Positions 1-64,000 of a stretch of DNA of 64,000 nt are shown here, in pieces. The notes beneath the pieces are model-generated. The model did no database searches. It worked only from the letters and a program-made list of their open reading frames with translations, and had not been told where the DNA came from. Every line of letters begins with the position of its first letter. The first letter of the stretch is position 1. Source of the stretch: a virus; IMG/VR virus record IMGVR_UViG_3300025106_000001, positions 39,798-103,797 of that record. One strand, 5' to 3'. Position numbers and translations under genes: made by a program.

Positions 1-74
1 ATTAAATCCATCACACAACCTCCTTTTTCTACATAATCATTAAATATCTTTGTTATTCCTTCTTTTTTATTCAT
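1..74 (-). CDS. Partial hypothetical protein, N-terminus only
   Basis: Only the first 24 codons lie in the window; the frame stays open to base 1. The start is supported by an AGGAGG ribosome site (bases 84-89) nine bases upstream of the ATG. The visible N-terminus is short, charged and without recognisable motif. It is the next gene downstream of the terminator at 107-137, so it begins a new minus-strand unit or is reached by read-through. Confidence 0.6.
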   Translation of the reverse strand, partial: MNKKEGITKIFNDYVEKGGCVMDL

Positions 75-106
75 TATAAAATACCTCCTAAAAAAATATA
101 AAAAAT

Positions 107-137
107 ATTCCTATTACAATCTTGTTGTAATAGGAAT
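107..137 (-). terminator. Intrinsic terminator
   Basis: A perfect 13-bp inverted repeat (ATTCCTATTACAA and its complement, five-base loop) is followed on the minus strand by a T-rich run. It closes the unit that ends with the gene at 151-423. Confidence 0.75.
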
Positions 138-150
138 TAAAAAACACTCG

Positions 151-423
151 TTACCGCATTCTGTTATAGTCGATAGATACTGATACTTCTTTAAAGTTAT
201 TCTCATCTTTATACCAGTCCCGACCTTTTTTATTTGTCGCATCTATCAATGATGCCTTTAATACTAATCTGTTAGACCTCACTTTATTGTCAAACTCGTC
301 TTGTCTTAAATTGCAATATCTGAAACACTCTTCTTTAGTCCAAGGTCTACCATTTCCCTTTAAGCACAACAACTTCACACCTACGTCAGTGTGAAGGAGT
401 ACCCCCTTCATCCACCTTGCCAT
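151..423 (-). CDS. Hypothetical protein, 90 aa
   Basis: Unrecognised basic protein. An in-frame ATG exists three codons upstream (432), but it is only one base from the GGAGG; the ATG at 423 is ten bases from it and is the better start. It follows the 195-aa gene with only a few bases between them, so the two are probably translated from one mRNA. A KGNGRPWTKEEC stretch and a helical middle suggest a small DNA- or protein-binding fold, but nothing specific can be claimed. Confidence 0.7.
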   Translation of the reverse strand: MARWMKGVLLHTDVGVKLLCLKGNGRPWTKEECFRYCNLRQDEFDNKVRSNRLVLKASLIDATNKKGRDWYKDENNFKEVSVSIDYNRMR

Positions 424-428
424 AATAA

Positions 429-1016
429 TCATTCCTCCAGATTCCCAATATTATAAACATGTTCCTCATCATAAATTGGAAAGAGAAGGAAGATATGTTC
501 ATGATGTTTATAAACCCCTGGCTCCAAGTATTTCCCTACAGTTTCTTGTAAAGTCCCTTTATATGGTAAAACCCAATCATTAAAAATATAGGCAGTACCT
601 TTGTTGAAATAACCTTTTCTATCAAAAATACTTACCTTATATTCTTTCCCATGAATTCGTATTGATGGTATACCTAGAAACACTCTGCACTTAACACCGT
701 AGCCAACTTCCTCCAAATATTCATCCAATGTCACCAACTTGTTGACATATAGAAATTCATCTGATTCTTCTTCACTGAGGTTGATATAATATCCACCTCT
801 CCACTCAGGAACATCTAAATCTAGCTTTTCTTTACTGATGATTGTCCCATAGTGATTGACGAGAACAGCTTCTTCTATTGTTGCAGGAAGCCACTGTTCA
901 TCATCGTGTCTTATAGCATAATAGTATAAACCTGGTTTTTTCTCCTCTTTAGACAATCTCCTATCTACGAATAGTATAGGATGGTTTCTAAAATCTGTCC
1001 TGATATACTTTGACAT
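429..1016 (-). CDS. Possible LPD28-like domain protein
   Basis: 195 aa. The N-terminal half reads GLYYYAIRHDDE, then PATIEEAVLVNHYGTIISKE around residues 30-65. From memory this resembles the 'large polyvalent protein associated domain 28' found in Firmicutes mobile elements and phages; function unknown. The start has AAGGAGG at good spacing. Its first 52 bases overlap the end of the upstream hydrolase gene, an unusually long overlap for this genome. The domain call is tentative because no profile search could be run. Confidence 0.65.
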   Translation of the reverse strand: MSKYIRTDFRNHPILFVDRRLSKEEKKPGLYYYAIRHDDEQWLPATIEEAVLVNHYGTIISKEKLDLDVPEWRGGYYINLSEEESDEFLYVNKLVTLDEYLEEVGYGVKCRVFLGIPSIRIHGKEYKVSIFDRKGYFNKGTAYIFNDWVLPYKGTLQETVGKYLEPGVYKHHEHIFLLFPIYDEEHVYNIGNLEE

Positions 1017-1768
1017 CTTATAACGCCTCCTTCTGTAGTACGGGGAGGTATAGAGAATCCAAGATTCATTGCAATCTGAATATCAAAATCAGGATCTAAA
1101 TGCATACAGAATACTTTATCTCTCTTTTCAGCAGGAATTTTTTCCATCAACTTATATACTGACATATGAGGTTGATTTTCATATTCCTTAAATGTAACGT
1201 CTTGATAAATATATTCTATTTCTCCCCTTTCAAACTTTCTTAATATAAATGGCTTAATATCGCTACTATCACCACTATAATAGAAACTATCCTTTCCTGA
1301 TAAAGGATTATTAATATTTACTATTAGTCCATAACTCTTTAAGTAGTCAACATGGTCAACTTTTACATACTGTATATTCACATCAGTACATCCAATATTA
1401 AAAGAAACTGAGCCATCTTTGTTGGTACTCTTTAGCTTAACATACTTTGTTATGTTACCCATCTGTCTGTTAAACACCCCAACAATATCGTCCTGATTAT
1501 TTGTAACCAATGTAACCTTTTTATTCATGAAATAGAACACATGGAAAGCAAATGATGTGAAGCTACCTACATGGTCTCCATGTCCATGTGTTACCATAAC
1601 CGTAATGTCCTTGGCATATTTAAGAACGCCTGATTTTAGTATACTATGAAAAACTGTCTCTCCGCAGTCAATGATAAATAAATTATCTTCTACCATAAAG
1701 AAACCACTGTTATTTCCAAGTTTGGTATTATTAAAACACCCTGTTCCGAAAAATGTTAAACGCTCCAT
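965..1768 (-). CDS. Metallo-beta-lactamase-fold hydrolase (RNase Z-like)
   Basis: 267 aa from the ATG at 1768, preceded by GGGGATGG and starting one base after the upstream stop. The fold is clear: an FFGTGCFNN N-terminal strand, IIDCGE, the metal motif THGHGDHVGS (HxHxDH) around residues 75-84, a YYSGDSSD aspartate about residue 178, and FCMHLDPDF with the late histidine near 235. The order and the FxGTGxxxN opening are those of the RNase Z / phosphodiesterase branch of the superfamily. Likely substrate is a nucleic acid or cyclic nucleotide phosphodiester, but which one cannot be read from sequence. It sits in an early-type operon of small unknown genes, so a role in host takeover, RNA processing or signal degradation is an inference. 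Confidence 0.85.
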   Translation of the reverse strand: MERLTFFGTGCFNNTKLGNNSGFFMVEDNLFIIDCGETVFHSILKSGVLKYAKDITVMVTHGHGDHVGSFTSFAFHVFYFMNKKVTLVTNNQDDIVGVFNRQMGNITKYVKLKSTNKDGSVSFNIGCTDVNIQYVKVDHVDYLKSYGLIVNINNPLSGKDSFYYSGDSSDIKPFILRKFERGEIEYIYQDVTFKEYENQPHMSVYKLMEKIPAEKRDKVFCMHLDPDFDIQIAMNLGFSIPPRTTEGGVIRCQSISGQILETILYYS

Positions 1769-1769
1769 A

Positions 1770-2108
1770 TTACTTACCATCCCCAATATATAAATTATAA
1801 ATTTTGTCAAATAACACAGCTTTCACAAAATTCATTGTCCCATAATCAGCAAATTTTCTTCCATCCACACTTCTAAGTATTTGCTTTAGATTAGCGACTT
1901 TAGTTGCAGTATTATCCTCTAATAAGGTTATAACCTGCTTTGCAATCTCATCTGCATTAGCTTCCTTGATTGAATCTGGAAAGGAAATTATTCCCTCAGC
2001 AGATATAGTCATGACCACATGTGGGTTCCCCATGTGAAAGGTAATTGATGCATTTTCAGACAAATTTGCATGTATTGTGTCGTCTTGTTGTTTAATTTGA
2101 TTTTCCAT
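1770..2108 (-). CDS. Hypothetical protein, 112 aa
   Basis: Starts at the ATG behind an AAGGGGGG ribosome site; a longer in-frame extension to 2204 has no ribosome site and overlaps the upstream gene. The middle (residues about 15-45) alternates hydrophobic residues as in a small beta sheet, followed by a helical segment with a TKVANLKQILRSVDG stretch. No family recognised. One base separates it from the hydrolase gene downstream. Confidence 0.7.
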   Translation of the reverse strand: MENQIKQQDDTIHANLSENASITFHMGNPHVVMTISAEGIISFPDSIKEANADEIAKQVITLLEDNTATKVANLKQILRSVDGRKFADYGTMNFVKAVLFDKIYNLYIGDGK

Positions 2109-2121
2109 TATTAAACCCCCC

Positions 2122-2475
2122 TTATTGTAGTATATTACTCGCTGAGTAATTAGGATCAGAAATTTTCCTTGTATTATTAATATCCCTCGAAAGGAATGCC
2201 TCAAGCTTCGGAGTATCTATATCATAATCTACACTAACTCCTTGCTCTAAGTACACAACCTCAAATTTAGAAAAAATATTTTCGGGATAATAAATCTTAA
2301 CTGTTCGTTCAATACACTCATACAGTTTGTCCAACTGTTCTTGTGTAGGTGGATTATCTGGTGTTATATCCAGATATAAGTAGAATGATGTTATATCATT
2401 CTGCATAATAGTATTTAGAAATTTTATAATATTATTCAATTGATCTCTAGTTAATTTTATCTTAATATCATTCAT
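2122..2475 (-). CDS. Hypothetical protein, 117 aa
   Basis: Begins MNDIKIKLTRDQ after GGGAGATGGGAAA. A small mixed alpha/beta protein with no recognised domain. It is the first gene after the GC-rich hairpin at 2498-2523, and the (TA)n run between hairpin and start could serve as its promoter. Confidence 0.7.
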   Translation of the reverse strand: MNDIKIKLTRDQLNNIIKFLNTIMQNDITSFYLYLDITPDNPPTQEQLDKLYECIERTVKIYYPENIFSKFEVVYLEQGVSVDYDIDTPKLEAFLSRDINNTRKISDPNYSASNILQ

Positions 2476-2497
2476 TTTCCCATCTCCCATATATATA

Positions 2498-2523
2498 TAT
2501 ATGGGAGGGGCGGATTAACCACC
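2498..2523 (-). terminator. GC-rich hairpin after gene 2528-3178
   Basis: A ten-pair stem with one G-T pair and a five-base loop, very GC-rich for this genome. It lacks a T-tract: a (TA)n run follows, and that run itself can pair into CCCATATATATATATGGG. It could end the upstream gene or set a boundary before the promoter-like TA run. Confidence 0.5.
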
Positions 2524-2527
2524 CCTC

Positions 2528-3178
2528 CTAAAAATTGTCACTTTCTATAAATATATCATCGGGTAATGGATTCAACTTATCCACGCCAGCATCAAATATC
2601 CTCATTTCCCAAGTGATACCAAGAGCCTCACACCACTTCTTAAAGTTAGGTACAGTCATCTTGGTATCTTTATTTAACCCTGATTTCATATTGTTGAGGT
2701 CATACTGGCTTGTGAACTTATCTTTATAGTTTTTCAGATTAATCTTTTTGTCGATTATGACTTTCTTGACAATATACTTTAAAAAGTCATCATCATCCTT
2801 AATTGTCGGAATATAAACTTCCGAATTGTTATTTATAATCTCGATGTCTTCTGGCTGAACAAAATCATCTTCATTTTCACCAACTTCATTAAAGATTTTG
2901 TCTATATCTAGCTCAGATATATTATCTATGCTGTATTTAATAGCTTCATCTCTTGTTGGTTCCACGAATACGTAATTATCATTCCTGTCCAGATATATTC
3001 CAGCTACCAATTCAGATTTCTTGAATTTCTCCATCTTCCCTCTATAGATATAAACTATAGAGCCTTTTATATACCCTAGACCCTTTTTGAGCTTCTTCCC
3101 CTCACGATATAGCTCAACTTCACAGAACTCATCTCCCATTATGAGAACGAGCCTTCCTGTATATACACCTATATTCAT
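2528..3178 (-). CDS. Hypothetical protein with possible C-terminal DNA-binding helices
   Basis: 216 aa from the ATG at 3178 (GGGGTGATTTGC before it). The N-terminal 50 residues look like a small beta barrel, the middle is acidic, and the C-terminus (about 150-200) has basic helices ending in NFKKWCEALGITWEM, which resembles the recognition part of some phage helix-turn-helix proteins. That is a weak resemblance. It has its own TATATTAT promoter just upstream, so it is probably expressed early. Confidence 0.65.
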   Translation of the reverse strand: MNIGVYTGRLVLIMGDEFCEVELYREGKKLKKGLGYIKGSIVYIYRGKMEKFKKSELVAGIYLDRNDNYVFVEPTRDEAIKYSIDNISELDIDKIFNEVGENEDDFVQPEDIEIINNNSEVYIPTIKDDDDFLKYIVKKVIIDKKINLKNYKDKFTSQYDLNNMKSGLNKDTKMTVPNFKKWCEALGITWEMRIFDAGVDKLNPLPDDIFIESDNF

Positions 3179-3212
3179 GCAAATCACCCCTCTACAAAAT
3201 TATTACCAATAT

Positions 3213-3220
3213 ATAATATA
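3213..3220 (-). promoter_or_regulatory. TATATTAT-class promoter for 2528-3178
   Basis: The octamer TATATTAT on the minus strand lies 35 bases before the start codon, inside TTTATATATTATATATTGG. It is one of the early-type motifs described in the findings. Confidence 0.5.
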
Positions 3221-3233
3221 TAAACAATTTGCA

Positions 3234-3584
3234 TTATAGGTTTCTGTTTTTCAACTCTACCTTATCCAGCAATTTAGCCAATAATAGCTTAGCGTTAAGA
3301 TACTCGCCTATATTGGCAACAAATGTGTGACCTGAATTTGATATAGTCATTATTAAATCGCATTTATTAGGGTCATTATTAACCTCATAATTAGCGACAA
3401 TAAATATTGATTCACTAATTGTGCTGACTATAAATTTCTCTTTTAGTTTTCGAGCTGTTGCAGTCTCACCTTTTCCATCTATCTTAACGACGATGTCATG
3501 GTCTTTAACTGTCATTAAATCTGAATTCTTTAGAAGGTAATCTACCTTCTCATTAAATAATTTTACTAATTCATTACTTTCCAT
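3234..3584 (-). CDS. Hypothetical protein, 116 aa
   Basis: Begins MESNELVKLFNEKV; the ATG two codons upstream is too close to GGAG to be used. Predominantly helical N-terminus followed by alternating beta-like segments. It lies 13 bases after the previous gene (3598-3837) and probably shares its mRNA. No family recognised. Confidence 0.65.
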   Translation of the reverse strand: MESNELVKLFNEKVDYLLKNSDLMTVKDHDIVVKIDGKGETATARKLKEKFIVSTISESIFIVANYEVNNDPNKCDLIMTISNSGHTFVANIGEYLNAKLLLAKLLDKVELKNRNL

Positions 3585-3597
3585 TGTCATCTCTCCT

Positions 3598-3837
3598 TTA
3601 CTTAGTATATATTCGTATTAATTCTACCATATGGTCACCCTTTCTTAAGCTATCTGAAGCTACAAGTGACCTATAAGCTCTTTTAAAGTTTTCATCATCA
3701 TCTCCTTCTACCATGTCAAAAGTAACATCAATAGGCACTTTGACAATTTCTGAATTCTCATACCGAGTTATAAGAAACTCTGCTGTGCAGAGCTTCTCAT
3801 CATCATTCTGGTTTCTCTTCTTGTTGAACCCCAGCAT
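3598..3837 (-). CDS. Hypothetical protein, 79 aa
   Basis: The start at 3837 (MLGFNKKRN) is chosen because GGAGG lies eight bases before it; the longer frame to 3897 has no ribosome site. The gene overlaps the last 35 bases of the upstream gene, so translation is likely coupled. A basic N-terminus is followed by a compact domain; function unknown. Confidence 0.65.
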   Translation of the reverse strand: MLGFNKKRNQNDDEKLCTAEFLITRYENSEIVKVPIDVTFDMVEGDDDENFKRAYRSLVASDSLRKGDHMVELIRIYTK

Positions 3838-4588
3838 CTTTATTACCTCCATTATTAAAGTTGAAAAACTCTTCATCTGAGTCCTTCTTAAATACACTAG
3901 ATTTAACCTCCTCTTTTTGTTCTACAAATAACGGATGTTGCTTCTTAGGAGTCTTAGCCTGACTCTTGCTAACAACTTCTTTCAACTCTATCTTCTCATC
4001 CTTAATACATGACATATAATAATTTAATAGAAGCTGAGAGTAAACAAATATATTGGTTTGTTTTAATGTATAATATAATGACTCGAACGCATCTATTGGT
4101 AGTTGTACAAAGTTGTCTGTTTTATTAAAGAATATAACTACACCTTCATATGATACTTCGTTCTCATCAAATATCTTAGCAGGTTTCAGAATTAATTTCT
4201 GATTATTACCTATATTAAATAGCTTTACTGTATGCTCTTGAATCTTGTCCGAAAATATAACAACCTCTCCGCTTTTATTAACTGCAAACACTCCGCCGTT
4301 ATATATTGACTCAATCATAGTCTCAAAGCCTTTTATTATGTGATAGATATTCTTTTGATCTATCAGTATGGACTTATCTCTAGCCCACTCCCCGTCATTC
4401 ATCTCTAATGTGAGAAATGACTGTAAGTCTAACTTGAGGTATTTATTACCGTCAAAGTTAAATAAATGATGGAAGTTTTCTTTACGCCCTTCCTTCTCTT
4501 GTAATAATTTTATGTGTATTTTTAGTGTTAATTCTTTAATAGGTTGAATTAACGTTCTGCTTATTTTGTCTATATCTATGTCAAGCAT
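3803..4588 (-). CDS. Hypothetical protein with acidic disordered tail
   Basis: 261 aa. Residues 1-200 look like a folded alpha/beta domain. From about 205 the sequence turns low-complexity and charged (SQAKTPKKQHP, then KKDSDEEFFNFNNGG) and ends in EEKPE. A folded core with a flexible acidic tail recalls phage single-stranded DNA-binding proteins, but no OB-fold signature could be recognised, so this is only a hint. Preceded by GGTGGTGATGCG. Located between a hairpin terminator and the two small genes downstream. Confidence 0.65.
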   Translation of the reverse strand: MLDIDIDKISRTLIQPIKELTLKIHIKLLQEKEGRKENFHHLFNFDGNKYLKLDLQSFLTLEMNDGEWARDKSILIDQKNIYHIIKGFETMIESIYNGGVFAVNKSGEVVIFSDKIQEHTVKLFNIGNNQKLILKPAKIFDENEVSYEGVVIFFNKTDNFVQLPIDAFESLYYTLKQTNIFVYSQLLLNYYMSCIKDEKIELKEVVSKSQAKTPKKQHPLFVEQKEEVKSSVFKKDSDEEFFNFNNGGNKDAGVQQEEKPE

Positions 4589-4610
4589 CGCATCACCACC
4601 ACTTTAAAAA

Positions 4611-4649
4611 AATATGAAACTTATCTCTCTTAAAGATAAGTTTCATATT
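4611..4649 (-). terminator. Intrinsic terminator after 4673-4915
   Basis: A stem of about 15 pairs (AATATGAAACTTATCT and its complement) is followed by seven Ts on the minus strand. The next gene starts only about 20 bases beyond, with no TATATTAT between, so the terminator may be leaky. Confidence 0.75.
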
Positions 4650-4672
4650 AAATTATTTTTTATATTTTATCA

Positions 4673-4915
4673 TTATAGGAACATTGGTCGATACCAAGCT
4701 TTAGGTAAATTAGCATCTATCCATTCAAGAGCATGATGCTTAACAGCAATCCATGCGACATTAATCATAGGTGTTGGATAATCAGTTTCTTCATCGTCCC
4801 ATCTACCTTTCATTTCAACCTCTTCCTTCTCAACTTTATCCATTACCTCTTTAGCCTGTGATTCAAACATTCCGTGCTCAAATAACATTTGTTCCATTTT
4901 TTCCCTGATTGTCAT
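4673..4915 (-). CDS. Small hypothetical phage protein, 80 aa
   Basis: Helical N-terminal half (MTIREKMEQMLFEHGMFESQ) and a tryptophan-rich C-terminal half (NVAWIAVKHHALEWID then PKAWYRP). The start overlaps the upstream stop by four bases (ATGA), typical of translational coupling. No known function. Confidence 0.7.
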   Translation of the reverse strand: MTIREKMEQMLFEHGMFESQAKEVMDKVEKEEVEMKGRWDDEETDYPTPMINVAWIAVKHHALEWIDANLPKAWYRPMFL

Positions 4916-5208
4916 ATTTCTTTACCCTCTTTCACTAATTTATTTTGTTCTTCATATACCATAGTCTCAAATGAATCCAGTATATGAGTTTCTTCAATCT
5001 TATAGAAACCTATATGCTCTAATTTCTTAGGTAATTCATCAATTAGATTTAGCCTTATTACAGTACCGAATCTTTTGCCGTGGCTATTTCTAACAATTAC
5101 TTTCATTAAATACGGTTCAAACCTCCCCTCACCTTTCGAAGGAAAACCTGATGGTTTAGACTCTTCTTTTTTCCTAAAGAATGGCATTACAAAAGGTACA
5201 TAAACCAT
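4912..5208 (-). CDS. Hypothetical protein, 98 aa
   Basis: Starts inside a TAATG overlap with the upstream stop, with AAAGGAGG ten bases before the ATG. Basic, glycine-rich N-terminus, then a beta-type segment. Part of the tightly packed minus-strand operon 4673-6493. Confidence 0.7.
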   Translation of the reverse strand: MVYVPFVMPFFRKKEESKPSGFPSKGEGRFEPYLMKVIVRNSHGKRFGTVIRLNLIDELPKKLEHIGFYKIEETHILDSFETMVYEEQNKLVKEGKEI

Positions 5209-5693
5209 TAAATCATTCCTCCTTTTAGTGGACAGTCACTAGGCTTCGGTAGTCTTGGATGTTGCCCATTATGAATTATCTTTTTCTGACTTAATGAACA
5301 CATATGGTCAGGAATATTACTATATCCTGTTCTCCTAAGAATTTCCTGCTGTGACTCAGTTGGAAATATATGTTCACATTCATCACAATATTCACAGCCT
5401 GGCTTATCCTTATTTATTATAGCTTGCATCATAGCCATAGCAGCAGCCATTGGGTCTGCTGGTATAGGACTCACATAGATTGATTTGATATCTTCATTGT
5501 GTATATCTACTAAATATTCACCTCTGTCCTTTGGTTTACAGACACATAAACAATGTCCATTCGGGTTTCTTTCAACCAGATATAAATCAGCACTCTTTAG
5601 CTCTTCTATAGAACCAAATAAATTTTGAGTGCGTGTGATTTGTTCTTTGAATTCAATTTTTATTTTCCTTGGATTGTTGAACAAGATTCCCAT
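5208..5693 (-). CDS. Cysteine-rich, probably zinc-binding protein
   Basis: 161 aa. The C-terminal third holds CEYCDECEH, then CSLSQKKIIHNGQH and DCPLKGG: six cysteines and several histidines that could bind one or two metal ions. The N-terminal half has another CLCVCKPK. GGGG directly abuts the ATG at 5693, poor spacing, so a TTG three codons later is an alternative start. Function unknown; a nucleic-acid or protein-binding zinc module is a reasonable guess. Confidence 0.65.
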   Translation of the reverse strand: MGILFNNPRKIKIEFKEQITRTQNLFGSIEELKSADLYLVERNPNGHCLCVCKPKDRGEYLVDIHNEDIKSIYVSPIPADPMAAAMAMMQAIINKDKPGCEYCDECEHIFPTESQQEILRRTGYSNIPDHMCSLSQKKIIHNGQHPRLPKPSDCPLKGGMI

Positions 5694-5704
5694 CCCCTTA
5701 TTTA

Positions 5705-5887
5705 TTATTTGTTTTTCTCTCTATCAATCTCACTACAGAGTGTTTTATATAAATGGTTGAATTGGTCAACAGCCATCATTCCATTTATAGTTTGGTTAGC
5801 TTCCTTAAAATCGTCTTCTAACAAACTAAATACGATTTCTAAGTCAGCTTTGAAATCTTCAAGTTGTCGTAATCTTGATTTAGCCAT
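5705..5887 (-). CDS. Small helical protein, 60 aa
   Basis: The start at 5887 (MAKSRLRQLEDFK) has GAAGGTG at correct spacing and avoids overlap with the gene upstream; a longer frame to 5953 does neither. Probably one long helical hairpin. Unknown function. Confidence 0.6.
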   Translation of the reverse strand: MAKSRLRQLEDFKADLEIVFSLLEDDFKEANQTINGMMAVDQFNHLYKTLCSEIDREKNK

Positions 5888-5898
5888 AAATTCACCTT

Positions 5899-6138
5899 CT
5901 ATGGATAGTATTTTATTAAACTCATTAATTTCTTCCAAAACTTGACTGCACATTTACCCATTGCCAATATTGGGACTGGCTCATGTCTGGTCTTACAAGA
6001 ACAATTAGGTTCTTCCTTATCTGTGCTCCAATGTATCGAACCGCAATCTTCACATGTCCAGAAATGAACTTTCCTATTTGGCTTAGTATACGGATTTATA
6101 GGGTTTGCTTTATGCTTCCCGTGATACTTCATCGTCAT
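5899..6138 (-). CDS. Small zinc-ribbon-like protein, 79 aa
   Basis: Begins MTMKYHGKHK; GGAAGG precedes it at eight bases (the ATG at 6132 is also possible). Residues 28-48 read CEDCGSIHW then CSCKTRH, a four-cysteine zinc-ribbon pattern. Its first 29 bases overlap the end of the upstream gene. A nucleic-acid-binding or transcription-related adaptor is possible but unproven. Confidence 0.65.
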   Translation of the reverse strand: MTMKYHGKHKANPINPYTKPNRKVHFWTCEDCGSIHWSTDKEEPNCSCKTRHEPVPILAMGKCAVKFWKKLMSLIKYYP

Positions 6139-6493
6139 CCTTATCACCTTCCTCTGGGTAATCAATTTCTTTTATTGTAACTCCAAGACGTTTTTTCAAC
6201 CATCTTGCAACAACCCTTCTATGACAAAACTGTCCCGATTCTTTATACCCGAGTAACACCTTTTCATTGAGGTCATTATAAACCTTCAATGGCATGAGTT
6301 TTCTGAGCACATGATAATTATATAAAGCTTCATAATCTTCGTCAGTTATTTCTTTCTTATTATATTTAACCATCAACCACTTAGGTGGAGCCAATTCAGG
6401 ATATATTTCTCCTTTAAACCACCAAGGTGTATTAGTTGCTATAGAGACTCCATTATCTCCATTGAACTTAGCAAAATAAGAAGTCTTTATCAT
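6110..6493 (-). CDS. DUF488-like protein
   Basis: 127 aa. The C-terminal segment VLLGYKESGQFCHRRVVARWL carries the Cys-His-Arg core typical of DUF488 proteins, and the opening IKTSYFAKF with a later PPKWLMVKY fits that family. DUF488 members are small single-domain proteins of unknown biochemical role found in bacteria and phages. The start follows GAGGATGGAATA. It is the first gene after the polymerase-half gene at 6536-8206, separated by a hairpin. Confidence 0.7.
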   Translation of the reverse strand: MIKTSYFAKFNGDNGVSIATNTPWWFKGEIYPELAPPKWLMVKYNKKEITDEDYEALYNYHVLRKLMPLKVYNDLNEKVLLGYKESGQFCHRRVVARWLKKRLGVTIKEIDYPEEGDKDDDEVSREA

Positions 6494-6515
6494 TATTCCA
6501 TCCTCCAAAATAATA

Positions 6516-6543
6516 AGATATAATAGGTTTCCCTATTATATCT
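6516..6543 (-). terminator. Hairpin terminator after RNA polymerase beta N-half
   Basis: A twelve-pair stem (AGATATAATAGG) with a GAAA loop on the minus strand, followed by TATTATTTT. The stop codon of the polymerase gene lies within the stem. Confidence 0.65.
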
Positions 6544-8206
6544 CATCATCCCCATCATTGATATTAATTTTAATAAAGTATTTAGTAAAGTCTTCCTTTT
6601 CAATCTCTGTGATTGTTATACCTCTATTGACCTTAGCGAATCTTTCATGGACATTGAAGTAGTCTGTTATGTTTTCATATCCAACATCAATGAAATACTT
6701 ATCTGAAGTCTCTCTCTTACGGTCAATAATATCTTTCTCAAAATTGTATTTAAACTCTTCTGGTTCATTCTTTCCGTCAAAATACAACCCATCTGTTTCA
6801 CAAAATGGTGTTATAACACCAGATGTTCCTGGGTCTGAATTACCGCAAACGTTTATGTCAATCCTTCCTATATAAGAAGGATGGATTCCCCTATACTTTA
6901 TGGAGATATTATTATCATTCTTATTACCTAAACTATTAGGTCCCTTTAAAGTATATCTGAACTTACTAAAGAAGTCCATGTCGTTAATCTTGTCATCATA
7001 ACGTAGCAATCCAGACTTATATAGGTGTTGCATAATGATATCGCCAGGGAATTTGAATATCTCTTTTATCTTGTCTATAGATATCTTATTTCCCAAACCT
7101 ATTATACGATTAAGTCTATCACTAAATGCTTTAGTTAATAGTGATGCAATATATTCATTACATCTTAGTCGTTTATTTTCAAGAGCCAGATTATCTTTCT
7201 TTCTTAGCTCATTGAAGTTCTGAATCATCCATCTTACGATTGCATAGATACTTCTCTTGTTCTCATCATGTAACTTGAGAATATCCTTTGTGGTTTCATC
7301 CAGCAGTCTATCAAAATAAGTTAAACTGCTTAAACCTTTCTCATAATAATTATAAGCATTTGTAGCATTCATGCTACCTATTTTCTCTATCCAGTACGTT
7401 TTGTTCTCAAGATTATCAAATGACAATCTATTCGAGCAAATGTTTAGAATCATGAATATTATACTCTGCACGTATTGATACTTCAAAAAGAAGTAACGAT
7501 TTACTTCTAGCACCATTTTGCTATTGATCGAAAAATAGATGTTGTTTTCCTTGTCTACGATATCTTCTCTGAATTTAATTATTTGACTCACTGAGAAGTA
7601 ATCTAAGGTTTTCTTAACACCTATCTTTGCGAAATAAAACAGTAAAATGTCTACTTCTTTTCTGAATACATATATCACATACGCTGGAGCAGTATAGCTA
7701 TTTCCTTCTGTATCTGAATAGGTTTTCTGATTTCTCTTTTCCGTTATAGGCATAAGAGATTTCAGAGTTAGGTTTTGTCGTGTTGTGTATGTCGACGCAT
7801 CGACAAGCTGATATAATAAGAAATACTTCTTTCCCTTTATTGTATAGTATCCATTTTCATCTGGAACTGGGACTAGAAGTTTCTTTGTTAATTGGAATGT
7901 TTCATCCTTACATTTGAGCATGAATTTTAACTTCAGCTCCCCGTATCTACTATCTTGTAGATACATATACTTCGTATCAACCTTTTTCTTACTCTTTTTA
8001 CGAGTTGTCATGTAATCATTGAGGTCTATCTTAGTTTCATCATCAGTATAATCATAACCTAGAAACTTGATATTCTTTAGAACCTCAAGGGATTTACAAC
8101 TATTCACGAGATACTGGATTAAATCATCATCGTATTCTCGATTCATGAGTCCGAAATTTATTCGGCTCTCGTTAGGGTTTTTATACGATTTTATAAAGTC
8201 TTTCAT
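6536..8206 (-). CDS. Phage RNA polymerase beta subunit, N-terminal half
   Basis: 556 aa. Two stretches align by eye with bacterial RpoB. Around residue 118 NGYYTIKGKKYFLLYQL matches the 'GtFiInGaerviVsQl' region. Near residues 430-475 KGPNSLG and then YRGIHPSYIGRIDI match the 'lGPGGL...vRDVHPTHYGRvcPIETPEG' rifampicin-pocket region. The protein stops shortly after this, and the C-terminal half is a separate gene at 14382-16676, the split seen in giant phages such as phiKZ and AR9. A GGGGG ribosome site before the ATG at 8206 decides the start. No beta-prime gene is seen in the window. Transcription starts from a TATATTAT motif inside an inverted repeat. Confidence 0.85.
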   Translation of the reverse strand: MKDFIKSYKNPNESRINFGLMNREYDDDLIQYLVNSCKSLEVLKNIKFLGYDYTDDETKIDLNDYMTTRKKSKKKVDTKYMYLQDSRYGELKLKFMLKCKDETFQLTKKLLVPVPDENGYYTIKGKKYFLLYQLVDASTYTTRQNLTLKSLMPITEKRNQKTYSDTEGNSYTAPAYVIYVFRKEVDILLFYFAKIGVKKTLDYFSVSQIIKFREDIVDKENNIYFSINSKMVLEVNRYFFLKYQYVQSIIFMILNICSNRLSFDNLENKTYWIEKIGSMNATNAYNYYEKGLSSLTYFDRLLDETTKDILKLHDENKRSIYAIVRWMIQNFNELRKKDNLALENKRLRCNEYIASLLTKAFSDRLNRIIGLGNKISIDKIKEIFKFPGDIIMQHLYKSGLLRYDDKINDMDFFSKFRYTLKGPNSLGNKNDNNISIKYRGIHPSYIGRIDINVCGNSDPGTSGVITPFCETDGLYFDGKNEPEEFKYNFEKDIIDRKRETSDKYFIDVGYENITDYFNVHERFAKVNRGITITEIEKEDFTKYFIKININDGDDEI

Positions 8207-8254
8207 CGAATTTCCCCCTTCAGGAACATAGATTTTTTGTGTCAATATAAAATA

Positions 8255-8311
8255 AAACTGATTTTATTCACACCTCCTTACGAATATATAATATATGAAT
8301 AAAATCAGTTT
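8255..8311 (-). repeat. 16-bp inverted repeat enclosing promoter and Shine-Dalgarno
   Basis: Arms AAACTGATTTTATTCA (8255-8270) and its exact complement (8296-8311) flank a 25-base loop. On the minus strand the loop holds TATATTAT and then AAGGAGG. A TTTTATTTTATATT run follows, so the RNA form also looks like the terminator of the gene at 8317-8571. Confidence 0.75.
8288..8295 (-). promoter_or_regulatory. TATATTAT-class promoter for RNA polymerase beta N-half
   Basis: Octamer on the minus strand, 81 bases before the chosen start, giving an untranslated leader of some 70 bases that begins inside the inverted repeat loop. Confidence 0.5.
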
Positions 8312-8316
8312 AGAGT

Positions 8317-8571
8317 TTACTCCGTTGGGACTGTTGCAATTGCAATAACCTTATATCCAGAATCTAATAGAGCTTCATTTAATGGTACAACCTTTATATC
8401 TTTATATTCAAACATCCCGTAAGATGTTGCCATTATTTCAAAGAAAGCTTGTGCAGATTCTTTAGATTTCTGAGCTGTATGGTATACTTCTTTAGTGCCA
8501 TCTTTAAATGTCACATAACCAATAAACACCTCACAAGGTTCTGTAAGGTGCTTTCCATCTAACATATCCAT
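8317..8571 (-). CDS. Hypothetical protein, 84 aa
   Basis: Small beta-rich protein beginning MDMLDGKHLTEPCEVFIGYV, preceded by GGGGGGCTGG. It follows the gene at 8583-9083 by 11 bases and shares its operon. No family recognised. Confidence 0.65.
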   Translation of the reverse strand: MDMLDGKHLTEPCEVFIGYVTFKDGTKEVYHTAQKSKESAQAFFEIMATSYGMFEYKDIKVVPLNEALLDSGYKVIAIATVPTE

Positions 8572-8582
8572 ATCCAGCCCCC

Positions 8583-9083
8583 CTACATCATTCTACTTTT
8601 AAAATAAGTTACAACATCAGAACGAAGAGGAATATTATCTATATACATCTCAAGCTTCATGTCTTCGGCTGAGAAAGCTTTGTAAAAATATCTCAGCTTC
8701 TCATTTATCTGCATCTTAAGAGATGTAAATGTTTCAATCCTTGTCTTTAGAGCAAGTCCTCTATCAAGTTCTGTCAAATAATTACCCAGCTCAGTATCAT
8801 TACGGAGCGTTACAGTATGGATAATCTTCTCAATTACTTGCTCACCAGCAAATTCGCTAACTAAGCAAATTATATAATCAATACCATCTTTTTGTAAATT
8901 ACTGAATTCAACCTCTAATGTATTAATATGGTCTACTCTTACTTCAGCAATAAATCTCAACTGGTTTTGTTCTGTAGGACAGTGTTTAGACCCAATAAAT
9001 TTTCCTCGTACTCCCTTGAAAGGACCTTCTTTTACAGTCACTTCCTCAAGTTCGTTAAACCTAACACCATTGTAAGTAAACAT
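8583..9083 (-). CDS. Hypothetical protein with KOW-like N-terminus
   Basis: 166 aa. The first 45 residues (FNELEEVTVKEGPFKGVRGKFIG) resemble the KOW motif found in NusG and ribosomal proteins: a 'v.v..GpfkG..G.v' strand-turn-strand. The rest is alpha/beta without a known signature. If the KOW reading is right, an RNA- or polymerase-associated role would fit its position next to the RNA polymerase gene, but this is weak. AGGAGAGGGGG precedes the ATG. Confidence 0.65.
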   Translation of the reverse strand: MFTYNGVRFNELEEVTVKEGPFKGVRGKFIGSKHCPTEQNQLRFIAEVRVDHINTLEVEFSNLQKDGIDYIICLVSEFAGEQVIEKIIHTVTLRNDTELGNYLTELDRGLALKTRIETFTSLKMQINEKLRYFYKAFSAEDMKLEMYIDNIPLRSDVVTYFKSRMM

Positions 9084-9138
9084 AGTTTTTACCCCCTCTC
9101 CTAATAGAAAAAAATGTTTAACTGAATATATAAATTAT

Positions 9139-9162
9139 ATCGGATGGGAAACCCCATCCGAT
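9139..9162 (-). terminator. Hairpin terminator fused to TA-rich promoter
   Basis: Ten-pair stem ATCGGATGGG, four-base loop. On the minus strand it runs straight into ATAATTTATATATTCAG, a near-match to the TATATTAT motif, which may start the 9083 unit. Confidence 0.65.
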
Positions 9163-9174
9163 ATTATGATTCTA

Positions 9175-9528
9175 TTAATCCTCTTCAGTCTCACCATCAT
9201 CCTTAACAAGAAGCTTGAACTCTTGACCAGGTCTAAGATATGGATCGAAGTTTCCTTCTTTCTCTGCATCATCGTTCTCTCTATAGCTGATACCCATATC
9301 GAAAAGCTGCATTACGTTAATCTCAATGTTGTTTCCAACTGATTTGTTCTCATTGAGGTGCTCTATCAGGCAACGTAAGAAAGCATATCCGATTGTTGGG
9401 ATTGCTGCTGGATGAGTGATAACTATGTTATTTTCTTCTTCTAGGTACTTCTGAGCTTTCTCAGCTACCTTCATTATTTCCTTTTCATTTTCTCTGATTT
9501 CAATAAGTCTTGCATTTTCCTTTGACAT
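9175..9528 (-). CDS. Early protein with strong leader, 117 aa
   Basis: A helical N-terminus (ARLIEIRENEKEIMKVAEKAQ) is followed by an alpha/beta middle and an acidic end (DDGETEED). No family recognised. Its leader, with ATTATATTATTAGGAGG merging promoter and ribosome site, is nearly identical to those of the genes at 19133-19996 and 34261-34740. Its codons also seem less AT-biased than its neighbours, which together suggest high early expression. Confidence 0.75.
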   Translation of the reverse strand: MSKENARLIEIRENEKEIMKVAEKAQKYLEEENNIVITHPAAIPTIGYAFLRCLIEHLNENKSVGNNIEINVMQLFDMGISYRENDDAEKEGNFDPYLRPGQEFKLLVKDDGETEED

Positions 9529-9544
9529 AATTGTCTACCTCCTA

Positions 9545-9552
9545 ATAATATA
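9545..9552 (-). promoter_or_regulatory. TATATTAT promoter fused to ribosome site
   Basis: TATATTATTAGGAGG: the octamer ends two bases before AGGAGG and 17 bases before the ATG. The transcript would have an extremely short leader, or the true start point lies further upstream. Confidence 0.5.
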
Positions 9553-9608
9553 ATTATAATTTATTTTTGCCTTCATTGATATGTTATCCAGTGAATAATT
9601 TTTTATTA

Positions 9609-11693
9609 TTACTGGTTATAACCGAACATCTTATAAGCCTCGTCAATTGTGACGATTTCCTTATTAGCTTTTTGAGCCTTAGTTATTTTACTTGATTCAG
9701 TATTTCTGTCTGGAATGATTAACAAATCAACTTCATTGTTATAGCTTTCCATTATTAAGACATCTTTACTTTCAAGATACTTTGCAAATTCTTTATCCCT
9801 CACTTTTGTGAAGTACACTTTGATTGTATATCTTCGTTCATCCCTCCTAATTTTTAACTCGGAACGTAGAAATGTAATTAAATCTTTATTAAGGTTTACA
9901 CCTTCTATAATTTTATTAGCTGTCTTCTTCTTTATACCTCCTATCGCAGTAAGCTTTTCAGCCTTGTCATTAATACATATCTGTATTAACTCATCTAGAT
10001 AATATATATTTGAAATCTTTTTAAACATTTTGCGACCGATATCTGGGATACCTAATGACCCCATAAATTCATAGTCATATACATCTCTTCTCGAATCTAC
10101 ACCTGCAATAATCTTATTGAAAGATGTTTCACCGAATCCGTCCATCATAACAATAGACCTCTTATGTTTTTCCAGTTTATATAAGTCTTCGATAGACTTT
10201 AAATAACCTGCCTTGAATAGGGTTGTTATTATACCAATAGATATATTAGCGATTCTCATCTTTTCTACATAATTAAGAATCTTACCTATAGCTCTAGATT
10301 CACAATTTAGATTAACACATTTTAACACAGGGTCTTTCTTTAACTCCTCATGACAAAATGGACATTCTTTAGGAGTTTCAAATTTCTTTCCAATCCCAGG
10401 TTTACATGTTTCATCTTTTGTCAGATAAGGTATAATATCATATTTTACAATTACCTCATCTCCAACTCTGAATTCAAAGCTTTCAAATCTATCAATAGAA
10501 CCTAAGCTAATACTTTTGATTGTATTACCTTTAATTTTAACAGGTTCTATTTTAGCAACAGGGGTAACCCCTCCAAGGATACCTACTGAGAAGTCTATAT
10601 CCTTTAATATGGTTTTCTTCTGCTCTGGTGGAAACTTAAATGCAACCTCATATTTATTAATTGCACCATCTCGTCCTAACACAGTATGAAGATTTGTATT
10701 CTTAAATCTTAAAACTATACCGTCTATAGGTACACCATATTCTGTTTCCATCTTTTTCTTTATACCATTAAAGGTTTCTCTCATATGGTCTTCATCATTA
10801 AGATTTATTAGACTCCATGGATATTGTTGAAACATTGATGGTGCCACTATTATTTGCTTAGTATCATAATTCTGAATCTGTAATGGAACTACAGTCAGAT
10901 ATTTTAGATACTTCCTATCAAGTTCCTTTGAATTCAATATGGACGATACTGCACTTCTTGGACTCTTAAAGTCACCTTCCTTAGAACAGAGTTCATTATA
11001 ATTATCTTCTGACATTACAACCTCTGTCTTTATTCCATAAGGTGAATTCCATCCTTCAATCATACTGAATTTAGTTCCCTTAAATAATTTAGTGGTATCA
11101 ACAGCTTCGTTCTTATCTGTATCTCCCCTCGACAATACTTTCTCGACTAATCCAGTATTATCACACTCAAATATTTCAGATAAACCATCAAATTTAGGAA
11201 ATGCATACATTTGACATTCATCATCGGTTAAAGGTCGCCCCAGTTTATTTTCTACTGCTTTTCTCCATTCTGGGATTGACTTTCTTTTATCTTTACCCTT
11301 ATCTTCGAGGGTAATAAAATGAACCTTATCTAAGGTTCCTCTTAAATCAGGATACTTATGATTAGATATATTTCTATCTGAAGCATTAAAGGAACCTACT
11401 ATTTCTTCACCAGTAAATGTCCTATTTATTTCATATATCTTATCATAATCTTCATCCGTCACAGGAGATATCTCCCCACTATTATTATATATTGCTTGGA
11501 GTATCCATATGATTTGTTGTATGATAACAGAATCTTGTTCATCATACTCTTCAGCCACGTTAATATAATAATTAACTAAACTATTTATTTTCATGGCATT
11601 TAACATTTCTATTGCTTTAGCATAATCATCTTTCTCTTCAATAGTTAGATATATCGTGGACAATGCTCCAATTAGCATGTCTTTATCCATCAT
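9609..11693 (-). CDS. ligA: NAD-dependent DNA ligase
   Basis: 694 aa, the usual LigA length. Domains in order: a divergent helical N-terminus; the nucleotidyltransferase domain with FPKFDGLSEIFE, where Lys167 of the KxDG motif would be adenylated; SRGDTDKNE and FKSPRSAVSSIL, matching LigA 'GDG..GEdVT' and 'NPRNaAAGsLr'; an OB fold from AFKFPPEQKKT; a four-cysteine zinc finger (CPFCHEE, then CVNLNCES); helix-hairpin-helix repeats; and a C-terminal BRCT-like end. It seals nicks in phage DNA replication and repair using NAD. It has its own TATATTAT promoter and lies among other replication genes. The divergence (KFDG, RSAVSS) is typical of phage ligases. Confidence 0.9.
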   Translation of the reverse strand: MMDKDMLIGALSTIYLTIEEKDDYAKAIEMLNAMKINSLVNYYINVAEEYDEQDSVIIQQIIWILQAIYNNSGEISPVTDEDYDKIYEINRTFTGEEIVGSFNASDRNISNHKYPDLRGTLDKVHFITLEDKGKDKRKSIPEWRKAVENKLGRPLTDDECQMYAFPKFDGLSEIFECDNTGLVEKVLSRGDTDKNEAVDTTKLFKGTKFSMIEGWNSPYGIKTEVVMSEDNYNELCSKEGDFKSPRSAVSSILNSKELDRKYLKYLTVVPLQIQNYDTKQIIVAPSMFQQYPWSLINLNDEDHMRETFNGIKKKMETEYGVPIDGIVLRFKNTNLHTVLGRDGAINKYEVAFKFPPEQKKTILKDIDFSVGILGGVTPVAKIEPVKIKGNTIKSISLGSIDRFESFEFRVGDEVIVKYDIIPYLTKDETCKPGIGKKFETPKECPFCHEELKKDPVLKCVNLNCESRAIGKILNYVEKMRIANISIGIITTLFKAGYLKSIEDLYKLEKHKRSIVMMDGFGETSFNKIIAGVDSRRDVYDYEFMGSLGIPDIGRKMFKKISNIYYLDELIQICINDKAEKLTAIGGIKKKTANKIIEGVNLNKDLITFLRSELKIRRDERRYTIKVYFTKVRDKEFAKYLESKDVLIMESYNNEVDLLIIPDRNTESSKITKAQKANKEIVTIDEAYKMFGYNQ

Positions 11694-11726
11694 TTACCTC
11701 ACCTCCATTGTTATGTTTACAAGAGA

Positions 11727-11734
11727 ATAATATA
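11727..11734 (-). promoter_or_regulatory. TATATTAT-class promoter for DNA ligase
   Basis: Octamer 34 bases before the ligase start, directly continuing from the T-rich side of the terminator at 11736-11766. Confidence 0.5.
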
Positions 11735-11735
11735 T

Positions 11736-11766
11736 AAATCAGGAAGGGATTGACCCTTCCTGATTT
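11736..11766 (-). terminator. Terminator of exonuclease gene
   Basis: Perfect 13-pair stem (AAATCAGGAAGGG) with a five-base loop. Its 3' arm runs into the ligase promoter, so ending one unit and starting the next share the same bases. Confidence 0.75.
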
Positions 11767-12403
11767 AGAAATCAAATTTTAATGCTCTATCTGCGAAGTC
11801 ATATTTCTTTTGAAGTCTTGCTAATGTAAGCAATTGAATCTTTGCATCCCATAATGCATTATGCTGATTAGTAGCTCTGTTCACTTCAGGGATAGCAACA
11901 TAACCTTCTCTGTTCAAATCTGGGTTTACTGAACACATCCTCATTGCAGTAGCAAGGTCAAATGGAATGTAGTATATATTTGCTGGAATATCAAATGCTG
12001 TAGTACCAAACAAGTCGCAGAATACAACCCAGTCATACGCATAAACATCGCACCATATTTCAACAAAATCAAACTGTGCAAACCATTCTCTGAGACTTTG
12101 AGCAATCACCGAAGATTTGTCGCACATGTATATGTGGAACGGAAGATTTTCTTCGTTTACCACAGGCTCCTCTTGAACGACAATTTCCCCTTCTCCATTC
12201 AATGGTGATGCTTGAACACCTTGGTATTTTAACTTGCTTATAACGTTATCCTTTAACCATTGGTCAACAAGTATCGGTTCATAATCTGTAGCTTCAGCGT
12301 AGAATTCTCTACCATCTTCTGAAACTAATCCTATAGACACAAGGCTAGTGTCCTTTCTTAATCCTGTGAACTCTAAGCCCATAAATATTTTTGTTCTCTT
12401 CAT
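11765..12403 (-). CDS. DnaQ-fold 3'-5' exonuclease-like protein, one acid missing
   Basis: 212 aa. The RNase-H-like DEDDh fold is visible: the N-terminal strand IFMGLEFTGL with ISIGLVSEDGREFYAE, the middle WCDVYAYDWVVFCDLFG, and the C-terminal QHNALWDAKIQLLTL (His and Asp of ExoIII). The layout resembles Rv2179c-like 3' exoribonucleases. The first catalytic aspartate (DxE) is glycine here (GLE, residues 9-11), a one-base change from GAC to GGC, so activity may be lost or altered. Residues 70-95 form a small insertion. It carries both an early and a late promoter motif. Confidence 0.75.
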   Translation of the reverse strand: MKRTKIFMGLEFTGLRKDTSLVSIGLVSEDGREFYAEATDYEPILVDQWLKDNVISKLKYQGVQASPLNGEGEIVVQEEPVVNEENLPFHIYMCDKSSVIAQSLREWFAQFDFVEIWCDVYAYDWVVFCDLFGTTAFDIPANIYYIPFDLATAMRMCSVNPDLNREGYVAIPEVNRATNQHNALWDAKIQLLTLARLQKKYDFADRALKFDF

Positions 12404-12429
12404 GATAAAATTACCACCTTTCGATTTAT

Positions 12430-12441
12430 TATTACTTTGTT
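12430..12441 (-). promoter_or_regulatory. AACA-N6-TA late-class promoter for 11765-12403
   Basis: AACAAAGTAATA on the minus strand, 27 bases before the start codon and directly adjoining a TATATTAT motif. Confidence 0.4.
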
Positions 12442-12449
12442 ATAATATA
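12442..12449 (-). promoter_or_regulatory. TATATTAT-class promoter for 11765-12403
   Basis: Octamer 39 bases before the start. With the AACA motif beside it, the gene may be expressed throughout infection. Confidence 0.5.
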
Positions 12450-12476
12450 TAAGTATAATACGAATTAAAGGAAAAA

Positions 12477-12504
12477 AATAAGGGCATGAAGATTTGCCCT
12501 TATT
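12477..12504 (-). terminator. Intrinsic terminator after 12518-13648
   Basis: Ten-pair stem AATAAGGGCA, then a T-rich run on the minus strand. Confidence 0.75.
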
Positions 12505-12517
12505 TTTATTTTATAAA

Positions 12518-13648
12518 TTAACCGAATAATGCTCTTCTCTTAGCCATCCCTTCAAGTTTAGTTTTTACACTTGGAAAATGTATATGGCTATAGTCTTCCG
12601 TCTTTTTAGTAACTATTTCTTCCTTCTTCTTGAAAGGAATAACATTACCCGAAACTACTATATCAGTACCTGTAACATCAGATTCATAAACTGCATAATC
12701 ATATAGCCCTTCAGCAGTACATACTATGTACTGTGCTATTTGATGCTTTTCAACATTGGACTTACTAGCAAACGCCATGATTACACCAATCAAACCGAAT
12801 AATCTCATATCCATTTCTTCTATAAGATCATCCAGATCAAGGCTCTTCTTTTCTTTGATTATATTAACAAGCTTTGTAAAAGATTCTGATTCCTTTTCTT
12901 GTAGCATCTTAAGTTTCTTAACAAACTCAACTACTATCCCAGATTTCTTTTCACCAGCTTCAGCCCCGTCTTTAGTTTCGTATTCAACACCTTCAATTGT
13001 TTTCCAATTTTCATCTTTGTTGCTTTCTTTGTTCCCATCTTTGTCTCCGATTGAGACTTCTATAGTCTCATTTAGGTCAACTGCTTTCTTATATTTGAAT
13101 ATGAAGGCTTTGCCGTTATATTTCTTAGGTGATGTCTTTTCAGATTTATTTTCTTCACCTTTAGTTCCAGTTTGCTCGGTTTTCATAGCTTCTTCCCCAC
13201 TTTCACTTTTAAAGTATTCTTCAATATTTTTTGGAGTTGTGTCTTCGCCAGTTTTCTTAATATAATTTTCCATGTTTTCGTCTTCTCCTTTATTTTTGTC
13301 AGTTTCCAACTCTTCGTTATCTCCTTCAGAAGAATTATAAGTCTTACCAGCCATTATGTCTCCAATGATCCTGTCAACAGTTTCATTCATATCTGAAGAT
13401 TTTTCAAAAAGTTGTTTATCATCTTCATTGGAGTTATTGACAAACACTTGTAAGGCAGCGGTGATATCTGGCTCGTCCCAAATTTTCTTCTTTTCATAAT
13501 CATTCAATCTGGAATATGCCTTACCTGATTTAAGCAACTGGAATACATTTCTCAATGTTGCTGTTGGATGTTCTGCACGGATTTTCTCGATTAGCTCAAC
13601 TACCTCTATAACTCTTGTTGGTCTGATTTGGTTTACTTTCTTATTCAT
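12518..13648 (-). CDS. Hypothetical protein with acidic low-complexity centre
   Basis: 376 aa in three parts. Residues 1-105 form a helical domain (IRPTRVIEVVELIEKI). Residues 105-225 are highly charged and low-complexity (KNKGEDENME, KTEQTGTKGEENKSEKTS) and are probably disordered. Residues 230-376 form a second helical domain. No family recognised. The gene follows the membrane-protein gene by about 20 bases. A two-domain protein joined by a flexible linker suggests a scaffold or adaptor, but this is speculation. Confidence 0.7.
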   Translation of the reverse strand: MNKKVNQIRPTRVIEVVELIEKIRAEHPTATLRNVFQLLKSGKAYSRLNDYEKKKIWDEPDITAALQVFVNNSNEDDKQLFEKSSDMNETVDRIIGDIMAGKTYNSSEGDNEELETDKNKGEDENMENYIKKTGEDTTPKNIEEYFKSESGEEAMKTEQTGTKGEENKSEKTSPKKYNGKAFIFKYKKAVDLNETIEVSIGDKDGNKESNKDENWKTIEGVEYETKDGAEAGEKKSGIVVEFVKKLKMLQEKESESFTKLVNIIKEKKSLDLDDLIEEMDMRLFGLIGVIMAFASKSNVEKHQIAQYIVCTAEGLYDYAVYESDVTGTDIVVSGNVIPFKKKEEIVTKKTEDYSHIHFPSVKTKLEGMAKRRALFG

Positions 13649-13668
13649 TTAATTTCCCACCCTTTCAA

Positions 13669-14226
13669 TTAATAACTAAATATGAATTTTAATACTTGAG
13701 GATTCTCTTCCATAAACTCTGAAGTGTCCTCTACTTGTGCAAGTCTGTTTAATCTTTCGACAACTTCCATTTCAATTCTTCTGTTGCCAGTTGAAATCAT
13801 CCTGAGAACTTCTTGTTTGATTGACTCCGTATCAATCCTTTCATAATGTATTAAGTTCTCCTTTTCAACCCTAGATAATGCAGGAACATACAAATCCTCA
13901 TCATTATCAAACTTATTGACATTATCTATCACCTTAACAGGTGTGATTTGAGCGTATTCACCATCTTCCCTTCTGTAATGAGTTAGGTTAATTACTCGAC
14001 CTCCTTTTGAGTCATCGTCCTCATCTTCCTCATTTATACCAGGTTCGGTTCCAACACATAAAAATTCTTTTGCTAGAACAATGATTGCCACAACAACTAT
14101 TGTAGTTATTATAGCTACAACCTTTACCTCCTCACCGTTGTTAAAACAGCTAACGATTTTATTTGCCACCTCAACTCCTACCACGCAGATAATAATTAAT
14201 ACTATTAAGTTTACTATACTTTTCAT
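13669..14226 (-). CDS. Membrane protein with two N-terminal helices
   Basis: 185 aa from the ATG at 14226 (GGGAGGAATAGAA before it). Two hydrophobic stretches, about residues 4-22 and 36-56, are separated by a short charged loop; a very acidic segment (EEDEDDDSKGG) and a soluble C-terminal domain follow. Likely sits in the host inner membrane with the C-terminal domain in the cytoplasm. Its early promoter argues against a lysis role. Function unknown. Confidence 0.7.
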   Translation of the reverse strand: MKSIVNLIVLIIICVVGVEVANKIVSCFNNGEEVKVVAIITTIVVVAIIVLAKEFLCVGTEPGINEEDEDDDSKGGRVINLTHYRREDGEYAQITPVKVIDNVNKFDNDEDLYVPALSRVEKENLIHYERIDTESIKQEVLRMISTGNRRIEMEVVERLNRLAQVEDTSEFMEENPQVLKFIFSY

Positions 14227-14290
14227 TTCTATTCCTCCCATAGAATATATTCAATACACATAATCCCATATCTTATGTATATCTACAATA

Positions 14291-14298
14291 ATAATATA
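14291..14298 (-). promoter_or_regulatory. TATATTAT-class promoter for 13669-14226
   Basis: Octamer within AATATATATTATTATTGTA on the minus strand, about 65 bases before the start. The downstream ATTGTA resembles the extension shared by the motifs at 21711, 25269 and 35835. Confidence 0.5.
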
Positions 14299-14350
14299 TA
14301 TTTGATAATCGAGTAAATACGGTTTTACGATTATTGAGTTTTGACAAAAA

Positions 14351-14380
14351 AATAAGGTATGGGAAACCCCATACCTTATT
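14351..14380 (-). terminator. Strong intrinsic terminator after RNA polymerase beta C-half
   Basis: A 13-pair stem (AATAAGGTATGGG) with a four-base loop, then seven Ts on the minus strand. Nearly the same stem recurs at 22749-22780. Confidence 0.85.
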
Positions 14381-14381
14381 C

Positions 14382-16676
14382 TTACATTTTTACATCTATT
14401 ACATACTTAGACTTTCTTAAATTGACATCATTGACTCTTTTATCGACAGCTTCCTCATATTCAGCCTTAGAGCCAACGAAATAGTTCTTTTCTCGGAAGT
14501 CAGTTTCAACGTCCATCCTAGTTTTTCTATCTTCAAACTCTCTCCTAGTGCATATAAAGGTTTTATCCCCATAATTATATTCCTCCATACTACCTAGGAA
14601 TATATCTATGAAATACTTATCCTCTTCAAAGTCTATTTTCAGACCCATTGCTTTAAGATAAGCTTGAAGAATCTCAACATTTCTATTCTTAAACTCTGGT
14701 GAATATTTAAATTCCTTTACTTCCTTAATATTTGTTGTTAATCTTTCTCCTAGGTCTCGTCTTCCTATAACTGATGACCTATAGAATAAGTGGATCTTAG
14801 CTATTTCTTCGGTTTCAACACCAATTGCAGTATTGAGATTTTCATCAATACCTATTCTTATAGGTGTTCTTGAATAAAGCTCCTGATGATTTTTAGCCTT
14901 ATTAGATTTCTCTGGAACGCCTCTCTTACTAAGAGAACCTGTTGCTCTTACCGAGAAACCTTTCTTTGATGTTTGTTTTAATTTTATAACGTACATATCC
15001 CCGACTATTAACTGTTTCAACATCTTTATCTTTCTACCAAACCTATTGACATAAACATCATATGGTTTAATCCATGTGAATTCTTTATAAATGTCGTTAA
15101 GTCTATCGAATAGACTCCTGTCTTCCCATAGTGGCGGGATATGAACAAATATTCCTCTTTCTATAATATCTTCAAAGAAATCTTCTTTGTCGACTTTAGC
15201 CAATCTCTTATAGTAATCATGCAGACTATCAGCCTGCTTGTCATTGAAGTAATTAATTATCTTAAATAATAATTTTTCCTTCTCTTTCAAATCATTCATA
15301 ATCTTCAGTCTTTCCCTTACTCTGTTACAAATAAAGTTAATTGACTGCTCCATTAACTGGAATGAATTTGTTCTGTTTATAACGCCGAGAGTATTGAATA
15401 TGATATCAACTCTTTCCCCAGTTTCCAAGAACGGCATTTCCTCGTCTGGAAGTATTTCAGATACTACTCCCTTATTTCCATATCGTCCTGTAATCTTCTG
15501 TCCCACTGAAAGTTCAACATCTCTCTCGATTAAGAATTCAATAATCATATTACTGAATACTGAATTATCTTCTTCTTTCCATTTATACTTTTCATCGAGA
15601 ATGTTCTTAGCTTTCTTATAGTAGAAGTTAACTTCACTGGAATACTTTGAGCCAGAGTCTATTATCTTTTTACATCTCTCATAAACCTTGATGTAGAATT
15701 CTCTCTGCATTTTAATATATTTTAATAATTGCCTATTAAAGCTATTGTCTTCTATCTCTTCTATTGGTTTATTTGAATAGATATTTATGTCTACAATTCT
15801 ACCTTCACAGAATGATAGGCTGTCTGACATAAAATTGATTTTTCTTAGATTTGATTTCTTTACATCATATAAAAGCTGATTGTTGTGTATTCTTCGTTTA
15901 ACACAAACTATCTTATCCTTTATAAACTCATTAATATCTGGGAAGCACTTGTACTCTTCGTTTGTCCCATAATAATTACAGAATATATCGTTATCATTTA
16001 GGGACACTTTAACAGTTTCTACTTCCTTAGATTTCATAGACTTTGCAAATGACTTAGAACACTTTATTGCGTCCTCTATGGTGTCATTATCTAGCAGATA
16101 CATGAACTTGACATTCTTACCATAACAGTAATTCATGTCCTCATCATATGACGGTGTCTTGTATAACACCTCTCCTGCTCTTACTTCATCTCCTGGTTCC
16201 TTAGCATCCATTACTTCATTATTGTAAGGGAACCCGAACTTTTCTGTTAAGTCTTCAACTATACGTTTCTGAATAACATCATATTTATCATTCTCTTCAT
16301 CATATGTGAATAGAAGATATAGATGATTGTCCAATACTCCGTTGCCGAACTTAGCTATTTTATCAACTACCTTTAAATCTGTTTTCGCCCTATAATATCC
16401 AGTTGAGTATTTACCAACTATATTTTCATAGTTGGTAAACACCTTTGGAAACTCAGGGTTCAACAGGTTAACGAACTGCCTCAAATGTGATGTAAACATT
16501 ATATTTCTTGAAGCACTTATATATCCAGGGTTCGTTAGTAATGTCATACCGAATATATCATCTTTAAAATGGTACTTTTCCTCTTTTTCACATAAGGTCT
16601 CTTTCAACCTTATCGTTGTCGTATTAATATAGTCTTTTTCTTTTCTTAATTGTGGTTTCGGTTGAACATTTGACAT
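14382..16676 (-). CDS. Phage RNA polymerase beta subunit, C-terminal half
   Basis: 764 aa from the ATG at 16676 (GGAGACAGGCAA). Segments line up with RpoB in order. RNIMFTSHLRQFVNLLNPEFP near residue 60 matches 'ANRALMGsNMQRQAVPLL.PEaP'. GDEVRAGEVLYKT (about 163-175) follows. KITGRYGNKGVVSEILPDEE (about 394-413) matches the catalytic 'GDKMAGRHGNKGVvSkI.P.EDMP'. DIIFNTLGVINRTN matches 'DIVLNPLGVPSRMN'. IKLKQTSKKGFSVRATGSLS (about 580) matches the 'lkLnHlVddKihARsTG' clamp region. A final NVEILQAYLKAMGLKIDFE matches the RpoB end. With the N-half at 6536-8206 it rebuilds one beta subunit cut near the rifampicin region. It acts with beta-prime pieces not seen here. Confidence 0.88.
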   Translation of the reverse strand: MSNVQPKPQLRKEKDYINTTTIRLKETLCEKEEKYHFKDDIFGMTLLTNPGYISASRNIMFTSHLRQFVNLLNPEFPKVFTNYENIVGKYSTGYYRAKTDLKVVDKIAKFGNGVLDNHLYLLFTYDEENDKYDVIQKRIVEDLTEKFGFPYNNEVMDAKEPGDEVRAGEVLYKTPSYDEDMNYCYGKNVKFMYLLDNDTIEDAIKCSKSFAKSMKSKEVETVKVSLNDNDIFCNYYGTNEEYKCFPDINEFIKDKIVCVKRRIHNNQLLYDVKKSNLRKINFMSDSLSFCEGRIVDINIYSNKPIEEIEDNSFNRQLLKYIKMQREFYIKVYERCKKIIDSGSKYSSEVNFYYKKAKNILDEKYKWKEEDNSVFSNMIIEFLIERDVELSVGQKITGRYGNKGVVSEILPDEEMPFLETGERVDIIFNTLGVINRTNSFQLMEQSINFICNRVRERLKIMNDLKEKEKLLFKIINYFNDKQADSLHDYYKRLAKVDKEDFFEDIIERGIFVHIPPLWEDRSLFDRLNDIYKEFTWIKPYDVYVNRFGRKIKMLKQLIVGDMYVIKLKQTSKKGFSVRATGSLSKRGVPEKSNKAKNHQELYSRTPIRIGIDENLNTAIGVETEEIAKIHLFYRSSVIGRRDLGERLTTNIKEVKEFKYSPEFKNRNVEILQAYLKAMGLKIDFEEDKYFIDIFLGSMEEYNYGDKTFICTRREFEDRKTRMDVETDFREKNYFVGSKAEYEEAVDKRVNDVNLRKSKYVIDVKM

Positions 16677-16722
16677 TTGCCTGTCTCCTTTCATTATATA
16701 TTATTCTGTCTCTACCATACTA

Positions 16723-16730
16723 ATAATATA
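16723..16730 (-). promoter_or_regulatory. TATATTAT-class promoter for RNA polymerase beta C-half
   Basis: Octamer 46 bases before the start codon, in TTATATATTATTAG, just past the recombinase stop codon. Confidence 0.5.
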
Positions 16731-16733
16731 TAA

Positions 16734-17972
16734 TTAAGCTGCGAATTCCTTTTCTTGTGACCTTTCAAGTCTATCAAGTATTTCACTAATGTGCATTGTG
16801 CTACTTTCTTCAGGGTCAACCCTTGAAAGCTGTTTCTGTAATATAGGCACAGTCTTATCAAATAATGCAAATCTGAGCTTATCATTAGTCAAGAACTCTT
16901 TCTTAAATACCTTAGCATCGAATTTGATGTCTTTGTAGTCCACGATATAGTTGTATGGTCTTCTTCCATCAACCAATTCGTTTTCTTTAGCAAAGTCATA
17001 CATAGTAAGAACTGGGTCGAAACCAGTAACCTGATTGTAAATAAGATTGCAGTATTGACCTGCTTTGTTTGTTCTTGATTTGAGTAGCTCACAACGAGTT
17101 TTAAATCCGTCGAATCCATGCTCTTCCATATTATATTTCTCAGAACCAACTGAGATAAATTTAAGAAGATTATGTGCATAGTAAATTGGTGCATTTCCAC
17201 CTGGTATTGACTCATCCATCTTCATATATAATAACTGAGGTTGAGTCTTCATCATTGGATTAATCTCAATCTTCTGATTGATATGATTAATAGCAATAAC
17301 AGTTATGTTGTAAGTCTTTATTACTGGCATCAATCTCTTATAGAACTGAGCCAATGCCTTAGCAACTCTGTTAGCATAAGTACCACCTTCCATTGCATCT
17401 CCTGTATCTTTAGAAGCAATTGTAGGTATAGAGTCGACAATTATTACTGTCGGAACATAGGCAAATATAGGTCTGTTAAACTCATCCAATAATCCCGTAT
17501 TGTATGTGTAATCAGCTTTATTCGCCTCTTTCTCATTAGCTATAGCCATTATTGAGTCAAAGATATCCTCAATAAAGTTCTTTTCCTGCTTAAGTATATA
17601 CTTATCATCCATTTCTCTCTGTAACAAGCCAGTGATATTCTTTATTCTTGTATATGTCAAAGCTTGTTCGAGGTCATAATGTTGTACGAACGCATTTTCA
17701 TATGGTCGTACAATCTTTGCCGCTATCTGTGCAGCGAATGTTGTCTTTGCTGTACCCGACTTACCTATGATGGTGATAAAGGTTCCCCCTACCATTCCCA
17801 CTGACGGGTACTCAGTTATTAAATTCTCATCCAGGTCTCTTACCTGAACCATATATCCATTTCTATAATCGAATGGAACGAATCCTGTCGGATAACTTAT
17901 AGAAGTTTGTGAGGCTTTGAATAAGCCTTTTTTATCTTTTTCTCTTAATCTTTCAAGCATTCTATTAGCCAT
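16734..17972 (-). CDS. RecA/UvsX-like recombinase
   Basis: 412 aa. Walker A is GKSGTAKTT (residues 70-78), Walker B is TVIIVDSIP (about 180), and IPGGNAPIYYAHNLLKF (about 265) matches the RecA L2-proximal 'PGGNALKFYaSvRl'. AINHINQK corresponds to the 'fiNQiR' L1 region. These mark a strand-exchange ATPase like phage T4 UvsX. It would coat single-stranded DNA and drive recombination-dependent replication and repair, with the nuclease operon at 39.5-43.6 kb. GAAGGGAGAG precedes the ATG. Confidence 0.85.
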   Translation of the reverse strand: MANRMLERLREKDKKGLFKASQTSISYPTGFVPFDYRNGYMVQVRDLDENLITEYPSVGMVGGTFITIIGKSGTAKTTFAAQIAAKIVRPYENAFVQHYDLEQALTYTRIKNITGLLQREMDDKYILKQEKNFIEDIFDSIMAIANEKEANKADYTYNTGLLDEFNRPIFAYVPTVIIVDSIPTIASKDTGDAMEGGTYANRVAKALAQFYKRLMPVIKTYNITVIAINHINQKIEINPMMKTQPQLLYMKMDESIPGGNAPIYYAHNLLKFISVGSEKYNMEEHGFDGFKTRCELLKSRTNKAGQYCNLIYNQVTGFDPVLTMYDFAKENELVDGRRPYNYIVDYKDIKFDAKVFKKEFLTNDKLRFALFDKTVPILQKQLSRVDPEESSTMHISEILDRLERSQEKEFAA

Positions 17973-18068
17973 ATTATATCTCTCCCTTCAGCCTAATTTA
18001 AAATATTTAGCCTTAATATAAAGTTTATGACTAAATAAAAATATATACTTGTCTAAAAAAATAATAAA

Positions 18069-18097
18069 GGAGCTAATCCCGTATAAGGATTAGCTCT
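18069..18097 (-). terminator. Intrinsic terminator after 18109-18993
   Basis: Ten-pair stem GAGCTAATCC around a short loop, then TTTATTATTTTTTT on the minus strand. Confidence 0.75.
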
Positions 18098-18108
18098 GTT
18101 GTCTTCAT

Positions 18109-18993
18109 CTATAATTTTATTTTTCTTACTTTTCCAGTATTTATTAATTCATAATATGTTTTGAAATTCTTTGAAAGGTTAACCATTGCGGCACCATAGA
18201 TTTTCTTTGTAACACTATTGACCTCAGAATCATTAACGAATAGTGTCACAGCTTTGTAATTCTCATCTTTTAACTGTTTGATAACTTGCTCCATAGTTGT
18301 CTTGGAAATCTCCACGATGTTATGGACTGTCGTGTCAACAACTTGAAGGAGCTGTTCTTTGTCTTTGCGATAGCAAATTATTGTGTGGGTAGGCTTTGAA
18401 GGTCTGAATTTCTTCATCGAGAAACTCGCTTCGAAATCAGCTTCAACAGCATCAACAGTATGGACTGTCATTCCCATCTTATTATTTTCTCCATCCCTGC
18501 GGAATGTGTAAACAACCACCTTAGCTTGAACACTATCGAGCAGTCTTATTTGCAAAGTGTTCTCAAAGTTGTTGAGTGAAGCTATCACAGTTAATTCGCC
18601 GCCCATGATGAACCCTTCCAGAAGGAAAGTGTTCTCATTAGATATATCTATTACTCTTTTACCTCTGAGGCTAAGTGTAATAAGGAATATATCCTTGAGC
18701 TGTTTTGTTCTTTCTGTTACGAACGGATTGTAATCTTTCTTACTAAATATAATTGTTGTACTCTTATCAGTTAGAGTCTCCATAGTTTTCATGTTTACAT
18801 ACCCGTTCAATATGCTCGTTAAAGCATTATCTAAAGTGGAGCCAAACAGCGTGTTGTAGGCTATTATATGAGCTGACTTCTTGTTCACCTGTCCATCCTT
18901 AGGATATTCCTTTGATTTGAACAGACATAAAACCTTATCGCTCACCTTACTTGTCGCCCATGGTGTTTTGCTCCCATTATAAATACCTATCAT
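18109..18993 (-). CDS. Hypothetical protein, possibly virion, 294 aa
   Basis: Start at 18993 (MIGIYNGSKTPW) chosen for GGGGGAG just before it. Beta-rich, with strands such as TVIASLNNFENTLQIRL and KVVVYTFRRDG; no known domain. The upstream motif is the AACA-N6-TA late type, shared with fibre and lysis genes, so a structural or assembly role is inferred. It stands alone between two terminators. Confidence 0.65.
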   Translation of the reverse strand: MIGIYNGSKTPWATSKVSDKVLCLFKSKEYPKDGQVNKKSAHIIAYNTLFGSTLDNALTSILNGYVNMKTMETLTDKSTTIIFSKKDYNPFVTERTKQLKDIFLITLSLRGKRVIDISNENTFLLEGFIMGGELTVIASLNNFENTLQIRLLDSVQAKVVVYTFRRDGENNKMGMTVHTVDAVEADFEASFSMKKFRPSKPTHTIICYRKDKEQLLQVVDTTVHNIVEISKTTMEQVIKQLKDENYKAVTLFVNDSEVNSVTKKIYGAAMVNLSKNFKTYYELINTGKVRKIKL

Positions 18994-19022
18994 TTTAACT
19001 CCCCCATCCTTAACCATTAATT

Positions 19023-19034
19023 TAAATATTTGTT
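19023..19034 (-). promoter_or_regulatory. AACA-N6-TA late-class promoter for 18109-18993
   Basis: AACAAATATTTA on the minus strand, 30 bases before the start codon. No TATATTAT is nearby. Confidence 0.45.
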
Positions 19035-19092
19035 ATGACCTTAGTAATTTTTTACTTATTTGGTCTTTTTATCAATCTTCGGGAAAAGAAAA

Positions 19093-19118
19093 AGAAGAGA
19101 GTAATTATACCCTCTTCT
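19093..19118 (-). terminator. Terminator after 19133-19996
   Basis: AGAAGAG stem with one internal mismatch and an A/T-rich loop, then TTTTTCTTTTCCC on the minus strand. Confidence 0.6.
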
Positions 19119-19132
19119 ATTTCATCTCTGTT

Positions 19133-19996
19133 TTACAGGAACTTCTTATTCTTGTCCTTTTCGCAAAGGTCTTCTACAGCAGCAGCAAGCTTTGGATAAT
19201 TATCCTCTGCAACCTGGCTTAACTGCACTCTTCTAGCGAAGTCCCTACCTTTTTCAGCATCTTTAGCTCTTCTGCCGATATAATGCTCAAGCATTTCTTT
19301 GATTTCTTTCTTCTTGTGATCTTCTAAAGTCTCAAGAGCGAAAGAAGTCATAAGATTCCAAACAGCAAGTTGTCTATCGCCGAAATTCTTCATTCCTTCT
19401 TTTCTTTCAAGAAGTACATTGATAGCTATATTATCAATCTGGTCATCGCCGAATAGAGCTTTGAAAAGCTTCTTAACAGTTTTAACATCTTCCAGACCAA
19501 GGTCAGTATCCTTTGCAAGGATATAAAGTCTTCTAAGCATCTTCATTACATAAATGCCGATGAACTTCTTGTCTGACATAACATCAGTATCAGGCACTAC
19601 AACCAGCAGCTCCTTAAGGATATCCTTTTCAAGACCAAGCTTCTTGCTGAGCTTTTTCATTCTTGGCTTAAGAATCTTTGTTACAGATTCATCATACATT
19701 CCAAGAGTTTCTTCATCAACTTTGGCATGCCTTCTTTCTAAGAAGTCAGCAATAACAACAGCCATTCCAAGCTCAACAGGAGTTTCATCCTGTGTCTTTA
19801 AAATTCTAAGTAATGTCTTAGGGAACTTTGGATCTTCCATTTTGTCAAACAGCTTATTTACTGTATCCTGGTCAGCATGTCCCCTCTTAATATAGAAGCT
19901 TACCATGGCAGGAATGTTATCATACAGCATGTATGTCCTGTCATCTTTACTCATTTTCTTTGGTTTCCAGTCTCTCACAAATTCTTTAATACTCAT
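19133..19996 (-). CDS. Abundant-type early protein, all-helical, 287 aa
   Basis: Almost entirely helical and charged, with no cysteines visible and no family recognised. It starts MSIKEFVRDWKPKKMSKDD behind the shared TATATTATTAGGAGGTAA leader, and its codons use more C and G at third positions than nearby genes (TTC, AAG, CTT), as in highly expressed genes. It lies beside the tubulin-like gene. Candidate roles are a major nucleoid, scaffold or host-takeover protein; none can be chosen from sequence. Confidence 0.75.
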   Translation of the reverse strand: MSIKEFVRDWKPKKMSKDDRTYMLYDNIPAMVSFYIKRGHADQDTVNKLFDKMEDPKFPKTLLRILKTQDETPVELGMAVVIADFLERRHAKVDEETLGMYDESVTKILKPRMKKLSKKLGLEKDILKELLVVVPDTDVMSDKKFIGIYVMKMLRRLYILAKDTDLGLEDVKTVKKLFKALFGDDQIDNIAINVLLERKEGMKNFGDRQLAVWNLMTSFALETLEDHKKKEIKEMLEHYIGRRAKDAEKGRDFARRVQLSQVAEDNYPKLAAAVEDLCEKDKNKKFL

Positions 19997-20012
19997 AATA
20001 GGTTACCTCCTA

Positions 20013-20020
20013 ATAATATA
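20013..20020 (-). promoter_or_regulatory. TATATTAT promoter fused to ribosome site
   Basis: Preceded by a run of As; the surrounding 29 bases are the same as upstream of the gene at 34261-34740. Confidence 0.55.
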
Positions 20021-20051
20021 ATTATTTTTTTGTTATTGATAAATTATTTTA

Positions 20052-21182
20052 TTACTTCTTCATATAGCTGTCGAAGATATCTCCAAGGTCAACTTCTTGA
20101 GCACCAACCTTACTTCCAGATGTGTCTCTCAACTCATCTATCAAGTCAGTTTTAGCATCATCAAGTATTGATGAATCCTTGGTCTTCATAAGCTGTTCTT
20201 CTGCATCCTCAATTCGTTGCAGAACTTTTTCAATTCTGTCATCAGGAACAGACAAACCTGAAAGAATTGCAATAACTCTATTTGGTTCATCATCTGCCTT
20301 ATTAACATAGATATGTTCAAACCCTTCTACAGGTTCGCCAATAAGTTCTTTTAAAGTTGGAAGATTAGTATCTAGTAACTTGTGCATCTTCTCGTTAAGA
20401 TTAGTAATTATGCCAAGTCTCTTAATGATTCTATCTCTTTCCAATTCACACATTACTGATGTGTTTGTGATATTATTTATTAAATGGTCTTCGATTGATT
20501 TGTCATCAAGGTCTTTCTCTCTGATATTATAGACCTTAGCAAAGCTCAATCTTCCTGGCGTCTCAATAAGCTTCAGCATGTCTTTTTCATCTATGCTGTT
20601 ATATTGAGTAGCGAACTGATAATCTCCACGGATGATACAAAAGTCTTCAACAACTTCTTTATTAACTTCTTCCATCATAACACTTGTTGGTCTTCCAGCA
20701 AGCTTGTTGTTGTCATATGGAAGATAAGTTGGATTAAACTTTCTCATCTCTTTAAGATACTCAATTGTATTTTGTTGTGCAGCTACGCTTTCTCTTAATG
20801 GTGGCAGTATGAATGTTAACAGGAATTTTTTCATTGGATACACCCTTGTGAGTATATCTGTTAATACGGGAGCCATTCCGCTTCCTGTTCCGCCGCCTGT
20901 AGAACTTACGATAAACACAACCTCATTCTCTTCAACCATCTTCTTAAACAAATCTTGTTTCAGTAGTGTTTGAATATTCTGTCTCATAAACTCTTTGGCG
21001 ATATTACGATCTTTACCAGCACCCTTTTCGTCACCTACGATAAACTTATCTACGTGACATAGTGTTGATATATCTTTCTCGCTTGAATTGAGTGCAATCC
21101 CAGGAATGTTTCTTTCCTTTTTAGCCAACTCAGCTATTTGGTTTCCAGCATTACCTATACCGATTACGCAAACTTTTAACAT
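20052..21182 (-). CDS. Tubulin/FtsZ-superfamily GTPase (PhuZ/TubZ-like)
   Basis: 376 aa. The nucleotide-binding opening is VIGIGNAGNQIAEL; the tubulin signature SSTGGGTGSGMAP has GGGTGSG at residues 96-102; and the T7 catalytic loop reads NSIDEKDM, with Asp198 and Asp201 in the positions of the FtsZ DFAD aspartates. The last 60 residues form a helix and an acidic tail (EVDLGDIFDSYMKK), as in TubZ and PhuZ. In giant phages PhuZ filaments centre and rotate the phage nucleus and move capsids; TubZ segregates plasmid-like phage genomes. Which applies cannot be told from sequence. AAGGAG precedes the ATG. Confidence 0.85.
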   Translation of the reverse strand: MLKVCVIGIGNAGNQIAELAKKERNIPGIALNSSEKDISTLCHVDKFIVGDEKGAGKDRNIAKEFMRQNIQTLLKQDLFKKMVEENEVVFIVSSTGGGTGSGMAPVLTDILTRVYPMKKFLLTFILPPLRESVAAQQNTIEYLKEMRKFNPTYLPYDNNKLAGRPTSVMMEEVNKEVVEDFCIIRGDYQFATQYNSIDEKDMLKLIETPGRLSFAKVYNIREKDLDDKSIEDHLINNITNTSVMCELERDRIIKRLGIITNLNEKMHKLLDTNLPTLKELIGEPVEGFEHIYVNKADDEPNRVIAILSGLSVPDDRIEKVLQRIEDAEEQLMKTKDSSILDDAKTDLIDELRDTSGSKVGAQEVDLGDIFDSYMKK

Positions 21183-21232
21183 TGATATACATCTCCTTTA
21201 TATTTAGATTATTTATGTTTGATTACAGAAAG

Positions 21233-21240
21233 ATAATATA
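21233..21240 (-). promoter_or_regulatory. TATATTAT-class promoter for tubulin-like gene
   Basis: Octamer in AAATATATATTATC on the minus strand, 51 bases before the start codon. Confidence 0.5.
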
Positions 21241-21263
21241 TATTTATTTTAACTATTAACTTT

Positions 21264-21410
21264 CTATTTAACCCCTAGTAAATGAGGGGGAACCCCTAAT
21301 GCTGAAAATACAGCAGAACAATCAATTACTGGTGGTTCGATTGGTTCTATCACTTCTATTGGTAGAGGCTCTATTTTTACCTCATCATTACCAATTGTTT
21401 GAATTTCCAT
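21264..21410 (-). CDS. Small proline-rich protein, 48 aa
   Basis: Starts with ATG behind AAGGAGATGGTTAT. An MEIQTIGND opening is followed by IEPLPIEVIEPIEPP, a Pro-Ile-Glu repeat that should be extended, then a hydrophobic end. It resembles a short linear-motif peptide. It is cotranscribed with, or directly follows, the gene at 21465-21632 past a hairpin. Confidence 0.6.
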   Translation of the reverse strand: MEIQTIGNDEVKIEPLPIEVIEPIEPPVIDCSAVFSALGVPPHLLGVK

Positions 21411-21437
21411 ATAACCATCTCCTTACGATAAAAATTA

Positions 21438-21462
21438 GGCATGGGAGACTAACTCCCATACC
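21438..21462 (-). terminator. Hairpin between two small genes
   Basis: Ten-position stem GGYATGGGAG with one G-T pair, then TAATTTTTATC on the minus strand. Confidence 0.65.
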
Positions 21463-21464
21463 AA

Positions 21465-21632
21465 TTACTTTTTCTGTCCAAGATTTTTTATGTTTTCCTG
21501 GTGAGCTTCTCTTATAAGGGCATCCATATCTTCGTCCTTTTTAGCCACCTTTTTCTTTGTTGGGTCGGTTATATTTAAATCGCCAAATGTCCCAACTTCT
21601 GTTACAATGTGCAATTCTCCTTTGTCACTCAT
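21465..21632 (-). CDS. Small hypothetical protein, 55 aa
   Basis: Begins MSDKGELHIVTEVGTFG; GAGGTGATTATA precedes it. The C-terminal half is a charged helix (KKVAKKDEDMDALIRE). Unknown function. First gene of the minus-strand block facing the plus-strand gene at 21814. Confidence 0.65.
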   Translation of the reverse strand: MSDKGELHIVTEVGTFGDLNITDPTKKKVAKKDEDMDALIREAHQENIKNLGQKK

Positions 21633-21710
21633 TATAATCACCTCACAATTATTTTCGATTATTTCTATGTTCCTATAATATTAAAATCGTAAATTAAAAC
21701 ATGATGAATA

Positions 21711-21718
21711 TATATTAT
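21711..21718 (+). promoter_or_regulatory. TATATTAT-class promoter for 21814-22401
   Basis: Octamer followed by TATTGTGTACATA. The leader of about 85 bases contains ACATAC...GTATGT and CTAG...CTAG inverted repeats, so it may be structured. Confidence 0.5.
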
Positions 21719-21813
21719 TATTGTGTACATACGTAGATAATATATTTGTATGTTCCGCTAGTAAATATAGATGCTAGTGAAAAATATTTTGATTCTGTGG
21801 GAGGAATTAAATC

Positions 21814-22401
21814 ATGATAAGATTAGAAAAACCAGTTTTTATTAAAACCTATATGGGTAGCATTCTTGAGATTGTATCTTTTGATGGAGTTAACCTAACA
21901 AGGAAAGAACTCGGACAAAAGGATGAGGAAGCTAAGACTTTCAATGTTAGAACAGATTATAGCAAAATCTCAATGACTGTTTCAGATTTCAGCAGTAATA
22001 GAAATGCTGAAGCTTTTGAATACTTACTCAGTCTCGGTTGGAGACATTTTGATAATTACCCTTCACCTCTTGAAGAGAAGATACATCCAGAAACTAAGGA
22101 TTACTTGACAGAACTTCTTGACATGCTCAAGAAAGTTGAATCTGGTGAATCTGAAGTTAAGTCATATGACTATGAAGGTCGATTATATATTGACATGAAT
22201 AGTGATAATGAGGATGATGCTGCTCGTATTATAGATGGGTTAGCTTGCGGTGCATTGATATCCAGTAATGGAAGATGTAATTGGACCAATATTAAGAAGG
22301 TCGAAGGAGCAGGTTATAGAGTATTTGCAGGTGAACAAGATTCCTTTGGTTGGTTAACTGGATGTATCAGTACCAAAAAAGGCATTATAGTTTACGGTTA
22401 A
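21814..22401 (+). CDS. Hypothetical protein, 195 aa
   Basis: Starts behind GGGAGGAATTAAATC. Beta-type N-terminus, helical middle (DYLTELLDMLKKVE) and a C-terminal domain with two cysteines (LACGALISSNGRCNW). No family recognised. First gene of a short plus-strand pair. Confidence 0.65.
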   Translation: MIRLEKPVFIKTYMGSILEIVSFDGVNLTRKELGQKDEEAKTFNVRTDYSKISMTVSDFSSNRNAEAFEYLLSLGWRHFDNYPSPLEEKIHPETKDYLTELLDMLKKVESGESEVKSYDYEGRLYIDMNSDNEDDAARIIDGLACGALISSNGRCNWTNIKKVEGAGYRVFAGEQDSFGWLTGCISTKKGIIVYG

Positions 22402-22420
22402 TATAAGGAGGGTGAAAGAA

Positions 22421-22741
22421 ATGTTTGAATTAAAAGATTATCAGTCAATGTACAACAAGGTTAGAACATCAATAAATCATGAGGTTTGTCAAACTACTAG
22501 GTTTGTAAACGTTAATAACGTTTTTCCAAAGTTTATATTTGTCAATGAATTTGATAATACTCAAAAGGTTACGATTACATTTGATCGTGATAAATCCTTG
22601 GCTATAGTTAATGATGGAAGAACTTTTATTGAGTATCTTAATACTTTTCATCCGATTACTCTATTCGATTTATACAAATCCGTTATGGAAGCAAAACGTG
22701 TATTCGATGGGGAAGATGATGAGTATATAGTAACATATTAA
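22421..22741 (+). CDS. Hypothetical protein, 106 aa
   Basis: ATG at 22421 follows GGAGGGTGAAAGAA at ideal distance; a GTG three codons earlier lies within the ribosome site. A beta-rich middle (KFIFVNEFDNTQKVTITF) and a helical end. Nineteen bases after the previous gene, so probably one mRNA. Confidence 0.65.
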   Translation: MFELKDYQSMYNKVRTSINHEVCQTTRFVNVNNVFPKFIFVNEFDNTQKVTITFDRDKSLAIVNDGRTFIEYLNTFHPITLFDLYKSVMEAKRVFDGEDDEYIVTY

Positions 22742-22748
22742 AAAATAA

Positions 22749-22780
22749 AAATAAGGTATGGATTTCTCCATACCTTATTT
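22749..22780. terminator. Bidirectional terminator
   Basis: A 13-pair stem AAATAAGGTATGG lies between convergent genes, with A/T runs on both sides so that it can work for both strands. Confidence 0.8.
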
Positions 22781-22783
22781 TTT

Positions 22784-23503
22784 TTATTTTAGTGATTTCT
22801 TAACCAATAATCCTTGAGTAACAAGGTCTGACTTAATACCCATACCTATTAGATGTACATCGAGGGCATTTAAAGTAGTCTTATTTTCAACATGGTTAGT
22901 TAATTGGTCTAGGGAAACATATCCCTTTTGTGCTATTGAAGCGTACATTTCATTCTTCATTACTAAGTCGTCAGCTCTTGGACCCATAAACTCTCTTAAT
23001 GTCTCATTAGCATTAAGCGTAACTAATGCGAAGTTTTCAGCATCAGAGTCTCTTGCATTCTTATCCTTTCCAACAACCTGTCCTGTTAATGCTGAACGGG
23101 AAGCTATTTCAGTAGAAGTAGTGTTCTTCTTACTGAGCATCTGCTGAACCCTCTTAACATGCACATATCCCACAGGTACTTCATATTTAGTAATGACTGG
23201 TTTATCTGTATTTTTATTAACAAATGGCATAACTACTTTCTCAAATAATGGAACCCCAAGTATCTTAGCTGCTTGCTCAACATTTTCAATCTTAAAATCT
23301 CTCTCATAATCCACAACATCAAGAGTTAAATACTGATTTTCATCCTTAAAGAAATTTCTAAAAAATGAATCGAACTGTGAATCCGACATTTCCCCGAAGA
23401 AATCCTTGTATTTATTACTATTTGTTTTGGAAGGGTCGAGAGCATCGAAAACGGAATATATTAAGGCTTCCATTTGTTTTCTAGTTTGTTTTGTTATAGC
23501 CAT
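22784..23503 (-). CDS. RNA polymerase beta C-terminal-like fragment
   Basis: 239 aa. Residues from about 120 can be aligned by eye with the RpoB C-terminus. VPVGYVHVKRVQQML matches 'VtVGYmYmLKLhHLv'. DAENFALVTLNANETLREFM with RADD matches 'GEMEVWALeAyGAayTLqEmLtvKSDD'. LNALDVHLIGMGIKSDL matches the terminal 'FnVLlkEirsLGinieL'. The gene at 14382-16676 already holds the same regions, so this is a second, paralogous copy, not the missing tail of that subunit. Its AACA-N6-TA late promoter suggests a protein made late, such as part of a virion-packaged polymerase. A structural protein that has borrowed the fold is the alternative. Confidence 0.6.
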   Translation of the reverse strand: MAITKQTRKQMEALIYSVFDALDPSKTNSNKYKDFFGEMSDSQFDSFFRNFFKDENQYLTLDVVDYERDFKIENVEQAAKILGVPLFEKVVMPFVNKNTDKPVITKYEVPVGYVHVKRVQQMLSKKNTTSTEIASRSALTGQVVGKDKNARDSDAENFALVTLNANETLREFMGPRADDLVMKNEMYASIAQKGYVSLDQLTNHVENKTTLNALDVHLIGMGIKSDLVTQGLLVKKSLK

Positions 23504-23532
23504 AAACTCACCCCTTTCTATTTAGTTAGTCT

Positions 23533-23544
23533 TATTTAATTGTT
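23533..23544 (-). promoter_or_regulatory. AACA-N6-TA late-class promoter for 22784-23503
   Basis: AACAATTAAATA on the minus strand, 30 bases before the start. The same twelve bases stand upstream of the gene at 25447-26607. Confidence 0.5.
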
Positions 23545-23618
23545 TTTTTCGTAAAGAAAAAATTGAGTTCTTATATAAAATATTCCCAACCATTATATAA
23601 TAGATAGGAGGGGATATT

Positions 23619-24017
23619 ATGGATTTTATTAAATCATTTCCAAAAACTTTATTTATAGAGAAGCAACCTAATGCAATACGAACGGTTTTAGGTACAAAGA
23701 CGAGTACAGATGTTAATATATATCCTTTGACAATGCTACATTATCATGAGCAAGAGGGATTTAAGGATATTGTCGTGAATACAATTGAAACAAACTATGA
23801 GGATTCATTGATATTTTTCTATAATGAGAAAAAGTCCGTTGATTTATTTGTGAGAATCCTCAAGATGATGGACCCAAAGAAAGGTTTAATAGTACAAAAG
23901 GATAAGAGGTATTATATAAAGATAGTTGACAATATTGATTCTGTTATTCTTAATAATAACATTGTCAGAACACATGATTTACTATTCTATTTTACCGAAA
24001 TTCTTAATTCATTTTAG
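23619..24017 (+). CDS. Hypothetical protein, 132 aa
   Basis: Begins MDFIKSFPKTLFIEKQPN after TAGGAGGGG. Alpha/beta with no known motif. TATATAAT (not the exact octamer) lies just upstream. First of two plus-strand genes with a ten-base gap. Confidence 0.65.
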   Translation: MDFIKSFPKTLFIEKQPNAIRTVLGTKTSTDVNIYPLTMLHYHEQEGFKDIVVNTIETNYEDSLIFFYNEKKSVDLFVRILKMMDPKKGLIVQKDKRYYIKIVDNIDSVILNNNIVRTHDLLFYFTEILNSF

Positions 24018-24027
24018 GAGGTTTGTT

Positions 24028-24366
24028 ATGGAAGAGTTAGTATCAACGAAGCCGTATGAAAAGTGTAATAATGATAGGTATGTAAATGATCTAACTAGAA
24101 CTATGGATGAACACTTATTAGATGTGTATAAATCTTGTATAGATTATGGTGGATTCACATATATGCTATGTGATAATACTATACCAAATTTTTATGGAAT
24201 AAGATTACCAGGGGCAACTCGTGGGGATATAGAATTTGACAACAATGGCGTTATAATTGCCATAAATCTCTATGAAACTGCGATTGATAATTGTGTGGCT
24301 TGTTATAAGCCTAGTGTAAGAGAAGCAATACAAAAGTTTATTGGGTATAAAATAGTATTGACCTAA
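24028..24366 (+). CDS. Hypothetical protein, 112 aa
   Basis: ATG at 24028 lies seven bases after TAGGAGG; the longer in-frame extension overlaps the previous gene and has no ribosome site. Contains LPGATRGDIEFDNNGVIIAI and three cysteines. Unknown function. Confidence 0.65.
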   Translation: MEELVSTKPYEKCNNDRYVNDLTRTMDEHLLDVYKSCIDYGGFTYMLCDNTIPNFYGIRLPGATRGDIEFDNNGVIIAINLYETAIDNCVACYKPSVREAIQKFIGYKIVLT

Positions 24367-24381
24367 TAGAAGTTATATTTA

Positions 24382-24389
24382 TATATTAT
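24382..24389 (+). promoter_or_regulatory. TATATTAT-class promoter for small membrane protein
   Basis: Octamer 34 bases before the ATG at 24424. A second AT-rich AATAATATATTAGGGG abuts the ribosome site. Confidence 0.45.
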
Positions 24390-24423
24390 CACAGTATGAA
24401 ATAATATATTAGGGGTATGGGGT

Positions 24424-24567
24424 ATGCCATTAGTAGTAAAGATTCTTATAGCCTGTGTTGTAGTAACTGTGGTGTTTATGGGGTATGCAATTCATAATGC
24501 ACCGATGCTTGTAACGAATGATGACGGAACATACAAATTCGTTAAGAGAGAGAAAAAAAGAAAATAA
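24424..24567 (+). CDS. Small single-span membrane protein, 47 aa
   Basis: Residues 3-22 (LVVKILIACVVVTVVFMGYA) form one hydrophobic helix. A short polar segment and a basic end (KFVKREKKRK) follow, placing the C-terminus in the cytoplasm. AGGGGTATGGGGT provides the ribosome site. It has its own promoter and terminator, so it is a dedicated unit. A membrane-targeted host-takeover or superinfection-exclusion peptide is possible; a holin is less likely given the early-type promoter. Confidence 0.65.
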   Translation: MPLVVKILIACVVVTVVFMGYAIHNAPMLVTNDDGTYKFVKREKKRK

Positions 24568-24592
24568 GGATGGTTTTACACCATCCTTATTT
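24562..24592 (+). terminator. Intrinsic terminator after small membrane protein
   Basis: Twelve-pair stem AAATAAGGATGG followed by a T-run; the stop codon is inside the stem. Confidence 0.8.
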
Positions 24593-24619
24593 TTTTCGTA
24601 TTTTACGACACGCTAAGTA

Positions 24620-24627
24620 TATATTAT
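24620..24627 (+). promoter_or_regulatory. TATATTAT-class promoter for DUF4116 protein
   Basis: Octamer 38 bases before the ATG, in AAGTATATATTATTAATA; AATATAATTAGGAGG then leads into the start. Confidence 0.5.
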
Positions 24628-24665
24628 TAATATAGATACTAATATAATTAGGAGGTATAAAATCT

Positions 24666-25205
24666 ATGGGAGAATTTGCTATGAGAGGAAACCACTATCA
24701 TTTACCATCTGTTATTATTGACGATTTAAGGCGTGACGGATTGTTATTGAGGTATTTTAGTCCACAAACTGAGGAAGCATGTCGTGTAGCCATTACACAG
24801 AATGGTGATGCCTTGGAATATGTTAAAAGCCAAACTGAGGAATTATGTCTAATGGCTATTAGAAACAATCCTTTGTCATATCAGTTTATAATGAATCCTA
24901 CATATGAAATGAAGCTTGAAGCTGTTAAGCGTAATGGTAGGATACTTAATATGATAAAGGATAACCAAACTCATGAGCTGTGTATAGAAGCTGTTAGGCA
25001 GAATGGTACTGCATTACAATTTGTAAAAGAACAGACTGAAGAAATATGCATGGAAGCTGTTAAGAAAACTCCTAGAGCATTACAATTCTGCAAGATTCAA
25101 ACTGAAGATATATGCAGGCAGGCATTAAGTAATGATCCAACTGTATTACGATATATAAGTAATACTGTTATAATGAATAAGTTAATAAATGAGTTAGAAA
25201 AATAA
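24666..25205 (+). CDS. DUF4116 repeat protein
   Basis: 179 aa built from about six helical repeats of 23-24 residues with the pattern QTEElCleAVrqNGtALqfVK (for example at residues 34, 57, 104 and 127). This is the DUF4116 repeat, known mainly from giant viruses, protists and scattered bacteria and phages; such arrays form a right-handed helical solenoid that binds proteins. No catalytic residues are visible. It is a single-gene early unit between terminators, so a host-protein-binding inhibitor is a reasonable inference. Confidence 0.8.
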   Translation: MGEFAMRGNHYHLPSVIIDDLRRDGLLLRYFSPQTEEACRVAITQNGDALEYVKSQTEELCLMAIRNNPLSYQFIMNPTYEMKLEAVKRNGRILNMIKDNQTHELCIEAVRQNGTALQFVKEQTEEICMEAVKKTPRALQFCKIQTEDICRQALSNDPTVLRYISNTVIMNKLINELEK

Positions 25206-25234
25206 GGAAGATGAAATTAATCATCTTCCTTATT
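25201..25234 (+). terminator. Intrinsic terminator after DUF4116 gene
   Basis: Fourteen-pair stem AATAAGGAAGATGA, then seven Ts. Confidence 0.85.
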
Positions 25235-25268
25235 TTTTTATAATTCGTAAAGTCACACTAATAAAATA

Positions 25269-25276
25269 TATATTAT
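25269..25276 (+). promoter_or_regulatory. TATATTAT-class promoter of candidate RNA A
   Basis: Octamer in AAAATATATATTATTATC followed by ATGTGTGTATA, matching the extended form upstream of 21814 and 35848. No gene on this strand follows. Confidence 0.5.
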
Positions 25277-25282
25277 TATCAT

Positions 25283-25446
25283 GTGTGTATATATAATATG
25301 TCAATTCCTTGGGAAATGATAATGTGGTGACTATTTAAACAGCCATCATCCATGGTTTACATGGTTTAATTTCCCACATGATGGGGGGGTCAATGGGGGG
25401 CTATACGCCAGGCTTTATGCTTTTATCTCTGACCCCGCTTTTTTTT
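25283..25446 (+). ncRNA. Candidate structured small RNA A
   Basis: About 160 bases between the DUF4116 terminator and the convergent gene at 25447. There is a promoter octamer just upstream. Pairings seen: GGGAAAT (25311-25317) with ATTTCCC (25369-25375); a small hairpin CCATG-GTTTA-CATGG (25350-25364); alternatively ATCATGTG (25278-25285) with CACATGAT (25375-25382). It ends in GGGGTCA (25386) pairing with TGACCCC (25430-25436) followed by eight Ts. The G-runs are striking in this AT-rich genome. A 31-codon frame at 25381-25476 is the alternative reading. The 3' end meets the end of the convergent gene, so antisense action on it is possible. Confidence 0.4.
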
Positions 25447-26607
25447 CTAGCTATTTCCCGTATGTTGAATACTTAGAACGAAGAAGGTAAACAAAGCCCT
25501 TCTAAAATTATTGATAGTAGCAAGTCTCTGAGTTTTTTTGTATGTTCCTAAGTCTTCCAACCATTCATCAAGAATCTTCTTAATCTTTATGATATTCTCG
25601 TCTGTAGTATTAGATTTCTTATATACTTCAAGACAATAGAATAGGAATTTATTGCTTCCTATATCCTCAACTTTGTTCTGTGAATCAAATAAATATAAGA
25701 ATAAAATACATTCAACAACAGTCTTAATTTGTTCACGATTCTCCCCGATAACCAAGGTATTAACATAATTCCTCAGTTCACTAACACTTACTTGGCTCAT
25801 TTTAGCCGCAATATTAACTAGCTGTATATTTGGTCCATTAACTATAAGTTTTAGGACGACATTGTTAGTAACACGTTCCACAGCGTAGATATTGCTATCA
25901 GCTTCATGATAATTATCTTCTTCGAAGCTATCGCTTTCAGTATTAAGATAATTCTTTTTTTTATCATTCTCATAAAATTCATTTGATATTTTTCTAAGCA
26001 AACTATTCATTCTTGTCTTAACTGCTTCGATATAGTCAACGATATCCTTATCAGTACCACGTATCAAATCGTCAGTATAAGTCCTATCACTAACTTGTAC
26101 AGTATCTACTAAGGCAGCATAAATTGTACCAGTTTGTTTGATTTTAAACTTATTTGATAGATTATTGATGGTATAATTCATTATATTTTCATTAGGTTCA
26201 TATTGAAAATACTTATAGTGTAATGATGGATACATTGACATTGTTAAATATATAAGCGTTGCATTAACCATTTCAGGGTTCTTGTTAACCTTATAATATC
26301 TAATAGTCAAGGCTATTGCAGAGTTGAAAGGATTATTCATTATCTGCCACTGACTCTTAATTGTCGGTGACCTATTAATTATTCCCTTGATTGTAAGCGG
26401 GTCAACTTCTATAGCTTCGTATAGTTTATTAGCATCCTCTTCTGAGAATATAATTCTATATACTGGACCATTAGTGGTTAATTTTTCATTGTTCCTATCA
26501 AGGAATTGGCTTACAGCCAGCTTAAGCTTCTGGGTATTTTCTTTTTTGGATAGACCCTTCTCTATTAAAGGGTATAATTCATTTAATAATACTCTATCAT
26601 TTGCCAT
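25447..26607 (-). CDS. Probable virion protein, 386 aa
   Basis: Mostly helical; residues 60-175 (SQWQIMNNPFNSAIALTIRYY, then TLIYLTMSMYPSLHYKYFQY) resemble conserved virion proteins of giant Firmicutes phages as I remember them, without a named function. A charged low-complexity stretch (DSFEEDNYHEADS) divides it in two. The late-class promoter, identical to that of the beta-like fragment at 22784-23503, supports a structural or virion role. The ATG follows AAAGGGGTGATAT. Confidence 0.65.
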   Translation of the reverse strand: MANDRVLLNELYPLIEKGLSKKENTQKLKLAVSQFLDRNNEKLTTNGPVYRIIFSEEDANKLYEAIEVDPLTIKGIINRSPTIKSQWQIMNNPFNSAIALTIRYYKVNKNPEMVNATLIYLTMSMYPSLHYKYFQYEPNENIMNYTINNLSNKFKIKQTGTIYAALVDTVQVSDRTYTDDLIRGTDKDIVDYIEAVKTRMNSLLRKISNEFYENDKKKNYLNTESDSFEEDNYHEADSNIYAVERVTNNVVLKLIVNGPNIQLVNIAAKMSQVSVSELRNYVNTLVIGENREQIKTVVECILFLYLFDSQNKVEDIGSNKFLFYCLEVYKKSNTTDENIIKIKKILDEWLEDLGTYKKTQRLATINNFRRALFTFFVLSIQHTGNS

Positions 26608-26633
26608 AATATCACCCCTTTATTATTTTATCT

Positions 26634-26645
26634 TATTTAATTGTT
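26634..26645 (-). promoter_or_regulatory. AACA-N6-TA late-class promoter (leftward)
   Basis: AACAATTAAATA on the minus strand, 27 bases before the start at 26607. Back to back with the rightward motif at 26650. Confidence 0.5.
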
Positions 26646-26649
26646 TTAA

Positions 26650-26661
26650 AACAATAAATTA
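26650..26661 (+). promoter_or_regulatory. AACA-N6-TA late-class promoter (rightward)
   Basis: AACAATAAATTA, four bases from the leftward copy; the two form an imperfect palindrome and drive divergent genes. Confidence 0.5.
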
Positions 26662-26697
26662 AATGGAAAACTAATAAATGAAAGGGATGATAAAATT

Positions 26698-27864
26698 GTG
26701 GCTATTTTTTCAAGAAAAAATAACCCTGTTATGGAAGCTTATCTAGGTAAGCCTAAACAATTCGAAGCAGCGGAGGCAGAACTTGCTAAAATTGCAGAGA
26801 TAATCAGAAAGGATAACGATAAGAGTATTTTCAGGGCGATGACTGATATAGATAAATCAGAACCTAACCAGAAATTACAGAAGATTCTTGCTGATTTCTT
26901 TGGAGTTAAGTATATTAAAATTCACTGGCAAGATTCAGTACCTAATGCCTGCACACCAATATCATCTTTCCCTATGATGTATCTTAAGAACATCGAGAAA
27001 AGGGAAGAATCAGGTAAATTTATCAATGAGAGATTGAAAATCTATGTGTTCCTTGACACAGCACTTATTTCTCAGACTAAATTGAATGAGAAAGAAATGA
27101 TGGCTATCATACTTCATGAGATAGGACACAATTTTGACACATCTCCATTTTACTTCCTATGCACAATACCAACTCTGTTATACAGTCCTATAGGCTGGGC
27201 TGTTCAGCATTGGGTTGTACAGTTAATAACTGAAATCAGAATGGGTGTTGAAAGGTTCTTTAAGAAGTATCTATCAGTATTCTATAATATAGGTGCTGGG
27301 CTTAATAGACTTCTTTATCACATTTCTGGACCATTACTTGGTAGCCCACTTGCTATGGCTCAACAGGTTGTTAATTTCGACATATCAAACCTATTTAGAT
27401 ATGGTATGGAGAGATTCTCTGATAGCTTTGCTGCATCATATGGGTATGCACAGCCACTTGCAACAGCGTTAGATAAGTTGCAGAATGACCCAAATAAAAT
27501 GTACAACAGAATAGTTAGAAATGTTCCAGTTCTTAATGTTATTGATGACATAGCTGGAATTATGCAGAATATCATGTCTACATTCATAGGTGTACATCCT
27601 AAGAATCAGACAAGAATGAAGAATATGATTAACAAACTCGAAAGGGATTTGGATGATCCAAACCTTCCGAAGGATTTGAAGGAAGAATTAAAGGATAACC
27701 TTGCAGCTTATAAAGGTTACTATGAAAACTACCTCAATGACCCAACATATGAGAAGCAACAAATGCTTTCAGCTTGGTTAAGAAAGTTCAATGAGGATAT
27801 GTTTGATGGTAAGATGGATATAAGGGAAGTATTTAATGTCCTTTATGAAAAGGAAGAAGCATAA
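26698..27864 (+). CDS. HExxH metallopeptidase (M48-like), probable virion or assembly protein
   Basis: 388 aa from a GTG start (AAAGGGATGATAAAATT before it). ILHEIGHNFD at residues 138-147 is the HExxH zinc motif, and MERFSDSFAASYGY about 100 residues later supplies the third ligand in the ExxxD arrangement of M48/M56 gluzincins. Hydrophobic stretches between them (PFYFLCTIPTLLYSPIGWAV) could insert in a membrane. The late promoter makes it a virion or maturation protein rather than an early host-takeover factor: candidate roles are protein processing in capsid assembly or cell-envelope action during entry. Its C-terminal 100 residues are charged and helical. Confidence 0.8.
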   Translation: MAIFSRKNNPVMEAYLGKPKQFEAAEAELAKIAEIIRKDNDKSIFRAMTDIDKSEPNQKLQKILADFFGVKYIKIHWQDSVPNACTPISSFPMMYLKNIEKREESGKFINERLKIYVFLDTALISQTKLNEKEMMAIILHEIGHNFDTSPFYFLCTIPTLLYSPIGWAVQHWVVQLITEIRMGVERFFKKYLSVFYNIGAGLNRLLYHISGPLLGSPLAMAQQVVNFDISNLFRYGMERFSDSFAASYGYAQPLATALDKLQNDPNKMYNRIVRNVPVLNVIDDIAGIMQNIMSTFIGVHPKNQTRMKNMINKLERDLDDPNLPKDLKEELKDNLAAYKGYYENYLNDPTYEKQQMLSAWLRKFNEDMFDGKMDIREVFNVLYEKEEA

Positions 27865-27870
27865 AAAAAT

Positions 27871-27909
27871 AAGATAAGATATACGGTTTTTAGCCGTATA
27901 TCTTATCTT
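27871..27909. terminator. Bidirectional terminator
   Basis: Sixteen-pair stem AAGATAAGATATACGG between convergent genes, with A-run on the left and T-run on the right. Confidence 0.85.
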
Positions 27910-28421
27910 TTTGTGAAAATTTTCTTGACGTAATCCATCAAGATAGTACCGATTGAAGGTTTAACCCTACTGGGCGGTTCTGGCGTGGGTTGAGCGATAC
28001 TTGACTCCTCTTTTACAACAAAATATTTTTCAGCATCTTTAGAGTCTTCATAACCACTATGTAAACTTATAAATATGTCGCTTTCTTTTTCAGGAGCTTT
28101 CTCCTCTACCTTTGTTTCATTACCGTACAGTATCTCTCTAAGAGTTGCAGCCATATCAGGTTCAATAACTTTATGAGCTTCTCTGAGTTTGGCTTCTCTT
28201 TTTCTCATAGCTGTCGTGTTCTCCTCATAACTGTCGGACACATACCCTTTATCTCTTGCTAGTTGAAGATATCTGTAGTAAGACGATTCTTTGCATTCAA
28301 ATTCAACCATTAGCTTCTTTTTGATGCCAACTGGAATCATGCCATCGTCTTTCAGTGTGTTATAGGATTTAGCGAACTCCATTAAAAAGGTTTCATCTAT
28401 AATCCTTGGTTGTCTATCCAT
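27903..28421 (-). CDS. Hypothetical protein with helix-turn-helix-like N-terminus
   Basis: 172 aa from the ATG at 28421 (GGGGAGATGGGG). Residues 10-65 hold two helical segments ending FECKESSYYRYLQLARDKGY, similar in layout to HTH domains of phage small terminases and resolvases, but not diagnostic. The middle is charged and the C-terminus proline-rich (QPTPEPPSRVKPS) with a final basic helix. Late-class promoter, so packaging or virion assembly is inferred. Confidence 0.6.
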   Translation of the reverse strand: MDRQPRIIDETFLMEFAKSYNTLKDDGMIPVGIKKKLMVEFECKESSYYRYLQLARDKGYVSDSYEENTTAMRKREAKLREAHKVIEPDMAATLREILYGNETKVEEKAPEKESDIFISLHSGYEDSKDAEKYFVVKEESSIAQPTPEPPSRVKPSIGTILMDYVKKIFTKR

Positions 28422-28446
28422 CCCCATCTCCCCTTCTTATGGTAAT

Positions 28447-28458
28447 TACTAATTTGTT
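28447..28458 (-). promoter_or_regulatory. AACA-N6-TA late-class promoter for 27903-28421
   Basis: AACAAATTAGTA on the minus strand, 26 bases before the start; preceded by the short palindrome CCAATTAATTGG. Confidence 0.45.
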
Positions 28459-28479
28459 CCAATTAATTGGAAAAAAAAT

Positions 28480-28500
28480 AAAGGAGGATAATCCTCCTTT
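28480..28500 (-). terminator. Intrinsic terminator after 28500-29129
   Basis: Ten-pair stem AAAGGAGGAT with almost no loop, then a T-rich run on the minus strand. Confidence 0.7.
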
Positions 28501-29129
28501 TATAACCAGTATAGTTTCTCATCATCCAACAATGAGAAGTTTAATGTGTCCTTTATAATATACATATATTTCTCATCCATTATTATCCTTGATAACTGCT
28601 TCATTTCTTCTTTCATATTATTTATCTTACCCATCTCTATAGGTGGTATTCTGGAAGCAAATGAAGCATAGAATCTTCTACTATAAGCTTCAAAGGAATT
28701 ATAAGCTTCTTCAACCGATCTATAGACACCATTCCTAATATTGAAATTACCAACGAAGCTGTAGAAGTTCTTTACCTTCTCCATATGTTGTTCTATTTGA
28801 GCCGAATTATAATTATAGACTATTGTGCTAATATGACGATCATGGTCATCTGTGATACATAATGCCTTTACATATTCAAATGCTACATTGAACTGACTTA
28901 AGTCAAATTCAATCTCCCTCAATAACATATCATGCAAAGATTTATATATTTTTATCTTTACAATAAATCTAGGTGGCTCGATAAAAGCAACCGTGTATCT
29001 TGGTGTTATTATAGGGGCATCTTGATTCTCAGGTTTTATTTGTTCAATATTAAAATCTATCCTTATATATGATACCTTATTCTTTAATTCATTCATTTTT
29101 GTTACAACATCATAGAAATTGATTGTCAT
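28500..29129 (-). CDS. Hypothetical protein, 209 aa
   Basis: Begins MTINFYDVVTKMNELK with GGAG eight bases before. A beta-rich first half (SYIRIDFNIEQ, RYTVAFIEPPRFIVKIKIY) and a helical second half. No family recognised. It follows the topoisomerase A gene past a terminator, with no clear promoter of its own, so it may depend on read-through. Confidence 0.65.
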   Translation of the reverse strand: MTINFYDVVTKMNELKNKVSYIRIDFNIEQIKPENQDAPIITPRYTVAFIEPPRFIVKIKIYKSLHDMLLREIEFDLSQFNVAFEYVKALCITDDHDRHISTIVYNYNSAQIEQHMEKVKNFYSFVGNFNIRNGVYRSVEEAYNSFEAYSRRFYASFASRIPPIEMGKINNMKEEMKQLSRIIMDEKYMYIIKDTLNFSLLDDEKLYWL

Positions 29130-29153
29130 TATTTTCAACTCCTTTAAAATAAG

Positions 29154-29182
29154 AGTGAAGTAGGGGATACCCCTACTTCACT
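29154..29182 (-). terminator. Intrinsic terminator after topoisomerase A
   Basis: Thirteen-pair stem AGTGAAGTAGGGG with a three-base loop, then TCTTATTTT on the minus strand; overlaps the stop codon. Confidence 0.8.
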
Positions 29183-31572
29183 TCTTTTATATCAATTATT
29201 ACCTCACCTTTTCTTACAGGAATTAGTTTCTTACCTTTAGATAATCTAGGTAATTCTATTACATCCTGCAATTTGATTTCTTCAACTGTATTCTTTAGAT
29301 ATGCTTTATAAACCTCGTTACCCTTAACCACTCTAACCAACATTAAATCCTCGTCAGCATCCAAAGTAACTAATCTTAGAGGTTTACTATTCCTATCCAT
29401 CACAGCAAAAGTGTCCAATGAAGATTTCTTTCCTGTGCCTTTATTGGTTAAGCAGAATAGATATTTATCTTTCTCATTAACTATATCCATCCCTATGACT
29501 TCTTCATCAAGTCCCATTTCAATAGCTTTAACACCTATACTCATTCTGCTAGTTTCTTTTATTTCAGTTGAAGATATTCTTACACCAAAACCTTTATTAG
29601 TATAAATAACGACATTCTTATCTCCAGCTAACAACTTAACTGATTTCAGTTCATCACCATCTTTAACTATCATACCTAACAACTCATTCTTGATGTTAGT
29701 ATAATGATTAGCTAAAGTCTTCTTGATGACACCTTTCTTTGTAACCATTAAGAAGTATATTGGTACTTTAACTTGAGACAACACTAAATCTGTAGGTTTT
29801 GGAATTATTGTTGTAATCTTTCCATTGATTGCACAATACTTGCTTATCTTATCACCCTCACCGTTCAAATCATTATTAGGTAATAGATGTATTGGCAACT
29901 TAGAAATCTTTCCTGTCTCATCGAAGATTAGTAAATCAGAAGTATTCTTAATCTCGATAATTTCAATTGGATAGTCACCTTGATTGATAAATCCTATAGT
30001 TGTTGACTTATCAGGTAGTTTCTTAATGAAACCATTCAATGTCAATACAACTAAGTGATTAGTATCTCTTATCTTAGTTTCACCATCAATTGTGATTACC
30101 TTACTTCTTCTATCCTCTCCGAATAGTTTGATACCTTCCTCAAGTTCTTCTTTAATCATCTTGTCTATTTTCTTTGAGGAACGTACTATTTTCTCAAACT
30201 TTTCAACTTTGTCGTCAATATCTTTCTTCTCTTCCACGTATCTCTTATAAGCTTCCTTTGAGAATGCAGTCATTTTCATCTCCGAAATAGTATCCGCTTG
30301 TAATGATGATATACCATATTCTTTCATAAGCTTACTTATAATTTCTTTCTTATTTTCAGACTGCTTTACAATCTTCAGAGTTTTCTCAGCATTATCCTTA
30401 TTTAATATGAATAATAGTATCTCGAGAATATGCTGTCTTTCTCTAGCTCTAATGAGCTTATGATTGTAAAGTCTTCTTTTTGTTTCTCTTCTGAAGTCAA
30501 TCCAGTTAAGAAGTAAAGACCTTACATTGAAGTCGAAATCCTCATAATCATCAATTAATTTGAAGTTTACAGGGAATGTCTTCTCCATATTTGTCTTAGT
30601 GTATATAGTATGCATTATGGATACTGGGTCTACTTCTTTCTTAAGATATAGAACCAACTCGATATAACCGATATCAGAGTCGTCCCTAATATCCTTTAGT
30701 CCCTGTATCTTATTTTCCTCAAATAATGATATGATGTCATTTTTAACATCAATTGCTGAAACTTGTAGAGGTACTGATCTAATAGTCAAGGTGTTCTCAG
30801 TTTCATTAATGTCCATAACACCTCTCATTTTAAACTTACCTTTTCCAGTCTCAGATATTTCTTTAAATTGTCCTTCATCTATAACATAAGCCCCTGTTGG
30901 ACTATCAGGTATAAGAGTTACATCTTCATAATCTGGGTCATCCAAAAGTTTTATGGTTAAAGCTAAAACTTCTTTTAGATTATAAGTAGGAAGACCACAT
31001 GCAACTCCATAACCTATACCAAAGGTATTATTAATCAGCACATTTGGATATCTTGATGGAAGATATTCAGGCTCTCTTCTATCATTAAGATAATTGAGCT
31101 TCATATCTACTATGTTAGGACTAAACTCTTCAAAGAAACACTTATGGGAATAGAAGCTCAATCTTGCCTCAATGTAACGAGAAGCTCCTGCATCATCTCC
31201 CATAGGTGAACCGAAGTTTCCTCCTCCATCTACTAGACATTGAATGTTATTCCATGGCTGACCTAATTTTGTTATTGTATCATATACTGGAGCTTCACCG
31301 TGTGGGTGATAGAATAATGTCTGCCCTACAATAGCAGATACCTTTTTAAATCTACCATTATATACAGCTTTAAGCTCCTCATACATTGTATAAAGTATTC
31401 TTCTCTCACCAGGCTTTAATCCATCTGTTACGAATGGAAGATGCCTCATAAGATTATTGTTAGCACCGAATATCTTCATAAGTGCTGTACATTCATTTCC
31501 TATATTACGTATTTCTATATTGCCGTTATAATCGGCAGTTTTATTACGTTTCTTTTTTTCTTTCTTTCCCAT
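29173..31572 (-). CDS. Type II topoisomerase subunit A (GyrA/ParC-like)
   Basis: 799 aa from the ATG at 31572 (GGAGGTAATTGTTA). HLPFVTDGLKPGERRILYTM and YHPHGEAPVYDTI are the conserved winged-helix motifs; GASRYIEARLS has the catalytic tyrosine (about residue 133) that forms the covalent bond with DNA. A coiled-coil tower follows, then C-terminal beta-pinwheel blades (VTKKGVIKKT, YTNKGFGVRIS, SIGVKAIEMG). No QRRGGKG GyrA box is seen, so supercoiling is less certain than decatenation. Pairs with the B subunit encoded just upstream to manage topology in phage replication. Confidence 0.9.
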   Translation of the reverse strand: MGKKEKKKRNKTADYNGNIEIRNIGNECTALMKIFGANNNLMRHLPFVTDGLKPGERRILYTMYEELKAVYNGRFKKVSAIVGQTLFYHPHGEAPVYDTITKLGQPWNNIQCLVDGGGNFGSPMGDDAGASRYIEARLSFYSHKCFFEEFSPNIVDMKLNYLNDRREPEYLPSRYPNVLINNTFGIGYGVACGLPTYNLKEVLALTIKLLDDPDYEDVTLIPDSPTGAYVIDEGQFKEISETGKGKFKMRGVMDINETENTLTIRSVPLQVSAIDVKNDIISLFEENKIQGLKDIRDDSDIGYIELVLYLKKEVDPVSIMHTIYTKTNMEKTFPVNFKLIDDYEDFDFNVRSLLLNWIDFRRETKRRLYNHKLIRARERQHILEILLFILNKDNAEKTLKIVKQSENKKEIISKLMKEYGISSLQADTISEMKMTAFSKEAYKRYVEEKKDIDDKVEKFEKIVRSSKKIDKMIKEELEEGIKLFGEDRRSKVITIDGETKIRDTNHLVVLTLNGFIKKLPDKSTTIGFINQGDYPIEIIEIKNTSDLLIFDETGKISKLPIHLLPNNDLNGEGDKISKYCAINGKITTIIPKPTDLVLSQVKVPIYFLMVTKKGVIKKTLANHYTNIKNELLGMIVKDGDELKSVKLLAGDKNVVIYTNKGFGVRISSTEIKETSRMSIGVKAIEMGLDEEVIGMDIVNEKDKYLFCLTNKGTGKKSSLDTFAVMDRNSKPLRLVTLDADEDLMLVRVVKGNEVYKAYLKNTVEEIKLQDVIELPRLSKGKKLIPVRKGEVIIDIKEVK

Positions 31573-31604
31573 TAACAATTACCTCCCTCATCATTGCTAT
31601 ATCA

Positions 31605-31612
31605 ATAATATA
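31605..31612 (-). promoter_or_regulatory. TATATTAT-class promoter for topoisomerase A
   Basis: Octamer immediately after the T-run of the topoisomerase B terminator, 33 bases before the start. Confidence 0.5.
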
Positions 31613-31626
31613 TATTTTAAAAAAAT

Positions 31627-31646
31627 AGGGCTAGATTTCTAGCCCA
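31627..31646 (-). terminator. Intrinsic terminator after topoisomerase B
   Basis: Stem GGGCTAGA with a two-base loop, then TATTTTTTT on the minus strand. Confidence 0.8.
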
Positions 31647-34073
31647 TTAGTTATCAAGATCTTCCCTATTGATTTTGAAGTGTGCCATAAGCTTCTTTCT
31701 TTCTTCAGAGTCATCTCCGTGTAATATTCTAAACTTAGTTAACTCTGCTTCCAAGTCTTCAAGAGTAAGTTTGATAAGTATTCTATTATTCGGGTCAAGA
31801 GTTGTTTCTCTTAGTTTAGCTGGGTCTAACTCACCAAGTCCCTTATACCTCATTTCTATCTCAGGTTGGAACTTTTCACATAATGTTAACAACTCACCGA
31901 TTGACATTAACCCTCTATCTTCGAACTCCTTACCTCTAACTTCATGAAGAATGTAATAAGCTTTATTCTGATTGACTTCTCTAATAAGAGTCTTCAAAGT
32001 GTTGACTCTTTTATTGAATATCTTATCAAGTATTATATTCTGATATCTACCTTCATATATACCTGACAATACATTGTCTTCATCAACTTTCAATTCAGGG
32101 AATTTCTTTCTAAGCTTTTTGAGGAAGTCGCTATCATCCATATGTATAGCTAAGAATTCAACTATCATAGGATGTACTGCGAAATGATTTGCTACTCTAT
32201 CTAATTCTTCAAGGTATTCTCTGTTATTTAACAAGAATTCCTTCATATCTTTTTCCTTGAATACAACCTTTGTTTCAGGATTAATAAGTCTGATGTTCTT
32301 TCTAACTCTTTCCTCAAAGACTTCAATGTACTCTTGTTTATTGAGTATGAAAGGTTTCTTATTATCCTTTATTTTATATAAAGGCGTAACTGCTTTATAC
32401 AGATAACCTTGTTTTACTATCTCAGGCATATGCACTAAGAAGAATGCACAAATAAGTGATGTAATTCTATTACCGTCAATATCTGCGTCAGTCATGATGA
32501 TAATCTTCTTATACTTCAACTTAGTTATGTCAAATCTTTCTCCTATGTTACAACCTAAGACTTTTGTTAATCCTCTAAACTCATCATTTAATAATACTTT
32601 GTCAAGCTTTAAGCTAAATGAGTTTAGGGGGACTCCCTTAAGGGCAAATAGTGCTTGAGTGTCATTATCGAATCTTCCTTGTCTAGCAGAGCCCATTGCT
32701 GAGTCTCCTTCTATCAAGAATAACTCTCTATACTCATTTCTACCCTTATTATTTGCAGGAGCAAAGTTCTTTAATTTATGCTCATCGAGTGAAGTTGTCT
32801 CACCTTTAATGACTGAGTTTCTAACCTTGTTGGCTTCTATTCTAGCCTTAGCATTAGTCTTTATCATATCAGTAAGCTTCTTCAGCTCTTTTGTATTCTT
32901 CTTAAAATATTCATCCAAAGCTCTATAAGACATATCTCTTAGAGGTTTGAAGAAATCGTTATTTGTTAACTTCTCTTTAGTCTGAGATGCAAACTGAGGT
33001 TGCATATTAGTGCTCAAGTATACTGTTAATACTAAACCTTGAGCTGCATCACCAAAGGTTATATCAATATTCTTAGCTTCCTTCTCAGACATCATATCTT
33101 TTGTCTGTTTAGTTAGGTATTGTAATATACCTGTTTTAACTGCATCTACATGCACACCATTCTCTACTGTGTTAATAAAATTACAGAATGAATCAGCAAC
33201 CATGTCTACACTACCAGAATTGAACGTAAATGCCACTTCTAGCCCAATAAAGCGTTCTACGTCTTTAAATGTCGAGTTTGGTGATTTCATAGCATCATCT
33301 AAATTAGATGGTGTTATTGTATTCACTCTCTCCATCATTTTCATTGTTCTCATAAAATGAATTGGGTCTATAAGCGGCTTTTTAGCCAACTTCTTGCAAT
33401 AGTCGTAAAGACCATTTTTATTTCTAAATTTCTTTTGGATTGTTGATTCTTTTCCTTTCTTAATCACATTAAAGTTTACCTTTATTTCAGGTGGTACTAA
33501 ACAAATAATTTTTTCAGTCCATGCCAATAACTCATCAGAGTCTATAGCACAATCTTCTCCTAGGAACATAGATGATGGTCTAAATGCGACCGTTGTTCCA
33601 TGTTTATCCCCAGATACTTTCTTTACAGTAAGAGGTTGAACTAGCTTTCCTAACTCAAATCTTACCTTGGCTCTTTCACCATATCTATATGAAATGATTT
33701 CAAACCAGTCTGAGAGAGCATTCATAGCGGTCATACCTACACCGTTTTCACCAGCAGAACCACCGCTTCCCTCTCTAGTAAATTTACTTCCAGCCTGTAA
33801 CTTTGTACAGACAAGTTCCATCTTTTCAAACTGAATTCCTCTACCATTATCGGTTACACTTATTGAGTTTTCAGTCTCATCAATTACAATATCAATCTCA
33901 TCTCCAGGTGAATTAGGGTTAATGCATTCATCAATACCATTATTGATGTTTTCATAAGCTAACTGTTTAGAACCCCTTCTACCTGAGTAGCTGATATACA
34001 TATTGGGTTTAGTCTGTATTTTCTCGATGTCATCCTCTTTATGCTCTATAACATCATCTACAAACTTTTCCAT
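31647..34073 (-). CDS. Type II topoisomerase subunit B (GyrB/ParE-like)
   Basis: 808 aa, longer than typical ParE. Order: GHKL ATPase domain with NNGIDECINP (Bergerat Glu/Asn), TDNGRGIQ and GENGVGMTAMNAL; transducer; TOPRIM domain with IEGDSAMGSARQGR and the metal triad MTDADIDGNRI; C-terminal RYKGLGELDPAKLRETTLDP, which contacts the A subunit. ATP binding drives strand passage by the A2B2 complex. The canonical GyrB YHKYRIGGS stretch is not visible, consistent with phage divergence. The B gene precedes A with its own terminator, and A has its own promoter, so the ratio may be set separately. Confidence 0.9.
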   Translation of the reverse strand: MEKFVDDVIEHKEDDIEKIQTKPNMYISYSGRRGSKQLAYENINNGIDECINPNSPGDEIDIVIDETENSISVTDNGRGIQFEKMELVCTKLQAGSKFTREGSGGSAGENGVGMTAMNALSDWFEIISYRYGERAKVRFELGKLVQPLTVKKVSGDKHGTTVAFRPSSMFLGEDCAIDSDELLAWTEKIICLVPPEIKVNFNVIKKGKESTIQKKFRNKNGLYDYCKKLAKKPLIDPIHFMRTMKMMERVNTITPSNLDDAMKSPNSTFKDVERFIGLEVAFTFNSGSVDMVADSFCNFINTVENGVHVDAVKTGILQYLTKQTKDMMSEKEAKNIDITFGDAAQGLVLTVYLSTNMQPQFASQTKEKLTNNDFFKPLRDMSYRALDEYFKKNTKELKKLTDMIKTNAKARIEANKVRNSVIKGETTSLDEHKLKNFAPANNKGRNEYRELFLIEGDSAMGSARQGRFDNDTQALFALKGVPLNSFSLKLDKVLLNDEFRGLTKVLGCNIGERFDITKLKYKKIIIMTDADIDGNRITSLICAFFLVHMPEIVKQGYLYKAVTPLYKIKDNKKPFILNKQEYIEVFEERVRKNIRLINPETKVVFKEKDMKEFLLNNREYLEELDRVANHFAVHPMIVEFLAIHMDDSDFLKKLRKKFPELKVDEDNVLSGIYEGRYQNIILDKIFNKRVNTLKTLIREVNQNKAYYILHEVRGKEFEDRGLMSIGELLTLCEKFQPEIEMRYKGLGELDPAKLRETTLDPNNRILIKLTLEDLEAELTKFRILHGDDSEERKKLMAHFKINREDLDN

Positions 34074-34171
34074 TATATCACCCCTTCTTAAATATACTCC
34101 AATATAATGTTTGTTAGTTTGTAATTTATTACGCCCTTACGTATTGGAATTTCTTTTGATACAAAAAATAA

Positions 34172-34190
34172 TTGTCTGTAAAACAGACAA
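34172..34190 (-). terminator. Second hairpin of tandem terminator
   Basis: TTGTCTGT stem with a three-base loop, then TTATTTTTTG on the minus strand. Confidence 0.7.
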
Positions 34191-34196
34191 AAATGA

Positions 34197-34228
34197 ATGT
34201 GTAAGATGGAGTACTCCATCTTACACAT
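34197..34228 (-). terminator. First hairpin of tandem terminator
   Basis: A perfect 32-base palindrome (ATGTGTAAGATGGAGT and complement) directly before the second hairpin. Two hairpins in a row suggest that efficient termination after the strongly expressed gene at 34261 matters. Confidence 0.75.
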
Positions 34229-34260
34229 CCGCTACCTAAAAAGACTGATGCAGCTTTCTA

Positions 34261-34740
34261 CTATTTATTTTTCTTTCCGCCACCAATGAAGCTTAATGAG
34301 GATGCACCGTAGCTACCGAAGCTATCATGATCTTTGTACTTGTCACCCCTGTTCTTCTTCTTGTTCTTGCCGTATAGGTTAACGATTCTCTCATAGAGCT
34401 CGCCAACTTCCTGCATGTTGAAGTCAAGTTCGCCAAGTAATCTTACAAGCTTAGCATCGTCCTCAGGATCAGAGAAACATCTGATTTGCTGAATAGCATT
34501 GTGCATTGTTTCGATTGCGTCCTCAATGTTACTTCTGCTGATGGAGTTCATGTTGAACTGCTCTTCACAGTATTTACATTCATAATCACCCTTTTCGTTA
34601 ACTGGGTGAATCTTGAGCTTGCCTTTTTCATTTTGGTGAGCACACTCAATTATCGCCTTTCTTCTTTCCTTTTCAGCCTCTTTCTGAAGCTCCTTAATAC
34701 GAGCGATTTTCTCAACGAATTTTCTTTTTCCTTTAGCCAT
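34261..34740 (-). CDS. Abundant-type early protein with a zinc-binding centre, 159 aa
   Basis: Basic helical N-terminus (MAKGKRKFVEKIARIKELQKE), then CAHQNEKGKLKIH and CKYCEEQF forming a Cys/His metal site (about residues 33-60), a helical segment, and a low-complexity glycine-serine-lysine tail. No family recognised. It has two tandem TATATTAT motifs, the fused promoter-ribosome leader shared with two other genes, and a double terminator, so it is probably among the most expressed early genes. A nucleic-acid-binding protein is the likeliest class. Confidence 0.75.
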   Translation of the reverse strand: MAKGKRKFVEKIARIKELQKEAEKERRKAIIECAHQNEKGKLKIHPVNEKGDYECKYCEEQFNMNSISRSNIEDAIETMHNAIQQIRCFSDPEDDAKLVRLLGELDFNMQEVGELYERIVNLYGKNKKKNRGDKYKDHDSFGSYGASSLSFIGGGKKNK

Positions 34741-34756
34741 GATTGTTTACCTCCTA

Positions 34757-34764
34757 ATAATATA
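34757..34764 (-). promoter_or_regulatory. TATATTAT promoter fused to ribosome site
   Basis: Inside AATAATTATATTATTAGG; the stretch of 29 bases around it matches the leader of 19133-19996. Confidence 0.55.
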
Positions 34765-34802
34765 ATTATTTTTTTGATTATTTATTTACTGATTACAGCA
34801 TA

Positions 34803-34810
34803 ATAATATA
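34803..34810 (-). promoter_or_regulatory. Second TATATTAT promoter for 34261-34740
   Basis: Another octamer 39 bases further upstream (AGTTATATATTATTATG). Confidence 0.45.
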
Positions 34811-34877
34811 TAACTGAAATATCAGTTAAATTTCTTAATTAACTGTTATCCCAATTATAATTTATAATTTATTTGGT

Positions 34878-35192
34878 CTAATCCTTTTTTGTCAACTCAT
34901 CCACCGTAAATAATTTGTCTACGATAAATATACTACCAGCATTTGAAACCTTCTCTGACAATATAGCCTGATAAGCTTTCATGCAATAATAGATAACATC
35001 CTCAAATTCTTTAACGATAGTATATCGGACCCAATCAATTGTTTCTGATTTATTAAACTTTAAATCATTGAGTCTATCTACTACATTCTTTACTATAGGG
35101 TCTCCATGATTATATCTGTCTAATAGTTCTTGTTTCCTAGGGTCTCTATCAAATTCTGTTACAGGCATATTTGAATCTTTCAAACCAAACAC
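34878..35192 (-). CDS. Hypothetical protein, 104 aa
   Basis: GTG start at 35192 supported by AAAGGAGGTGGGGTA. Mostly helical: DPRKQELLDRYNHGDP, then VKEFEDVIYYCMKAYQAIL. No family recognised. Third gene of the 35727 unit, after a hairpin. Confidence 0.6.
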   Translation of the reverse strand: MFGLKDSNMPVTEFDRDPRKQELLDRYNHGDPIVKNVVDRLNDLKFNKSETIDWVRYTIVKEFEDVIYYCMKAYQAILSEKVSNAGSIFIVDKLFTVDELTKKD

Positions 35193-35220
35193 TACCCCAC
35201 CTCCTTTATATAGATTAAAA

Positions 35221-35259
35221 ATATGTATATAGTAGAATAAAATCCTACTATATACATAT
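35221..35259 (-). terminator. Intrinsic terminator after 35265-35543
   Basis: A 15-pair, very AT-rich stem ATATGTATATAGTAG, then TTTTTAATC on the minus strand. Confidence 0.7.
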
Positions 35260-35264
35260 TCTTT

Positions 35265-35543
35265 TTACATGCTTATAAATCTTGTATCTATGTGGTCTAT
35301 GGTAGCAACATCATCGACTCCTATTACAGTCTGGATATCACTAACTGCTTTAAACACTTTAAACGTGTTTCCATAACCATCCTTTTCCACAAATACTAAA
35401 ACTTCAGTATCAGGAATGAGATATTTAGCAAGACTGAAATCTTTCTCAAATAGTCTTCTTCCACTATTGTCAAATACAAATCCTGCTATTTTATTCTCTC
35501 CTCCAAGGTAAGCAATAATTTGTTGCAATTTTTCTAAATCCAT
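35265..35543 (-). CDS. Hypothetical protein, 92 aa
   Basis: Begins MDLEKLQQIIAYLGG after AAAGGAGGGTGGGTTAA. Looks like a small alpha/beta domain with a beta hairpin (KIAGFVFDNSGRRLFEKDF). Unknown function. Second gene of a three-gene unit. Confidence 0.65.
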   Translation of the reverse strand: MDLEKLQQIIAYLGGENKIAGFVFDNSGRRLFEKDFSLAKYLIPDTEVLVFVEKDGYGNTFKVFKAVSDIQTVIGVDDVATIDHIDTRFISM

Positions 35544-35565
35544 TTAACCCACCCTCCTTTTATAT

Positions 35566-35727
35566 TTATTTTTTCTTCTTCTTTTTCTTCCTTTTACCAG
35601 GACCATGGTAAAGACCAAATTGGTCTTTTATTCGTTGCATTTTTTCTTCTGGCGTTTCTGTCGCCAATTGTATGTTCCTTTGAGTCAAAGGTTTCATAAG
35701 GTCTGCTAAAACCTTTGGTGGTTCCAT
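35566..35727 (-). CDS. Small basic protein with lysine tail, 53 aa
   Basis: Starts MEPPKVLADLMKPLTQRN and ends GKRKKKKKK, a tail of consecutive lysines. AAGAAGGGATGGG serves as the ribosome site. The tail should bind nucleic acid or acidic partners. Both an early and a late promoter motif lie upstream. Confidence 0.65.
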   Translation of the reverse strand: MEPPKVLADLMKPLTQRNIQLATETPEEKMQRIKDQFGLYHGPGKRKKKKKKK

Positions 35728-35744
35728 ATAAACCCATCCCTTCT

Positions 35745-35756
35745 TATAAATTTGTT
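35745..35756 (-). promoter_or_regulatory. AACA-N6-TA late-class promoter for 35566-35727
   Basis: AACAAATTTATA on the minus strand, 18 bases before the start and 14 bases downstream of a TATATTAT. Confidence 0.4.
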
Positions 35757-35769
35757 CTGATACCTACAT

Positions 35770-35777
35770 ATAATATA
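35770..35777 (-). promoter_or_regulatory. TATATTAT-class promoter for 35566-35727
   Basis: Octamer in GATTATATATTATATG, 43 bases before the start. Confidence 0.5.
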
Positions 35778-35834
35778 TAATCTAAATTATTTTTTCTGTA
35801 TTTAGGAAAACCGTAAAGTAGTCCAACACAGATA

Positions 35835-35842
35835 TATATTAT
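35835..35842 (+). promoter_or_regulatory. TATATTAT-class promoter of candidate RNA B
   Basis: Octamer followed by AATTGTGTATACACATAA, including the palindrome GTGTATACAC. No gene follows on this strand. Confidence 0.5.
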
Positions 35843-35847
35843 AATTG

Positions 35848-35962
35848 TGTATACACATAAATGATAATTGAGACACTAAAAAATATAGTCTAATTATCAA
35901 TTACCCTAAGGAAGAGGGAGGTTATATCTGGATAGATAGACCTCCCGCATATTATTTTTTTT
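35848..35962 (+). ncRNA. Candidate structured small RNA B
   Basis: About 115 bases, convergent with the helicase gene at 35961. Hairpin 1: TGATAATT-G-AGAC (35862-35874) pairs with GTCTAATTATCA (35888-35899), twelve pairs with one bulged G. Hairpin 2: GGGAGGT (35916-35922) with ACCTCCC (35940-35946), then TTTTTTTT, a textbook terminator. No frame with a ribosome site is present. The layout (promoter octamer, hairpin, GC-rich terminator, abutting a convergent stop codon) is the same as candidate A at 25283. An alternative is that hairpin 2 only serves as a terminator against plus-strand read-through. Confidence 0.45.
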
Positions 35963-37133
35963 ATACAGCTACTACTAATCCTTTAACAGCCCTAGTTATG
36001 GCTGTGTACAACCATTTCCTATAGTAATCTCTGTCACCTATTCTTTCGTCATATATCATTACTTTATCATACTGCGAACCTTGTGCTAAGTGTGCAGTAA
36101 TGGCATATGCAAATTCAAACTTATTATAGTAACTTCTCTTGCCTCGTTTTTTTTCCTCATAAGTCTGGAATAAGTATTCATAGTCCATTGGTATCTTCTC
36201 AAAGTAGTCATCTTCCATAAACTCTGGTCTGAAATCTATGCAAATAGACTTCTTATTATAGGTATCAAGATAGATACCCTCCATATAACCTATTAAACCG
36301 TTTATGAGGAATATATCCCCTCCAACAGATAGGTTCCAGTTATTCTGTCTACATATAAGTTTTTCTCCCATAACTGGTATGTCAGATTTAATTCCTTTAA
36401 TTTGTCGTCTTACATAGTTATTGATATCTTCTCTTGTTTTATTTTTTCCACAGATAACTATATCAGACTTAATTAATAAATTATCATTGATAACTTCCTT
36501 ATCAATAACAAAACACATAGGTCCATATTTACCTATGTTTAGATATTCTCCTCTTATAGCTCTCTGACTTAAATGTACTATTGGGTCATTTTCCATCTGT
36601 CTCATAACTTGAGTAAGTACACTATCAGGTTTTTGTAAGAAATAAGAGTCTCCGAATACAGGGGGTAGCTGGTTTAGGTCTCCTAGTACAATTATTGGCA
36701 AATTAAAGCTAAGTATATCCTCAGCTATCTGTTTATTTACCATAGAACCCTCATCAATAACTAACGCCTGTATATCATCATCTATCTTATCCTTCTTCTG
36801 AAAAACAGTTGTTGTTACAACCCTATTATTTTTCTTTATAGGATTTCCTTCATTATCTAGTTTAGGAACTTCAACTAATCTATAAATAGTGCTATGTATA
36901 GTCTTAGCAAAATTTCCTTTTCTAGCAAGTGCCATTGTTGCCTTGCCAACATAAGCCATAAATAATACTTTTTTAGGGTCTATCCCTATTCGCTCAATTA
37001 GATAATAAACCAATGTAGTCTTACCAGAACCAGCAGGTCCTGATATCTCAAAGGTTTGTTTATCTCTACTATGCCACCATTTAACTAATCTATCAACTGT
37101 ATCGGTTTGTTGCGAATTTAATTCTATTCCCAT
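35961..37133 (-). CDS. RecD/Dda-like SF1 DNA helicase
   Basis: 390 aa, compact. Walker A GPAGSGKTT (residues 32-40), motif II LVIDEGSMV, motif III VLGDLNQLPPV, motif IV near TQVMRQ, motif V AYAITAHLAQGSQYDKVMI and motif VI YTAITRA at the very end. This is the motif set of RecD2 and T4 Dda, 5'-3' helicases that restart replication or remodel recombination intermediates. Preceded by AGAGGTGATGAAGA. No exact TATATTAT on the minus strand was seen upstream. Confidence 0.85.
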   Translation of the reverse strand: MGIELNSQQTDTVDRLVKWWHSRDKQTFEISGPAGSGKTTLVYYLIERIGIDPKKVLFMAYVGKATMALARKGNFAKTIHSTIYRLVEVPKLDNEGNPIKKNNRVVTTTVFQKKDKIDDDIQALVIDEGSMVNKQIAEDILSFNLPIIVLGDLNQLPPVFGDSYFLQKPDSVLTQVMRQMENDPIVHLSQRAIRGEYLNIGKYGPMCFVIDKEVINDNLLIKSDIVICGKNKTREDINNYVRRQIKGIKSDIPVMGEKLICRQNNWNLSVGGDIFLINGLIGYMEGIYLDTYNKKSICIDFRPEFMEDDYFEKIPMDYEYLFQTYEEKKRGKRSYYNKFEFAYAITAHLAQGSQYDKVMIYDERIGDRDYYRKWLYTAITRAVKGLVVAV

Positions 37134-37171
37134 TCTTCATCACCTCTAATCAACAAACGCCGATTTATTTG

Positions 37172-37179
37172 TATATTAT
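37172..37179 (+). promoter_or_regulatory. TATATTAT-class promoter for 37247-37852
   Basis: TTGTATATTATTTAAATG, 67 bases before the start of the plus-strand cluster. Confidence 0.4.
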
Positions 37180-37246
37180 TTAAATGTATTAAAGATAGTA
37201 AAAATCAAATAAACTAAAAAAATATGACAAAGGGAGATGTGGAAAC

Positions 37247-37852
37247 ATGTTTAATGAAAAAGCAAAGATGAATGGAACAGAACCAACAATTGGGTTTATA
37301 GGTATTGATTTAAAATCAAACCCCCAAGACAAATTCGGAGAAATATTAAGAAAACTTTCTGGAATGGAAAAAGATATTGATATCGAAGCAGTAAATAAAG
37401 CTGCTAGAAAAATTGATTCAGATATAATGGAATTGCTATTCCCAACCAATGTGTTGGACATATATGAACAAACTAAGCCAACTGGACTTGATCCAATATT
37501 TGATTTCAAACTATTAGATGCTGGACCAATATTTCAGTTAACATACCTCAGAAGTAATATTCTATATGGTGATTCTTTAGATGTAAAGAATGTCCTTACC
37601 TTATGTAAGACAAAGGTTGATAATGTATTAATGTGTTCAATAATTGATATTCTACTTGAGAAAGAAATTTACTTACATTCCGTGATAGTAGAAGATTTAA
37701 CTCTAGCATCATGGCATTTGGAGATAAGTAAACACGCAATTTCCATTAATGGATTTTCAGTTTCAAAACCTCAACATTTATTTATATTGATGGGTCATCT
37801 TGATAAAGCTAAATTAAGAGCTGAAAAGATTTGCATCAAGATTAATCTGTAG
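37247..37852 (+). CDS. Hypothetical protein, 201 aa
   Basis: Follows AAGGGAGATGTGGAAAC. N-terminal helical region, then FDFKLLDAGPIFQLTYLRSN and several beta-like strands. No family recognised. First gene of a plus-strand run that includes two possible baseplate proteins. Confidence 0.65.
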   Translation: MFNEKAKMNGTEPTIGFIGIDLKSNPQDKFGEILRKLSGMEKDIDIEAVNKAARKIDSDIMELLFPTNVLDIYEQTKPTGLDPIFDFKLLDAGPIFQLTYLRSNILYGDSLDVKNVLTLCKTKVDNVLMCSIIDILLEKEIYLHSVIVEDLTLASWHLEISKHAISINGFSVSKPQHLFILMGHLDKAKLRAEKICIKINL

Positions 37853-37863
37853 GAGGGATAACA

Positions 37864-38151
37864 ATGGAAGCCGAAAAGAAAAAGGCTATTATCAAATTTG
37901 ATGATGAATACAAATCGAAGTATGACCAACCTTCATTTCGTGAGTTGACACCTAATGAGAGATTTACAGAGGCTTTAAAAGAAGCAGGTATGGACGTAAA
38001 ATATGAAGATGTAACACCTGAAGATATTGAAAAATTCAAATTATTCTGTGAGGAAAAATTTGGTGTTGATTCTCATGAATTTAGGATTGAGTTTTATGGA
38101 TCTTATATGATACATCCCGTATTGATTTTATGGTTTGTTGTCGCTTGTTAA
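37864..38151 (+). CDS. Hypothetical protein, 95 aa
   Basis: Starts after AGGAGGGATAACA, eleven bases behind the previous gene. Charged helical body; the last 15 residues (MIHPVLILWFVVAC) are hydrophobic and might anchor it in a membrane. Unknown. Confidence 0.6.
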   Translation: MEAEKKKAIIKFDDEYKSKYDQPSFRELTPNERFTEALKEAGMDVKYEDVTPEDIEKFKLFCEEKFGVDSHEFRIEFYGSYMIHPVLILWFVVAC

Positions 38152-38180
38152 GAAGAGGGTTACACCTCTTCTTATTTTTT
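38150..38180 (+). terminator. Intrinsic terminator
   Basis: Nine-pair stem AAGAAGAGG then seven Ts, overlapping the stop of the gene before it. Confidence 0.8.
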
Positions 38181-38223
38181 TCTACATTAATATAAGGAAA
38201 TATATTAGAAAGAGGTGATTAAG

Positions 38224-38592
38224 ATGATTATGGATTGTCTGGAAGAATATGATATAAATCAAATGGAGTATTGTTTTTTGATTGGAAATCATAGTCACGG
38301 TAGCGGTTCATTTAAGATGAATGTCCCAAAAATTATGCCATTAATAGGCAAGGGTAACCCCTCGACTAACAATGTCGTGTTCAATAGCAATATATTCTTG
38401 AACGACGAAGAGTGCAAACCTTCACCAACTAATTCAGTTACCACACAAAACTGGATAACCATACCTAGGTTTGCTAATACGGATTTACAATTTAAAGCTG
38501 ATATAAACGGCATCATACATTCAGGTGCTAGATTTATTTGTTGTTTTATGGATAGAAACATTAGGGCTGTATATATTACAGATAACGTTTAG
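38224..38592 (+). CDS. Possible baseplate-type OB-fold protein, 122 aa
   Basis: ATG at 38224 after AAAGAGGTGATTAAG. The pattern (HGSGSFKMNVPKIMPLIGKG, then SNIFLNDEECKPSPTNSVTTQNWITIPRF, ending AVYITDNV) resembles, from memory, small OB-fold tail or baseplate proteins of large phages in which a strand 'G.f.v.iPkimP' precedes a conserved 'N..CKPSp' segment. It lies directly before a gp53-like gene, which strengthens the idea. No late-class promoter with exact match was found, only a TACA-N6-TA variant. Confidence 0.5.
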   Translation: MIMDCLEEYDINQMEYCFLIGNHSHGSGSFKMNVPKIMPLIGKGNPSTNNVVFNSNIFLNDEECKPSPTNSVTTQNWITIPRFANTDLQFKADINGIIHSGARFICCFMDRNIRAVYITDNV

Positions 38593-38603
38593 GAGGTGAA
38601 AAA

Positions 38604-39032
38604 ATGTTAACAATAACAAAGTGTAATACTATTCAAGACCTCATTGAGTTTGGTAAAACTCAAGACATATCCCATGCTAAGCTACACTTAAAAAGTTCTT
38701 TTATTGATAATAACAATACTAGAATAATCGTTAATTATACATCGTTGTTAGATAAATATCATGACCATCTTAGAAAGATAATATCAACTGTTACTTTATC
38801 AGAAGAGGAGTTCGCTAAATATAAATTTCAACCAAAAAGATTAAGTTTTGAAATTTATGGGACAACTGAGTTATGGTCTATGATTCTTAGAATAAATAAT
38901 CTGACAAGTGCGTCTCAGTTTACTATGAAAACATTAAAATTGTTCACAATGGACATATTTGATGTAATCAATGAAATACTTATTTTAGAGGATGATGCTC
39001 TAAAACTCAATAATAGAGAGGCTGGACTATAA
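38604..39032 (+). CDS. Possible baseplate wedge (gp53-like) protein, 142 aa
   Basis: The core RLSFEIYGTTELWSMILRINN (about residues 78-98) fits the 'dy.lYGd.eLwwiIL..N' pattern of T4 gp53-type baseplate proteins and LysM-linked tail proteins. The following helix DIFDVINEILI also fits. Eleven bases after the OB-fold candidate, with AGGAGGTGAAAAA as ribosome site. The match is by eye; the protein could equally be another small tail component. Confidence 0.5.
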   Translation: MLTITKCNTIQDLIEFGKTQDISHAKLHLKSSFIDNNNTRIIVNYTSLLDKYHDHLRKIISTVTLSEEEFAKYKFQPKRLSFEIYGTTELWSMILRINNLTSASQFTMKTLKLFTMDIFDVINEILILEDDALKLNNREAGL

Positions 39033-39056
39033 TCGTATATTCAAATCCAGAAAATA

Positions 39057-39064
39057 TATATTAT
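39057..39064 (+). promoter_or_regulatory. TATATTAT-class promoter overlapping an inverted repeat
   Basis: Octamer whose last three bases begin the inverted repeat at 39062-39103. Could drive the gene at 39182, leaving a leader with a hairpin and an internal terminator. Confidence 0.45.
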
Positions 39065-39103
39065 AATAATAGATGACGTTAAGGTACGGCATCTATTATT
39101 ATA
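39062..39103. repeat. Inverted repeat with 14-base loop
   Basis: Arms TATAATAATAGATG and its exact complement, loop ACGTTAAGGTACGG. It overlaps the promoter octamer, so it is either a DNA-level site or the terminator of the gene ending at 39032. Confidence 0.65.
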
Positions 39104-39118
39104 TTCTATTGGAAAAAT

Positions 39119-39149
39119 TATAAGTTTATCTTTTGGACTTATATTTTTT
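39119..39149 (+). terminator. Possible terminator or attenuator before 39182
   Basis: Seven-pair stem TATAAGT with an eleven-base loop, then six Ts. It lies between a promoter octamer and the next gene, as an attenuator would. Confidence 0.5.
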
Positions 39150-39181
39150 ATGTTCCGACAAAGGTTTTAGGGGGTATGAGT

Positions 39182-39472
39182 ATGGAGAGTATAATTAAGA
39201 CTGTAAATGGAGAAGACCTAACTATTGCTGAAAGGGTTAAATTATCAGTGTATTATCATGTTATATATGAATTCTTTAATGAGGATTTTGAGTTCAGTTT
39301 AATACGACAGAATATAGTGTCATTGGATATACTTAAACATATAATAAGTTGTAATACATATAAACGAGATATTCCGAGCTCATTTTTCAATATGATACGA
39401 ACAACCCCTCATCTTCATGGGTATTGGACGAAGATAGAGGTTAAGAATAGGTCAATAAGCCAAAAAAATTAA
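39182..39472 (+). CDS. Hypothetical protein, 96 aa
   Basis: ATG at 39182 is eight bases after AGGGGG; the ATG two codons earlier is too close. Helical, with IIKTVNGEDLTIAERVKLSVYYH. Unknown function; its expression may be controlled by the hairpins upstream. Confidence 0.6.
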   Translation: MESIIKTVNGEDLTIAERVKLSVYYHVIYEFFNEDFEFSLIRQNIVSLDILKHIISCNTYKRDIPSSFFNMIRTTPHLHGYWTKIEVKNRSISQKN

Positions 39473-39503
39473 GGGTAGCATAAGCTACCCCGATTTTATT
39501 TTT
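39473..39503 (+). terminator. Intrinsic terminator
   Basis: GGGTAGC-ATAA-GCTACCC followed by CGATTTTATTTTTTT. It also faces the end of the convergent operon. Confidence 0.8.
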
Positions 39504-39508
39504 TTATA

Positions 39509-39736
39509 TTAATATGTACCCGTTGTGGTACAATCATGAAAATCTTTTCTTTTTATAACATGGAATCCTTTGATTTTCTTTAGAGCCCACCAGTTTTCTT
39601 TACAGTCTTTCTCTTTATATCCATCAAAGTATCCAATTGGTATCGGTTTAAATGTCCATCCATAAGAATACGTAATATGGTGTATTCTGTGTACATTGGT
39701 AATAAACTGAATAAATCTTAATATCTTCTTTTTCAT
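39509..39736 (-). CDS. Small basic aromatic protein, 75 aa
   Basis: Start at 39736 (MKKKILRFIQFITNVHR) chosen because GGGGG precedes it; the longer frame overlaps the gene upstream. Rich in His, Tyr, Trp and Lys. Last gene of the replication and recombination operon. Unknown. Confidence 0.6.
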   Translation of the reverse strand: MKKKILRFIQFITNVHRIHHITYSYGWTFKPIPIGYFDGYKEKDCKENWWALKKIKGFHVIKRKDFHDCTTTGTY

Positions 39737-39752
39737 ATTCAGTATACCCCCA

Positions 39753-40079
39753 TTACTTCTTCTTACTAAGTTGTATCCACAATTGTAATTGTGGTGCTCT
39801 GAATTGATGTACTGTATTTCTGAGTTTAAATAGCTCGGTTGATACACGGAATTTTTTCTCAAACCCATCTAAGACTTTAGCAGTTTCTTCTTCACTTAGC
39901 TTATTGTATGGAGTTTCAATATCGAACTGTTCTTTCAGAATCTTTTTATACTCGATTTTGTACGTTCCGATATTCATGTGATTGTGTGTCTTTTTGAAAT
40001 CATATTCCTCCCAATAGATAAGTCCCATGTCCATTTCTTTGCCAATCAACTCTTTTAATCTAGTAATATTTGTAGACAT
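39753..40079 (-). CDS. Hypothetical protein, 108 aa
   Basis: Begins MSTNITRLKELIGKEMDMG after GATGGGGGTTATAAA; helical, basic C-terminus (WIQLSKKK). Its position right after the DnaB-like helicase suggests a helicase accessory or loader role, but no motif supports this. Confidence 0.65.
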   Translation of the reverse strand: MSTNITRLKELIGKEMDMGLIYWEEYDFKKTHNHMNIGTYKIEYKKILKEQFDIETPYNKLSEEETAKVLDGFEKKFRVSTELFKLRNTVHQFRAPQLQLWIQLSKKK

Positions 40080-40097
40080 TTTATAACCCCCATCACT

Positions 40098-41756
40098 TTA
40101 TTTTCTTGAATTTATTGCACATGCAAATTCAAAGATATCACTATCATTGTCATCATCAATGACCTCACGTTCAGTTGCATTTCTCTTACCTTTCTTGTTT
40201 CCAAGCTCAACACCCTCGAAGTCTGATGATAAGCTTTCTTCAGATAATGGTTTATCAAGACCCATGTCATCAATAAGCTGCATCCTATTACCCATAACGA
40301 ATGGATGATTGAAGTAACCTAAATCATTAGGGTCTCTATACCTTATCTTAACTCTCTTGAATGTTAGATAATATTGACCAGTATCACGTTTCTTCTCAAC
40401 GTTAATAATACAGCACCAGTCTGAGTTTTCTACAACTTCCCAAGCACTACCTACATTAGCTCTACCAACAAATCTTGCTAAGTCTTCTTTATTAGCTTGC
40501 ATTGCGGCATCTACTGCTCCAGCACCTGCCCTATTTAACTGATGAGCTGTTATAACTGGTATATCTAACTCTGTTGCCAAATTCTTTAATTCGTTTGTTA
40601 CATTCTTTAATTCTTCTTTTTCATCCTTTGCTTTTTCAGCAGGTCTGATTCTCTTAATATAGTCAAGAATTAAAGCTATAACTTCTTTGTTGTCATCTGA
40701 TAATTCCTCTATAATTGTATAGAGGTCATTGGTATCAATACTTCTATTTGGATAGTATTTAATGATGATATCAATATCTTCGTCATCTTTAAGTATGAGT
40801 TCCCCTTGTTCCTTAAGCATCTTAACAACTTGTTTAGCTGTGAAGTTTCTGATATCATCAGGGGTAACTGTCATATTAAATAGACGTTCAATTGATTCTT
40901 CCACAGAGTTTTCCATGGTGACTAATAACACACATGGACTCTTTCCTGCTTTCTTTGTCATTACACCCTTGTTGAACTTCTTAATATCTCTTGCAGTTTT
41001 CAACAAGATACCTGACTTAAATCCTGCTGGAAGACCCATATACATATAAAGTCTCTTAGACTGGTATCCAGGAGCTAATATTTGATTAAGCTTCTGAAGT
41101 CCTGTCTTGAGTATTCTTGATGGGTCTTTCAGTCTATTAACTATATCAGTTACATTATCTTCGAAAGTTTCAGGGTCTAAGCTGAATGTATCAACTTCTT
41201 CAACAACCTTAATCTTTCTACTATTATTAACTATAACCTTACATATACTCAGCAACTCATTATTTATTTCTTGAAATGAGTCATAATCACCTGAGTCTAA
41301 TTTCTCCACCGTTGAATATAGGTGGTCTTTGTAATTAAATAAGTCGGCATATTGAAGTCTATCTTCTACTGCCTTATTTATAAACTTTATTTCCTCGAAA
41401 TTAATTCTCTTATATATTTCAAGGTTCTTTATTATTTCGTCATTCTCTTTATTATAGTTGTCAGTTCGACAAAAGTTAATTATTACATTTTCATTCTCCA
41501 TGCCGAGCTCAAGTCTTGCTTTCAATGCTCTATTTATAAAATTAAGTCTAGCCTCTAGTTGCTCATTGCCTTCATATACCCTTTCATCTATTATTGTAAA
41601 TAACTTATTCATACTTGTTAAGGACTTTCTAGTAATCTGTGCTGACTTCTTAAACAAGTATCCTACTAACATATTTAGCATTGTAATATCGAATTTTAGT
41701 GGTATTTTCTTTTGCTCATATTCAACTAGCTTGAATTTATTATTTCTAGACACCAT
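40098..41756 (-). CDS. DnaB-like replicative helicase
   Basis: 552 aa. An N-terminal helical region of about 200 residues without the usual DnaB-N signature, then a RecA-type motor: KTGLQKLNQILAPG (the DnaB 'TG...LD....G' entry), a modified Walker A GLPAGFKSG (241-249), LLVTMENSVEESIERL (H1a 'SlEMs...l..Rl'), Walker B ALILDYIKRI (361-370), H3 VITAHQLNR and a C-terminal arginine-rich FKRVKIRYRD. It would unwind the fork as a hexamer. The start overlaps the SbcD-like gene by 11 bases and lies behind AGTTAGGGGG. Confidence 0.88.
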   Translation of the reverse strand: MVSRNNKFKLVEYEQKKIPLKFDITMLNMLVGYLFKKSAQITRKSLTSMNKLFTIIDERVYEGNEQLEARLNFINRALKARLELGMENENVIINFCRTDNYNKENDEIIKNLEIYKRINFEEIKFINKAVEDRLQYADLFNYKDHLYSTVEKLDSGDYDSFQEINNELLSICKVIVNNSRKIKVVEEVDTFSLDPETFEDNVTDIVNRLKDPSRILKTGLQKLNQILAPGYQSKRLYMYMGLPAGFKSGILLKTARDIKKFNKGVMTKKAGKSPCVLLVTMENSVEESIERLFNMTVTPDDIRNFTAKQVVKMLKEQGELILKDDEDIDIIIKYYPNRSIDTNDLYTIIEELSDDNKEVIALILDYIKRIRPAEKAKDEKEELKNVTNELKNLATELDIPVITAHQLNRAGAGAVDAAMQANKEDLARFVGRANVGSAWEVVENSDWCCIINVEKKRDTGQYYLTFKRVKIRYRDPNDLGYFNHPFVMGNRMQLIDDMGLDKPLSEESLSSDFEGVELGNKKGKRNATEREVIDDDNDSDIFEFACAINSRK

Positions 41757-42933
41757 GCTGAGACCCCCTAACTCTTAACTGCTCATAAAGATATTGTCTC
41801 ATCTTATTTACAGGAATGTTTCTGTTGTATTTTTCTTTAATAAACAATGAAAGTTTCTCCTCATGGCTCAGCGTTTTATCGAATATAAATCCATATCGTG
41901 TTAATAATAGATTTATCTTTTCTTCTGTTTCTTTCTTTTGTCGAAGCTTCTTGTTGTTATTAATCTTTGTCTTTATATTTGGATATTTATTAAAGACATC
42001 ATTAATCATATTCACCAATAATGGCGATTTGTCGTATTCCTCAGGTATATTTATCTCAAGTCTCAAATAATCAATTACAAGAGAATTTGCTAACTTAATT
42101 AGATAATCTACTTGTTCAGTTTCAGATTTATCAAATATTGGCGAAGTATAGTCTATAGTAATAGTATCATATTTCCTCGCTTTCTTATTGACAATAAACT
42201 CTGTCATGAAATTACTGCTGTCAGTTTCATATGATACGGTATAAAACCCTTTATCTTCTTCTTCACCAAAACTCCATCTTGAAAATGAACCAACATAAAT
42301 AAATCTATCATTAATGACCTGAGGTGTATGAATATGTCCAAAGAATACAGGTCCTTTGCATATTCTGAGCAATTCTTCTGATTTAAATACAGGAGCTTTA
42401 GCCATAGTTTCTTCACTCTCCTGCCTTGAAGCTACGAATACAACTTCTGACACTAAACCATGTCCGAATATCATATCATATTCTTGGTCAAAATAGTCCT
42501 TATAATATTCATCCTTGTCTTCTACATATTCCTCTGGTATATATAGAACCTTCATATCGTCAAATAACATTTCTGTTCCAACTGTGTCTATAATCTTAAA
42601 GTCATACTTGCTCATTTTGATTATAGACTCAAATATTTCTAATTGTTTATTGTCATGACTTTCAGTACCTTTAACTATCCTAAGTTTAGCATTTTTCTTC
42701 TCACAGATGTCTAATAATCTCATCAGTATTTGAAATGCATACTTAGCGTGGTCTGAATTCATTGATAACTTAGTGTGGAAGAAATCTCCACAAATAACTA
42801 TAAAATCAAGGATTGCTAGTCCTTCTAGATATTCTAGAGCCTCTTCCTTAAACTCATTGTATAGTATAACAGGTTTAAACGCACCTGTATGAACGTCAGC
42901 GAAAATGGCTCCAACATACGGATTATTTTGCAA
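41746..42933 (-). CDS. SbcD/Mre11-like DNA exonuclease subunit
   Basis: 395 aa. Calcineurin-type phosphoesterase motifs: FADVHTG, VICGDFFHTK, GTESHDNKQ (a GTxSHD variant of the usual GNHD), FGHGLVSE and FFGHIHTPQ. These define the nuclease partner of SbcC/Rad50 (T4 gp47). A TTG at 42933, six bases after GGGGGG, is preferred to the ATG at 42951, which has no ribosome site. It overlaps the upstream gene by 11 bases. No SbcC/Rad50 partner is in the window. Role: end resection or break processing with the recombinase at 16734. Confidence 0.82.
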   Translation of the reverse strand: MQNNPYVGAIFADVHTGAFKPVILYNEFKEEALEYLEGLAILDFIVICGDFFHTKLSMNSDHAKYAFQILMRLLDICEKKNAKLRIVKGTESHDNKQLEIFESIIKMSKYDFKIIDTVGTEMLFDDMKVLYIPEEYVEDKDEYYKDYFDQEYDMIFGHGLVSEVVFVASRQESEETMAKAPVFKSEELLRICKGPVFFGHIHTPQVINDRFIYVGSFSRWSFGEEEDKGFYTVSYETDSSNFMTEFIVNKKARKYDTITIDYTSPIFDKSETEQVDYLIKLANSLVIDYLRLEINIPEEYDKSPLLVNMINDVFNKYPNIKTKINNNKKLRQKKETEEKINLLLTRYGFIFDKTLSHEEKLSLFIKEKYNRNIPVNKMRQYLYEQLRVRGSQHGV

Positions 42934-43579
42934 GTATATCCCCCCATCCATGCTCTATATTCAAGTCGTACCAGTTATGAAATACTTCCACGAGTTTTAT
43001 GAATACGTCAATATACCTTTGTATCTCCTCCCTTGTTATAAACTTTTCATTATAACCTGAGTTATTAATAATTATAATCGCCAATTGTTCTACTTCATAT
43101 CCAGCCTCTTCTAACATTATACAGTAAGCTGCTAACTGAAGGAACATAGACGAATAAGGTTTCTTTGATGTTTTGAAGTCTAATACTGTCTTTTTACCAT
43201 CGACTTCACCGTAAAAATCTATTGTACCACCAAATCTTTTGCTGGTAAATTGTTTTTCCATGAATGTAGGTTTCACTTCATGTGTCCTTTTCCATTCAAG
43301 GAAGCTGTTCATATACATCATTGCAGTAGCTTTACCACATTTTCTTGTCCCAATCCATATAACATACTTATCCATTAAGTAACTATATATCAATTGATGC
43401 ACTAATGTGCCAATAGTAGCTGATGCATCTAACACTTCATCGACATTTTGTCTCTTGAAGCCTAAATAATTAGCCCATTTAACAAGGGCAGGTTTATTTA
43501 AAATCTTTAATACGGTCGTTGCACTAGGCACTTCTATATTATCACTATTAAAATACTGAGTATGCCCACTATTATACAT
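42923..43579 (-). CDS. PD-(D/E)XK nuclease (RecB/Cas4-like)
   Basis: 218 aa from the ATG at 43579 (GAGGAGGGGTG). GTLVHQLIY carries the family histidine; GGTIDFYGEVDGKKTVLDFKTSK (about residues 117-139) is the D...D-x-K active site; LQLAAYCIML supplies the Q-x-x-x-Y motif of RecB/Cas4-type nucleases. No iron-sulphur cysteine cluster is visible, so it is closer to phage exonucleases than to Cas4. First gene of the operon 43579-39509, under a TATATTAT promoter. Confidence 0.85.
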   Translation of the reverse strand: MYNSGHTQYFNSDNIEVPSATTVLKILNKPALVKWANYLGFKRQNVDEVLDASATIGTLVHQLIYSYLMDKYVIWIGTRKCGKATAMMYMNSFLEWKRTHEVKPTFMEKQFTSKRFGGTIDFYGEVDGKKTVLDFKTSKKPYSSMFLQLAAYCIMLEEAGYEVEQLAIIIINNSGYNEKFITREEIQRYIDVFIKLVEVFHNWYDLNIEHGWGDILAK

Positions 43580-43599
43580 TTTCACCCCTCCTCGGTTAT

Positions 43600-43607
43600 A
43601 TAATATA
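43600..43607 (-). promoter_or_regulatory. TATATTAT-class promoter for nuclease-helicase operon
   Basis: GAGTATATATTATATAACC, 21 bases before the start. Confidence 0.55.
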
Positions 43608-43687
43608 TACTCTTAATTTGTTTTATATTAAAGTTTGTCAAAAAATATTTTAATAATCAGAGACTATTTTTTCTTACATACTATGGA

Positions 43688-43699
43688 AACATACTAATA
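43688..43699 (+). promoter_or_regulatory. AACA-N6-TA late-class promoter for 43730-44680
   Basis: AACATACTAATA, 31 bases before the start; opens the 20-kb plus-strand late block. Confidence 0.5.
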
Positions 43700-43729
43700 A
43701 TATTAAAAAGTGTGAAAGGATGTGGTAAT

Positions 43730-44680
43730 ATGTCATTCAAAACGCTTCAAGATACCTTCATATATAGGAATCTTAATCAAAGCGGGGCAGTTACAAACAA
43801 TATAGCCAAAATATTACAAAATGGAACTGTTCTCAAGAAGAACAACCTTGAAGAGGCATTTATGATAATAAACAAGAACTTTAAATTCCCATTAAAGTAT
43901 AAAGTTCTTAATGAAGTTGAAACTGGGGATATCATGCTTATGTATTCACCAGATGGGGCTAAAATACCTTCATGTATGCCATTCTTCTTAACTAAAAATG
44001 CTGCTGATAAAGTAGTAGCTGTTGTTGTAGTTGATGTGTATGGTACAATGAATAAAGAAAACGGCAATGTTAACATTGACCCTAAGAAACTTTATACAAT
44101 GATTGAATCTGCATATCTTGCTAAGCTCTGCTATCATTACAGTAAGCAAATAGCAACTCGTAATGTTATCATTACAAACGGTTCTGCGGTGTACTCAAAC
44201 ATGTTCGTTAGAGTATTAAATAAGAAATATGCATTAAATGTTGATAAGAGCAAAATGCATAAGGTACTATTCCTTGCAAGCAAGTTCTATCTTATCAATA
44301 TGCTGGGTTTAACCGATAGTGAAATGGTTACTAACTATGCACTTAAAAATTGTGTAAATGGTAATCCTTTCGTTTTAAAAGAGATTAATGATATGATGGT
44401 TCCAGAAGATTTCACTGACTTCTCAACATTTGTTAAGGCTCTAACAAAAGAGGGTATGAATCTAGGACTTAAAGATTTAACTGTAAGGAGCTACATGGAG
44501 GCATATATTCATATGTATGATGCAGCAGCATTACTGGCATTAGAATCATTTCCCTATTTTCTTTACAACGTTTTGTCAGTTACTAATGGGGCGTATATAA
44601 ACAATCAATATGTCCTTGAGGATATTGTAGACGTTAATGGGGCTAAGATTTATGCCGACCTTATGACTCTCGATAAATAA
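43730..44680 (+). CDS. Probable virion protein, 316 aa
   Basis: ATG at 43730 preceded by AAAGGATGTGG. Mixed alpha/beta: a strand AADKVVAVVVVDVYGTM, helical YTMIESAYLAKLCYHY, then helical C-terminus. No family recognised. Late promoter and place at the head of the late block make a structural or assembly function likely. Confidence 0.65.
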   Translation: MSFKTLQDTFIYRNLNQSGAVTNNIAKILQNGTVLKKNNLEEAFMIINKNFKFPLKYKVLNEVETGDIMLMYSPDGAKIPSCMPFFLTKNAADKVVAVVVVDVYGTMNKENGNVNIDPKKLYTMIESAYLAKLCYHYSKQIATRNVIITNGSAVYSNMFVRVLNKKYALNVDKSKMHKVLFLASKFYLINMLGLTDSEMVTNYALKNCVNGNPFVLKEINDMMVPEDFTDFSTFVKALTKEGMNLGLKDLTVRSYMEAYIHMYDAAALLALESFPYFLYNVLSVTNGAYINNQYVLEDIVDVNGAKIYADLMTLDK

Positions 44681-44693
44681 GGAGGGATAGAAC

Positions 44694-45182
44694 ATGAGTA
44701 TTGAAATTATGAAAGATAATCTGAGGAATATTGATTCTAACAATATTATCAGGTTAATTTCTGATGTTGTGTTATACAATATCGACAAAGTGCGTGATTT
44801 TAAGGAAAACGAAATATACTATCGTAATGATGTCATATATAGAAATGACGCTGCTGATGGTAAGTATAAACTTCACGTATGTAAAAAAGAATCAGTTACT
44901 GGTGTTTTCAACCCTGATGATTGGGATATTTATACTTTCAGATTAGAAAGAAATTCTGTCATATTAGAGTCAGAATTCAAATCTCCTGGTGATGGAACTA
45001 CTGTATGTCCTATTAATCAACCATTGTATGATGTTGATAAGGATTCATTAGTTATATATCACAGTGTTAGGGGTAGGCTCTTTAGGACTAGAGATTGGAC
45101 TTTAAACTCTGATAGATTAACAATAACATTAAAGTTTGGGTTAAATACTGGTGAGTTGATTTTATTTGAAGTCCACAAATAA
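44694..45182 (+). CDS. Tail-associated protein with CBM5/12-like segment, 162 aa
   Basis: Residues 38-78 (FKENEIYYRNDVIYR, then YKLHVCKKE and FNPDDWDIY) follow the chitin-binding CBM5/12 pattern 'Y..Gd.V.y.g..Y.c...h.g..P....W' often found in phage tail and fibre proteins. The second half is beta-rich (FRTRDWTLNSDRLTITLKF). Probably binds cell-surface glycan as a tail component. Thirteen bases after the previous gene. Confidence 0.65.
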   Translation: MSIEIMKDNLRNIDSNNIIRLISDVVLYNIDKVRDFKENEIYYRNDVIYRNDAADGKYKLHVCKKESVTGVFNPDDWDIYTFRLERNSVILESEFKSPGDGTTVCPINQPLYDVDKDSLVIYHSVRGRLFRTRDWTLNSDRLTITLKFGLNTGELILFEVHK

Positions 45183-45190
45183 GAAAATAA

Positions 45191-45231
45191 GGTTAAATGG
45201 TGTTAATCACCATTTAACTTTTATTTTTTTA
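45191..45231 (+). terminator. Intrinsic terminator
   Basis: Thirteen-position stem AGGTTAAATGGTG then a T-rich run that leads into the next late promoter. Confidence 0.8.
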
Positions 45232-45243
45232 ACATTCTATTAA
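45232..45243 (+). promoter_or_regulatory. AACA-N6-TA late-class promoter for first amidase
   Basis: AACATTCTATTA, 30 bases before the start. Confidence 0.5.
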
Positions 45244-45273
45244 GAATCTATAACAAAGAAGGAGTGACAACCC

Positions 45274-46428
45274 ATGCTAAAAGTATGGTTAGACCCTGGT
45301 CATGGTGGCTCTGATCCTGGTGCCGTTTCTGGTAACTTAATTGAAAAACACATGAATCTCACAACAGCAATTGCTTGTAAGGTAGAACTTGAGAGACATG
45401 GTGTTATTGTTGGAATGTCCCGAACAACTGACATTTATCTCGATCTTGATGAAAGATGTGCTTTGTCAAATGCTTGGGGACCTGATTTCTTTGTGTCCAT
45501 TCACTACAATGCTGGTGGTGGGGATGGGGTGGAAGCCATCCATAGTATCTTCCACGGAATGACAGATGATATTTTAGCATCACGTATCGTTAACAGAATC
45601 GTGTCCGAATTAGGACAAAATACTAGACCAAAGCCAACCTACACAAGATTAAATTCAAGAGGAACTGACTATTATGGCGTTATTAGAGGTAACAATGCAC
45701 CTCCTGTAATTGTTGAAGGAGCATTTGTTGATAGTGCCGATAGTAAAATAGTGGATACTGTTGAAGAACAACAAAGATTTGGGATTGCTATAGCTCATGG
45801 CATATTGGATGCCGCTGGAATGCCTACTCAAAATGGTGCACCAGTAATTCCTGTACAGAAGCCAAAAGCAAACCCTGGAATAACTTGCCTCAGAAGAGGA
45901 GATAAGAGTACAACAGTTATGGAAATGCAATTAAAGCTCGTTAAACTTGGATATCAACTATCTGCTGATGGAGATTTTGGTCCAAGAACAGAAGCTGCTG
46001 TTAAAGCATTCCAATTAAAGTATCTTGGTGCAGGAGAAGATGATGGTGTTGCAGGTCCTAAGACATTAGGAAAGCTTAATGAAGCTATTGCAGAACTAAA
46101 TAAACCTGTTCCTGGTGGCTCTAGTAAAGTTAGAGCATACCAAGAGTTAACAAGAGCTCTTGGAATAACAGACAAGAATGGAAATCTTCTTGATGTTGAT
46201 GGTAGTGTTGGTGCTTTAACAAAGAGTACCTATGCTAAGATGCCAGTTCTTAGAATTGGTAGTAGGGGAGAGGCTGTTAGATGGGTTCAAACTGCTGTTG
46301 GGGCAGATCCAGATGGATGTTTCGGACCGCTTACAGCAGGAAAAATTAAAGAATATCAATGGAATCATCACATTGCTGATGATAGCGTTGTAGGACCAAA
46401 TACCTACAGAGTATTGGTAGAAGGTTAA
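45274..46428 (+). CDS. Endolysin: N-acetylmuramoyl-L-alanine amidase with two PG-binding domains
   Basis: 384 aa. Amidase_3 domain 1-185 with zinc ligands His10 (LDPGHGG), Glu24 and His77 (SIHYNAGGG) and catalytic Glu148 (VIVEGAF). Two peptidoglycan-binding domains follow, about 206-270 (DGDFGPRTEAAVKAFQ) and 305-384 (GSRGEAVRWVQ). It cuts the bond between muramic acid and the stem peptide. No signal peptide, so release needs a holin not identified here. Its own late promoter and terminators make it a single-gene unit. A tail lysin is the alternative role. Confidence 0.9.
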   Translation: MLKVWLDPGHGGSDPGAVSGNLIEKHMNLTTAIACKVELERHGVIVGMSRTTDIYLDLDERCALSNAWGPDFFVSIHYNAGGGDGVEAIHSIFHGMTDDILASRIVNRIVSELGQNTRPKPTYTRLNSRGTDYYGVIRGNNAPPVIVEGAFVDSADSKIVDTVEEQQRFGIAIAHGILDAAGMPTQNGAPVIPVQKPKANPGITCLRRGDKSTTVMEMQLKLVKLGYQLSADGDFGPRTEAAVKAFQLKYLGAGEDDGVAGPKTLGKLNEAIAELNKPVPGGSSKVRAYQELTRALGITDKNGNLLDVDGSVGALTKSTYAKMPVLRIGSRGEAVRWVQTAVGADPDGCFGPLTAGKIKEYQWNHHIADDSVVGPNTYRVLVEG

Positions 46429-46433
46429 AGGTG

Positions 46434-46470
46434 AGGAATCGTGTTTTATATCACGATTCCTTATTTTTTA
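46434..46470 (+). terminator. Intrinsic terminator after first amidase
   Basis: Stem GGAATCGTG with an eight-base loop, then TTATTTTTTATG. Confidence 0.8.
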
Positions 46471-46490
46471 TGTATTTTTTTCATATCACA

Positions 46491-46502
46491 AACATTAAAT
46501 TA
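46491..46502 (+). promoter_or_regulatory. AACA-N6-TA late-class promoter for second amidase
   Basis: AACATTAAATTA, 23 bases before the start. Confidence 0.5.
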
Positions 46503-46525
46503 ATAAAAAGAAAGGGGCTGATAAT

Positions 46526-47314
46526 ATGCCAAAGGTATGGTTAGACGCTGGACATGGTGGAAATGAACCTGGTGCTGTAGCAAATGGTCTTGTTGAAAAG
46601 AACATGAATCTTGTTACAACACTAAAATGTAAAGAGGTACTTGTTCGGCATGGGTTAACAGTGGGATTAACACGAAGCGATGATAGGTATGTTGGACTTA
46701 CAGAAAGATGCGACATGGCTAATAAATGGGGAGCTGACTATTTTGTTTCAATCCATTACAATGCTGGTGGTGGAGACGGAGCTGAGGCTATCCATAGCAT
46801 TTTCTACGGAAAAGGCACTGATTTAGCTAAAAAAGTTGTTGAAAGAGTTCATACTGTAACAGGTCAAAACTTTAGACCTAACCCAACATTCTCAAAAAAA
46901 AGCACAAATGGGAAAACAGATTACTACGGTGTAATCAGACAAACTGATATGACTGCAATTATCGTTGAAGGAGCCTTCATCGACAATGATGTTGACAAAC
47001 AGATAGTGGATACTATCCCAGAACAACAGAAGATGGGTATTGCGATTGCTTATGGTATCCTTGACCACTTAGGAATTGCTATATTACCTGAAGCAGCAGT
47101 TCCATCAAATGAAGTATATGGAGTAACAACTGCTAAAATGCTTAATGTGAGATCAGGTAGGGGCACAAATTACCCTGTTATCTGTGAATTAGAAATGAAT
47201 ACTAGAGTTAAATTAATGAACCTCCAAAATGGTTGGTGGTCAATTCCTGTGCCTACAACAGTTATTTCGTCAGGTATAGGATTTGTGAGTGCAACTTATA
47301 TACGAAAGTTATAA
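46526..47314 (+). CDS. Endolysin-type amidase with SH3 domain
   Basis: 262 aa. The Amidase_3 domain (1-185; LDAGHGG, VSIHYNAGGG, IIVEGAFID) is closely similar to that of the gene before it, so the pair arose by duplication. The C-terminus (about 200-262) is instead a bacterial SH3 domain (AKMLNVRSGRGTNYPVI, then NGWWSIPV). Ribosome site AAAGGGGCTG. Having two amidases with different wall-binding ends suggests one for lysis and one for the virion, or two host-wall specificities. Confidence 0.9.
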   Translation: MPKVWLDAGHGGNEPGAVANGLVEKNMNLVTTLKCKEVLVRHGLTVGLTRSDDRYVGLTERCDMANKWGADYFVSIHYNAGGGDGAEAIHSIFYGKGTDLAKKVVERVHTVTGQNFRPNPTFSKKSTNGKTDYYGVIRQTDMTAIIVEGAFIDNDVDKQIVDTIPEQQKMGIAIAYGILDHLGIAILPEAAVPSNEVYGVTTAKMLNVRSGRGTNYPVICELEMNTRVKLMNLQNGWWSIPVPTTVISSGIGFVSATYIRKL

Positions 47315-47325
47315 AATGCTAAATA

Positions 47326-47365
47326 TGGGATGTAAGCAATTGCTTTTAAGCTTGCTTACATCCCA
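47326..47365 (+). terminator. Probable terminator after second amidase
   Basis: Fourteen-pair stem TGGGATGTAAGCAA, strong but without a clear T-tract (CATTTGCCCTTT). Confidence 0.55.
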
Positions 47366-47403
47366 CATTTGCCCTTTAACTCGGAATAATTTTGGTTATT
47401 AAA

Positions 47404-47415
47404 AACAATTTAATA
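47404..47415 (+). promoter_or_regulatory. AACA-N6-TA late-class promoter of fibre block
   Basis: AACAATTTAATA, 29 bases before the start of the first fibre gene. No further promoter or terminator was seen between the fibre genes, so the 15-kb run is probably one operon. Confidence 0.5.
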
Positions 47416-47444
47416 AAGAAATAGCTAGAAAGGAGTGATTTTTT

Positions 47445-50400
47445 ATGGCTGATAAAAATTTAGTAATGCATCCCCAAAGACCAGTCAGTATAATAGAATG
47501 GTTAGGATTGGTTACTAGCACAATAGCAGATATAAAAGGATATCAATGGTTCGATAATGTTATATCATTAAAGGACTTATACGCCTCAATTAACAACGAC
47601 CCAACATTTGCTCAAACAGTAGCTGCCGCTTTGGCAACAAAGCTTCCAGCAGTTGATTTCAATGCCGCAAATATATTGGCATTATTGAAAACAGTTGATG
47701 GATTAAATAGCGGTTTGGACGCAGATACAGTAAGAGGCTATGACCCTGTTAATAAAGACGGGGACTCTATGCGTGGATACTTAATACTTCACGCTGACCC
47801 TACTCAGCCTATGCATCCCGCAACAAAGAACTATGTTGATAATGTAATACTTGGTTTGGATGTTAAAGACTCTGTTAGAATTGCAACAAGAGGAGATATA
47901 TCGTTAGCTGGACTTCATGTAATTGATGATATACAACTTAATGAAAATGATAGAGTTCTTGTAAAAGACCAAGCAACACCTAATCAAAATGGTATATGGA
48001 TTGCTCATGCAGGTGCTTGGGAAAGAGCAACTGATTGTAACAGTACGGCTACTATAAAGAAAGGTATGTTCGTATTTGTTGAAGATGGTACTTGGAATAA
48101 AGATTCTGGTTGGGTATTAACTACTGATGATGGAATTCAAGTTGGTGTAACAAACCTTAATTTCGTTCAATTTAGTGGTGCTGGTCAGATTATTCCTGGC
48201 ACAGGATTATCTAAAAACGGTAATACATTATATCTTACCGACACAGGGGTTACCCCTGGAACCTATACTATGTTCACAGTCAATGCTCAAGGTCGTATCA
48301 CTGGTGCTTCTAGTCCTACTACTATAGCAGGTTATGGTATAGCCGATGCTTATAGAAAAGATGAAGTTGATGCCAGAGACCAAAAGATTGTTGACTACAT
48401 GCAAGCACACTTTGCCATAACTGGTGGGGGTGTTATATCATGGAACAACTCAAAAGTAAAATGGACAAATAGATTTATAGTTATACCGATGGATAAAGAA
48501 AATAATGTATCGGCATATATAGATATTTTTATGCCTCCAGTTGGTACTGTTATTGCAGGATTAGCTGGGTGTCCACCTGTAACTGTAGATGATGGTGGTA
48601 TTTTAATGAGTGGACCTGCGGGTGGTTGGATAGCATTATATGCTAAGCATACTCCTGGTGGTAATGCTTCTGATGTAACCCTTTTTGTAGCTGACTATTC
48701 AACCATGGTTGTTGGAGGTTTAGACTCCAATCATCTATTGATAGCAGTTAGAAATGCTGAAGAAGGAACTCTTAAATTATGTACTGGACATACTCTTCGT
48801 CCAGGAGATTATATAAACTACGGAAGACCCTCAATTTCTACAATTGATGGGCTTGCCAATGAATTAAATCTTAGATCAATGAAAACACATACCCATGGAT
48901 TAAGTATCTATGGTGATGCTACTGGAACTGCAACTCTCGGTGAAAGTGAAGCTTATCTTGAGTTAACATTAGAAAATACTGGTGTTAATCCTGGCACATA
49001 TAAGAGAGTGACTGTTGATGGTAAAGGTAGAGTGACTTCCGCTGACAATCCATCCACAATAGCTGATATTGGAATAACTGATGCTGTTAATAAAAATGGT
49101 GACACCATCAATAACTATTTAACAGTTGAAGGACCTCTTGATGCTAATAGTTTTAACTCAGAGGGATATAAACTTCTGCAAGTTATACTTGGTAATAACG
49201 GCATGGGTGCAATCAATCCTATAGCATATGCTGTTAGACAAGGTAAAAAACTATTATTAGATGAAGAATTTGCTAGTGGTTTAAATGGATATTTTATTTA
49301 TAATAACTCAGCAGGTAGTGATGGTGTTGCAATAAATAGAATTGATATGAATACTGCTCCAAATAAGACCAAAAAAGTATTAGAAATTAGACATAATGGT
49401 AACCCAACATCCCCTCATTATGGAGGTGTGGTTCAGCGTTTCTATAGTAGAATTAATGGCGTATTCATAATGGTTTTTAAAGCAAAACTTCCAGTGGGTT
49501 ATCATCTGAATTATTATTCTAACGATAGTGGTGATAATACATTACACTATTGGTTATCAACTAATGTTGGTACTGGTAAGTGGGAGACGTATATTAGGGT
49601 CCATATTTGCGGTGAAACTGGTATATTTAATGATGGTGGTTTCCTAGCAGTTGACGGGGGACCTGCACCAACAGCAGGAGCACATCTAGTTTGGCATATA
49701 GCGGCTTCAACGATTTTTGATTTAACTGACCTTAATACTGGTCACAACTCAAATATTGACGCAGATACAGTGGATGGAATTCACGCATCTCAGTTTATGA
49801 GGTCAGATACCGATACTACAACTGCTGGTAATATGACAGTTAGTAAAACCTTGATTGTTAGTAAACAAGGAACAGACTCAATAATTTACTTCCCATCACA
49901 AGCAAATGACCCTGGATATATTAAGCACATTGAGAATAACAATTTCTCAGAAATGAGATTTGGTATAAGTGATGATGGAATTGAAAACCAAGATTACTTT
50001 ACATGGGGATGGGACGATGGAAACGGTTGGCATGAAGGGGCCCGAATGTCACCTGTTGGTACAATGACTCTTAAAGATATAATAATGAGTGGTAAAAACA
50101 TTCGTGACTACTTCGCACCTTCTGGATATGGCTTAGGTAATGGTGCAAAAAGATTACCAGCAGGTTATGATTTAAATACGTTGTTAGATAATGGATGGTA
50201 TGATGTACCAAATCCTGCATATGGTGTTGCAGGACTCGACTGGCATAAGATTTTGGTAATATGTTCAGCCGATAAAGATTATGTTACACAATTAGCATTT
50301 TCAACGACTAACAATGGTAATACAATGTATATAAGAGAAAAGACTCACGGTACATGGTGTCCATGGGTAACTAATTGGAACTCAGGTAATGACGGTGCTG

Positions 50401-51230
50401 GTTCAGGGCTTGATGCTGATAAGTTTGACGGAATTGAGTCTGAAGATTTCATGAGAGCTGTTGGTGATGGCACTATATTTAAAGGCGATTTTAATACATT
50501 AAGAAAGCCTGGCATGTATACGATTTCTGAATTTACTGGTTGTGTAAATACACCTCCAGCTAATGCATATCAATATGGTACTCTTGTTGTATTCAAGGGT
50601 CTTAAAAGTGCTGGAAATGCCGTAAATCAGATGTATATGTCTCATCAAAACAAGGATATTTACTTCAGAGGTGGATGGGATGATGATTGGCAACCATGGA
50701 CTAGGATGGCTACAATGCAGGATCTTCCTACTACATTACCAGCTAATGGAGGTAATGCAGATACCATTGATGGTTATCATGTTTCTAACTTAGCATTATC
50801 TCATATAACATCTCGAGATGCCAATACATTAGATCATAGTGGGTTCTATCATTGTGATGTAAATGTGCCAACAGAAGATGGTGAATCAGATAAATCTGTA
50901 ATCCATAATCAATTTAGTGGACCTCAACATCAATGGGCAACACAGATTGCAATATCGTGGAGGTCTGGTAATATGTGGTTTAGAAATAAAGAATCTGGTA
51001 CTTGGGAAGCTTGGAAAAGGGTTGCTAGAATGGAAGATATTCCGACTACATTACCAGCTAATGGCGGTAACTCAGATACAGTAGATGGTTTACATGCTAG
51101 TCAATTCCTAAGAAGTGATGCTGATAATGTAACCAATAATAGATTAAGTGCAGGTGTTATAGCTATTAATAACAAAATAGAGCTAAGACACAATTCCTCA
51201 GAAAATGCATTAGACATTGTATTCATTTAA
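47445..51230 (+). CDS. Large tail fibre protein with LDADTxDG repeats and pyocin-knob modules
   Basis: 1261 aa. An N-terminal attachment region (MADKNLVMHPQRPVSIIEWLG), a beta-prism-like DVKDSVRIATRGDI segment, then repeated fibre modules: SGLDADTVRGYD, IDADTVDGIHASQF, SGLDADKFDGIES, ADTIDGYHVSN and SDTVDGLHASQF, the tail-fibre repeat. Between them lie pyocin-knob domains (KPGMYTISEF...QYGTLVVF...RGGWDDDW). It ends KIELRHNSSENALDIVFI, a form repeated at the end of the gene at 54316-56967. Role: trimeric fibre that binds the host surface. Confidence 0.85.
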   Translation: MADKNLVMHPQRPVSIIEWLGLVTSTIADIKGYQWFDNVISLKDLYASINNDPTFAQTVAAALATKLPAVDFNAANILALLKTVDGLNSGLDADTVRGYDPVNKDGDSMRGYLILHADPTQPMHPATKNYVDNVILGLDVKDSVRIATRGDISLAGLHVIDDIQLNENDRVLVKDQATPNQNGIWIAHAGAWERATDCNSTATIKKGMFVFVEDGTWNKDSGWVLTTDDGIQVGVTNLNFVQFSGAGQIIPGTGLSKNGNTLYLTDTGVTPGTYTMFTVNAQGRITGASSPTTIAGYGIADAYRKDEVDARDQKIVDYMQAHFAITGGGVISWNNSKVKWTNRFIVIPMDKENNVSAYIDIFMPPVGTVIAGLAGCPPVTVDDGGILMSGPAGGWIALYAKHTPGGNASDVTLFVADYSTMVVGGLDSNHLLIAVRNAEEGTLKLCTGHTLRPGDYINYGRPSISTIDGLANELNLRSMKTHTHGLSIYGDATGTATLGESEAYLELTLENTGVNPGTYKRVTVDGKGRVTSADNPSTIADIGITDAVNKNGDTINNYLTVEGPLDANSFNSEGYKLLQVILGNNGMGAINPIAYAVRQGKKLLLDEEFASGLNGYFIYNNSAGSDGVAINRIDMNTAPNKTKKVLEIRHNGNPTSPHYGGVVQRFYSRINGVFIMVFKAKLPVGYHLNYYSNDSGDNTLHYWLSTNVGTGKWETYIRVHICGETGIFNDGGFLAVDGGPAPTAGAHLVWHIAASTIFDLTDLNTGHNSNIDADTVDGIHASQFMRSDTDTTTAGNMTVSKTLIVSKQGTDSIIYFPSQANDPGYIKHIENNNFSEMRFGISDDGIENQDYFTWGWDDGNGWHEGARMSPVGTMTLKDIIMSGKNIRDYFAPSGYGLGNGAKRLPAGYDLNTLLDNGWYDVPNPAYGVAGLDWHKILVICSADKDYVTQLAFSTTNNGNTMYIREKTHGTWCPWVTNWNSGNDGAGSGLDADKFDGIESEDFMRAVGDGTIFKGDFNTLRKPGMYTISEFTGCVNTPPANAYQYGTLVVFKGLKSAGNAVNQMYMSHQNKDIYFRGGWDDDWQPWTRMATMQDLPTTLPANGGNADTIDGYHVSNLALSHITSRDANTLDHSGFYHCDVNVPTEDGESDKSVIHNQFSGPQHQWATQIAISWRSGNMWFRNKESGTWEAWKRVARMEDIPTTLPANGGNSDTVDGLHASQFLRSDADNVTNNRLSAGVIAINNKIELRHNSSENALDIVFI

Positions 51231-51242
51231 GGAGGGATATAT

Positions 51243-54200
51243 ATGATTGCAGGGCGTTTTAAGGATGGAGATTTATTAATTGCTGGGGAAGTCGAAGAAC
51301 GACTTCCCCTTGTAACAAATGGTTTAATACACCATTTCCCGTTTGATGGGAATTGTCACGATAGACTTACAGAATATTATATAGATAAAGTTATTACAAG
51401 TACAAGAGATGTACATGGACCAACATTCACAGATTACTATGATTATGATGGTTCAACATTTCTGATAACTGGAAAAATAAAATGCTGGAAAACACCAGAT
51501 GATGAATCCTTGACCAGTATAGGATTCCACTATATGAGTGTAGAACCCAATCCTCATAGATGGGTAATCGCTAAAACTTGGAGAACTGGAGATATTAATG
51601 GTCAGTGGGTGGATTTCGCTATTAAATTTACATTACCTAGTGACTTTGTACATTCCTTGAGAGCGTGGTTTCAAATAGAGGATTTTGGTCGTTGGGAGAG
51701 TTATAAAATCGAATTTAGGGATATCAATTATATAATGCTAGATAACCCTAATGTAAAAGCTACAAACTGTGTATTCCCATTGGGACAGGATTTTATTTCC
51801 ATTCATGAGGCTAGTAAGAATTACATTGAAAATGGGAATTTTTCTAATGGATATAAAAATTGGGTTGTTGGTACTGGAGATGGTCAGACTTTTCATGAAT
51901 ACATCAAAACACCTTATGGAAATGGAATTAGGTGTATTAGAAAAGACGGTAATGGAGGAGATTGGCCCATATCATATGAAGGACCAGAAATCACATATAA
52001 TACTGGTGAAACATGGGTTTGGTCATTCAAATTTAAAGTTATCAAGGGGAATGGTATACCATTTTCTATAGGGTGGTGGTTCCTTGATAATGGGGCTTGG
52101 CGTTGTACCCTCCCAATTTATACTGAGGATCTAGAAGATGGGTGGAAACAGGCATATGCCCCATATACGTTCGTTGAAGGTCCTCATAGACGATTCAGTG
52201 GGGTATTCATGAATAGTCAGCTTTCACATACAACCGTTGATTTCGCTGATATACAACTTGAGAAAAGAAATTGTCCGACAGCTAGAATAAATGGTGAACG
52301 AGGAGATGCTAAGCTAGAAATAACATCAAGATTTGATTTCTATGGTGATTTCACCTTAGTGTCAGAGAAGAAGCATATCCTTGACAATAAGTTCAATAAA
52401 CTTATTCTAACAAAGACAGGCAATGAGTTTAAAATTTATAAGAATGGTCTAGAAACAACTGAGTATAAAAATAAATGGACTCGATATACAGTAAAAGGGG
52501 TTGGTATCGGCAGGGGAGGGTATGAAATAAGTGAATACACTGACCCATCATTTAAGGATTTAGATGATGATACCCCTGATTTTAATATGAATATATCTCA
52601 GTATAATGCTGGGATTGTATGGAGAACATTTGTGTATTGCTCAGAAGCAGTAACAGTTCAGCATAAATATATTGCTGATGACTGGGGTGCTATGAGAATT
52701 AATAATGGACCAGTAGTTTGGGTTGGTGGTTGGAATGTGCCGTCAAACCCCGTTGTAGATATACCATTAGTTAAAGGATGGAATCTAGTTGAAATGTGGT
52801 ATATAGATGGTGGATTGGCAGGAGCATTCGGTTTAGTTGATGGAACACCATTAACTTCAGCACCACAAGTATTATATATGACCGCTGAAATTCCAATAGA
52901 ATTCTCAGCTAATAAAATTTACTTCAATGAAAAATCTAATTGTAGTGTTAGGGATATGCATGTGTATAACAGATGTTTAACTCTGAGTGAAATCCAAAGT
53001 CTAACTGGTAGCATGATGCCTATAACTAGCACTGGTGAATTAAGAACGAAGGTAAAAGAACTACCTCCATATATACCTTCTGACGCTGTATATTTCCCTC
53101 TTAGTATTAATACTAAGGATACAACTGGACAATTTAAAGCAGCAATAGAGGAAAATGTAGTATTTGAAGATGGGTATGCATGGGTTGGTGGAAGAACAGA
53201 GAACCTATGGGCTACTGTTGGTGGACATACCGACCCCTGGACAGTTAGAGGGATTATACGAAAGAATACAATAAGACCGTATATAGGTCCAACAACATGG
53301 GAATTTGAAAAGACTGGTGATAGTGAACAGTGGCATGGATGGGAAGGTGTCTATAATGGTGCTTTCAGTGGTAATATAGGTGATTATATCACTTCATCAG
53401 CATATGTTAAAGTAATAAATAAAGCAGGAATTAATCCTTATTCATTTGCTATTTTAAAAACCGACTGGGCTACATGGGTTTCTTCAAGTGATAAGTACAA
53501 TGCTCATTTGATAGAGGATGATATTTGGCATAGGATATCTCTAACAACAAAGTTCTTTGACAGTTGTGACTGGGGTATAGCGGCTGATGCATTAGTATGG
53601 GGATATTCTCCTGATAAAGGGCTTATCTATGTTAGTGGAGTACAATGGGAAAAACGACCTTTTATCACACCATTTGTTGATGGAATCCGAGAAAGATCAT
53701 TATTAGCCTTTAATCTTCATCGAGACTTAGGTTTAAATTGGAATGGTGATTGGTCGATAGTTTATTTCAAGATACCTGTTGGTACATCAGATGATAAGTT
53801 TGGTAGTTTTAATTTAGATTCCTTGGGGTGTGGAGATAACACTGTTGGTGGTAACTACATTTGGTGGGGGAAAACTCATCAGGTAAATAAGATTTCTGAA
53901 GCTTCACCAACAGATATAGACCCAGCTAAATATTATAATAATCCAAGAATGATTAGTCTTGTTAAATCAGGCTCAACTTTGACAATAAAAGAATGGTCAT
54001 ACACAGAGGGTGTATACACAAGAGTTATTTCGGGATATTCCATGGCTCCTAATGGTTATGTAACTAAGTTTGGTTACGATTTAAACCTAGGGGGTTGGGG
54101 ATGGGATAGTGAGAATAGTCCGACAACTCCATGTAACTCATTCTTTCGTGATTTGATTGTTTGTAAGAGGGGTATGACAGATACAGAACTTGATAACTTA

Positions 54201-54278
54201 TTTAAGAACAGGGCTAAATTTACTAATAGATTGGTGCAACCTCAAAATAGAATTGTAGAGGTTTCAACATTAACTTAA
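51243..54278 (+). CDS. Fibre-associated adhesin with lectin-like modules (type B)
   Basis: 1011 aa. Opens MIAGRFKDGDLLIAGEVEERLP, an N-terminal tag shared with the gene at 56980. Next are LamG/CBM-like segments (NGLIHHFPFDGN; FSNGYKNWVVGTGDG), and a PA14-like region about residues 440-540 (WRTFVYCSEAVTVQHKYIAD...GWNLVEMWYIDGG). A C-terminal module starts at FNLHRDLGLNWNGDWSIVY (about 824). All are carbohydrate-binding folds, so it probably binds host wall or capsule glycans. Twelve bases after the previous fibre gene, with AGGAGGGATAT as ribosome site. Confidence 0.75.
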   Translation: MIAGRFKDGDLLIAGEVEERLPLVTNGLIHHFPFDGNCHDRLTEYYIDKVITSTRDVHGPTFTDYYDYDGSTFLITGKIKCWKTPDDESLTSIGFHYMSVEPNPHRWVIAKTWRTGDINGQWVDFAIKFTLPSDFVHSLRAWFQIEDFGRWESYKIEFRDINYIMLDNPNVKATNCVFPLGQDFISIHEASKNYIENGNFSNGYKNWVVGTGDGQTFHEYIKTPYGNGIRCIRKDGNGGDWPISYEGPEITYNTGETWVWSFKFKVIKGNGIPFSIGWWFLDNGAWRCTLPIYTEDLEDGWKQAYAPYTFVEGPHRRFSGVFMNSQLSHTTVDFADIQLEKRNCPTARINGERGDAKLEITSRFDFYGDFTLVSEKKHILDNKFNKLILTKTGNEFKIYKNGLETTEYKNKWTRYTVKGVGIGRGGYEISEYTDPSFKDLDDDTPDFNMNISQYNAGIVWRTFVYCSEAVTVQHKYIADDWGAMRINNGPVVWVGGWNVPSNPVVDIPLVKGWNLVEMWYIDGGLAGAFGLVDGTPLTSAPQVLYMTAEIPIEFSANKIYFNEKSNCSVRDMHVYNRCLTLSEIQSLTGSMMPITSTGELRTKVKELPPYIPSDAVYFPLSINTKDTTGQFKAAIEENVVFEDGYAWVGGRTENLWATVGGHTDPWTVRGIIRKNTIRPYIGPTTWEFEKTGDSEQWHGWEGVYNGAFSGNIGDYITSSAYVKVINKAGINPYSFAILKTDWATWVSSSDKYNAHLIEDDIWHRISLTTKFFDSCDWGIAADALVWGYSPDKGLIYVSGVQWEKRPFITPFVDGIRERSLLAFNLHRDLGLNWNGDWSIVYFKIPVGTSDDKFGSFNLDSLGCGDNTVGGNYIWWGKTHQVNKISEASPTDIDPAKYYNNPRMISLVKSGSTLTIKEWSYTEGVYTRVISGYSMAPNGYVTKFGYDLNLGGWGWDSENSPTTPCNSFFRDLIVCKRGMTDTELDNLFKNRAKFTNRLVQPQNRIVEVSTLT

Positions 54279-54315
54279 TAGAATCCTTACTATTTATGAA
54301 AGGAGTTGAATAATC

Positions 54316-56967
54316 ATGGCAAGTAATAGAGGTGGAAGTAAAACTGGTGGGTATATAACAGCCCACCATGGAAATCTTCTTGACTTAATAAAATTAGTCC
54401 ATGGGCATGGGTCTGGCATAAATGCTGACCTGCTCGATGGATTTGAAGTATCTAGTATGCTTCGAGCTATGGGGAAATTTGTCGGCGATTGGAATAGCTT
54501 GACAACCCCTGGTATATATAGTATAGACAATATTTATGGTGGAGGAAACTCTAACTACCCTGCTGGGTGTTATCAATGGGGTGTTCTTGTAGTATATGGT
54601 ACTCATGTAGGCTCAAGTGATTTTATCGGACAGATGTATATATCACATTCATCTGGTAATTCTGATACTTGGGTTAGAGGTGGGTATTCAACTGGGACAG
54701 ATTGGAAAGCATGGTCTAGATTATGGTCAAATAATAATTTTGACCCAGCTAGAAAACTTAGTAAATCAGGGGATACCCTAGACGCTGATGGTGCATTAAT
54801 TTTCCCAAACTCTGGGTGGGAGGAGTCCCTTCAGATAGGTGGAAAAACATGGATTGACAGTAGTAAAGCTGGTGTTGCAGCCACTGACGGAAACTTACAC
54901 TTAGATCCTAAGGTTGAATGTTGGCTGCATCTAAATCACTATAGAGGTAACGGTGTTCATTTCGGTAATGGTGCTCAGGCAACAGTTGCTAAAATGGATA
55001 ACACTGGTCAGCTATATAAGAGTAGTGATAATACAGTACCTTATTGGAATGCTGCCAATGATGGTCATAACTCAGGATTAGATGCTGATACATTAGATGG
55101 TTATCATGCAGCTTCATTTGCACCAGCAGGATATGGATTAGGAACAACTGCACAATGGGTTGAAAGTGCAGATATGAATACTGTAAGAAGCACTGGTTTT
55201 TACCAGGGTTATGCAATGGCTAACTGCCCTCCTGGTTCACATAATCATAAGTATTTCATAGTAATGCAACACCATAATGCATGGTTAACACAGATATGTG
55301 TGGACTTTAACAATAGTGGAACTTACGTTAGAACTCTATCCAACAGTGTATGGACTGAATGGAGGAGATTAGACGTTTCACACACTAGCCAATTAGTTAA
55401 TGACAGTGGTTTTGAAACTACATCGGGTGCTCAAACTAGAGCTGATTCAGCTTTAACCGCAGCTAATAGTTACACTGATACAAAAATAGCTAATCTTATC
55501 AGTTCATCACCTGATACATTAAATACTCTTAATGAACTGGCAACAGCATTGGGTAATGACCCTAACTTTGCTACATCTATTGCTAACCAAATTGGTAGTA
55601 AAGTGGGTAAAGGTGGAGACACTATGACAGGTACATTATATGCACCAGCAGTTCAAGCAAAATTCTATGTTGATAGTGTTGGGGACAATGATGCTGCGGG
55701 TGCACCTTGGTATGGCTTATCCAGAACATCTGTCAAAGTTGAAGAGTCTGAGATTGCAGGTGCTGTCCAATTAGCTGGGCACTTTGGCATAATATTAAAA
55801 ACTGGTGTTCACAATCTTGTAATTCCAAGAATTGGTGCAAATATGCTTTTCGATGGAAATACAGTTTGGCATTCAGGTAACGATGGTCATAATTCAGGAT
55901 TAGATGCCGATACTCTCGATGGAAGACATCTTTGGGATCTTATGTATACAACAAATGCTGATATTCGTGACACTAATTGGAATCAATATGTAAATCCTGG
56001 GGTGTATGCTATCGGTGATTTTGGTGCATCAACGAATTGTCCACCAGCAGACCAAGTATATCAATATGGTACATTACTTGTTTATAGGTCTCATAATAAT
56101 GGGACTTATGGTATACAACAAATTTATACGTCACATTATGGTGATATGTGGCAAAGAGGTGGATGGAATGATGCAAATGGTTGGACATCTTGGCATTGTG
56201 TATGGACGAGTAAAAACTTCGATCCAAATTCAAAGATTAATGATACTGGGGATACTATAACTGGTAACTACTTTAACACATCAGGTAAATTCATAGCTGG
56301 TAGTAGTTCAAGCCCAACAGACAATATCAATACTACTGGGGGGGCTGAGGGTATAACTATTGCATTCGAAGTTAGATCCAATGGGTCAAAAAACCCAGGT
56401 ATAGGTTTCCTTAAAGAGGGAGTCAGTTCGATGTATATATATTCGGACCATGACTCTATCAATATATTCAGACCAACAAATGAAGCTACACCATATGCTA
56501 TACTTAAAGTACAAGGTAATACAGTATGGCACGCAGGTAACTTTAATCCAGCTACAGTTAATGCTGATAAGCTTGATGGATTCCATTTTAGTGAAATATG
56601 GGCTAACATGTCAGCACCATCAAGGTCAGCAGATATAGGATTCTGTCCAGCAGCACCTGGTGGAAATGTTGGTATAGTATTTAATTCTAATATCAATAAT
56701 GGTTCAGACTCAGCGTGGATAAGATGGTATGATGATAATAATACCTATGCATTCTGGGGTGATGCTGTTGAAAATGGTGCTCTTGTAATAGGCGTTGGTA
56801 ACGATGATATACATTATGCGAGTGATGTTATAGCATTAGCTTCAGCGGGAGCAGTAATAGTTGATGCACCTAAATTAATGGCATTAGGTGATATCTCAAT
56901 TAAGAGAAAATTTGAATTGCAGTATAATTCAACATTAAATTCCCTAGACTTTGTATATACAGGTTAG
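54316..56967 (+). CDS. Tail fibre with LDADTLDG repeats and pyocin-knob modules (type A)
   Basis: 883 aa. Begins MASNRGGSKTGGYI (compare MSDMRGGSRVG in the gene at 60272). Contains SGINADLLDGF, SGLDADTLDGYHAASF, SGLDADTLDGRHLWD and NADKLDGFHFSE, with pyocin-knob domains (TPGIYSIDNIYGG; STGFYQGYAMANC; NPGVYAIGDFGAS). Ends KFELQYNSTLNSLDFVYTG, like the first fibre. Expected to be a trimeric receptor-binding fibre. Confidence 0.82.
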   Translation: MASNRGGSKTGGYITAHHGNLLDLIKLVHGHGSGINADLLDGFEVSSMLRAMGKFVGDWNSLTTPGIYSIDNIYGGGNSNYPAGCYQWGVLVVYGTHVGSSDFIGQMYISHSSGNSDTWVRGGYSTGTDWKAWSRLWSNNNFDPARKLSKSGDTLDADGALIFPNSGWEESLQIGGKTWIDSSKAGVAATDGNLHLDPKVECWLHLNHYRGNGVHFGNGAQATVAKMDNTGQLYKSSDNTVPYWNAANDGHNSGLDADTLDGYHAASFAPAGYGLGTTAQWVESADMNTVRSTGFYQGYAMANCPPGSHNHKYFIVMQHHNAWLTQICVDFNNSGTYVRTLSNSVWTEWRRLDVSHTSQLVNDSGFETTSGAQTRADSALTAANSYTDTKIANLISSSPDTLNTLNELATALGNDPNFATSIANQIGSKVGKGGDTMTGTLYAPAVQAKFYVDSVGDNDAAGAPWYGLSRTSVKVEESEIAGAVQLAGHFGIILKTGVHNLVIPRIGANMLFDGNTVWHSGNDGHNSGLDADTLDGRHLWDLMYTTNADIRDTNWNQYVNPGVYAIGDFGASTNCPPADQVYQYGTLLVYRSHNNGTYGIQQIYTSHYGDMWQRGGWNDANGWTSWHCVWTSKNFDPNSKINDTGDTITGNYFNTSGKFIAGSSSSPTDNINTTGGAEGITIAFEVRSNGSKNPGIGFLKEGVSSMYIYSDHDSINIFRPTNEATPYAILKVQGNTVWHAGNFNPATVNADKLDGFHFSEIWANMSAPSRSADIGFCPAAPGGNVGIVFNSNINNGSDSAWIRWYDDNNTYAFWGDAVENGALVIGVGNDDIHYASDVIALASAGAVIVDAPKLMALGDISIKRKFELQYNSTLNSLDFVYTG

Positions 56968-56979
56968 GAGTGATGTAAA

Positions 56980-59900
56980 ATGCCAGTAGTGGGAAGATTA
57001 GTAGAAAATGACCTACTAATAGCTGGGGAGGTGAATGAACGCCTTCCCGCTGTTTGTAAAACAACGACAATAGAAATTAGGTCAGCAGGTATCGGAGGTC
57101 CTGCTGACATTTCTGTTTATACGAATATTGATGGTGTGAGAAGAGCCGATTATACAAGAGGGATAATCCTCGTAAGATTAAATGAGTGGGGTGATTTTGT
57201 TGATACAACATCATATGACACTCATGGTGGACTTGGTAGCTACCAAGCCGAAGAGTCGGATAGATTAGCAGATTTTATAACTAATACACCAGATGGATAC
57301 ACTTTGATATTTACAACATATGATGATCCATCTAGTAGTGGAAATGCTAAATTATATCCAGTATTAAAGAAATTAGGATTTAGATATCTAAATTGGAATT
57401 ACCGTTCTGCATGGGCTGGTATAATCCAAAAAGGCACTGGTAGTGCAATATTTGAAGATTATAGAAGTGGTGAAACTGCTGATACAGGGATATACTTTAA
57501 AACTACAATCCCAAAGGGAATAATACATTTCCCATTTGATGATACAGCAGTTTCAATACAAGGGTTAAAACCATTATATTATTGCCCTAAGAAGATAAGA
57601 TATATAAGGGACTGGATTAACGGTAGTACAGCAAATGGAGGTAATCACTGGGTGCAAATACAGGCATTTGATTTCAGAGGCAATAATGTTGCTAAAGGAA
57701 AGCCTATGATAGAAACAAGCCCTGTCGCACATTTGACACAACATTTATTCTCAATGACAGATGGTACTACTGACTGTGCAAAATATTTCGAGTTGCTTGC
57801 TGATGGGGCTCCAAAGTATATTACAGTTGATATGTTGACTGTGTATGACGTACGAAAATTAAAAATATTCCATTATTGGGGTGATGGGCGTTCATATTAT
57901 AATACTAAAACTGAGGTTAGTGATAACGGAAGGGATTGGTATCCAGTATTTGATTCGGCTATTGATGGAATTTATGCTGAAACGTCAACAGGTCATGATA
58001 TTGAGCTATTTACAAACCATAGATTGACTCAAAATGGTATAGCTGTAGATGATTCTACAACAAATATTTACAATCTTGATGCTGGAATTAGTGTTTATAA
58101 TAACTATGGTGTGCCAGCTTCAATAGAAGTCATAAAAGAAAAGTATATGGACCAACCTATTTACAGAGTATCAATGACTCCAACAGAGAGTTCAGTTAAT
58201 GGATTTAGAACAGAACGTTGGTCTCATGGAATACACAGTTCTGTACACACTTTCAAAGCAAATACTGCTTATGCGTTTAGTATTTACTGGCGTTGTCTTA
58301 ATAAAGACGATGTTGTGGTATCAGTATATGCAAGTAATATAGCACGATGGTATGATCTATATACAGAAGATGTTGGAGATGGATGGAAGCGTACCTGTGG
58401 TTATAGAACGGGAGATGACCCTGCTGAAAGATACGATGCAATTTACACTAGCTTCTTTTCACCTTCAGCTCAAGTCGGTGAACCTATCATAATAGACTGG
58501 ACATGTATGCAGCTTGAAGAAGGAAGAGAATATTCCACAGCATTCATTAGAGGCTCTAAGAGTAGTGGAAGCTGGTCTGGGTTTAATGGAATTGGACTTC
58601 CATGGCCCAAAACATTCCCATTTTCAGTATCATTTAGAGCAAATTTACTAACTAAAGGTGGAAGATTTGCTTCTGAGGGTAGTGAGCGTAATATAATTTA
58701 TATGGGTTCACTATGGAAATATATAGGGGATAATTACTGTGGTCATATATGTCAAATAGCTCGTGCTGATATGCCACCTTATCAAGACGATTGTCAAATT
58801 ACATTTGTATATAAAAATACATCTCAGGTTGATGTATATATAAACAATGTGAAATGGGGATCTAATCAGGGTTATTATCAACCTGATAAATTAACACAAA
58901 TTCCTTATTGGACATTGGGTGCCAGAGGTTATGAACCTTACCTCAGTTGTGCCAATGCGATATTTAGAGATGTTACAATATATAATTGGGGATTGTCTGC
59001 TGATGAGATAAATAAATTATCACAAAGAAGATTCTCTCTTACATCAGAGGGAAATATATTTAATACTGAAATAATGGAGAAATTTGCTTATATACCTAAA
59101 AATGCGTATTATTTCCCATTATCAGATAATTTAAAAGATCAATACTATCACAAAGATGCTGATAACCCAGATGGTAGTAATGTATTATTTGAGGGAGGAA
59201 AAGCATTTGTTGGTAAAGCAATGACAAATTATGTTTCAACACCATTGGATTTTAGTGCTTGGGATGCTAAAGAAAACGTAACTCTTACATTTAATCAAAT
59301 AGATCCATTTGGTGGAAAAAAAGCTGTTAGAGTACACCCTCATAGCAGTATAGATAGTTACTTTGGGTGTAGACAAAATAGATTATTTCCTGGAAGATTC
59401 ACTTGTTCGATATGGTTGAAAGCTACTAAACCATGTAGTGTTCCTCTTATAATCGGAAATAATAGTGCAGGTCAGGCAATAATTCAACAACTGCAATTAA
59501 CAACCCAATGGAAAGAATATATTGTTACTGGGGATATAGCTACTCAACCAGCGGGTAATACACTTCACATCGGTGGATGGTCCACATGGACTGATATATC
59601 ATTTGACATCTTTGTAGCATTCCCTATGGTTGTAAATTTACCATTTAAACCACCATTCTTTGTAGGGGATAGGGGTTATGGTAAACTGCATTATAATCTA
59701 CACAGGGATTTAGGACTAGACTGGAATGGTGATTGGTCAATAGTATATAAGAAATATCCTATGTTTGGGCACGACTACACATATACAGGATACAATATAG
59801 ATTCACTAGGTGGAGAGGGTGCTGGATATTTCTACTGGGGTAAAGAATTCAATGGAGATCATATGGTAGCACATGATAATACAATGGGAACCTTTGGGTT

Positions 59901-60258
59901 TACAAATGGTGCCATAAACAGAGATTATTACTATAGTGGTAGACCTGTTATTATGGGAATTATAAAGAGTGGGTCAACCATAACAGTCAATGCATACTTC
60001 ATGAACGGGCAAAAGGCTTTTGCCTCTAAAACTCTTGGTACAGTACCAGCAAATCACTATGTTAACAACTGGGGACATGACCTTAAGTTAGGTGGGTGGT
60101 GGTTGGAAGGCTTATGTTATACCTTCTATCAGGATTTAATAGTTTGCAAATATGCTCTTACAGATGCAGAGTTTGACAAAATGTGTAGAACTCAAATGCA
60201 AGAAGTAAAAGACAAACTAATAATTAATGGAAATATAAAAGAAAAAATGAATTTGTAA
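56980..60258 (+). CDS. Adhesin with ILEI/FAM3-like, discoidin-like and lectin modules (type B)
   Basis: 1092 aa. Shares the DLLIAGEVxERLP N-terminal tag with the gene at 51243. Residues about 28-165 follow the ILEI/FAM3 lectin pattern: RGIILVRLNEWGDFVDTTSYD, then LADFITNTPDGYTLIFTTYD, LGFRYLNWNYRSAWAGI. Residues about 205-345 look like an F5/8-type C (discoidin) domain (GGNHWVQIQAFD, VRKLKIFHYWGDG, VSDNGRDWYPVFDS). Further jelly-roll modules follow, and a C-terminal HYNLHRDLGLDWNGDWSIVY module (about 905) is paralogous to that of 51243. Role: glycan recognition on the host surface. Confidence 0.75.
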   Translation: MPVVGRLVENDLLIAGEVNERLPAVCKTTTIEIRSAGIGGPADISVYTNIDGVRRADYTRGIILVRLNEWGDFVDTTSYDTHGGLGSYQAEESDRLADFITNTPDGYTLIFTTYDDPSSSGNAKLYPVLKKLGFRYLNWNYRSAWAGIIQKGTGSAIFEDYRSGETADTGIYFKTTIPKGIIHFPFDDTAVSIQGLKPLYYCPKKIRYIRDWINGSTANGGNHWVQIQAFDFRGNNVAKGKPMIETSPVAHLTQHLFSMTDGTTDCAKYFELLADGAPKYITVDMLTVYDVRKLKIFHYWGDGRSYYNTKTEVSDNGRDWYPVFDSAIDGIYAETSTGHDIELFTNHRLTQNGIAVDDSTTNIYNLDAGISVYNNYGVPASIEVIKEKYMDQPIYRVSMTPTESSVNGFRTERWSHGIHSSVHTFKANTAYAFSIYWRCLNKDDVVVSVYASNIARWYDLYTEDVGDGWKRTCGYRTGDDPAERYDAIYTSFFSPSAQVGEPIIIDWTCMQLEEGREYSTAFIRGSKSSGSWSGFNGIGLPWPKTFPFSVSFRANLLTKGGRFASEGSERNIIYMGSLWKYIGDNYCGHICQIARADMPPYQDDCQITFVYKNTSQVDVYINNVKWGSNQGYYQPDKLTQIPYWTLGARGYEPYLSCANAIFRDVTIYNWGLSADEINKLSQRRFSLTSEGNIFNTEIMEKFAYIPKNAYYFPLSDNLKDQYYHKDADNPDGSNVLFEGGKAFVGKAMTNYVSTPLDFSAWDAKENVTLTFNQIDPFGGKKAVRVHPHSSIDSYFGCRQNRLFPGRFTCSIWLKATKPCSVPLIIGNNSAGQAIIQQLQLTTQWKEYIVTGDIATQPAGNTLHIGGWSTWTDISFDIFVAFPMVVNLPFKPPFFVGDRGYGKLHYNLHRDLGLDWNGDWSIVYKKYPMFGHDYTYTGYNIDSLGGEGAGYFYWGKEFNGDHMVAHDNTMGTFGFTNGAINRDYYYSGRPVIMGIIKSGSTITVNAYFMNGQKAFASKTLGTVPANHYVNNWGHDLKLGGWWLEGLCYTFYQDLIVCKYALTDAEFDKMCRTQMQEVKDKLIINGNIKEKMNL

Positions 60259-60271
60259 GGGAGGGGTTATT

Positions 60272-62776
60272 ATGTCAGATATGAGAGGTGGTAGCCGTGT
60301 AGGTAATAAATATATAGCTACGACCGATTATGTAGATCAAAGCCTCGATGGCAAAGTTAATAAAACAGGCGATACAATGGGAAAACTAACGGTGCAACAT
60401 GGTGTTGAAGGAACACCTATGTGGAATAATTGCACACTAGAAATAAAATCAAATGGTTCTAATATTGCAGCATTATCATTTCATAGACCAGGATTCACTC
60501 AGCAGAATATATGGCATAGTGAAAATGGTTTTATAGATACTGATGCAAATATTAGAGTAAATGGAAATACGGTGTGGCACGCTGGTAATTTAAATCCTGC
60601 GAATTATGCCCCATCTGGTTATGGATTGGGTACTGCTGCTACATGGATTGACCAGCAAGACCTTAATACATTAAAAGTTACAGGATTTTATAGGGGTCAT
60701 AATAATCCTAATAGACCCCCTCTTGGTTCAGCCAATCACTGTCACTATTTAGTAATGCGTCATGACGATAACTGGATAGCCCAAACAGCATATGACTTTG
60801 ATGGTGTTGGGGTATGGACAAGAGTTTTTAGAAGTGGGAGTAATTGGTCATCGTGGAGAAGACTTGATACCCATGATAAATTTCCCGATGGTAGTAGTTC
60901 ATGGAGACCGAGGAGTGCCGCTGAGGGGTGGAATTATCTTGGAGGTGTAGGTTCTAATGGTGGTGAGTGTGCATTCTACGAAAAAGATAGTAAATTACAT
61001 TTCATCACTAATGGAGAATATTATGCTAATGAGGGTCAATTTGTTGTATGGAACGCAGGCAATGATGGATCTGGTTCTGGGTTAGATGCTGATATACTAG
61101 ATGGATTACATGCTTCCGATTTGGAATATATTAGCTCAAAAAGAGATTTCATAAATGGTACGTTAATCCGCACCGATATATGGTCTGCTGACTGGGCAGG
61201 TGCGTCTTTCCTGTTTGAAATTGTTGGTAACTCCTATGGTGGGTGTATACCATTCAATATCAAAGTACAGGGATATATCTATAATAACACCATCATCAAC
61301 TTTGGTGGTATATGTACTGGTAGATATATACCTGAGATAAGATTATTCAATTATAATAACCACCTATGCATGTGGTTCCCAAGACAAGATTATTGGCAAG
61401 GTTTCTCTGTATTTGCTTGTGATACAAGTGCAGAAGGAACTAGGGTTAATAGGGTTGTTGCAATTGATGACGTTGCTAAACCTGCTGATATATCCAAAGA
61501 AGTTGCATTAACTCCAGAAAAAGTATGGTCTTCTGGAAATGATGGGGACGGTTCGGGTTTAGATGCTGACACTCTTGATGGTGTACATGGTATTTCACAA
61601 TTAGCAGGTTCTAATAGACAGTATTTCTTACACGATGGGGATTATAGAAGCAATGCTGGGGGTGGTCAGGTTGCTGACCTAAATGATGCAATATACCCAG
61701 GATTTTACCATGTTAATCCAACGGTAACAACAAATGTCCCTGGAGGGTTATGGGGACATTTATGGGTGTGGAGATATAATGGTGATACCAATCCTAACTG
61801 GTTAGTTCAAGAGTTTGTTGGTTCAGGTAGTGCTCGTAAGTTTTTCCGTCTAAAGAGTAATGGTTCATGGGGAGCGTGGCATGAATTATGGCATACTGGT
61901 AACTTTGACCCTGGTACAAAATTAAATCTGTCTGGTGGTTCAATGTCAGGAAAACTATGGCTCGCCGCTGGGGATGGTAACGGAATAGGATTCCCAAATG
62001 ATGCATTTGGTGGTGGAGGAGACTGTGCTGGTATTAAATTAATAAGTAAGGACGGTGCTGAAGCTACTGAATTAAGAATATATGTTGGTAACGATTCTCC
62101 TGATACAATTAACTTTATGACAGGAGTTAATAGTGCAGGTGTTTACAATGCCGCTGTTATGATTAACGGTAATGTTATATGGAATGGTGGATATCAAGGT
62201 TCTGGAACGGGAATGGATGCTGACTTACTAGATGGTAAACATGCTTCATCATTTGCTCCAAGTGGGTATGGATTGGGAGGAACATGTACCGATGTAACAT
62301 ACGGGAACGCCAATGATGTAATAACCACAGGTTTCTATATGGGCTACAATATGTCTAATGTACCAAATGACGGGCATCCTTGGAAGTATTTAACTGTATT
62401 AAGACATAATGAAATTCACGCTGTACAATATCTAACAGATTTCAGCGGTATAAATTCTTGGTATAGGGCAATGGCTGGTGGAGTTTGGGGACCGTGGAAG
62501 AAAATAATTGATATAGACAATTTTAAAGAATTAGATTTTTACAATCAATATATGAGTAATCATGATTCAAATGGGGTAGCAACTGTTGTTGAATACAAGA
62601 GACCTGCCGATGGTACTCTATATATGAAGAGTACACTATCGGGTGGAGCGAGTCCTAACTATACAACTGACACTTGGCAGTATTTTGCTGCTGATGGAGT
62701 GACCGTTATACTCACTAAGACATGGACAATGTCATATGATGGTAACGGAAATATATTAAGTAAGGTGGTGTCATAG
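60272..62776 (+). CDS. Tail fibre with LDADxLDG repeats and pyocin-knob modules (type A)
   Basis: 834 aa. Begins MSDMRGGSRVGNKYIATT. Repeats SGLDADILDGLHASDL, SGLDADTLDGVHG and TGMDADLLDGKHASSF alternate with pyocin-knob stretches (VTGFYRGHNNPN, YPGFYHVNPTV, TTGFYMGYNMS). Unlike the other type A fibres, the C-terminus (SYDGNGNILSKVVS) is a different, shorter module, possibly the receptor-contact tip. GGGAGGGGTTATT precedes the start. Confidence 0.82.
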   Translation: MSDMRGGSRVGNKYIATTDYVDQSLDGKVNKTGDTMGKLTVQHGVEGTPMWNNCTLEIKSNGSNIAALSFHRPGFTQQNIWHSENGFIDTDANIRVNGNTVWHAGNLNPANYAPSGYGLGTAATWIDQQDLNTLKVTGFYRGHNNPNRPPLGSANHCHYLVMRHDDNWIAQTAYDFDGVGVWTRVFRSGSNWSSWRRLDTHDKFPDGSSSWRPRSAAEGWNYLGGVGSNGGECAFYEKDSKLHFITNGEYYANEGQFVVWNAGNDGSGSGLDADILDGLHASDLEYISSKRDFINGTLIRTDIWSADWAGASFLFEIVGNSYGGCIPFNIKVQGYIYNNTIINFGGICTGRYIPEIRLFNYNNHLCMWFPRQDYWQGFSVFACDTSAEGTRVNRVVAIDDVAKPADISKEVALTPEKVWSSGNDGDGSGLDADTLDGVHGISQLAGSNRQYFLHDGDYRSNAGGGQVADLNDAIYPGFYHVNPTVTTNVPGGLWGHLWVWRYNGDTNPNWLVQEFVGSGSARKFFRLKSNGSWGAWHELWHTGNFDPGTKLNLSGGSMSGKLWLAAGDGNGIGFPNDAFGGGGDCAGIKLISKDGAEATELRIYVGNDSPDTINFMTGVNSAGVYNAAVMINGNVIWNGGYQGSGTGMDADLLDGKHASSFAPSGYGLGGTCTDVTYGNANDVITTGFYMGYNMSNVPNDGHPWKYLTVLRHNEIHAVQYLTDFSGINSWYRAMAGGVWGPWKKIIDIDNFKELDFYNQYMSNHDSNGVATVVEYKRPADGTLYMKSTLSGGASPNYTTDTWQYFAADGVTVILTKTWTMSYDGNGNILSKVVS

Positions 62777-62777
62777 T

Positions 62778-64000
62778 ATGCCTAATATTAATAATGTCTT
62801 AAGTGCACATGGAATGTTAGGGGGAGTCGGTGGAGACTCCCTCTCCAAAATGTACAATAAAAGACCACAATCAATAATAAAAACATTTTTAGTTGGTGAA
62901 ACAACTGTAAACCCAGGTAATTTAGTATCACTTAGAGAAGACGGTAAAATAATTCCATTTGTATATAATATGGATGAAATTCCTATAGGAATAGCTATAG
63001 GTGGACCAGCAGGTCCTGGTGTTGCATGTGATGTATGTGTTCAGGGAATGTATTATGGGTGGGCAAATCTTGTTACTGGTGCAGAATATTATCCTTATAC
63101 AGCTACATCAGTATTGACATATCCTTTATACACACATATAGGGAATATGCATCCTATCGGAGTTGCTCTAGGTCCAAATAGTTTCTTCTTTTATGGAACA
63201 ACATTTAGTTCAACTGAACCTGTGATATTAGAAACTAACGCAACAAATTTAGTTCCTGGAAAACTTGCTACTGTAGTTGCTAGCGGGCCTAATCCAGGTG
63301 ACCCAGCAGTATTTGCTCCTATAACCTCATATGCAGCAGGTAGCTATATAGCAAAGACATTTTCAAGTAACTATTTAGGTCCTGATTACCTGATAATGTG
63401 TGTTGAAAAGATATCTGATGATAAGGTTTTGGTTATAACATGCCCGTATAACAACCTTTCAACTTTTTACCTTCAGACAATGGGAATACACCCCACAACT
63501 GGGGCTTTGGAACCTCATGGTAACCCAGCAGTATATTCAATAAGTGCAGGTTCATTTTGTGCGTGTGCAAAAATTGATGGGAATTATAAGAATGCTACGG
63601 CTTATGTCGTTTTAGTAACATACGATTCGAACCCAACATACAATTTCACACGTATAGCTATTAACGTAGATTCTGGTATAATGGCCATATGGTCAAACAA
63701 TGCGGTTACATTGGATGGGGGAAGTGGATATAGTATTAGGGATATTGAAGGTATTGATAGTAATAGATTTGCAATACTGGGTAGTAGTGGTGATGGTCTT
63801 AAGGTGTCCTTAATGTATACCAGTGGTACTTATTTCTACCATGGAATGACCGTCGTCATGATGCCTGGTAAGAATATGGACTATAACGGTGCAATAACCC
63901 ACCTAGGTGGCGGGCGTCTATGTGTAACTTATAACTGGGACGAATCTGGACCTAATAGATGTCAGGCAGCATTTTTCTATGCCAATGGTAATACTGATTT
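62778..64000 (+). CDS. Fibre-block protein, partial, C-terminus beyond window
   Basis: 407 complete codons visible, open at the right edge; starts one base after the previous stop with GGTGGTG as ribosome site. Residues 1-35 form an attachment-like start (MPNINNVLSAHGMLGG). About 38-105 (VGETTVNPGNLVSLREDGK, then GIAIGGPAGPGVACDVCVQG) resembles a DUF2190-like small beta barrel seen in phage cement and tail proteins. After residue 150 come repeated beta-strands (RFAILGSSGDG, RLCVTYNWD) that look like a beta-propeller or sialidase-like fold. Probably a receptor-binding or glycan-degrading fibre component. Confidence 0.7.
   Translation, partial: MPNINNVLSAHGMLGGVGGDSLSKMYNKRPQSIIKTFLVGETTVNPGNLVSLREDGKIIPFVYNMDEIPIGIAIGGPAGPGVACDVCVQGMYYGWANLVTGAEYYPYTATSVLTYPLYTHIGNMHPIGVALGPNSFFFYGTTFSSTEPVILETNATNLVPGKLATVVASGPNPGDPAVFAPITSYAAGSYIAKTFSSNYLGPDYLIMCVEKISDDKVLVITCPYNNLSTFYLQTMGIHPTTGALEPHGNPAVYSISAGSFCACAKIDGNYKNATAYVVLVTYDSNPTYNFTRIAINVDSGIMAIWSNNAVTLDGGSGYSIRDIEGIDSNRFAILGSSGDGLKVSLMYTSGTYFYHGMTVVMMPGKNMDYNGAITHLGGGRLCVTYNWDESGPNRCQAAFFYANGNTD

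Follow-up and report, generated by a model that had tools for sequence, protein, structure and literature searches.

A probable two-motif promoter code of the AR9 type in a giant phage that carries thymidylate-making genes

Introduction

Do two short motifs upstream of its genes sort the genes of a giant bacterial virus by function, and which polymerases would read them? The question is raised by a stretch of 64,000 nucleotides (positions 39,798 to 103,797 of IMG/VR record IMGVR_UViG_3300025106_000001; hereafter the window), which is part of the circular 218-kb genome (G001) of a relative of Bacillus phage AR9. This phage (the window phage) falls in a clade, including the sister genome G002, that is sister to the uracil-DNA phages; its beta-C RNA polymerase subunit is 37% identical to that of AR9. 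A relative occurs in a Herbinix MAG. A preliminary description, based on the letters of the window, had assigned an octamer, TATATTAT, to the polymerase halves, ligase, exonuclease, tubulin, topoisomerase A, a nuclease operon, DUF4116 and several small genes, and AACA-N6-TA to the amidases, the fibre block, the metallopeptidase and other probable virion genes, and had likened them to the early and late promoters of AR9. This agrees with the accessible part of the AR9 paper, which gives AAATATATATTAT-(6N)-G(+1) as the early and AACA-(6N)-TA/G as the late promoter (PMC5312081).

Methods

Genes were called with a purpose-written script instead of a standard caller, and the starts 18993 and 28421 were taken from the preliminary description and set by hand (the script chose 19017 and 28427). 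Upstream regions shorter than 20 bases were dropped from the contig shuffle and orientation counts, and those of 36 bases or fewer from the dyad scans and next-base counts; the dyad scan left out G003, G004 and G005. For the sorting by function, 52 of 70 reciprocal-best AR9 pairs were labelled by hand from the AR9 annotation, the other 18 (hypothetical proteins, proteases and lysis genes) being set aside. The last bases of several genomes were omitted, so that 250,000 of 251,042 bases were used for AR9, 260,000 of 262,391 for phiR1-37, 260,000 of 267,055 for S6, 220,000 of 223,580 for LPJP1, 240,000 of 247,146 for G007 and 260,000 of 263,786 for G009. Bases 70,001-168,903 of T4 (98,903 of 168,903) served as a control. 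The beta-C tree took in three phiKZ-type or distant sequences, phiKZ itself being absent.

Results

Both motifs are concentrated upstream of genes

The window matches that lie between genes, within 150 bases upstream of a start on the same strand, are listed below for the late motif, with the distance to the gene start.

115..126, minus strand: late motif, 40 bases before the gene with its start at window base 74 (beyond the span of the preliminary description)
12430..12441, minus strand: late motif, 26 bases before the exonuclease gene (early and late)
19023..19034, minus strand: late motif, 29 bases before the gene starting at 18993
20023..20034, minus strand: late motif, 26 bases before gene 19133-19996, at the start of a leader cassette
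21660..21671, minus strand: late motif, 27 bases before gene 21465-21632
21743..21754, minus strand: doubtful AACA-N6-TA match, overlapping an octamer, 110 bases from gene 21465-21632
23533..23544, minus strand: late motif, 29 bases before the virion RNA polymerase subunit gene
26634..26645, minus strand: late motif, 26 bases before gene 25447-26607
26650..26661, plus strand: late motif, 36 bases before the M48-type metallopeptidase gene
28447..28458, minus strand: late motif, 25 bases before the gene starting at 28421
34836..34847, minus strand: doubtful AACA-N6-TA match, 95 bases before gene 34261-34740
35745..35756, minus strand: late motif, 17 bases before gene 35566-35727 (early and late)
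43688..43699, plus strand: late motif, 30 bases before virion structural protein gene 43730-44680
45231..45242, plus strand: late motif, 31 bases before amidase gene 45274-46428
46491..46502, plus strand: late motif, 23 bases before amidase gene 46526-47314
47404..47415, plus strand: late motif, 29 bases before the fibre block starting at 47445

AACA-N6-TA is not over-represented in bulk (57 copies in the window, 76 expected), and the evidence therefore lies in position and orientation, as the preliminary description had argued. Sixteen of the 57 are the upstream sites listed, 4 are elsewhere between genes and 37 are in coding DNA. On the 104-kb contig of the window, the motif occurs in 27 of 79 upstream regions, about six times as often as in shuffles of these regions (mean 4.2, maximum 13; 0 of 500 as high). 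Sense and antisense copies number 9 and 1 in the co-directional gaps of the window and 45 and 4 on the whole genome, and the reversed pattern, used as an orientation control, is unbiased (9:7). Among matches 8-70 bases from a start codon in G001, the median distance is 29 bases. The preliminary description had placed the late motif 18-31 bases upstream of its genes, which holds for both amidases, the fibre block and the five other probable virion genes named (18993, 23503, 26607, 28421 and 43730), but not for the metallopeptidase.

The corresponding octamers follow, with the base predicted at +1.

3213..3220, minus strand: early motif, 34 bases before gene 2528-3178; +1 G
8288..8295, minus strand: early motif, 81 bases before the nvRNAP beta-N gene; +1 G
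9545..9552, minus strand: octamer in a leader cassette, adjoining TAGGAGG; probably no early promoter
11727..11734, minus strand: early motif, 33 bases before the NAD-dependent DNA ligase gene; +1 G
12442..12449, minus strand: early motif, 38 bases before the exonuclease gene, adjoining the late motif; +1 G
14291..14298, minus strand: early motif, 64 bases before gene 13669-14226; +1 A
16723..16730, minus strand: early motif, 46 bases before the nvRNAP beta-C gene; +1 G
20013..20020, minus strand: octamer in a leader cassette, adjoining TAGGAGG; probably no early promoter
21233..21240, minus strand: early motif, 50 bases before the phage tubulin gene; +1 G
21711..21718, plus strand: early motif, 95 bases before gene 21814-22401; +1 G
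21737..21744, minus strand: early motif, 104 bases before gene 21465-21632; +1 A
24382..24389, plus strand: early motif, 34 bases before gene 24424-24567; +1 A
24620..24627, plus strand: early motif, 38 bases before the DUF4116 gene; +1 A
31605..31612, minus strand: early motif, 32 bases before the topoisomerase II subunit A gene; +1 A
34757..34764, minus strand: octamer in a leader cassette, adjoining TAGGAGG; probably no early promoter
34803..34810, minus strand: early motif, 62 bases before gene 34261-34740; +1 G
35770..35777, minus strand: early motif, 42 bases before gene 35566-35727; +1 G
37172..37179, plus strand: early motif, 67 bases before gene 37247-37852; +1 G
43600..43607, minus strand: early motif, 20 bases before the exonuclease and SbcD-like nuclease operon; +1 G, 14-base leader

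The window holds 32 copies of TATATTAT, with 16.2 expected from shuffles; 19 are these upstream sites, which include all eight named genes or operons before which the octamer had been reported, 5 are elsewhere between genes and 8 are in coding DNA, chance matches arising easily in AT-rich DNA. Upstream of genes the octamer is 5-7 times commoner than in shuffles (25 of 79 contig regions; mean 3.7, maximum 9; 0 of 500 as high), and its sense to antisense ratio is 15:3 in the co-directional gaps of the window and 34:7 on the whole genome.

If the motifs merely reflected the AT-rich composition of intergenic DNA and had no promoter function, octamers in coding DNA and away from starts, and the lack of a bulk excess of AACA-N6-TA, would be expected. 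Against this stand the dinucleotide shuffles of the same upstream regions, which never reached the observed counts of either motif, the orientation with the gene, a preferred +1 G outside the octamer, and the T4 control, in which AACA-N6-TA shows no excess (2 of 55 regions, 2.2 expected) and the top 8-mer is TATAAATA, T4's late promoter. We give composition almost no credence as an explanation.

The early motif extends to a preferred base at the predicted start

Of 38 octamers that lie more than 20 bases from a start codon, 24 are followed by G at the seventh position (background 0.16); the AR9 figure is 27 of 34. The extended bases TATATATTAT and the +1 G emerged unasked, outside the searched letters, and with the enriched octamer, its flanking TA and the +1 G, the AR9-type early pattern is present in the window phage, although the AAA upstream of it is weaker than in AR9.

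Since TATATTAT resembles TATAAT, it could instead be the -10 box of a host sigma-70 promoter, with early genes read by the host polymerase. However, sigma-70-type sites are not in excess (99 against 99.6 expected in bases 28000-47999), the octamer comes with the +1 G and extended AT block known from AR9, and the phage has its own vRNAP genes. In AR9, early transcription is independent of protein synthesis and is ascribed to the vRNAP, according to the accessible part of that paper (PMC5312081). We therefore regard a host-read early motif as very unlikely.

Not every upstream octamer is a good promoter candidate. Three of the 19 (9545, 20013 and 34757, each at 16 bases) directly adjoin TAGGAGG, so that an AR9-type start would lie inside the ribosome-binding site; these are probably not early promoters. 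Promoter function is doubtful for the 4 of 19 window octamers that lie 20 bases or less from the start. The octamer of the nuclease operon would leave a leader of 14 bases, and the minimum given for AR9 in the accessible text is 26 bases (PMC5312081).

The late core is conserved and its next base is lineage-specific

Among about 53,000 gapped patterns, AACA-N6-TA ranked first on the whole genomes G001, G002 and AR9; on the contig of the window alone it came second, after a pattern that overlaps it. Elsewhere it ranked first in G009, second in phiR1-37, LPJP1 and G006, fourth in G007 and fifth in G008. The AR9-type late pattern AACA-N6-TA/G, with the last base as predicted start, is thus found in the window phage, the TG variant being rare (4 of 79 regions, 1.4 expected).

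The base that follows differs between lineages. The window phage has AACA-N6-TAA in 50 of 146 regions (3.7 expected; TAC 1, TAG 3, TAT 5), whereas AR9 is mixed (TAT 28, TAA 19 and TAG 13 of 178 regions). The Yersinia phage phiR1-37 resembles the window phage in having the octamer (33 of 181 regions, 7.5 expected) and the AACA-N6-TA core before genes, but has uracil DNA and uses TAG instead of TAA (46 of 181 regions, 1.6 expected). In Staphylococcus phage S6 the dyad alone looks weak (28 of 147 regions, 9.8 expected; rank 30) and is almost entirely TAT (27, 3.5 expected). Fusobacterium phage JD-Fnp6 has the dyad in 23 of 97 regions (5.2 expected; rank 34) and TAG in 16 (0.4 expected); the homologue search found no convincing gp226 homologue in this phage, and its beta-C sequence forms a long, unplaced branch in a tree for which the program warned of long branches meeting. 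The core is therefore kept with TAA in the window clade, TAG in phiR1-37 and JD-Fnp6, TAT in S6 and LPJP1, and a mixture in AR9. We propose AACA-N6-TAG as a late promoter of phiR1-37; the accessible parts of its transcriptome paper mention no further conserved sequence at the new start sites (PMC4848604), and those of the AR9 paper say that no late promoter was found in this phage (PMC5312081).

The motifs separate virion from replication-type genes

Counted over the whole genome with all octamers, the late motif stands alone before 15 of the 24 virion genes and before none of the 28 replication-type genes, and an early motif, own or inherited, precedes 2 of 24 and 23 of 28, respectively. With octamers 20 bases or less from the start excluded, the figures are 15 of 24 against 1 of 28 for late only (P=6.5e-06) and 2 of 24 against 19 of 28 for early (P=1.3e-05). 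Among the replication-type genes, 18 of 28 lack an exact match of their own to either motif, as do 8 of the 24 virion genes. Motif class is also kept between orthologues of AR9 and the window phage (70 pairs; late P=0.0027, early P=0.041).

The sorting claimed in the preliminary description thus extends genome-wide, but some genes carry both motifs and form a third class, to which 3 of 28 replication-type genes belong: the exonuclease in the window and, outside it, the genes of nvRNAP beta'-C and of the DNA polymerase exonuclease. A GroEL-like gene joined this class only through an octamer 15 bases from its start and dropped out once close octamers were excluded. For the replication-type gene of topoisomerase subunit B, the sole match of its own is a relaxed late one, AACA-N6-TG, and one baseplate-wedge homologue is classed as early by inheritance across a 452-base gap.

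The genes of both phage RNA polymerases fall into different motif classes

Going beyond the preliminary description, the genes of the non-virion polymerase (nvRNAP) and those of the virion polymerase (vRNAP) are also told apart by motif class. The following of these genes lie in the window.

6536..8206, minus strand: nvRNAP beta-N-like subunit (AR9 RefSeq gp104; gp105 in the structure paper)
14382..16676, minus strand: nvRNAP beta-C-like subunit (AR9 RefSeq gp088)
22784..23503, minus strand: virion RNA polymerase subunit (homologue of AR9 RefSeq gp077)

The nvRNAP has the AR9-type make-up of four split beta/beta' subunits and a gp226-like subunit, whose pair in the window phage matches chain 7s01_A (E 1e-23). 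An early motif of its own stands 41-81 bases before each of four of the five subunit genes, and the remaining one lies downstream of a 55-aa gene that has such a motif. For the vRNAP, the late motif precedes 3 of 4 genes, or all four if one start codon is moved 54 bases upstream.

Discussion

The code of the window phage is the scheme published for AR9: like AR9/PBS1, as far as the accessible text describes them (PMC5312081), the phage has TATATATTAT-N6-G early, AACA-N6-TA late, a class with both motifs and two split multisubunit RNA polymerases. We are confident that the code represents the promoters of two phage-encoded multisubunit polymerases acting in relay; the assignment of each motif to its polymerase, the positions of the starts and the order in time would follow by analogy with AR9. 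The vRNAP, carried in the virion, would start at the early motif early in infection and make, among other products, the nvRNAP subunits. The nvRNAP with its sigma-like subunit would then start at AACA-N6-TA(A) and make virion proteins, lysis enzymes and the vRNAP of the next generation, and genes needed throughout infection would carry both promoters. The relay appears less clean in phiR1-37, in which g261, the match of the beta-C subunit, is called late in the accessible part of the transcriptome paper (PMC4848604). Judging from partial texts, the phiKZ nvRNAP is similar in its split beta and beta' subunits and sigma-like fifth subunit, but differs in its TATG late promoter, which overlaps the start site (PMC7618050, PMC7598289); in the beta-C tree, the three phiKZ-type or distant sequences fall outside the AR9 group.

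The window phage differs from AR9 in its TAA late start, its phage thymidylate synthase and kinase, and the pocket residues of its sigma-like subunit. The AR9 polymerase rejects thymine at two promoter positions, and avoiding host DNA is the reason proposed in the accessible text (PMC7598289). A uracil-DNA phage would be expected to lack phage thymidylate synthesis and to remove dTMP or dTTP; the window phage, in contrast, encodes ThyA (above the curated cut-off) and a thymidylate kinase on the same genome, and other clade members have dUTPase or ThyX. Thymidylate synthase, dUTPase or thymidylate kinase is found in 7 of 9 clade records and in none of five AR9-type phages. In the 2.1bis helix of the sigma-like subunit, the V206 and aromatic 210 of AR9 are replaced by Q206 and Q210 in the window phage. 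V206 alone does not divide the clade from the AR9 group, being kept in 3 of 8 distinct clade sequences, including one from a ThyX and one from a dUTPase record. A structure prediction of the sigma-like subunit from four clade sequences was discarded (mean pLDDT 38.6).

One might instead suppose that the window phage also has uracil DNA and reads its late motif as AR9 does, the pocket changes being neutral drift. The retention of V206 in part of the clade would fit, as would the presence of a dCMP/dCTP-type deaminase and of a protein that weakly matches AR9's deoxyribonucleotidase and has no Pfam match. The thymidylate-making genes and the change of the aromatic residue 210 to Q in all 8 distinct clade sequences speak against this reading, which we consider unlikely. 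A search of G001 with AR9 Ugi found no Ugi-like protein among the matches listed (best E 0.25), and an 84-aa gene beside beta-N, of the length and place of AR9 Ugi, was dropped as a candidate as it was not picked out among them; UDG was found in 0 of 15 records.

Judged from its genes, the lineage of the window phage probably has thymine, not uracil, in its DNA. The thymidylate genes and the pocket changes argue against a need for uracil at template positions -11/-10, in letters that do not themselves show the template base. The nvRNAP would work like the AR9 enzyme, but because of Q206 and Q210 we do not file it as a uracil-reading member. We lean towards a thymine-DNA sister clade whose polymerase would read AACA-N6-TA with template thymine owing to the replacement of the methyl-excluding residues of AR9 (V206 and its neighbours D204 and aromatic 210), and towards a code older than, or independent of, uracil DNA. 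Uracil-specific reading would then have been added later as a lock on a code already in place, or the window clade would have lost such a lock.

Taken together, new here are the thymidylate-making genes, the changed pocket and the retained late motif with its lineage-specific next base in a sister clade of the uracil-DNA phages, so that uracil DNA may not be a requirement of the late code. This clade, which shares the promoter words, encodes enzymes for making thymidylate and has another base pocket, offers a natural comparison: it makes testable which came first, uracil reading or the promoter code, and by what means a version that reads thymine avoids the host genome.

Results and discussion

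The window corresponds to bases 39798-103797 of a virus record of 103,797 bases (hereafter the contig). The 218,088-base record IMGVR_UViG_3300009430_000004 (G001) derives from the same phage as the contig, the whole of which is covered by two matches of 73,123 and 30,705 bases with at least 99.98% identity. The order of the two matches is permuted and they overlap by 31 bases, the pattern expected from a circular genome. Since G001 is the same phage, the motifs could therefore be studied genome-wide as well. Of its 217 called genes, 70 have reciprocal best matches in Bacillus phage AR9. In a tree of the polymerase subunit beta-C, five AR9-type phages (AR9, BpSp, LPJP1, S6 and phiR1-37) form one clade (support 95/99), while six records of the window phage's group (records G001-G009, hereafter the clade) form a separate one (100/99); JD-Fnp6 is unplaced beside both. 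A 213-kb contig in a Herbinix MAG (JAQUYQ010000001.1) encodes a sigma-like subunit that is 51% identical, a weak hint at Clostridia as hosts.

In the preliminary description, the octamer TATATTAT and AACA-N6-TA were likened to the early and late promoters of AR9 and proposed to sort genes by function, with position and orientation as the evidence. Across the window, the octamer occurs at twice its frequency in shuffles and AACA-N6-TA as a whole is not over-represented. It is the position that is informative, with the octamer present in 25 and AACA-N6-TA in 27 of the 79 upstream regions of the contig, as compared to 3.7 and 4.2 in shuffles. Orientation speaks for the motifs as well: in co-directional gaps of G001, in which an antisense motif points to no gene, we found 45 sense and 4 antisense copies of the late motif and 34 and 7 of the octamer; the T4 counts were 2 sense and 5 antisense for the late motif and 2 and 1 for the octamer. 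In an unbiased scan upstream of genes for patterns of a 4-mer, a gap of 0-12 and a 2-mer, AACA-N6-TA ranked first in G001 (58/146 regions, 9.5 expected), its sister G002 (50/144, 11.9 expected) and AR9 (59/178, 10.7 expected), and second in the contig alone, behind the overlapping AACA-N7-AA (26/72, 4.5 expected). The top T4 8-mer was TATAAATA, the late promoter of T4, indicating that the method finds a real promoter. Three intergenic octamers on the + strand of the window (25269-25276, 35835-35842 and 39057-39064) lie more than 150 bases from any gene start on their strand; the inferred start is G at two of them, and antisense or small RNAs may start at these sites.

The proposed sorting by function was borne out. 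Function labels were taken from the AR9 annotation for 52 of the 70 orthologue pairs, giving 24 virion genes and 28 replication, repair, nucleotide, chaperone or non-virion RNA polymerase (nvRNAP) genes. The late motif alone precedes 15/24 virion and 0/28 replication-type genes (P=2.9e-07), whereas an early motif, either the gene's own or that of the closest promoter upstream on the same strand, is assigned to 2/24 and 23/28, respectively (P=6e-08; own motif only, 1/24 and 10/28). Under a stricter rule that ignores octamers no more than 20 bases from the start, these counts become 15/24 and 1/28 (P=6.5e-06), 2/24 and 19/28 (P=1.3e-05) and, for own early motifs, 1/24 and 9/28 (P=0.014). Across the 70 pairs, the motif class is kept between AR9 and the window phage (late, P=0.0027; early, P=0.041). 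Both motifs are found at 9/217 G001 and 5/288 AR9 genes under the stricter rule, the looser rule giving 11 and 6; the "continuously expressed" genes of AR9 are described as carrying both (PMC5312081). A tubulin/FtsZ-type protein (Pfam Tubulin, PHROG tubulin PhuZ; window 20052-21182) has an early motif.

At early sites, the bases outside the search letters also match the AR9 pattern. TA is common before the octamer and, among sites separated from the start codon by more than 20 bases, the 7th base 3' of it is a G at 24/38 G001, 29/43 G002 and 27/34 AR9 sites. For the 16 upstream octamers in the window that do not abut a ribosome site, the inferred start is G in 11 and A in 5 cases. The late motif, searched at 8-70 bases from the start codon, has a median distance of 29 bases in G001 and AR9 alike. 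A repeated leader, TATATTATTAGGAGG, links the octamer to the ribosome-binding site, in two cases directly after a late motif. It has four exact copies in G001 and none in G002, G009, AR9 or phiR1-37, and looks like a copied cassette of promoter and ribosome site rather than an early promoter.

Probable leader cassettes
Window 9545-9552 and adjoining ribosome site: octamer abutting the ribosome-binding site
Window 20013-20034 and adjoining ribosome site: octamer and late motif
Window 34757-34764 and adjoining ribosome site: octamer abutting the ribosome-binding site
G001 genes 56, 165, 182 and 190: TATATTATTAGGAGG leader

Early motifs precede the genes for nvRNAP beta-N, beta-C, beta'-C (which also has a late motif) and the homologue of the sigma-like subunit gp226, and the beta'-N gene follows a 55-aa gene bearing an early motif. 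Late motifs precede the virion RNA polymerase (vRNAP) genes for beta'-N, beta-C and a gp077-like subunit. vRNAP beta-N has none at its called start; an in-frame ATG lies 54 bases upstream, with AACATTCTTATA 33 bases before that ATG. With nvRNAP genes early and vRNAP genes late, each polymerase would therefore make the other: if the motifs are assigned to polymerases as in AR9, the late polymerase would be a product of the early one and would in turn make the early polymerase for the next virion. In phiR1-37 this relay is less clean, as g261, the match of nvRNAP beta-C, is classed as late (PMC4848604). In G003, G006, G007, G008 and G009, the gene calls split many polymerase subunit genes into two or three pieces; in the AR9 record, several are given as joined from pieces.

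PBS1/2, AR9, phiR1-37 and S6 are on record as phages with uracil DNA (PMC8150378), and we presume the same for BpSp and LPJP1. PBS1 and phiR1-37 are reported to destroy dTMP or dTTP (PMC12697855), whereas the clade encodes thymidylate-making genes. G001 encodes ThyA (Pfam E 4e-73; NCBIfam score of 352.9 bits, with the curated cut-off at 327) as well as thymidylate kinase, close to genes for ribonucleotide reductase and a deaminase. Counting matches above cut-off, at least one of ThyA, ThyX, dUTPase and thymidylate kinase is present in 7/9 clade records, the exceptions being G003 and G006 (75 and 118 kb), but none in the five AR9-type phages. The contig has none of the four, the G001 copies lying on the part absent from it. 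Judging from these genes, the clade would make thymidylate. Two points count against a thymine reading, namely that G001 encodes the deaminase together with a weak match to the AR9 deoxyribonucleotidase, and that relatives of ThyA can produce other bases.

In AR9, late promoter recognition takes place on the template strand and requires uracil at -11 and -10; gp226 V206 blocks the methyl group of a T at -10, with Y210 stacking on the -9 G (PMC9209446, PMC7598289). The gp226 homologue of the window phage, located on G001 beyond the contig, has Q at both positions according to two alignments from different programs (T at 206 in G002). Seven AR9-type gp226 sequences combine D204 and V206 with Y or F210. 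In eight distinct clade sequences, drawn from 15 loci, position 204 is N or H, position 210 is Q, and position 206 is Q, T, L, V, V, V, T and R. In the beta-N pocket, R363 is conserved in 8/8 compared sequences, and K375 is K in the window phage and N in G002 and G003. We infer that the changed gp226 residues may allow thymine to be read.

AACA-N6-TA is also enriched in G006 (35/85 regions, 7.2 expected), G007 (53/172, 15.1), G008 (32/113, 7.6) and G009 (57/169, 13.2). The base that follows it is lineage-specific, as though every polymerase used an initiator of its own: A in G001 (50/146 regions, 3.7 expected; TAC, TAG and TAT in 1, 3 and 5) and G002 (43, 4.4 expected), G in phiR1-37 (46/181, 1.6) and JD-Fnp6 (16/97, 0.4), T in LPJP1 (37/147, 5.0) and S6 (27/147, 3.5), and mixed in the 178 regions of AR9 (TAT 28, TAA 19, TAG 13; expected 4.2, 3.5, 1.5). 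AACA-N6-TAG is a candidate late promoter of phiR1-37 (NC_016163.1, loci L076-L088). Upstream regions also hold other strongly enriched sequences: ATATAGTC and GAGAACTG in G006, AACGGCAT in G007, ATATAGTC and TATAGTCT in G008 and AGCAGTTC in AR9; the 8-mer GATATGGG is likewise strongly enriched in phiR1-37 (14, 0.1 expected). Among titles, abstract beginnings and the cited passages in the open literature searched, we found no paper on a phiR1-37 late motif or on thymine-DNA relatives with an AACA-N6-TA promoter. The most economical interpretation is that the late core predates the split between the two lineages, and that the reading of uracil arose later or was lost in the clade.
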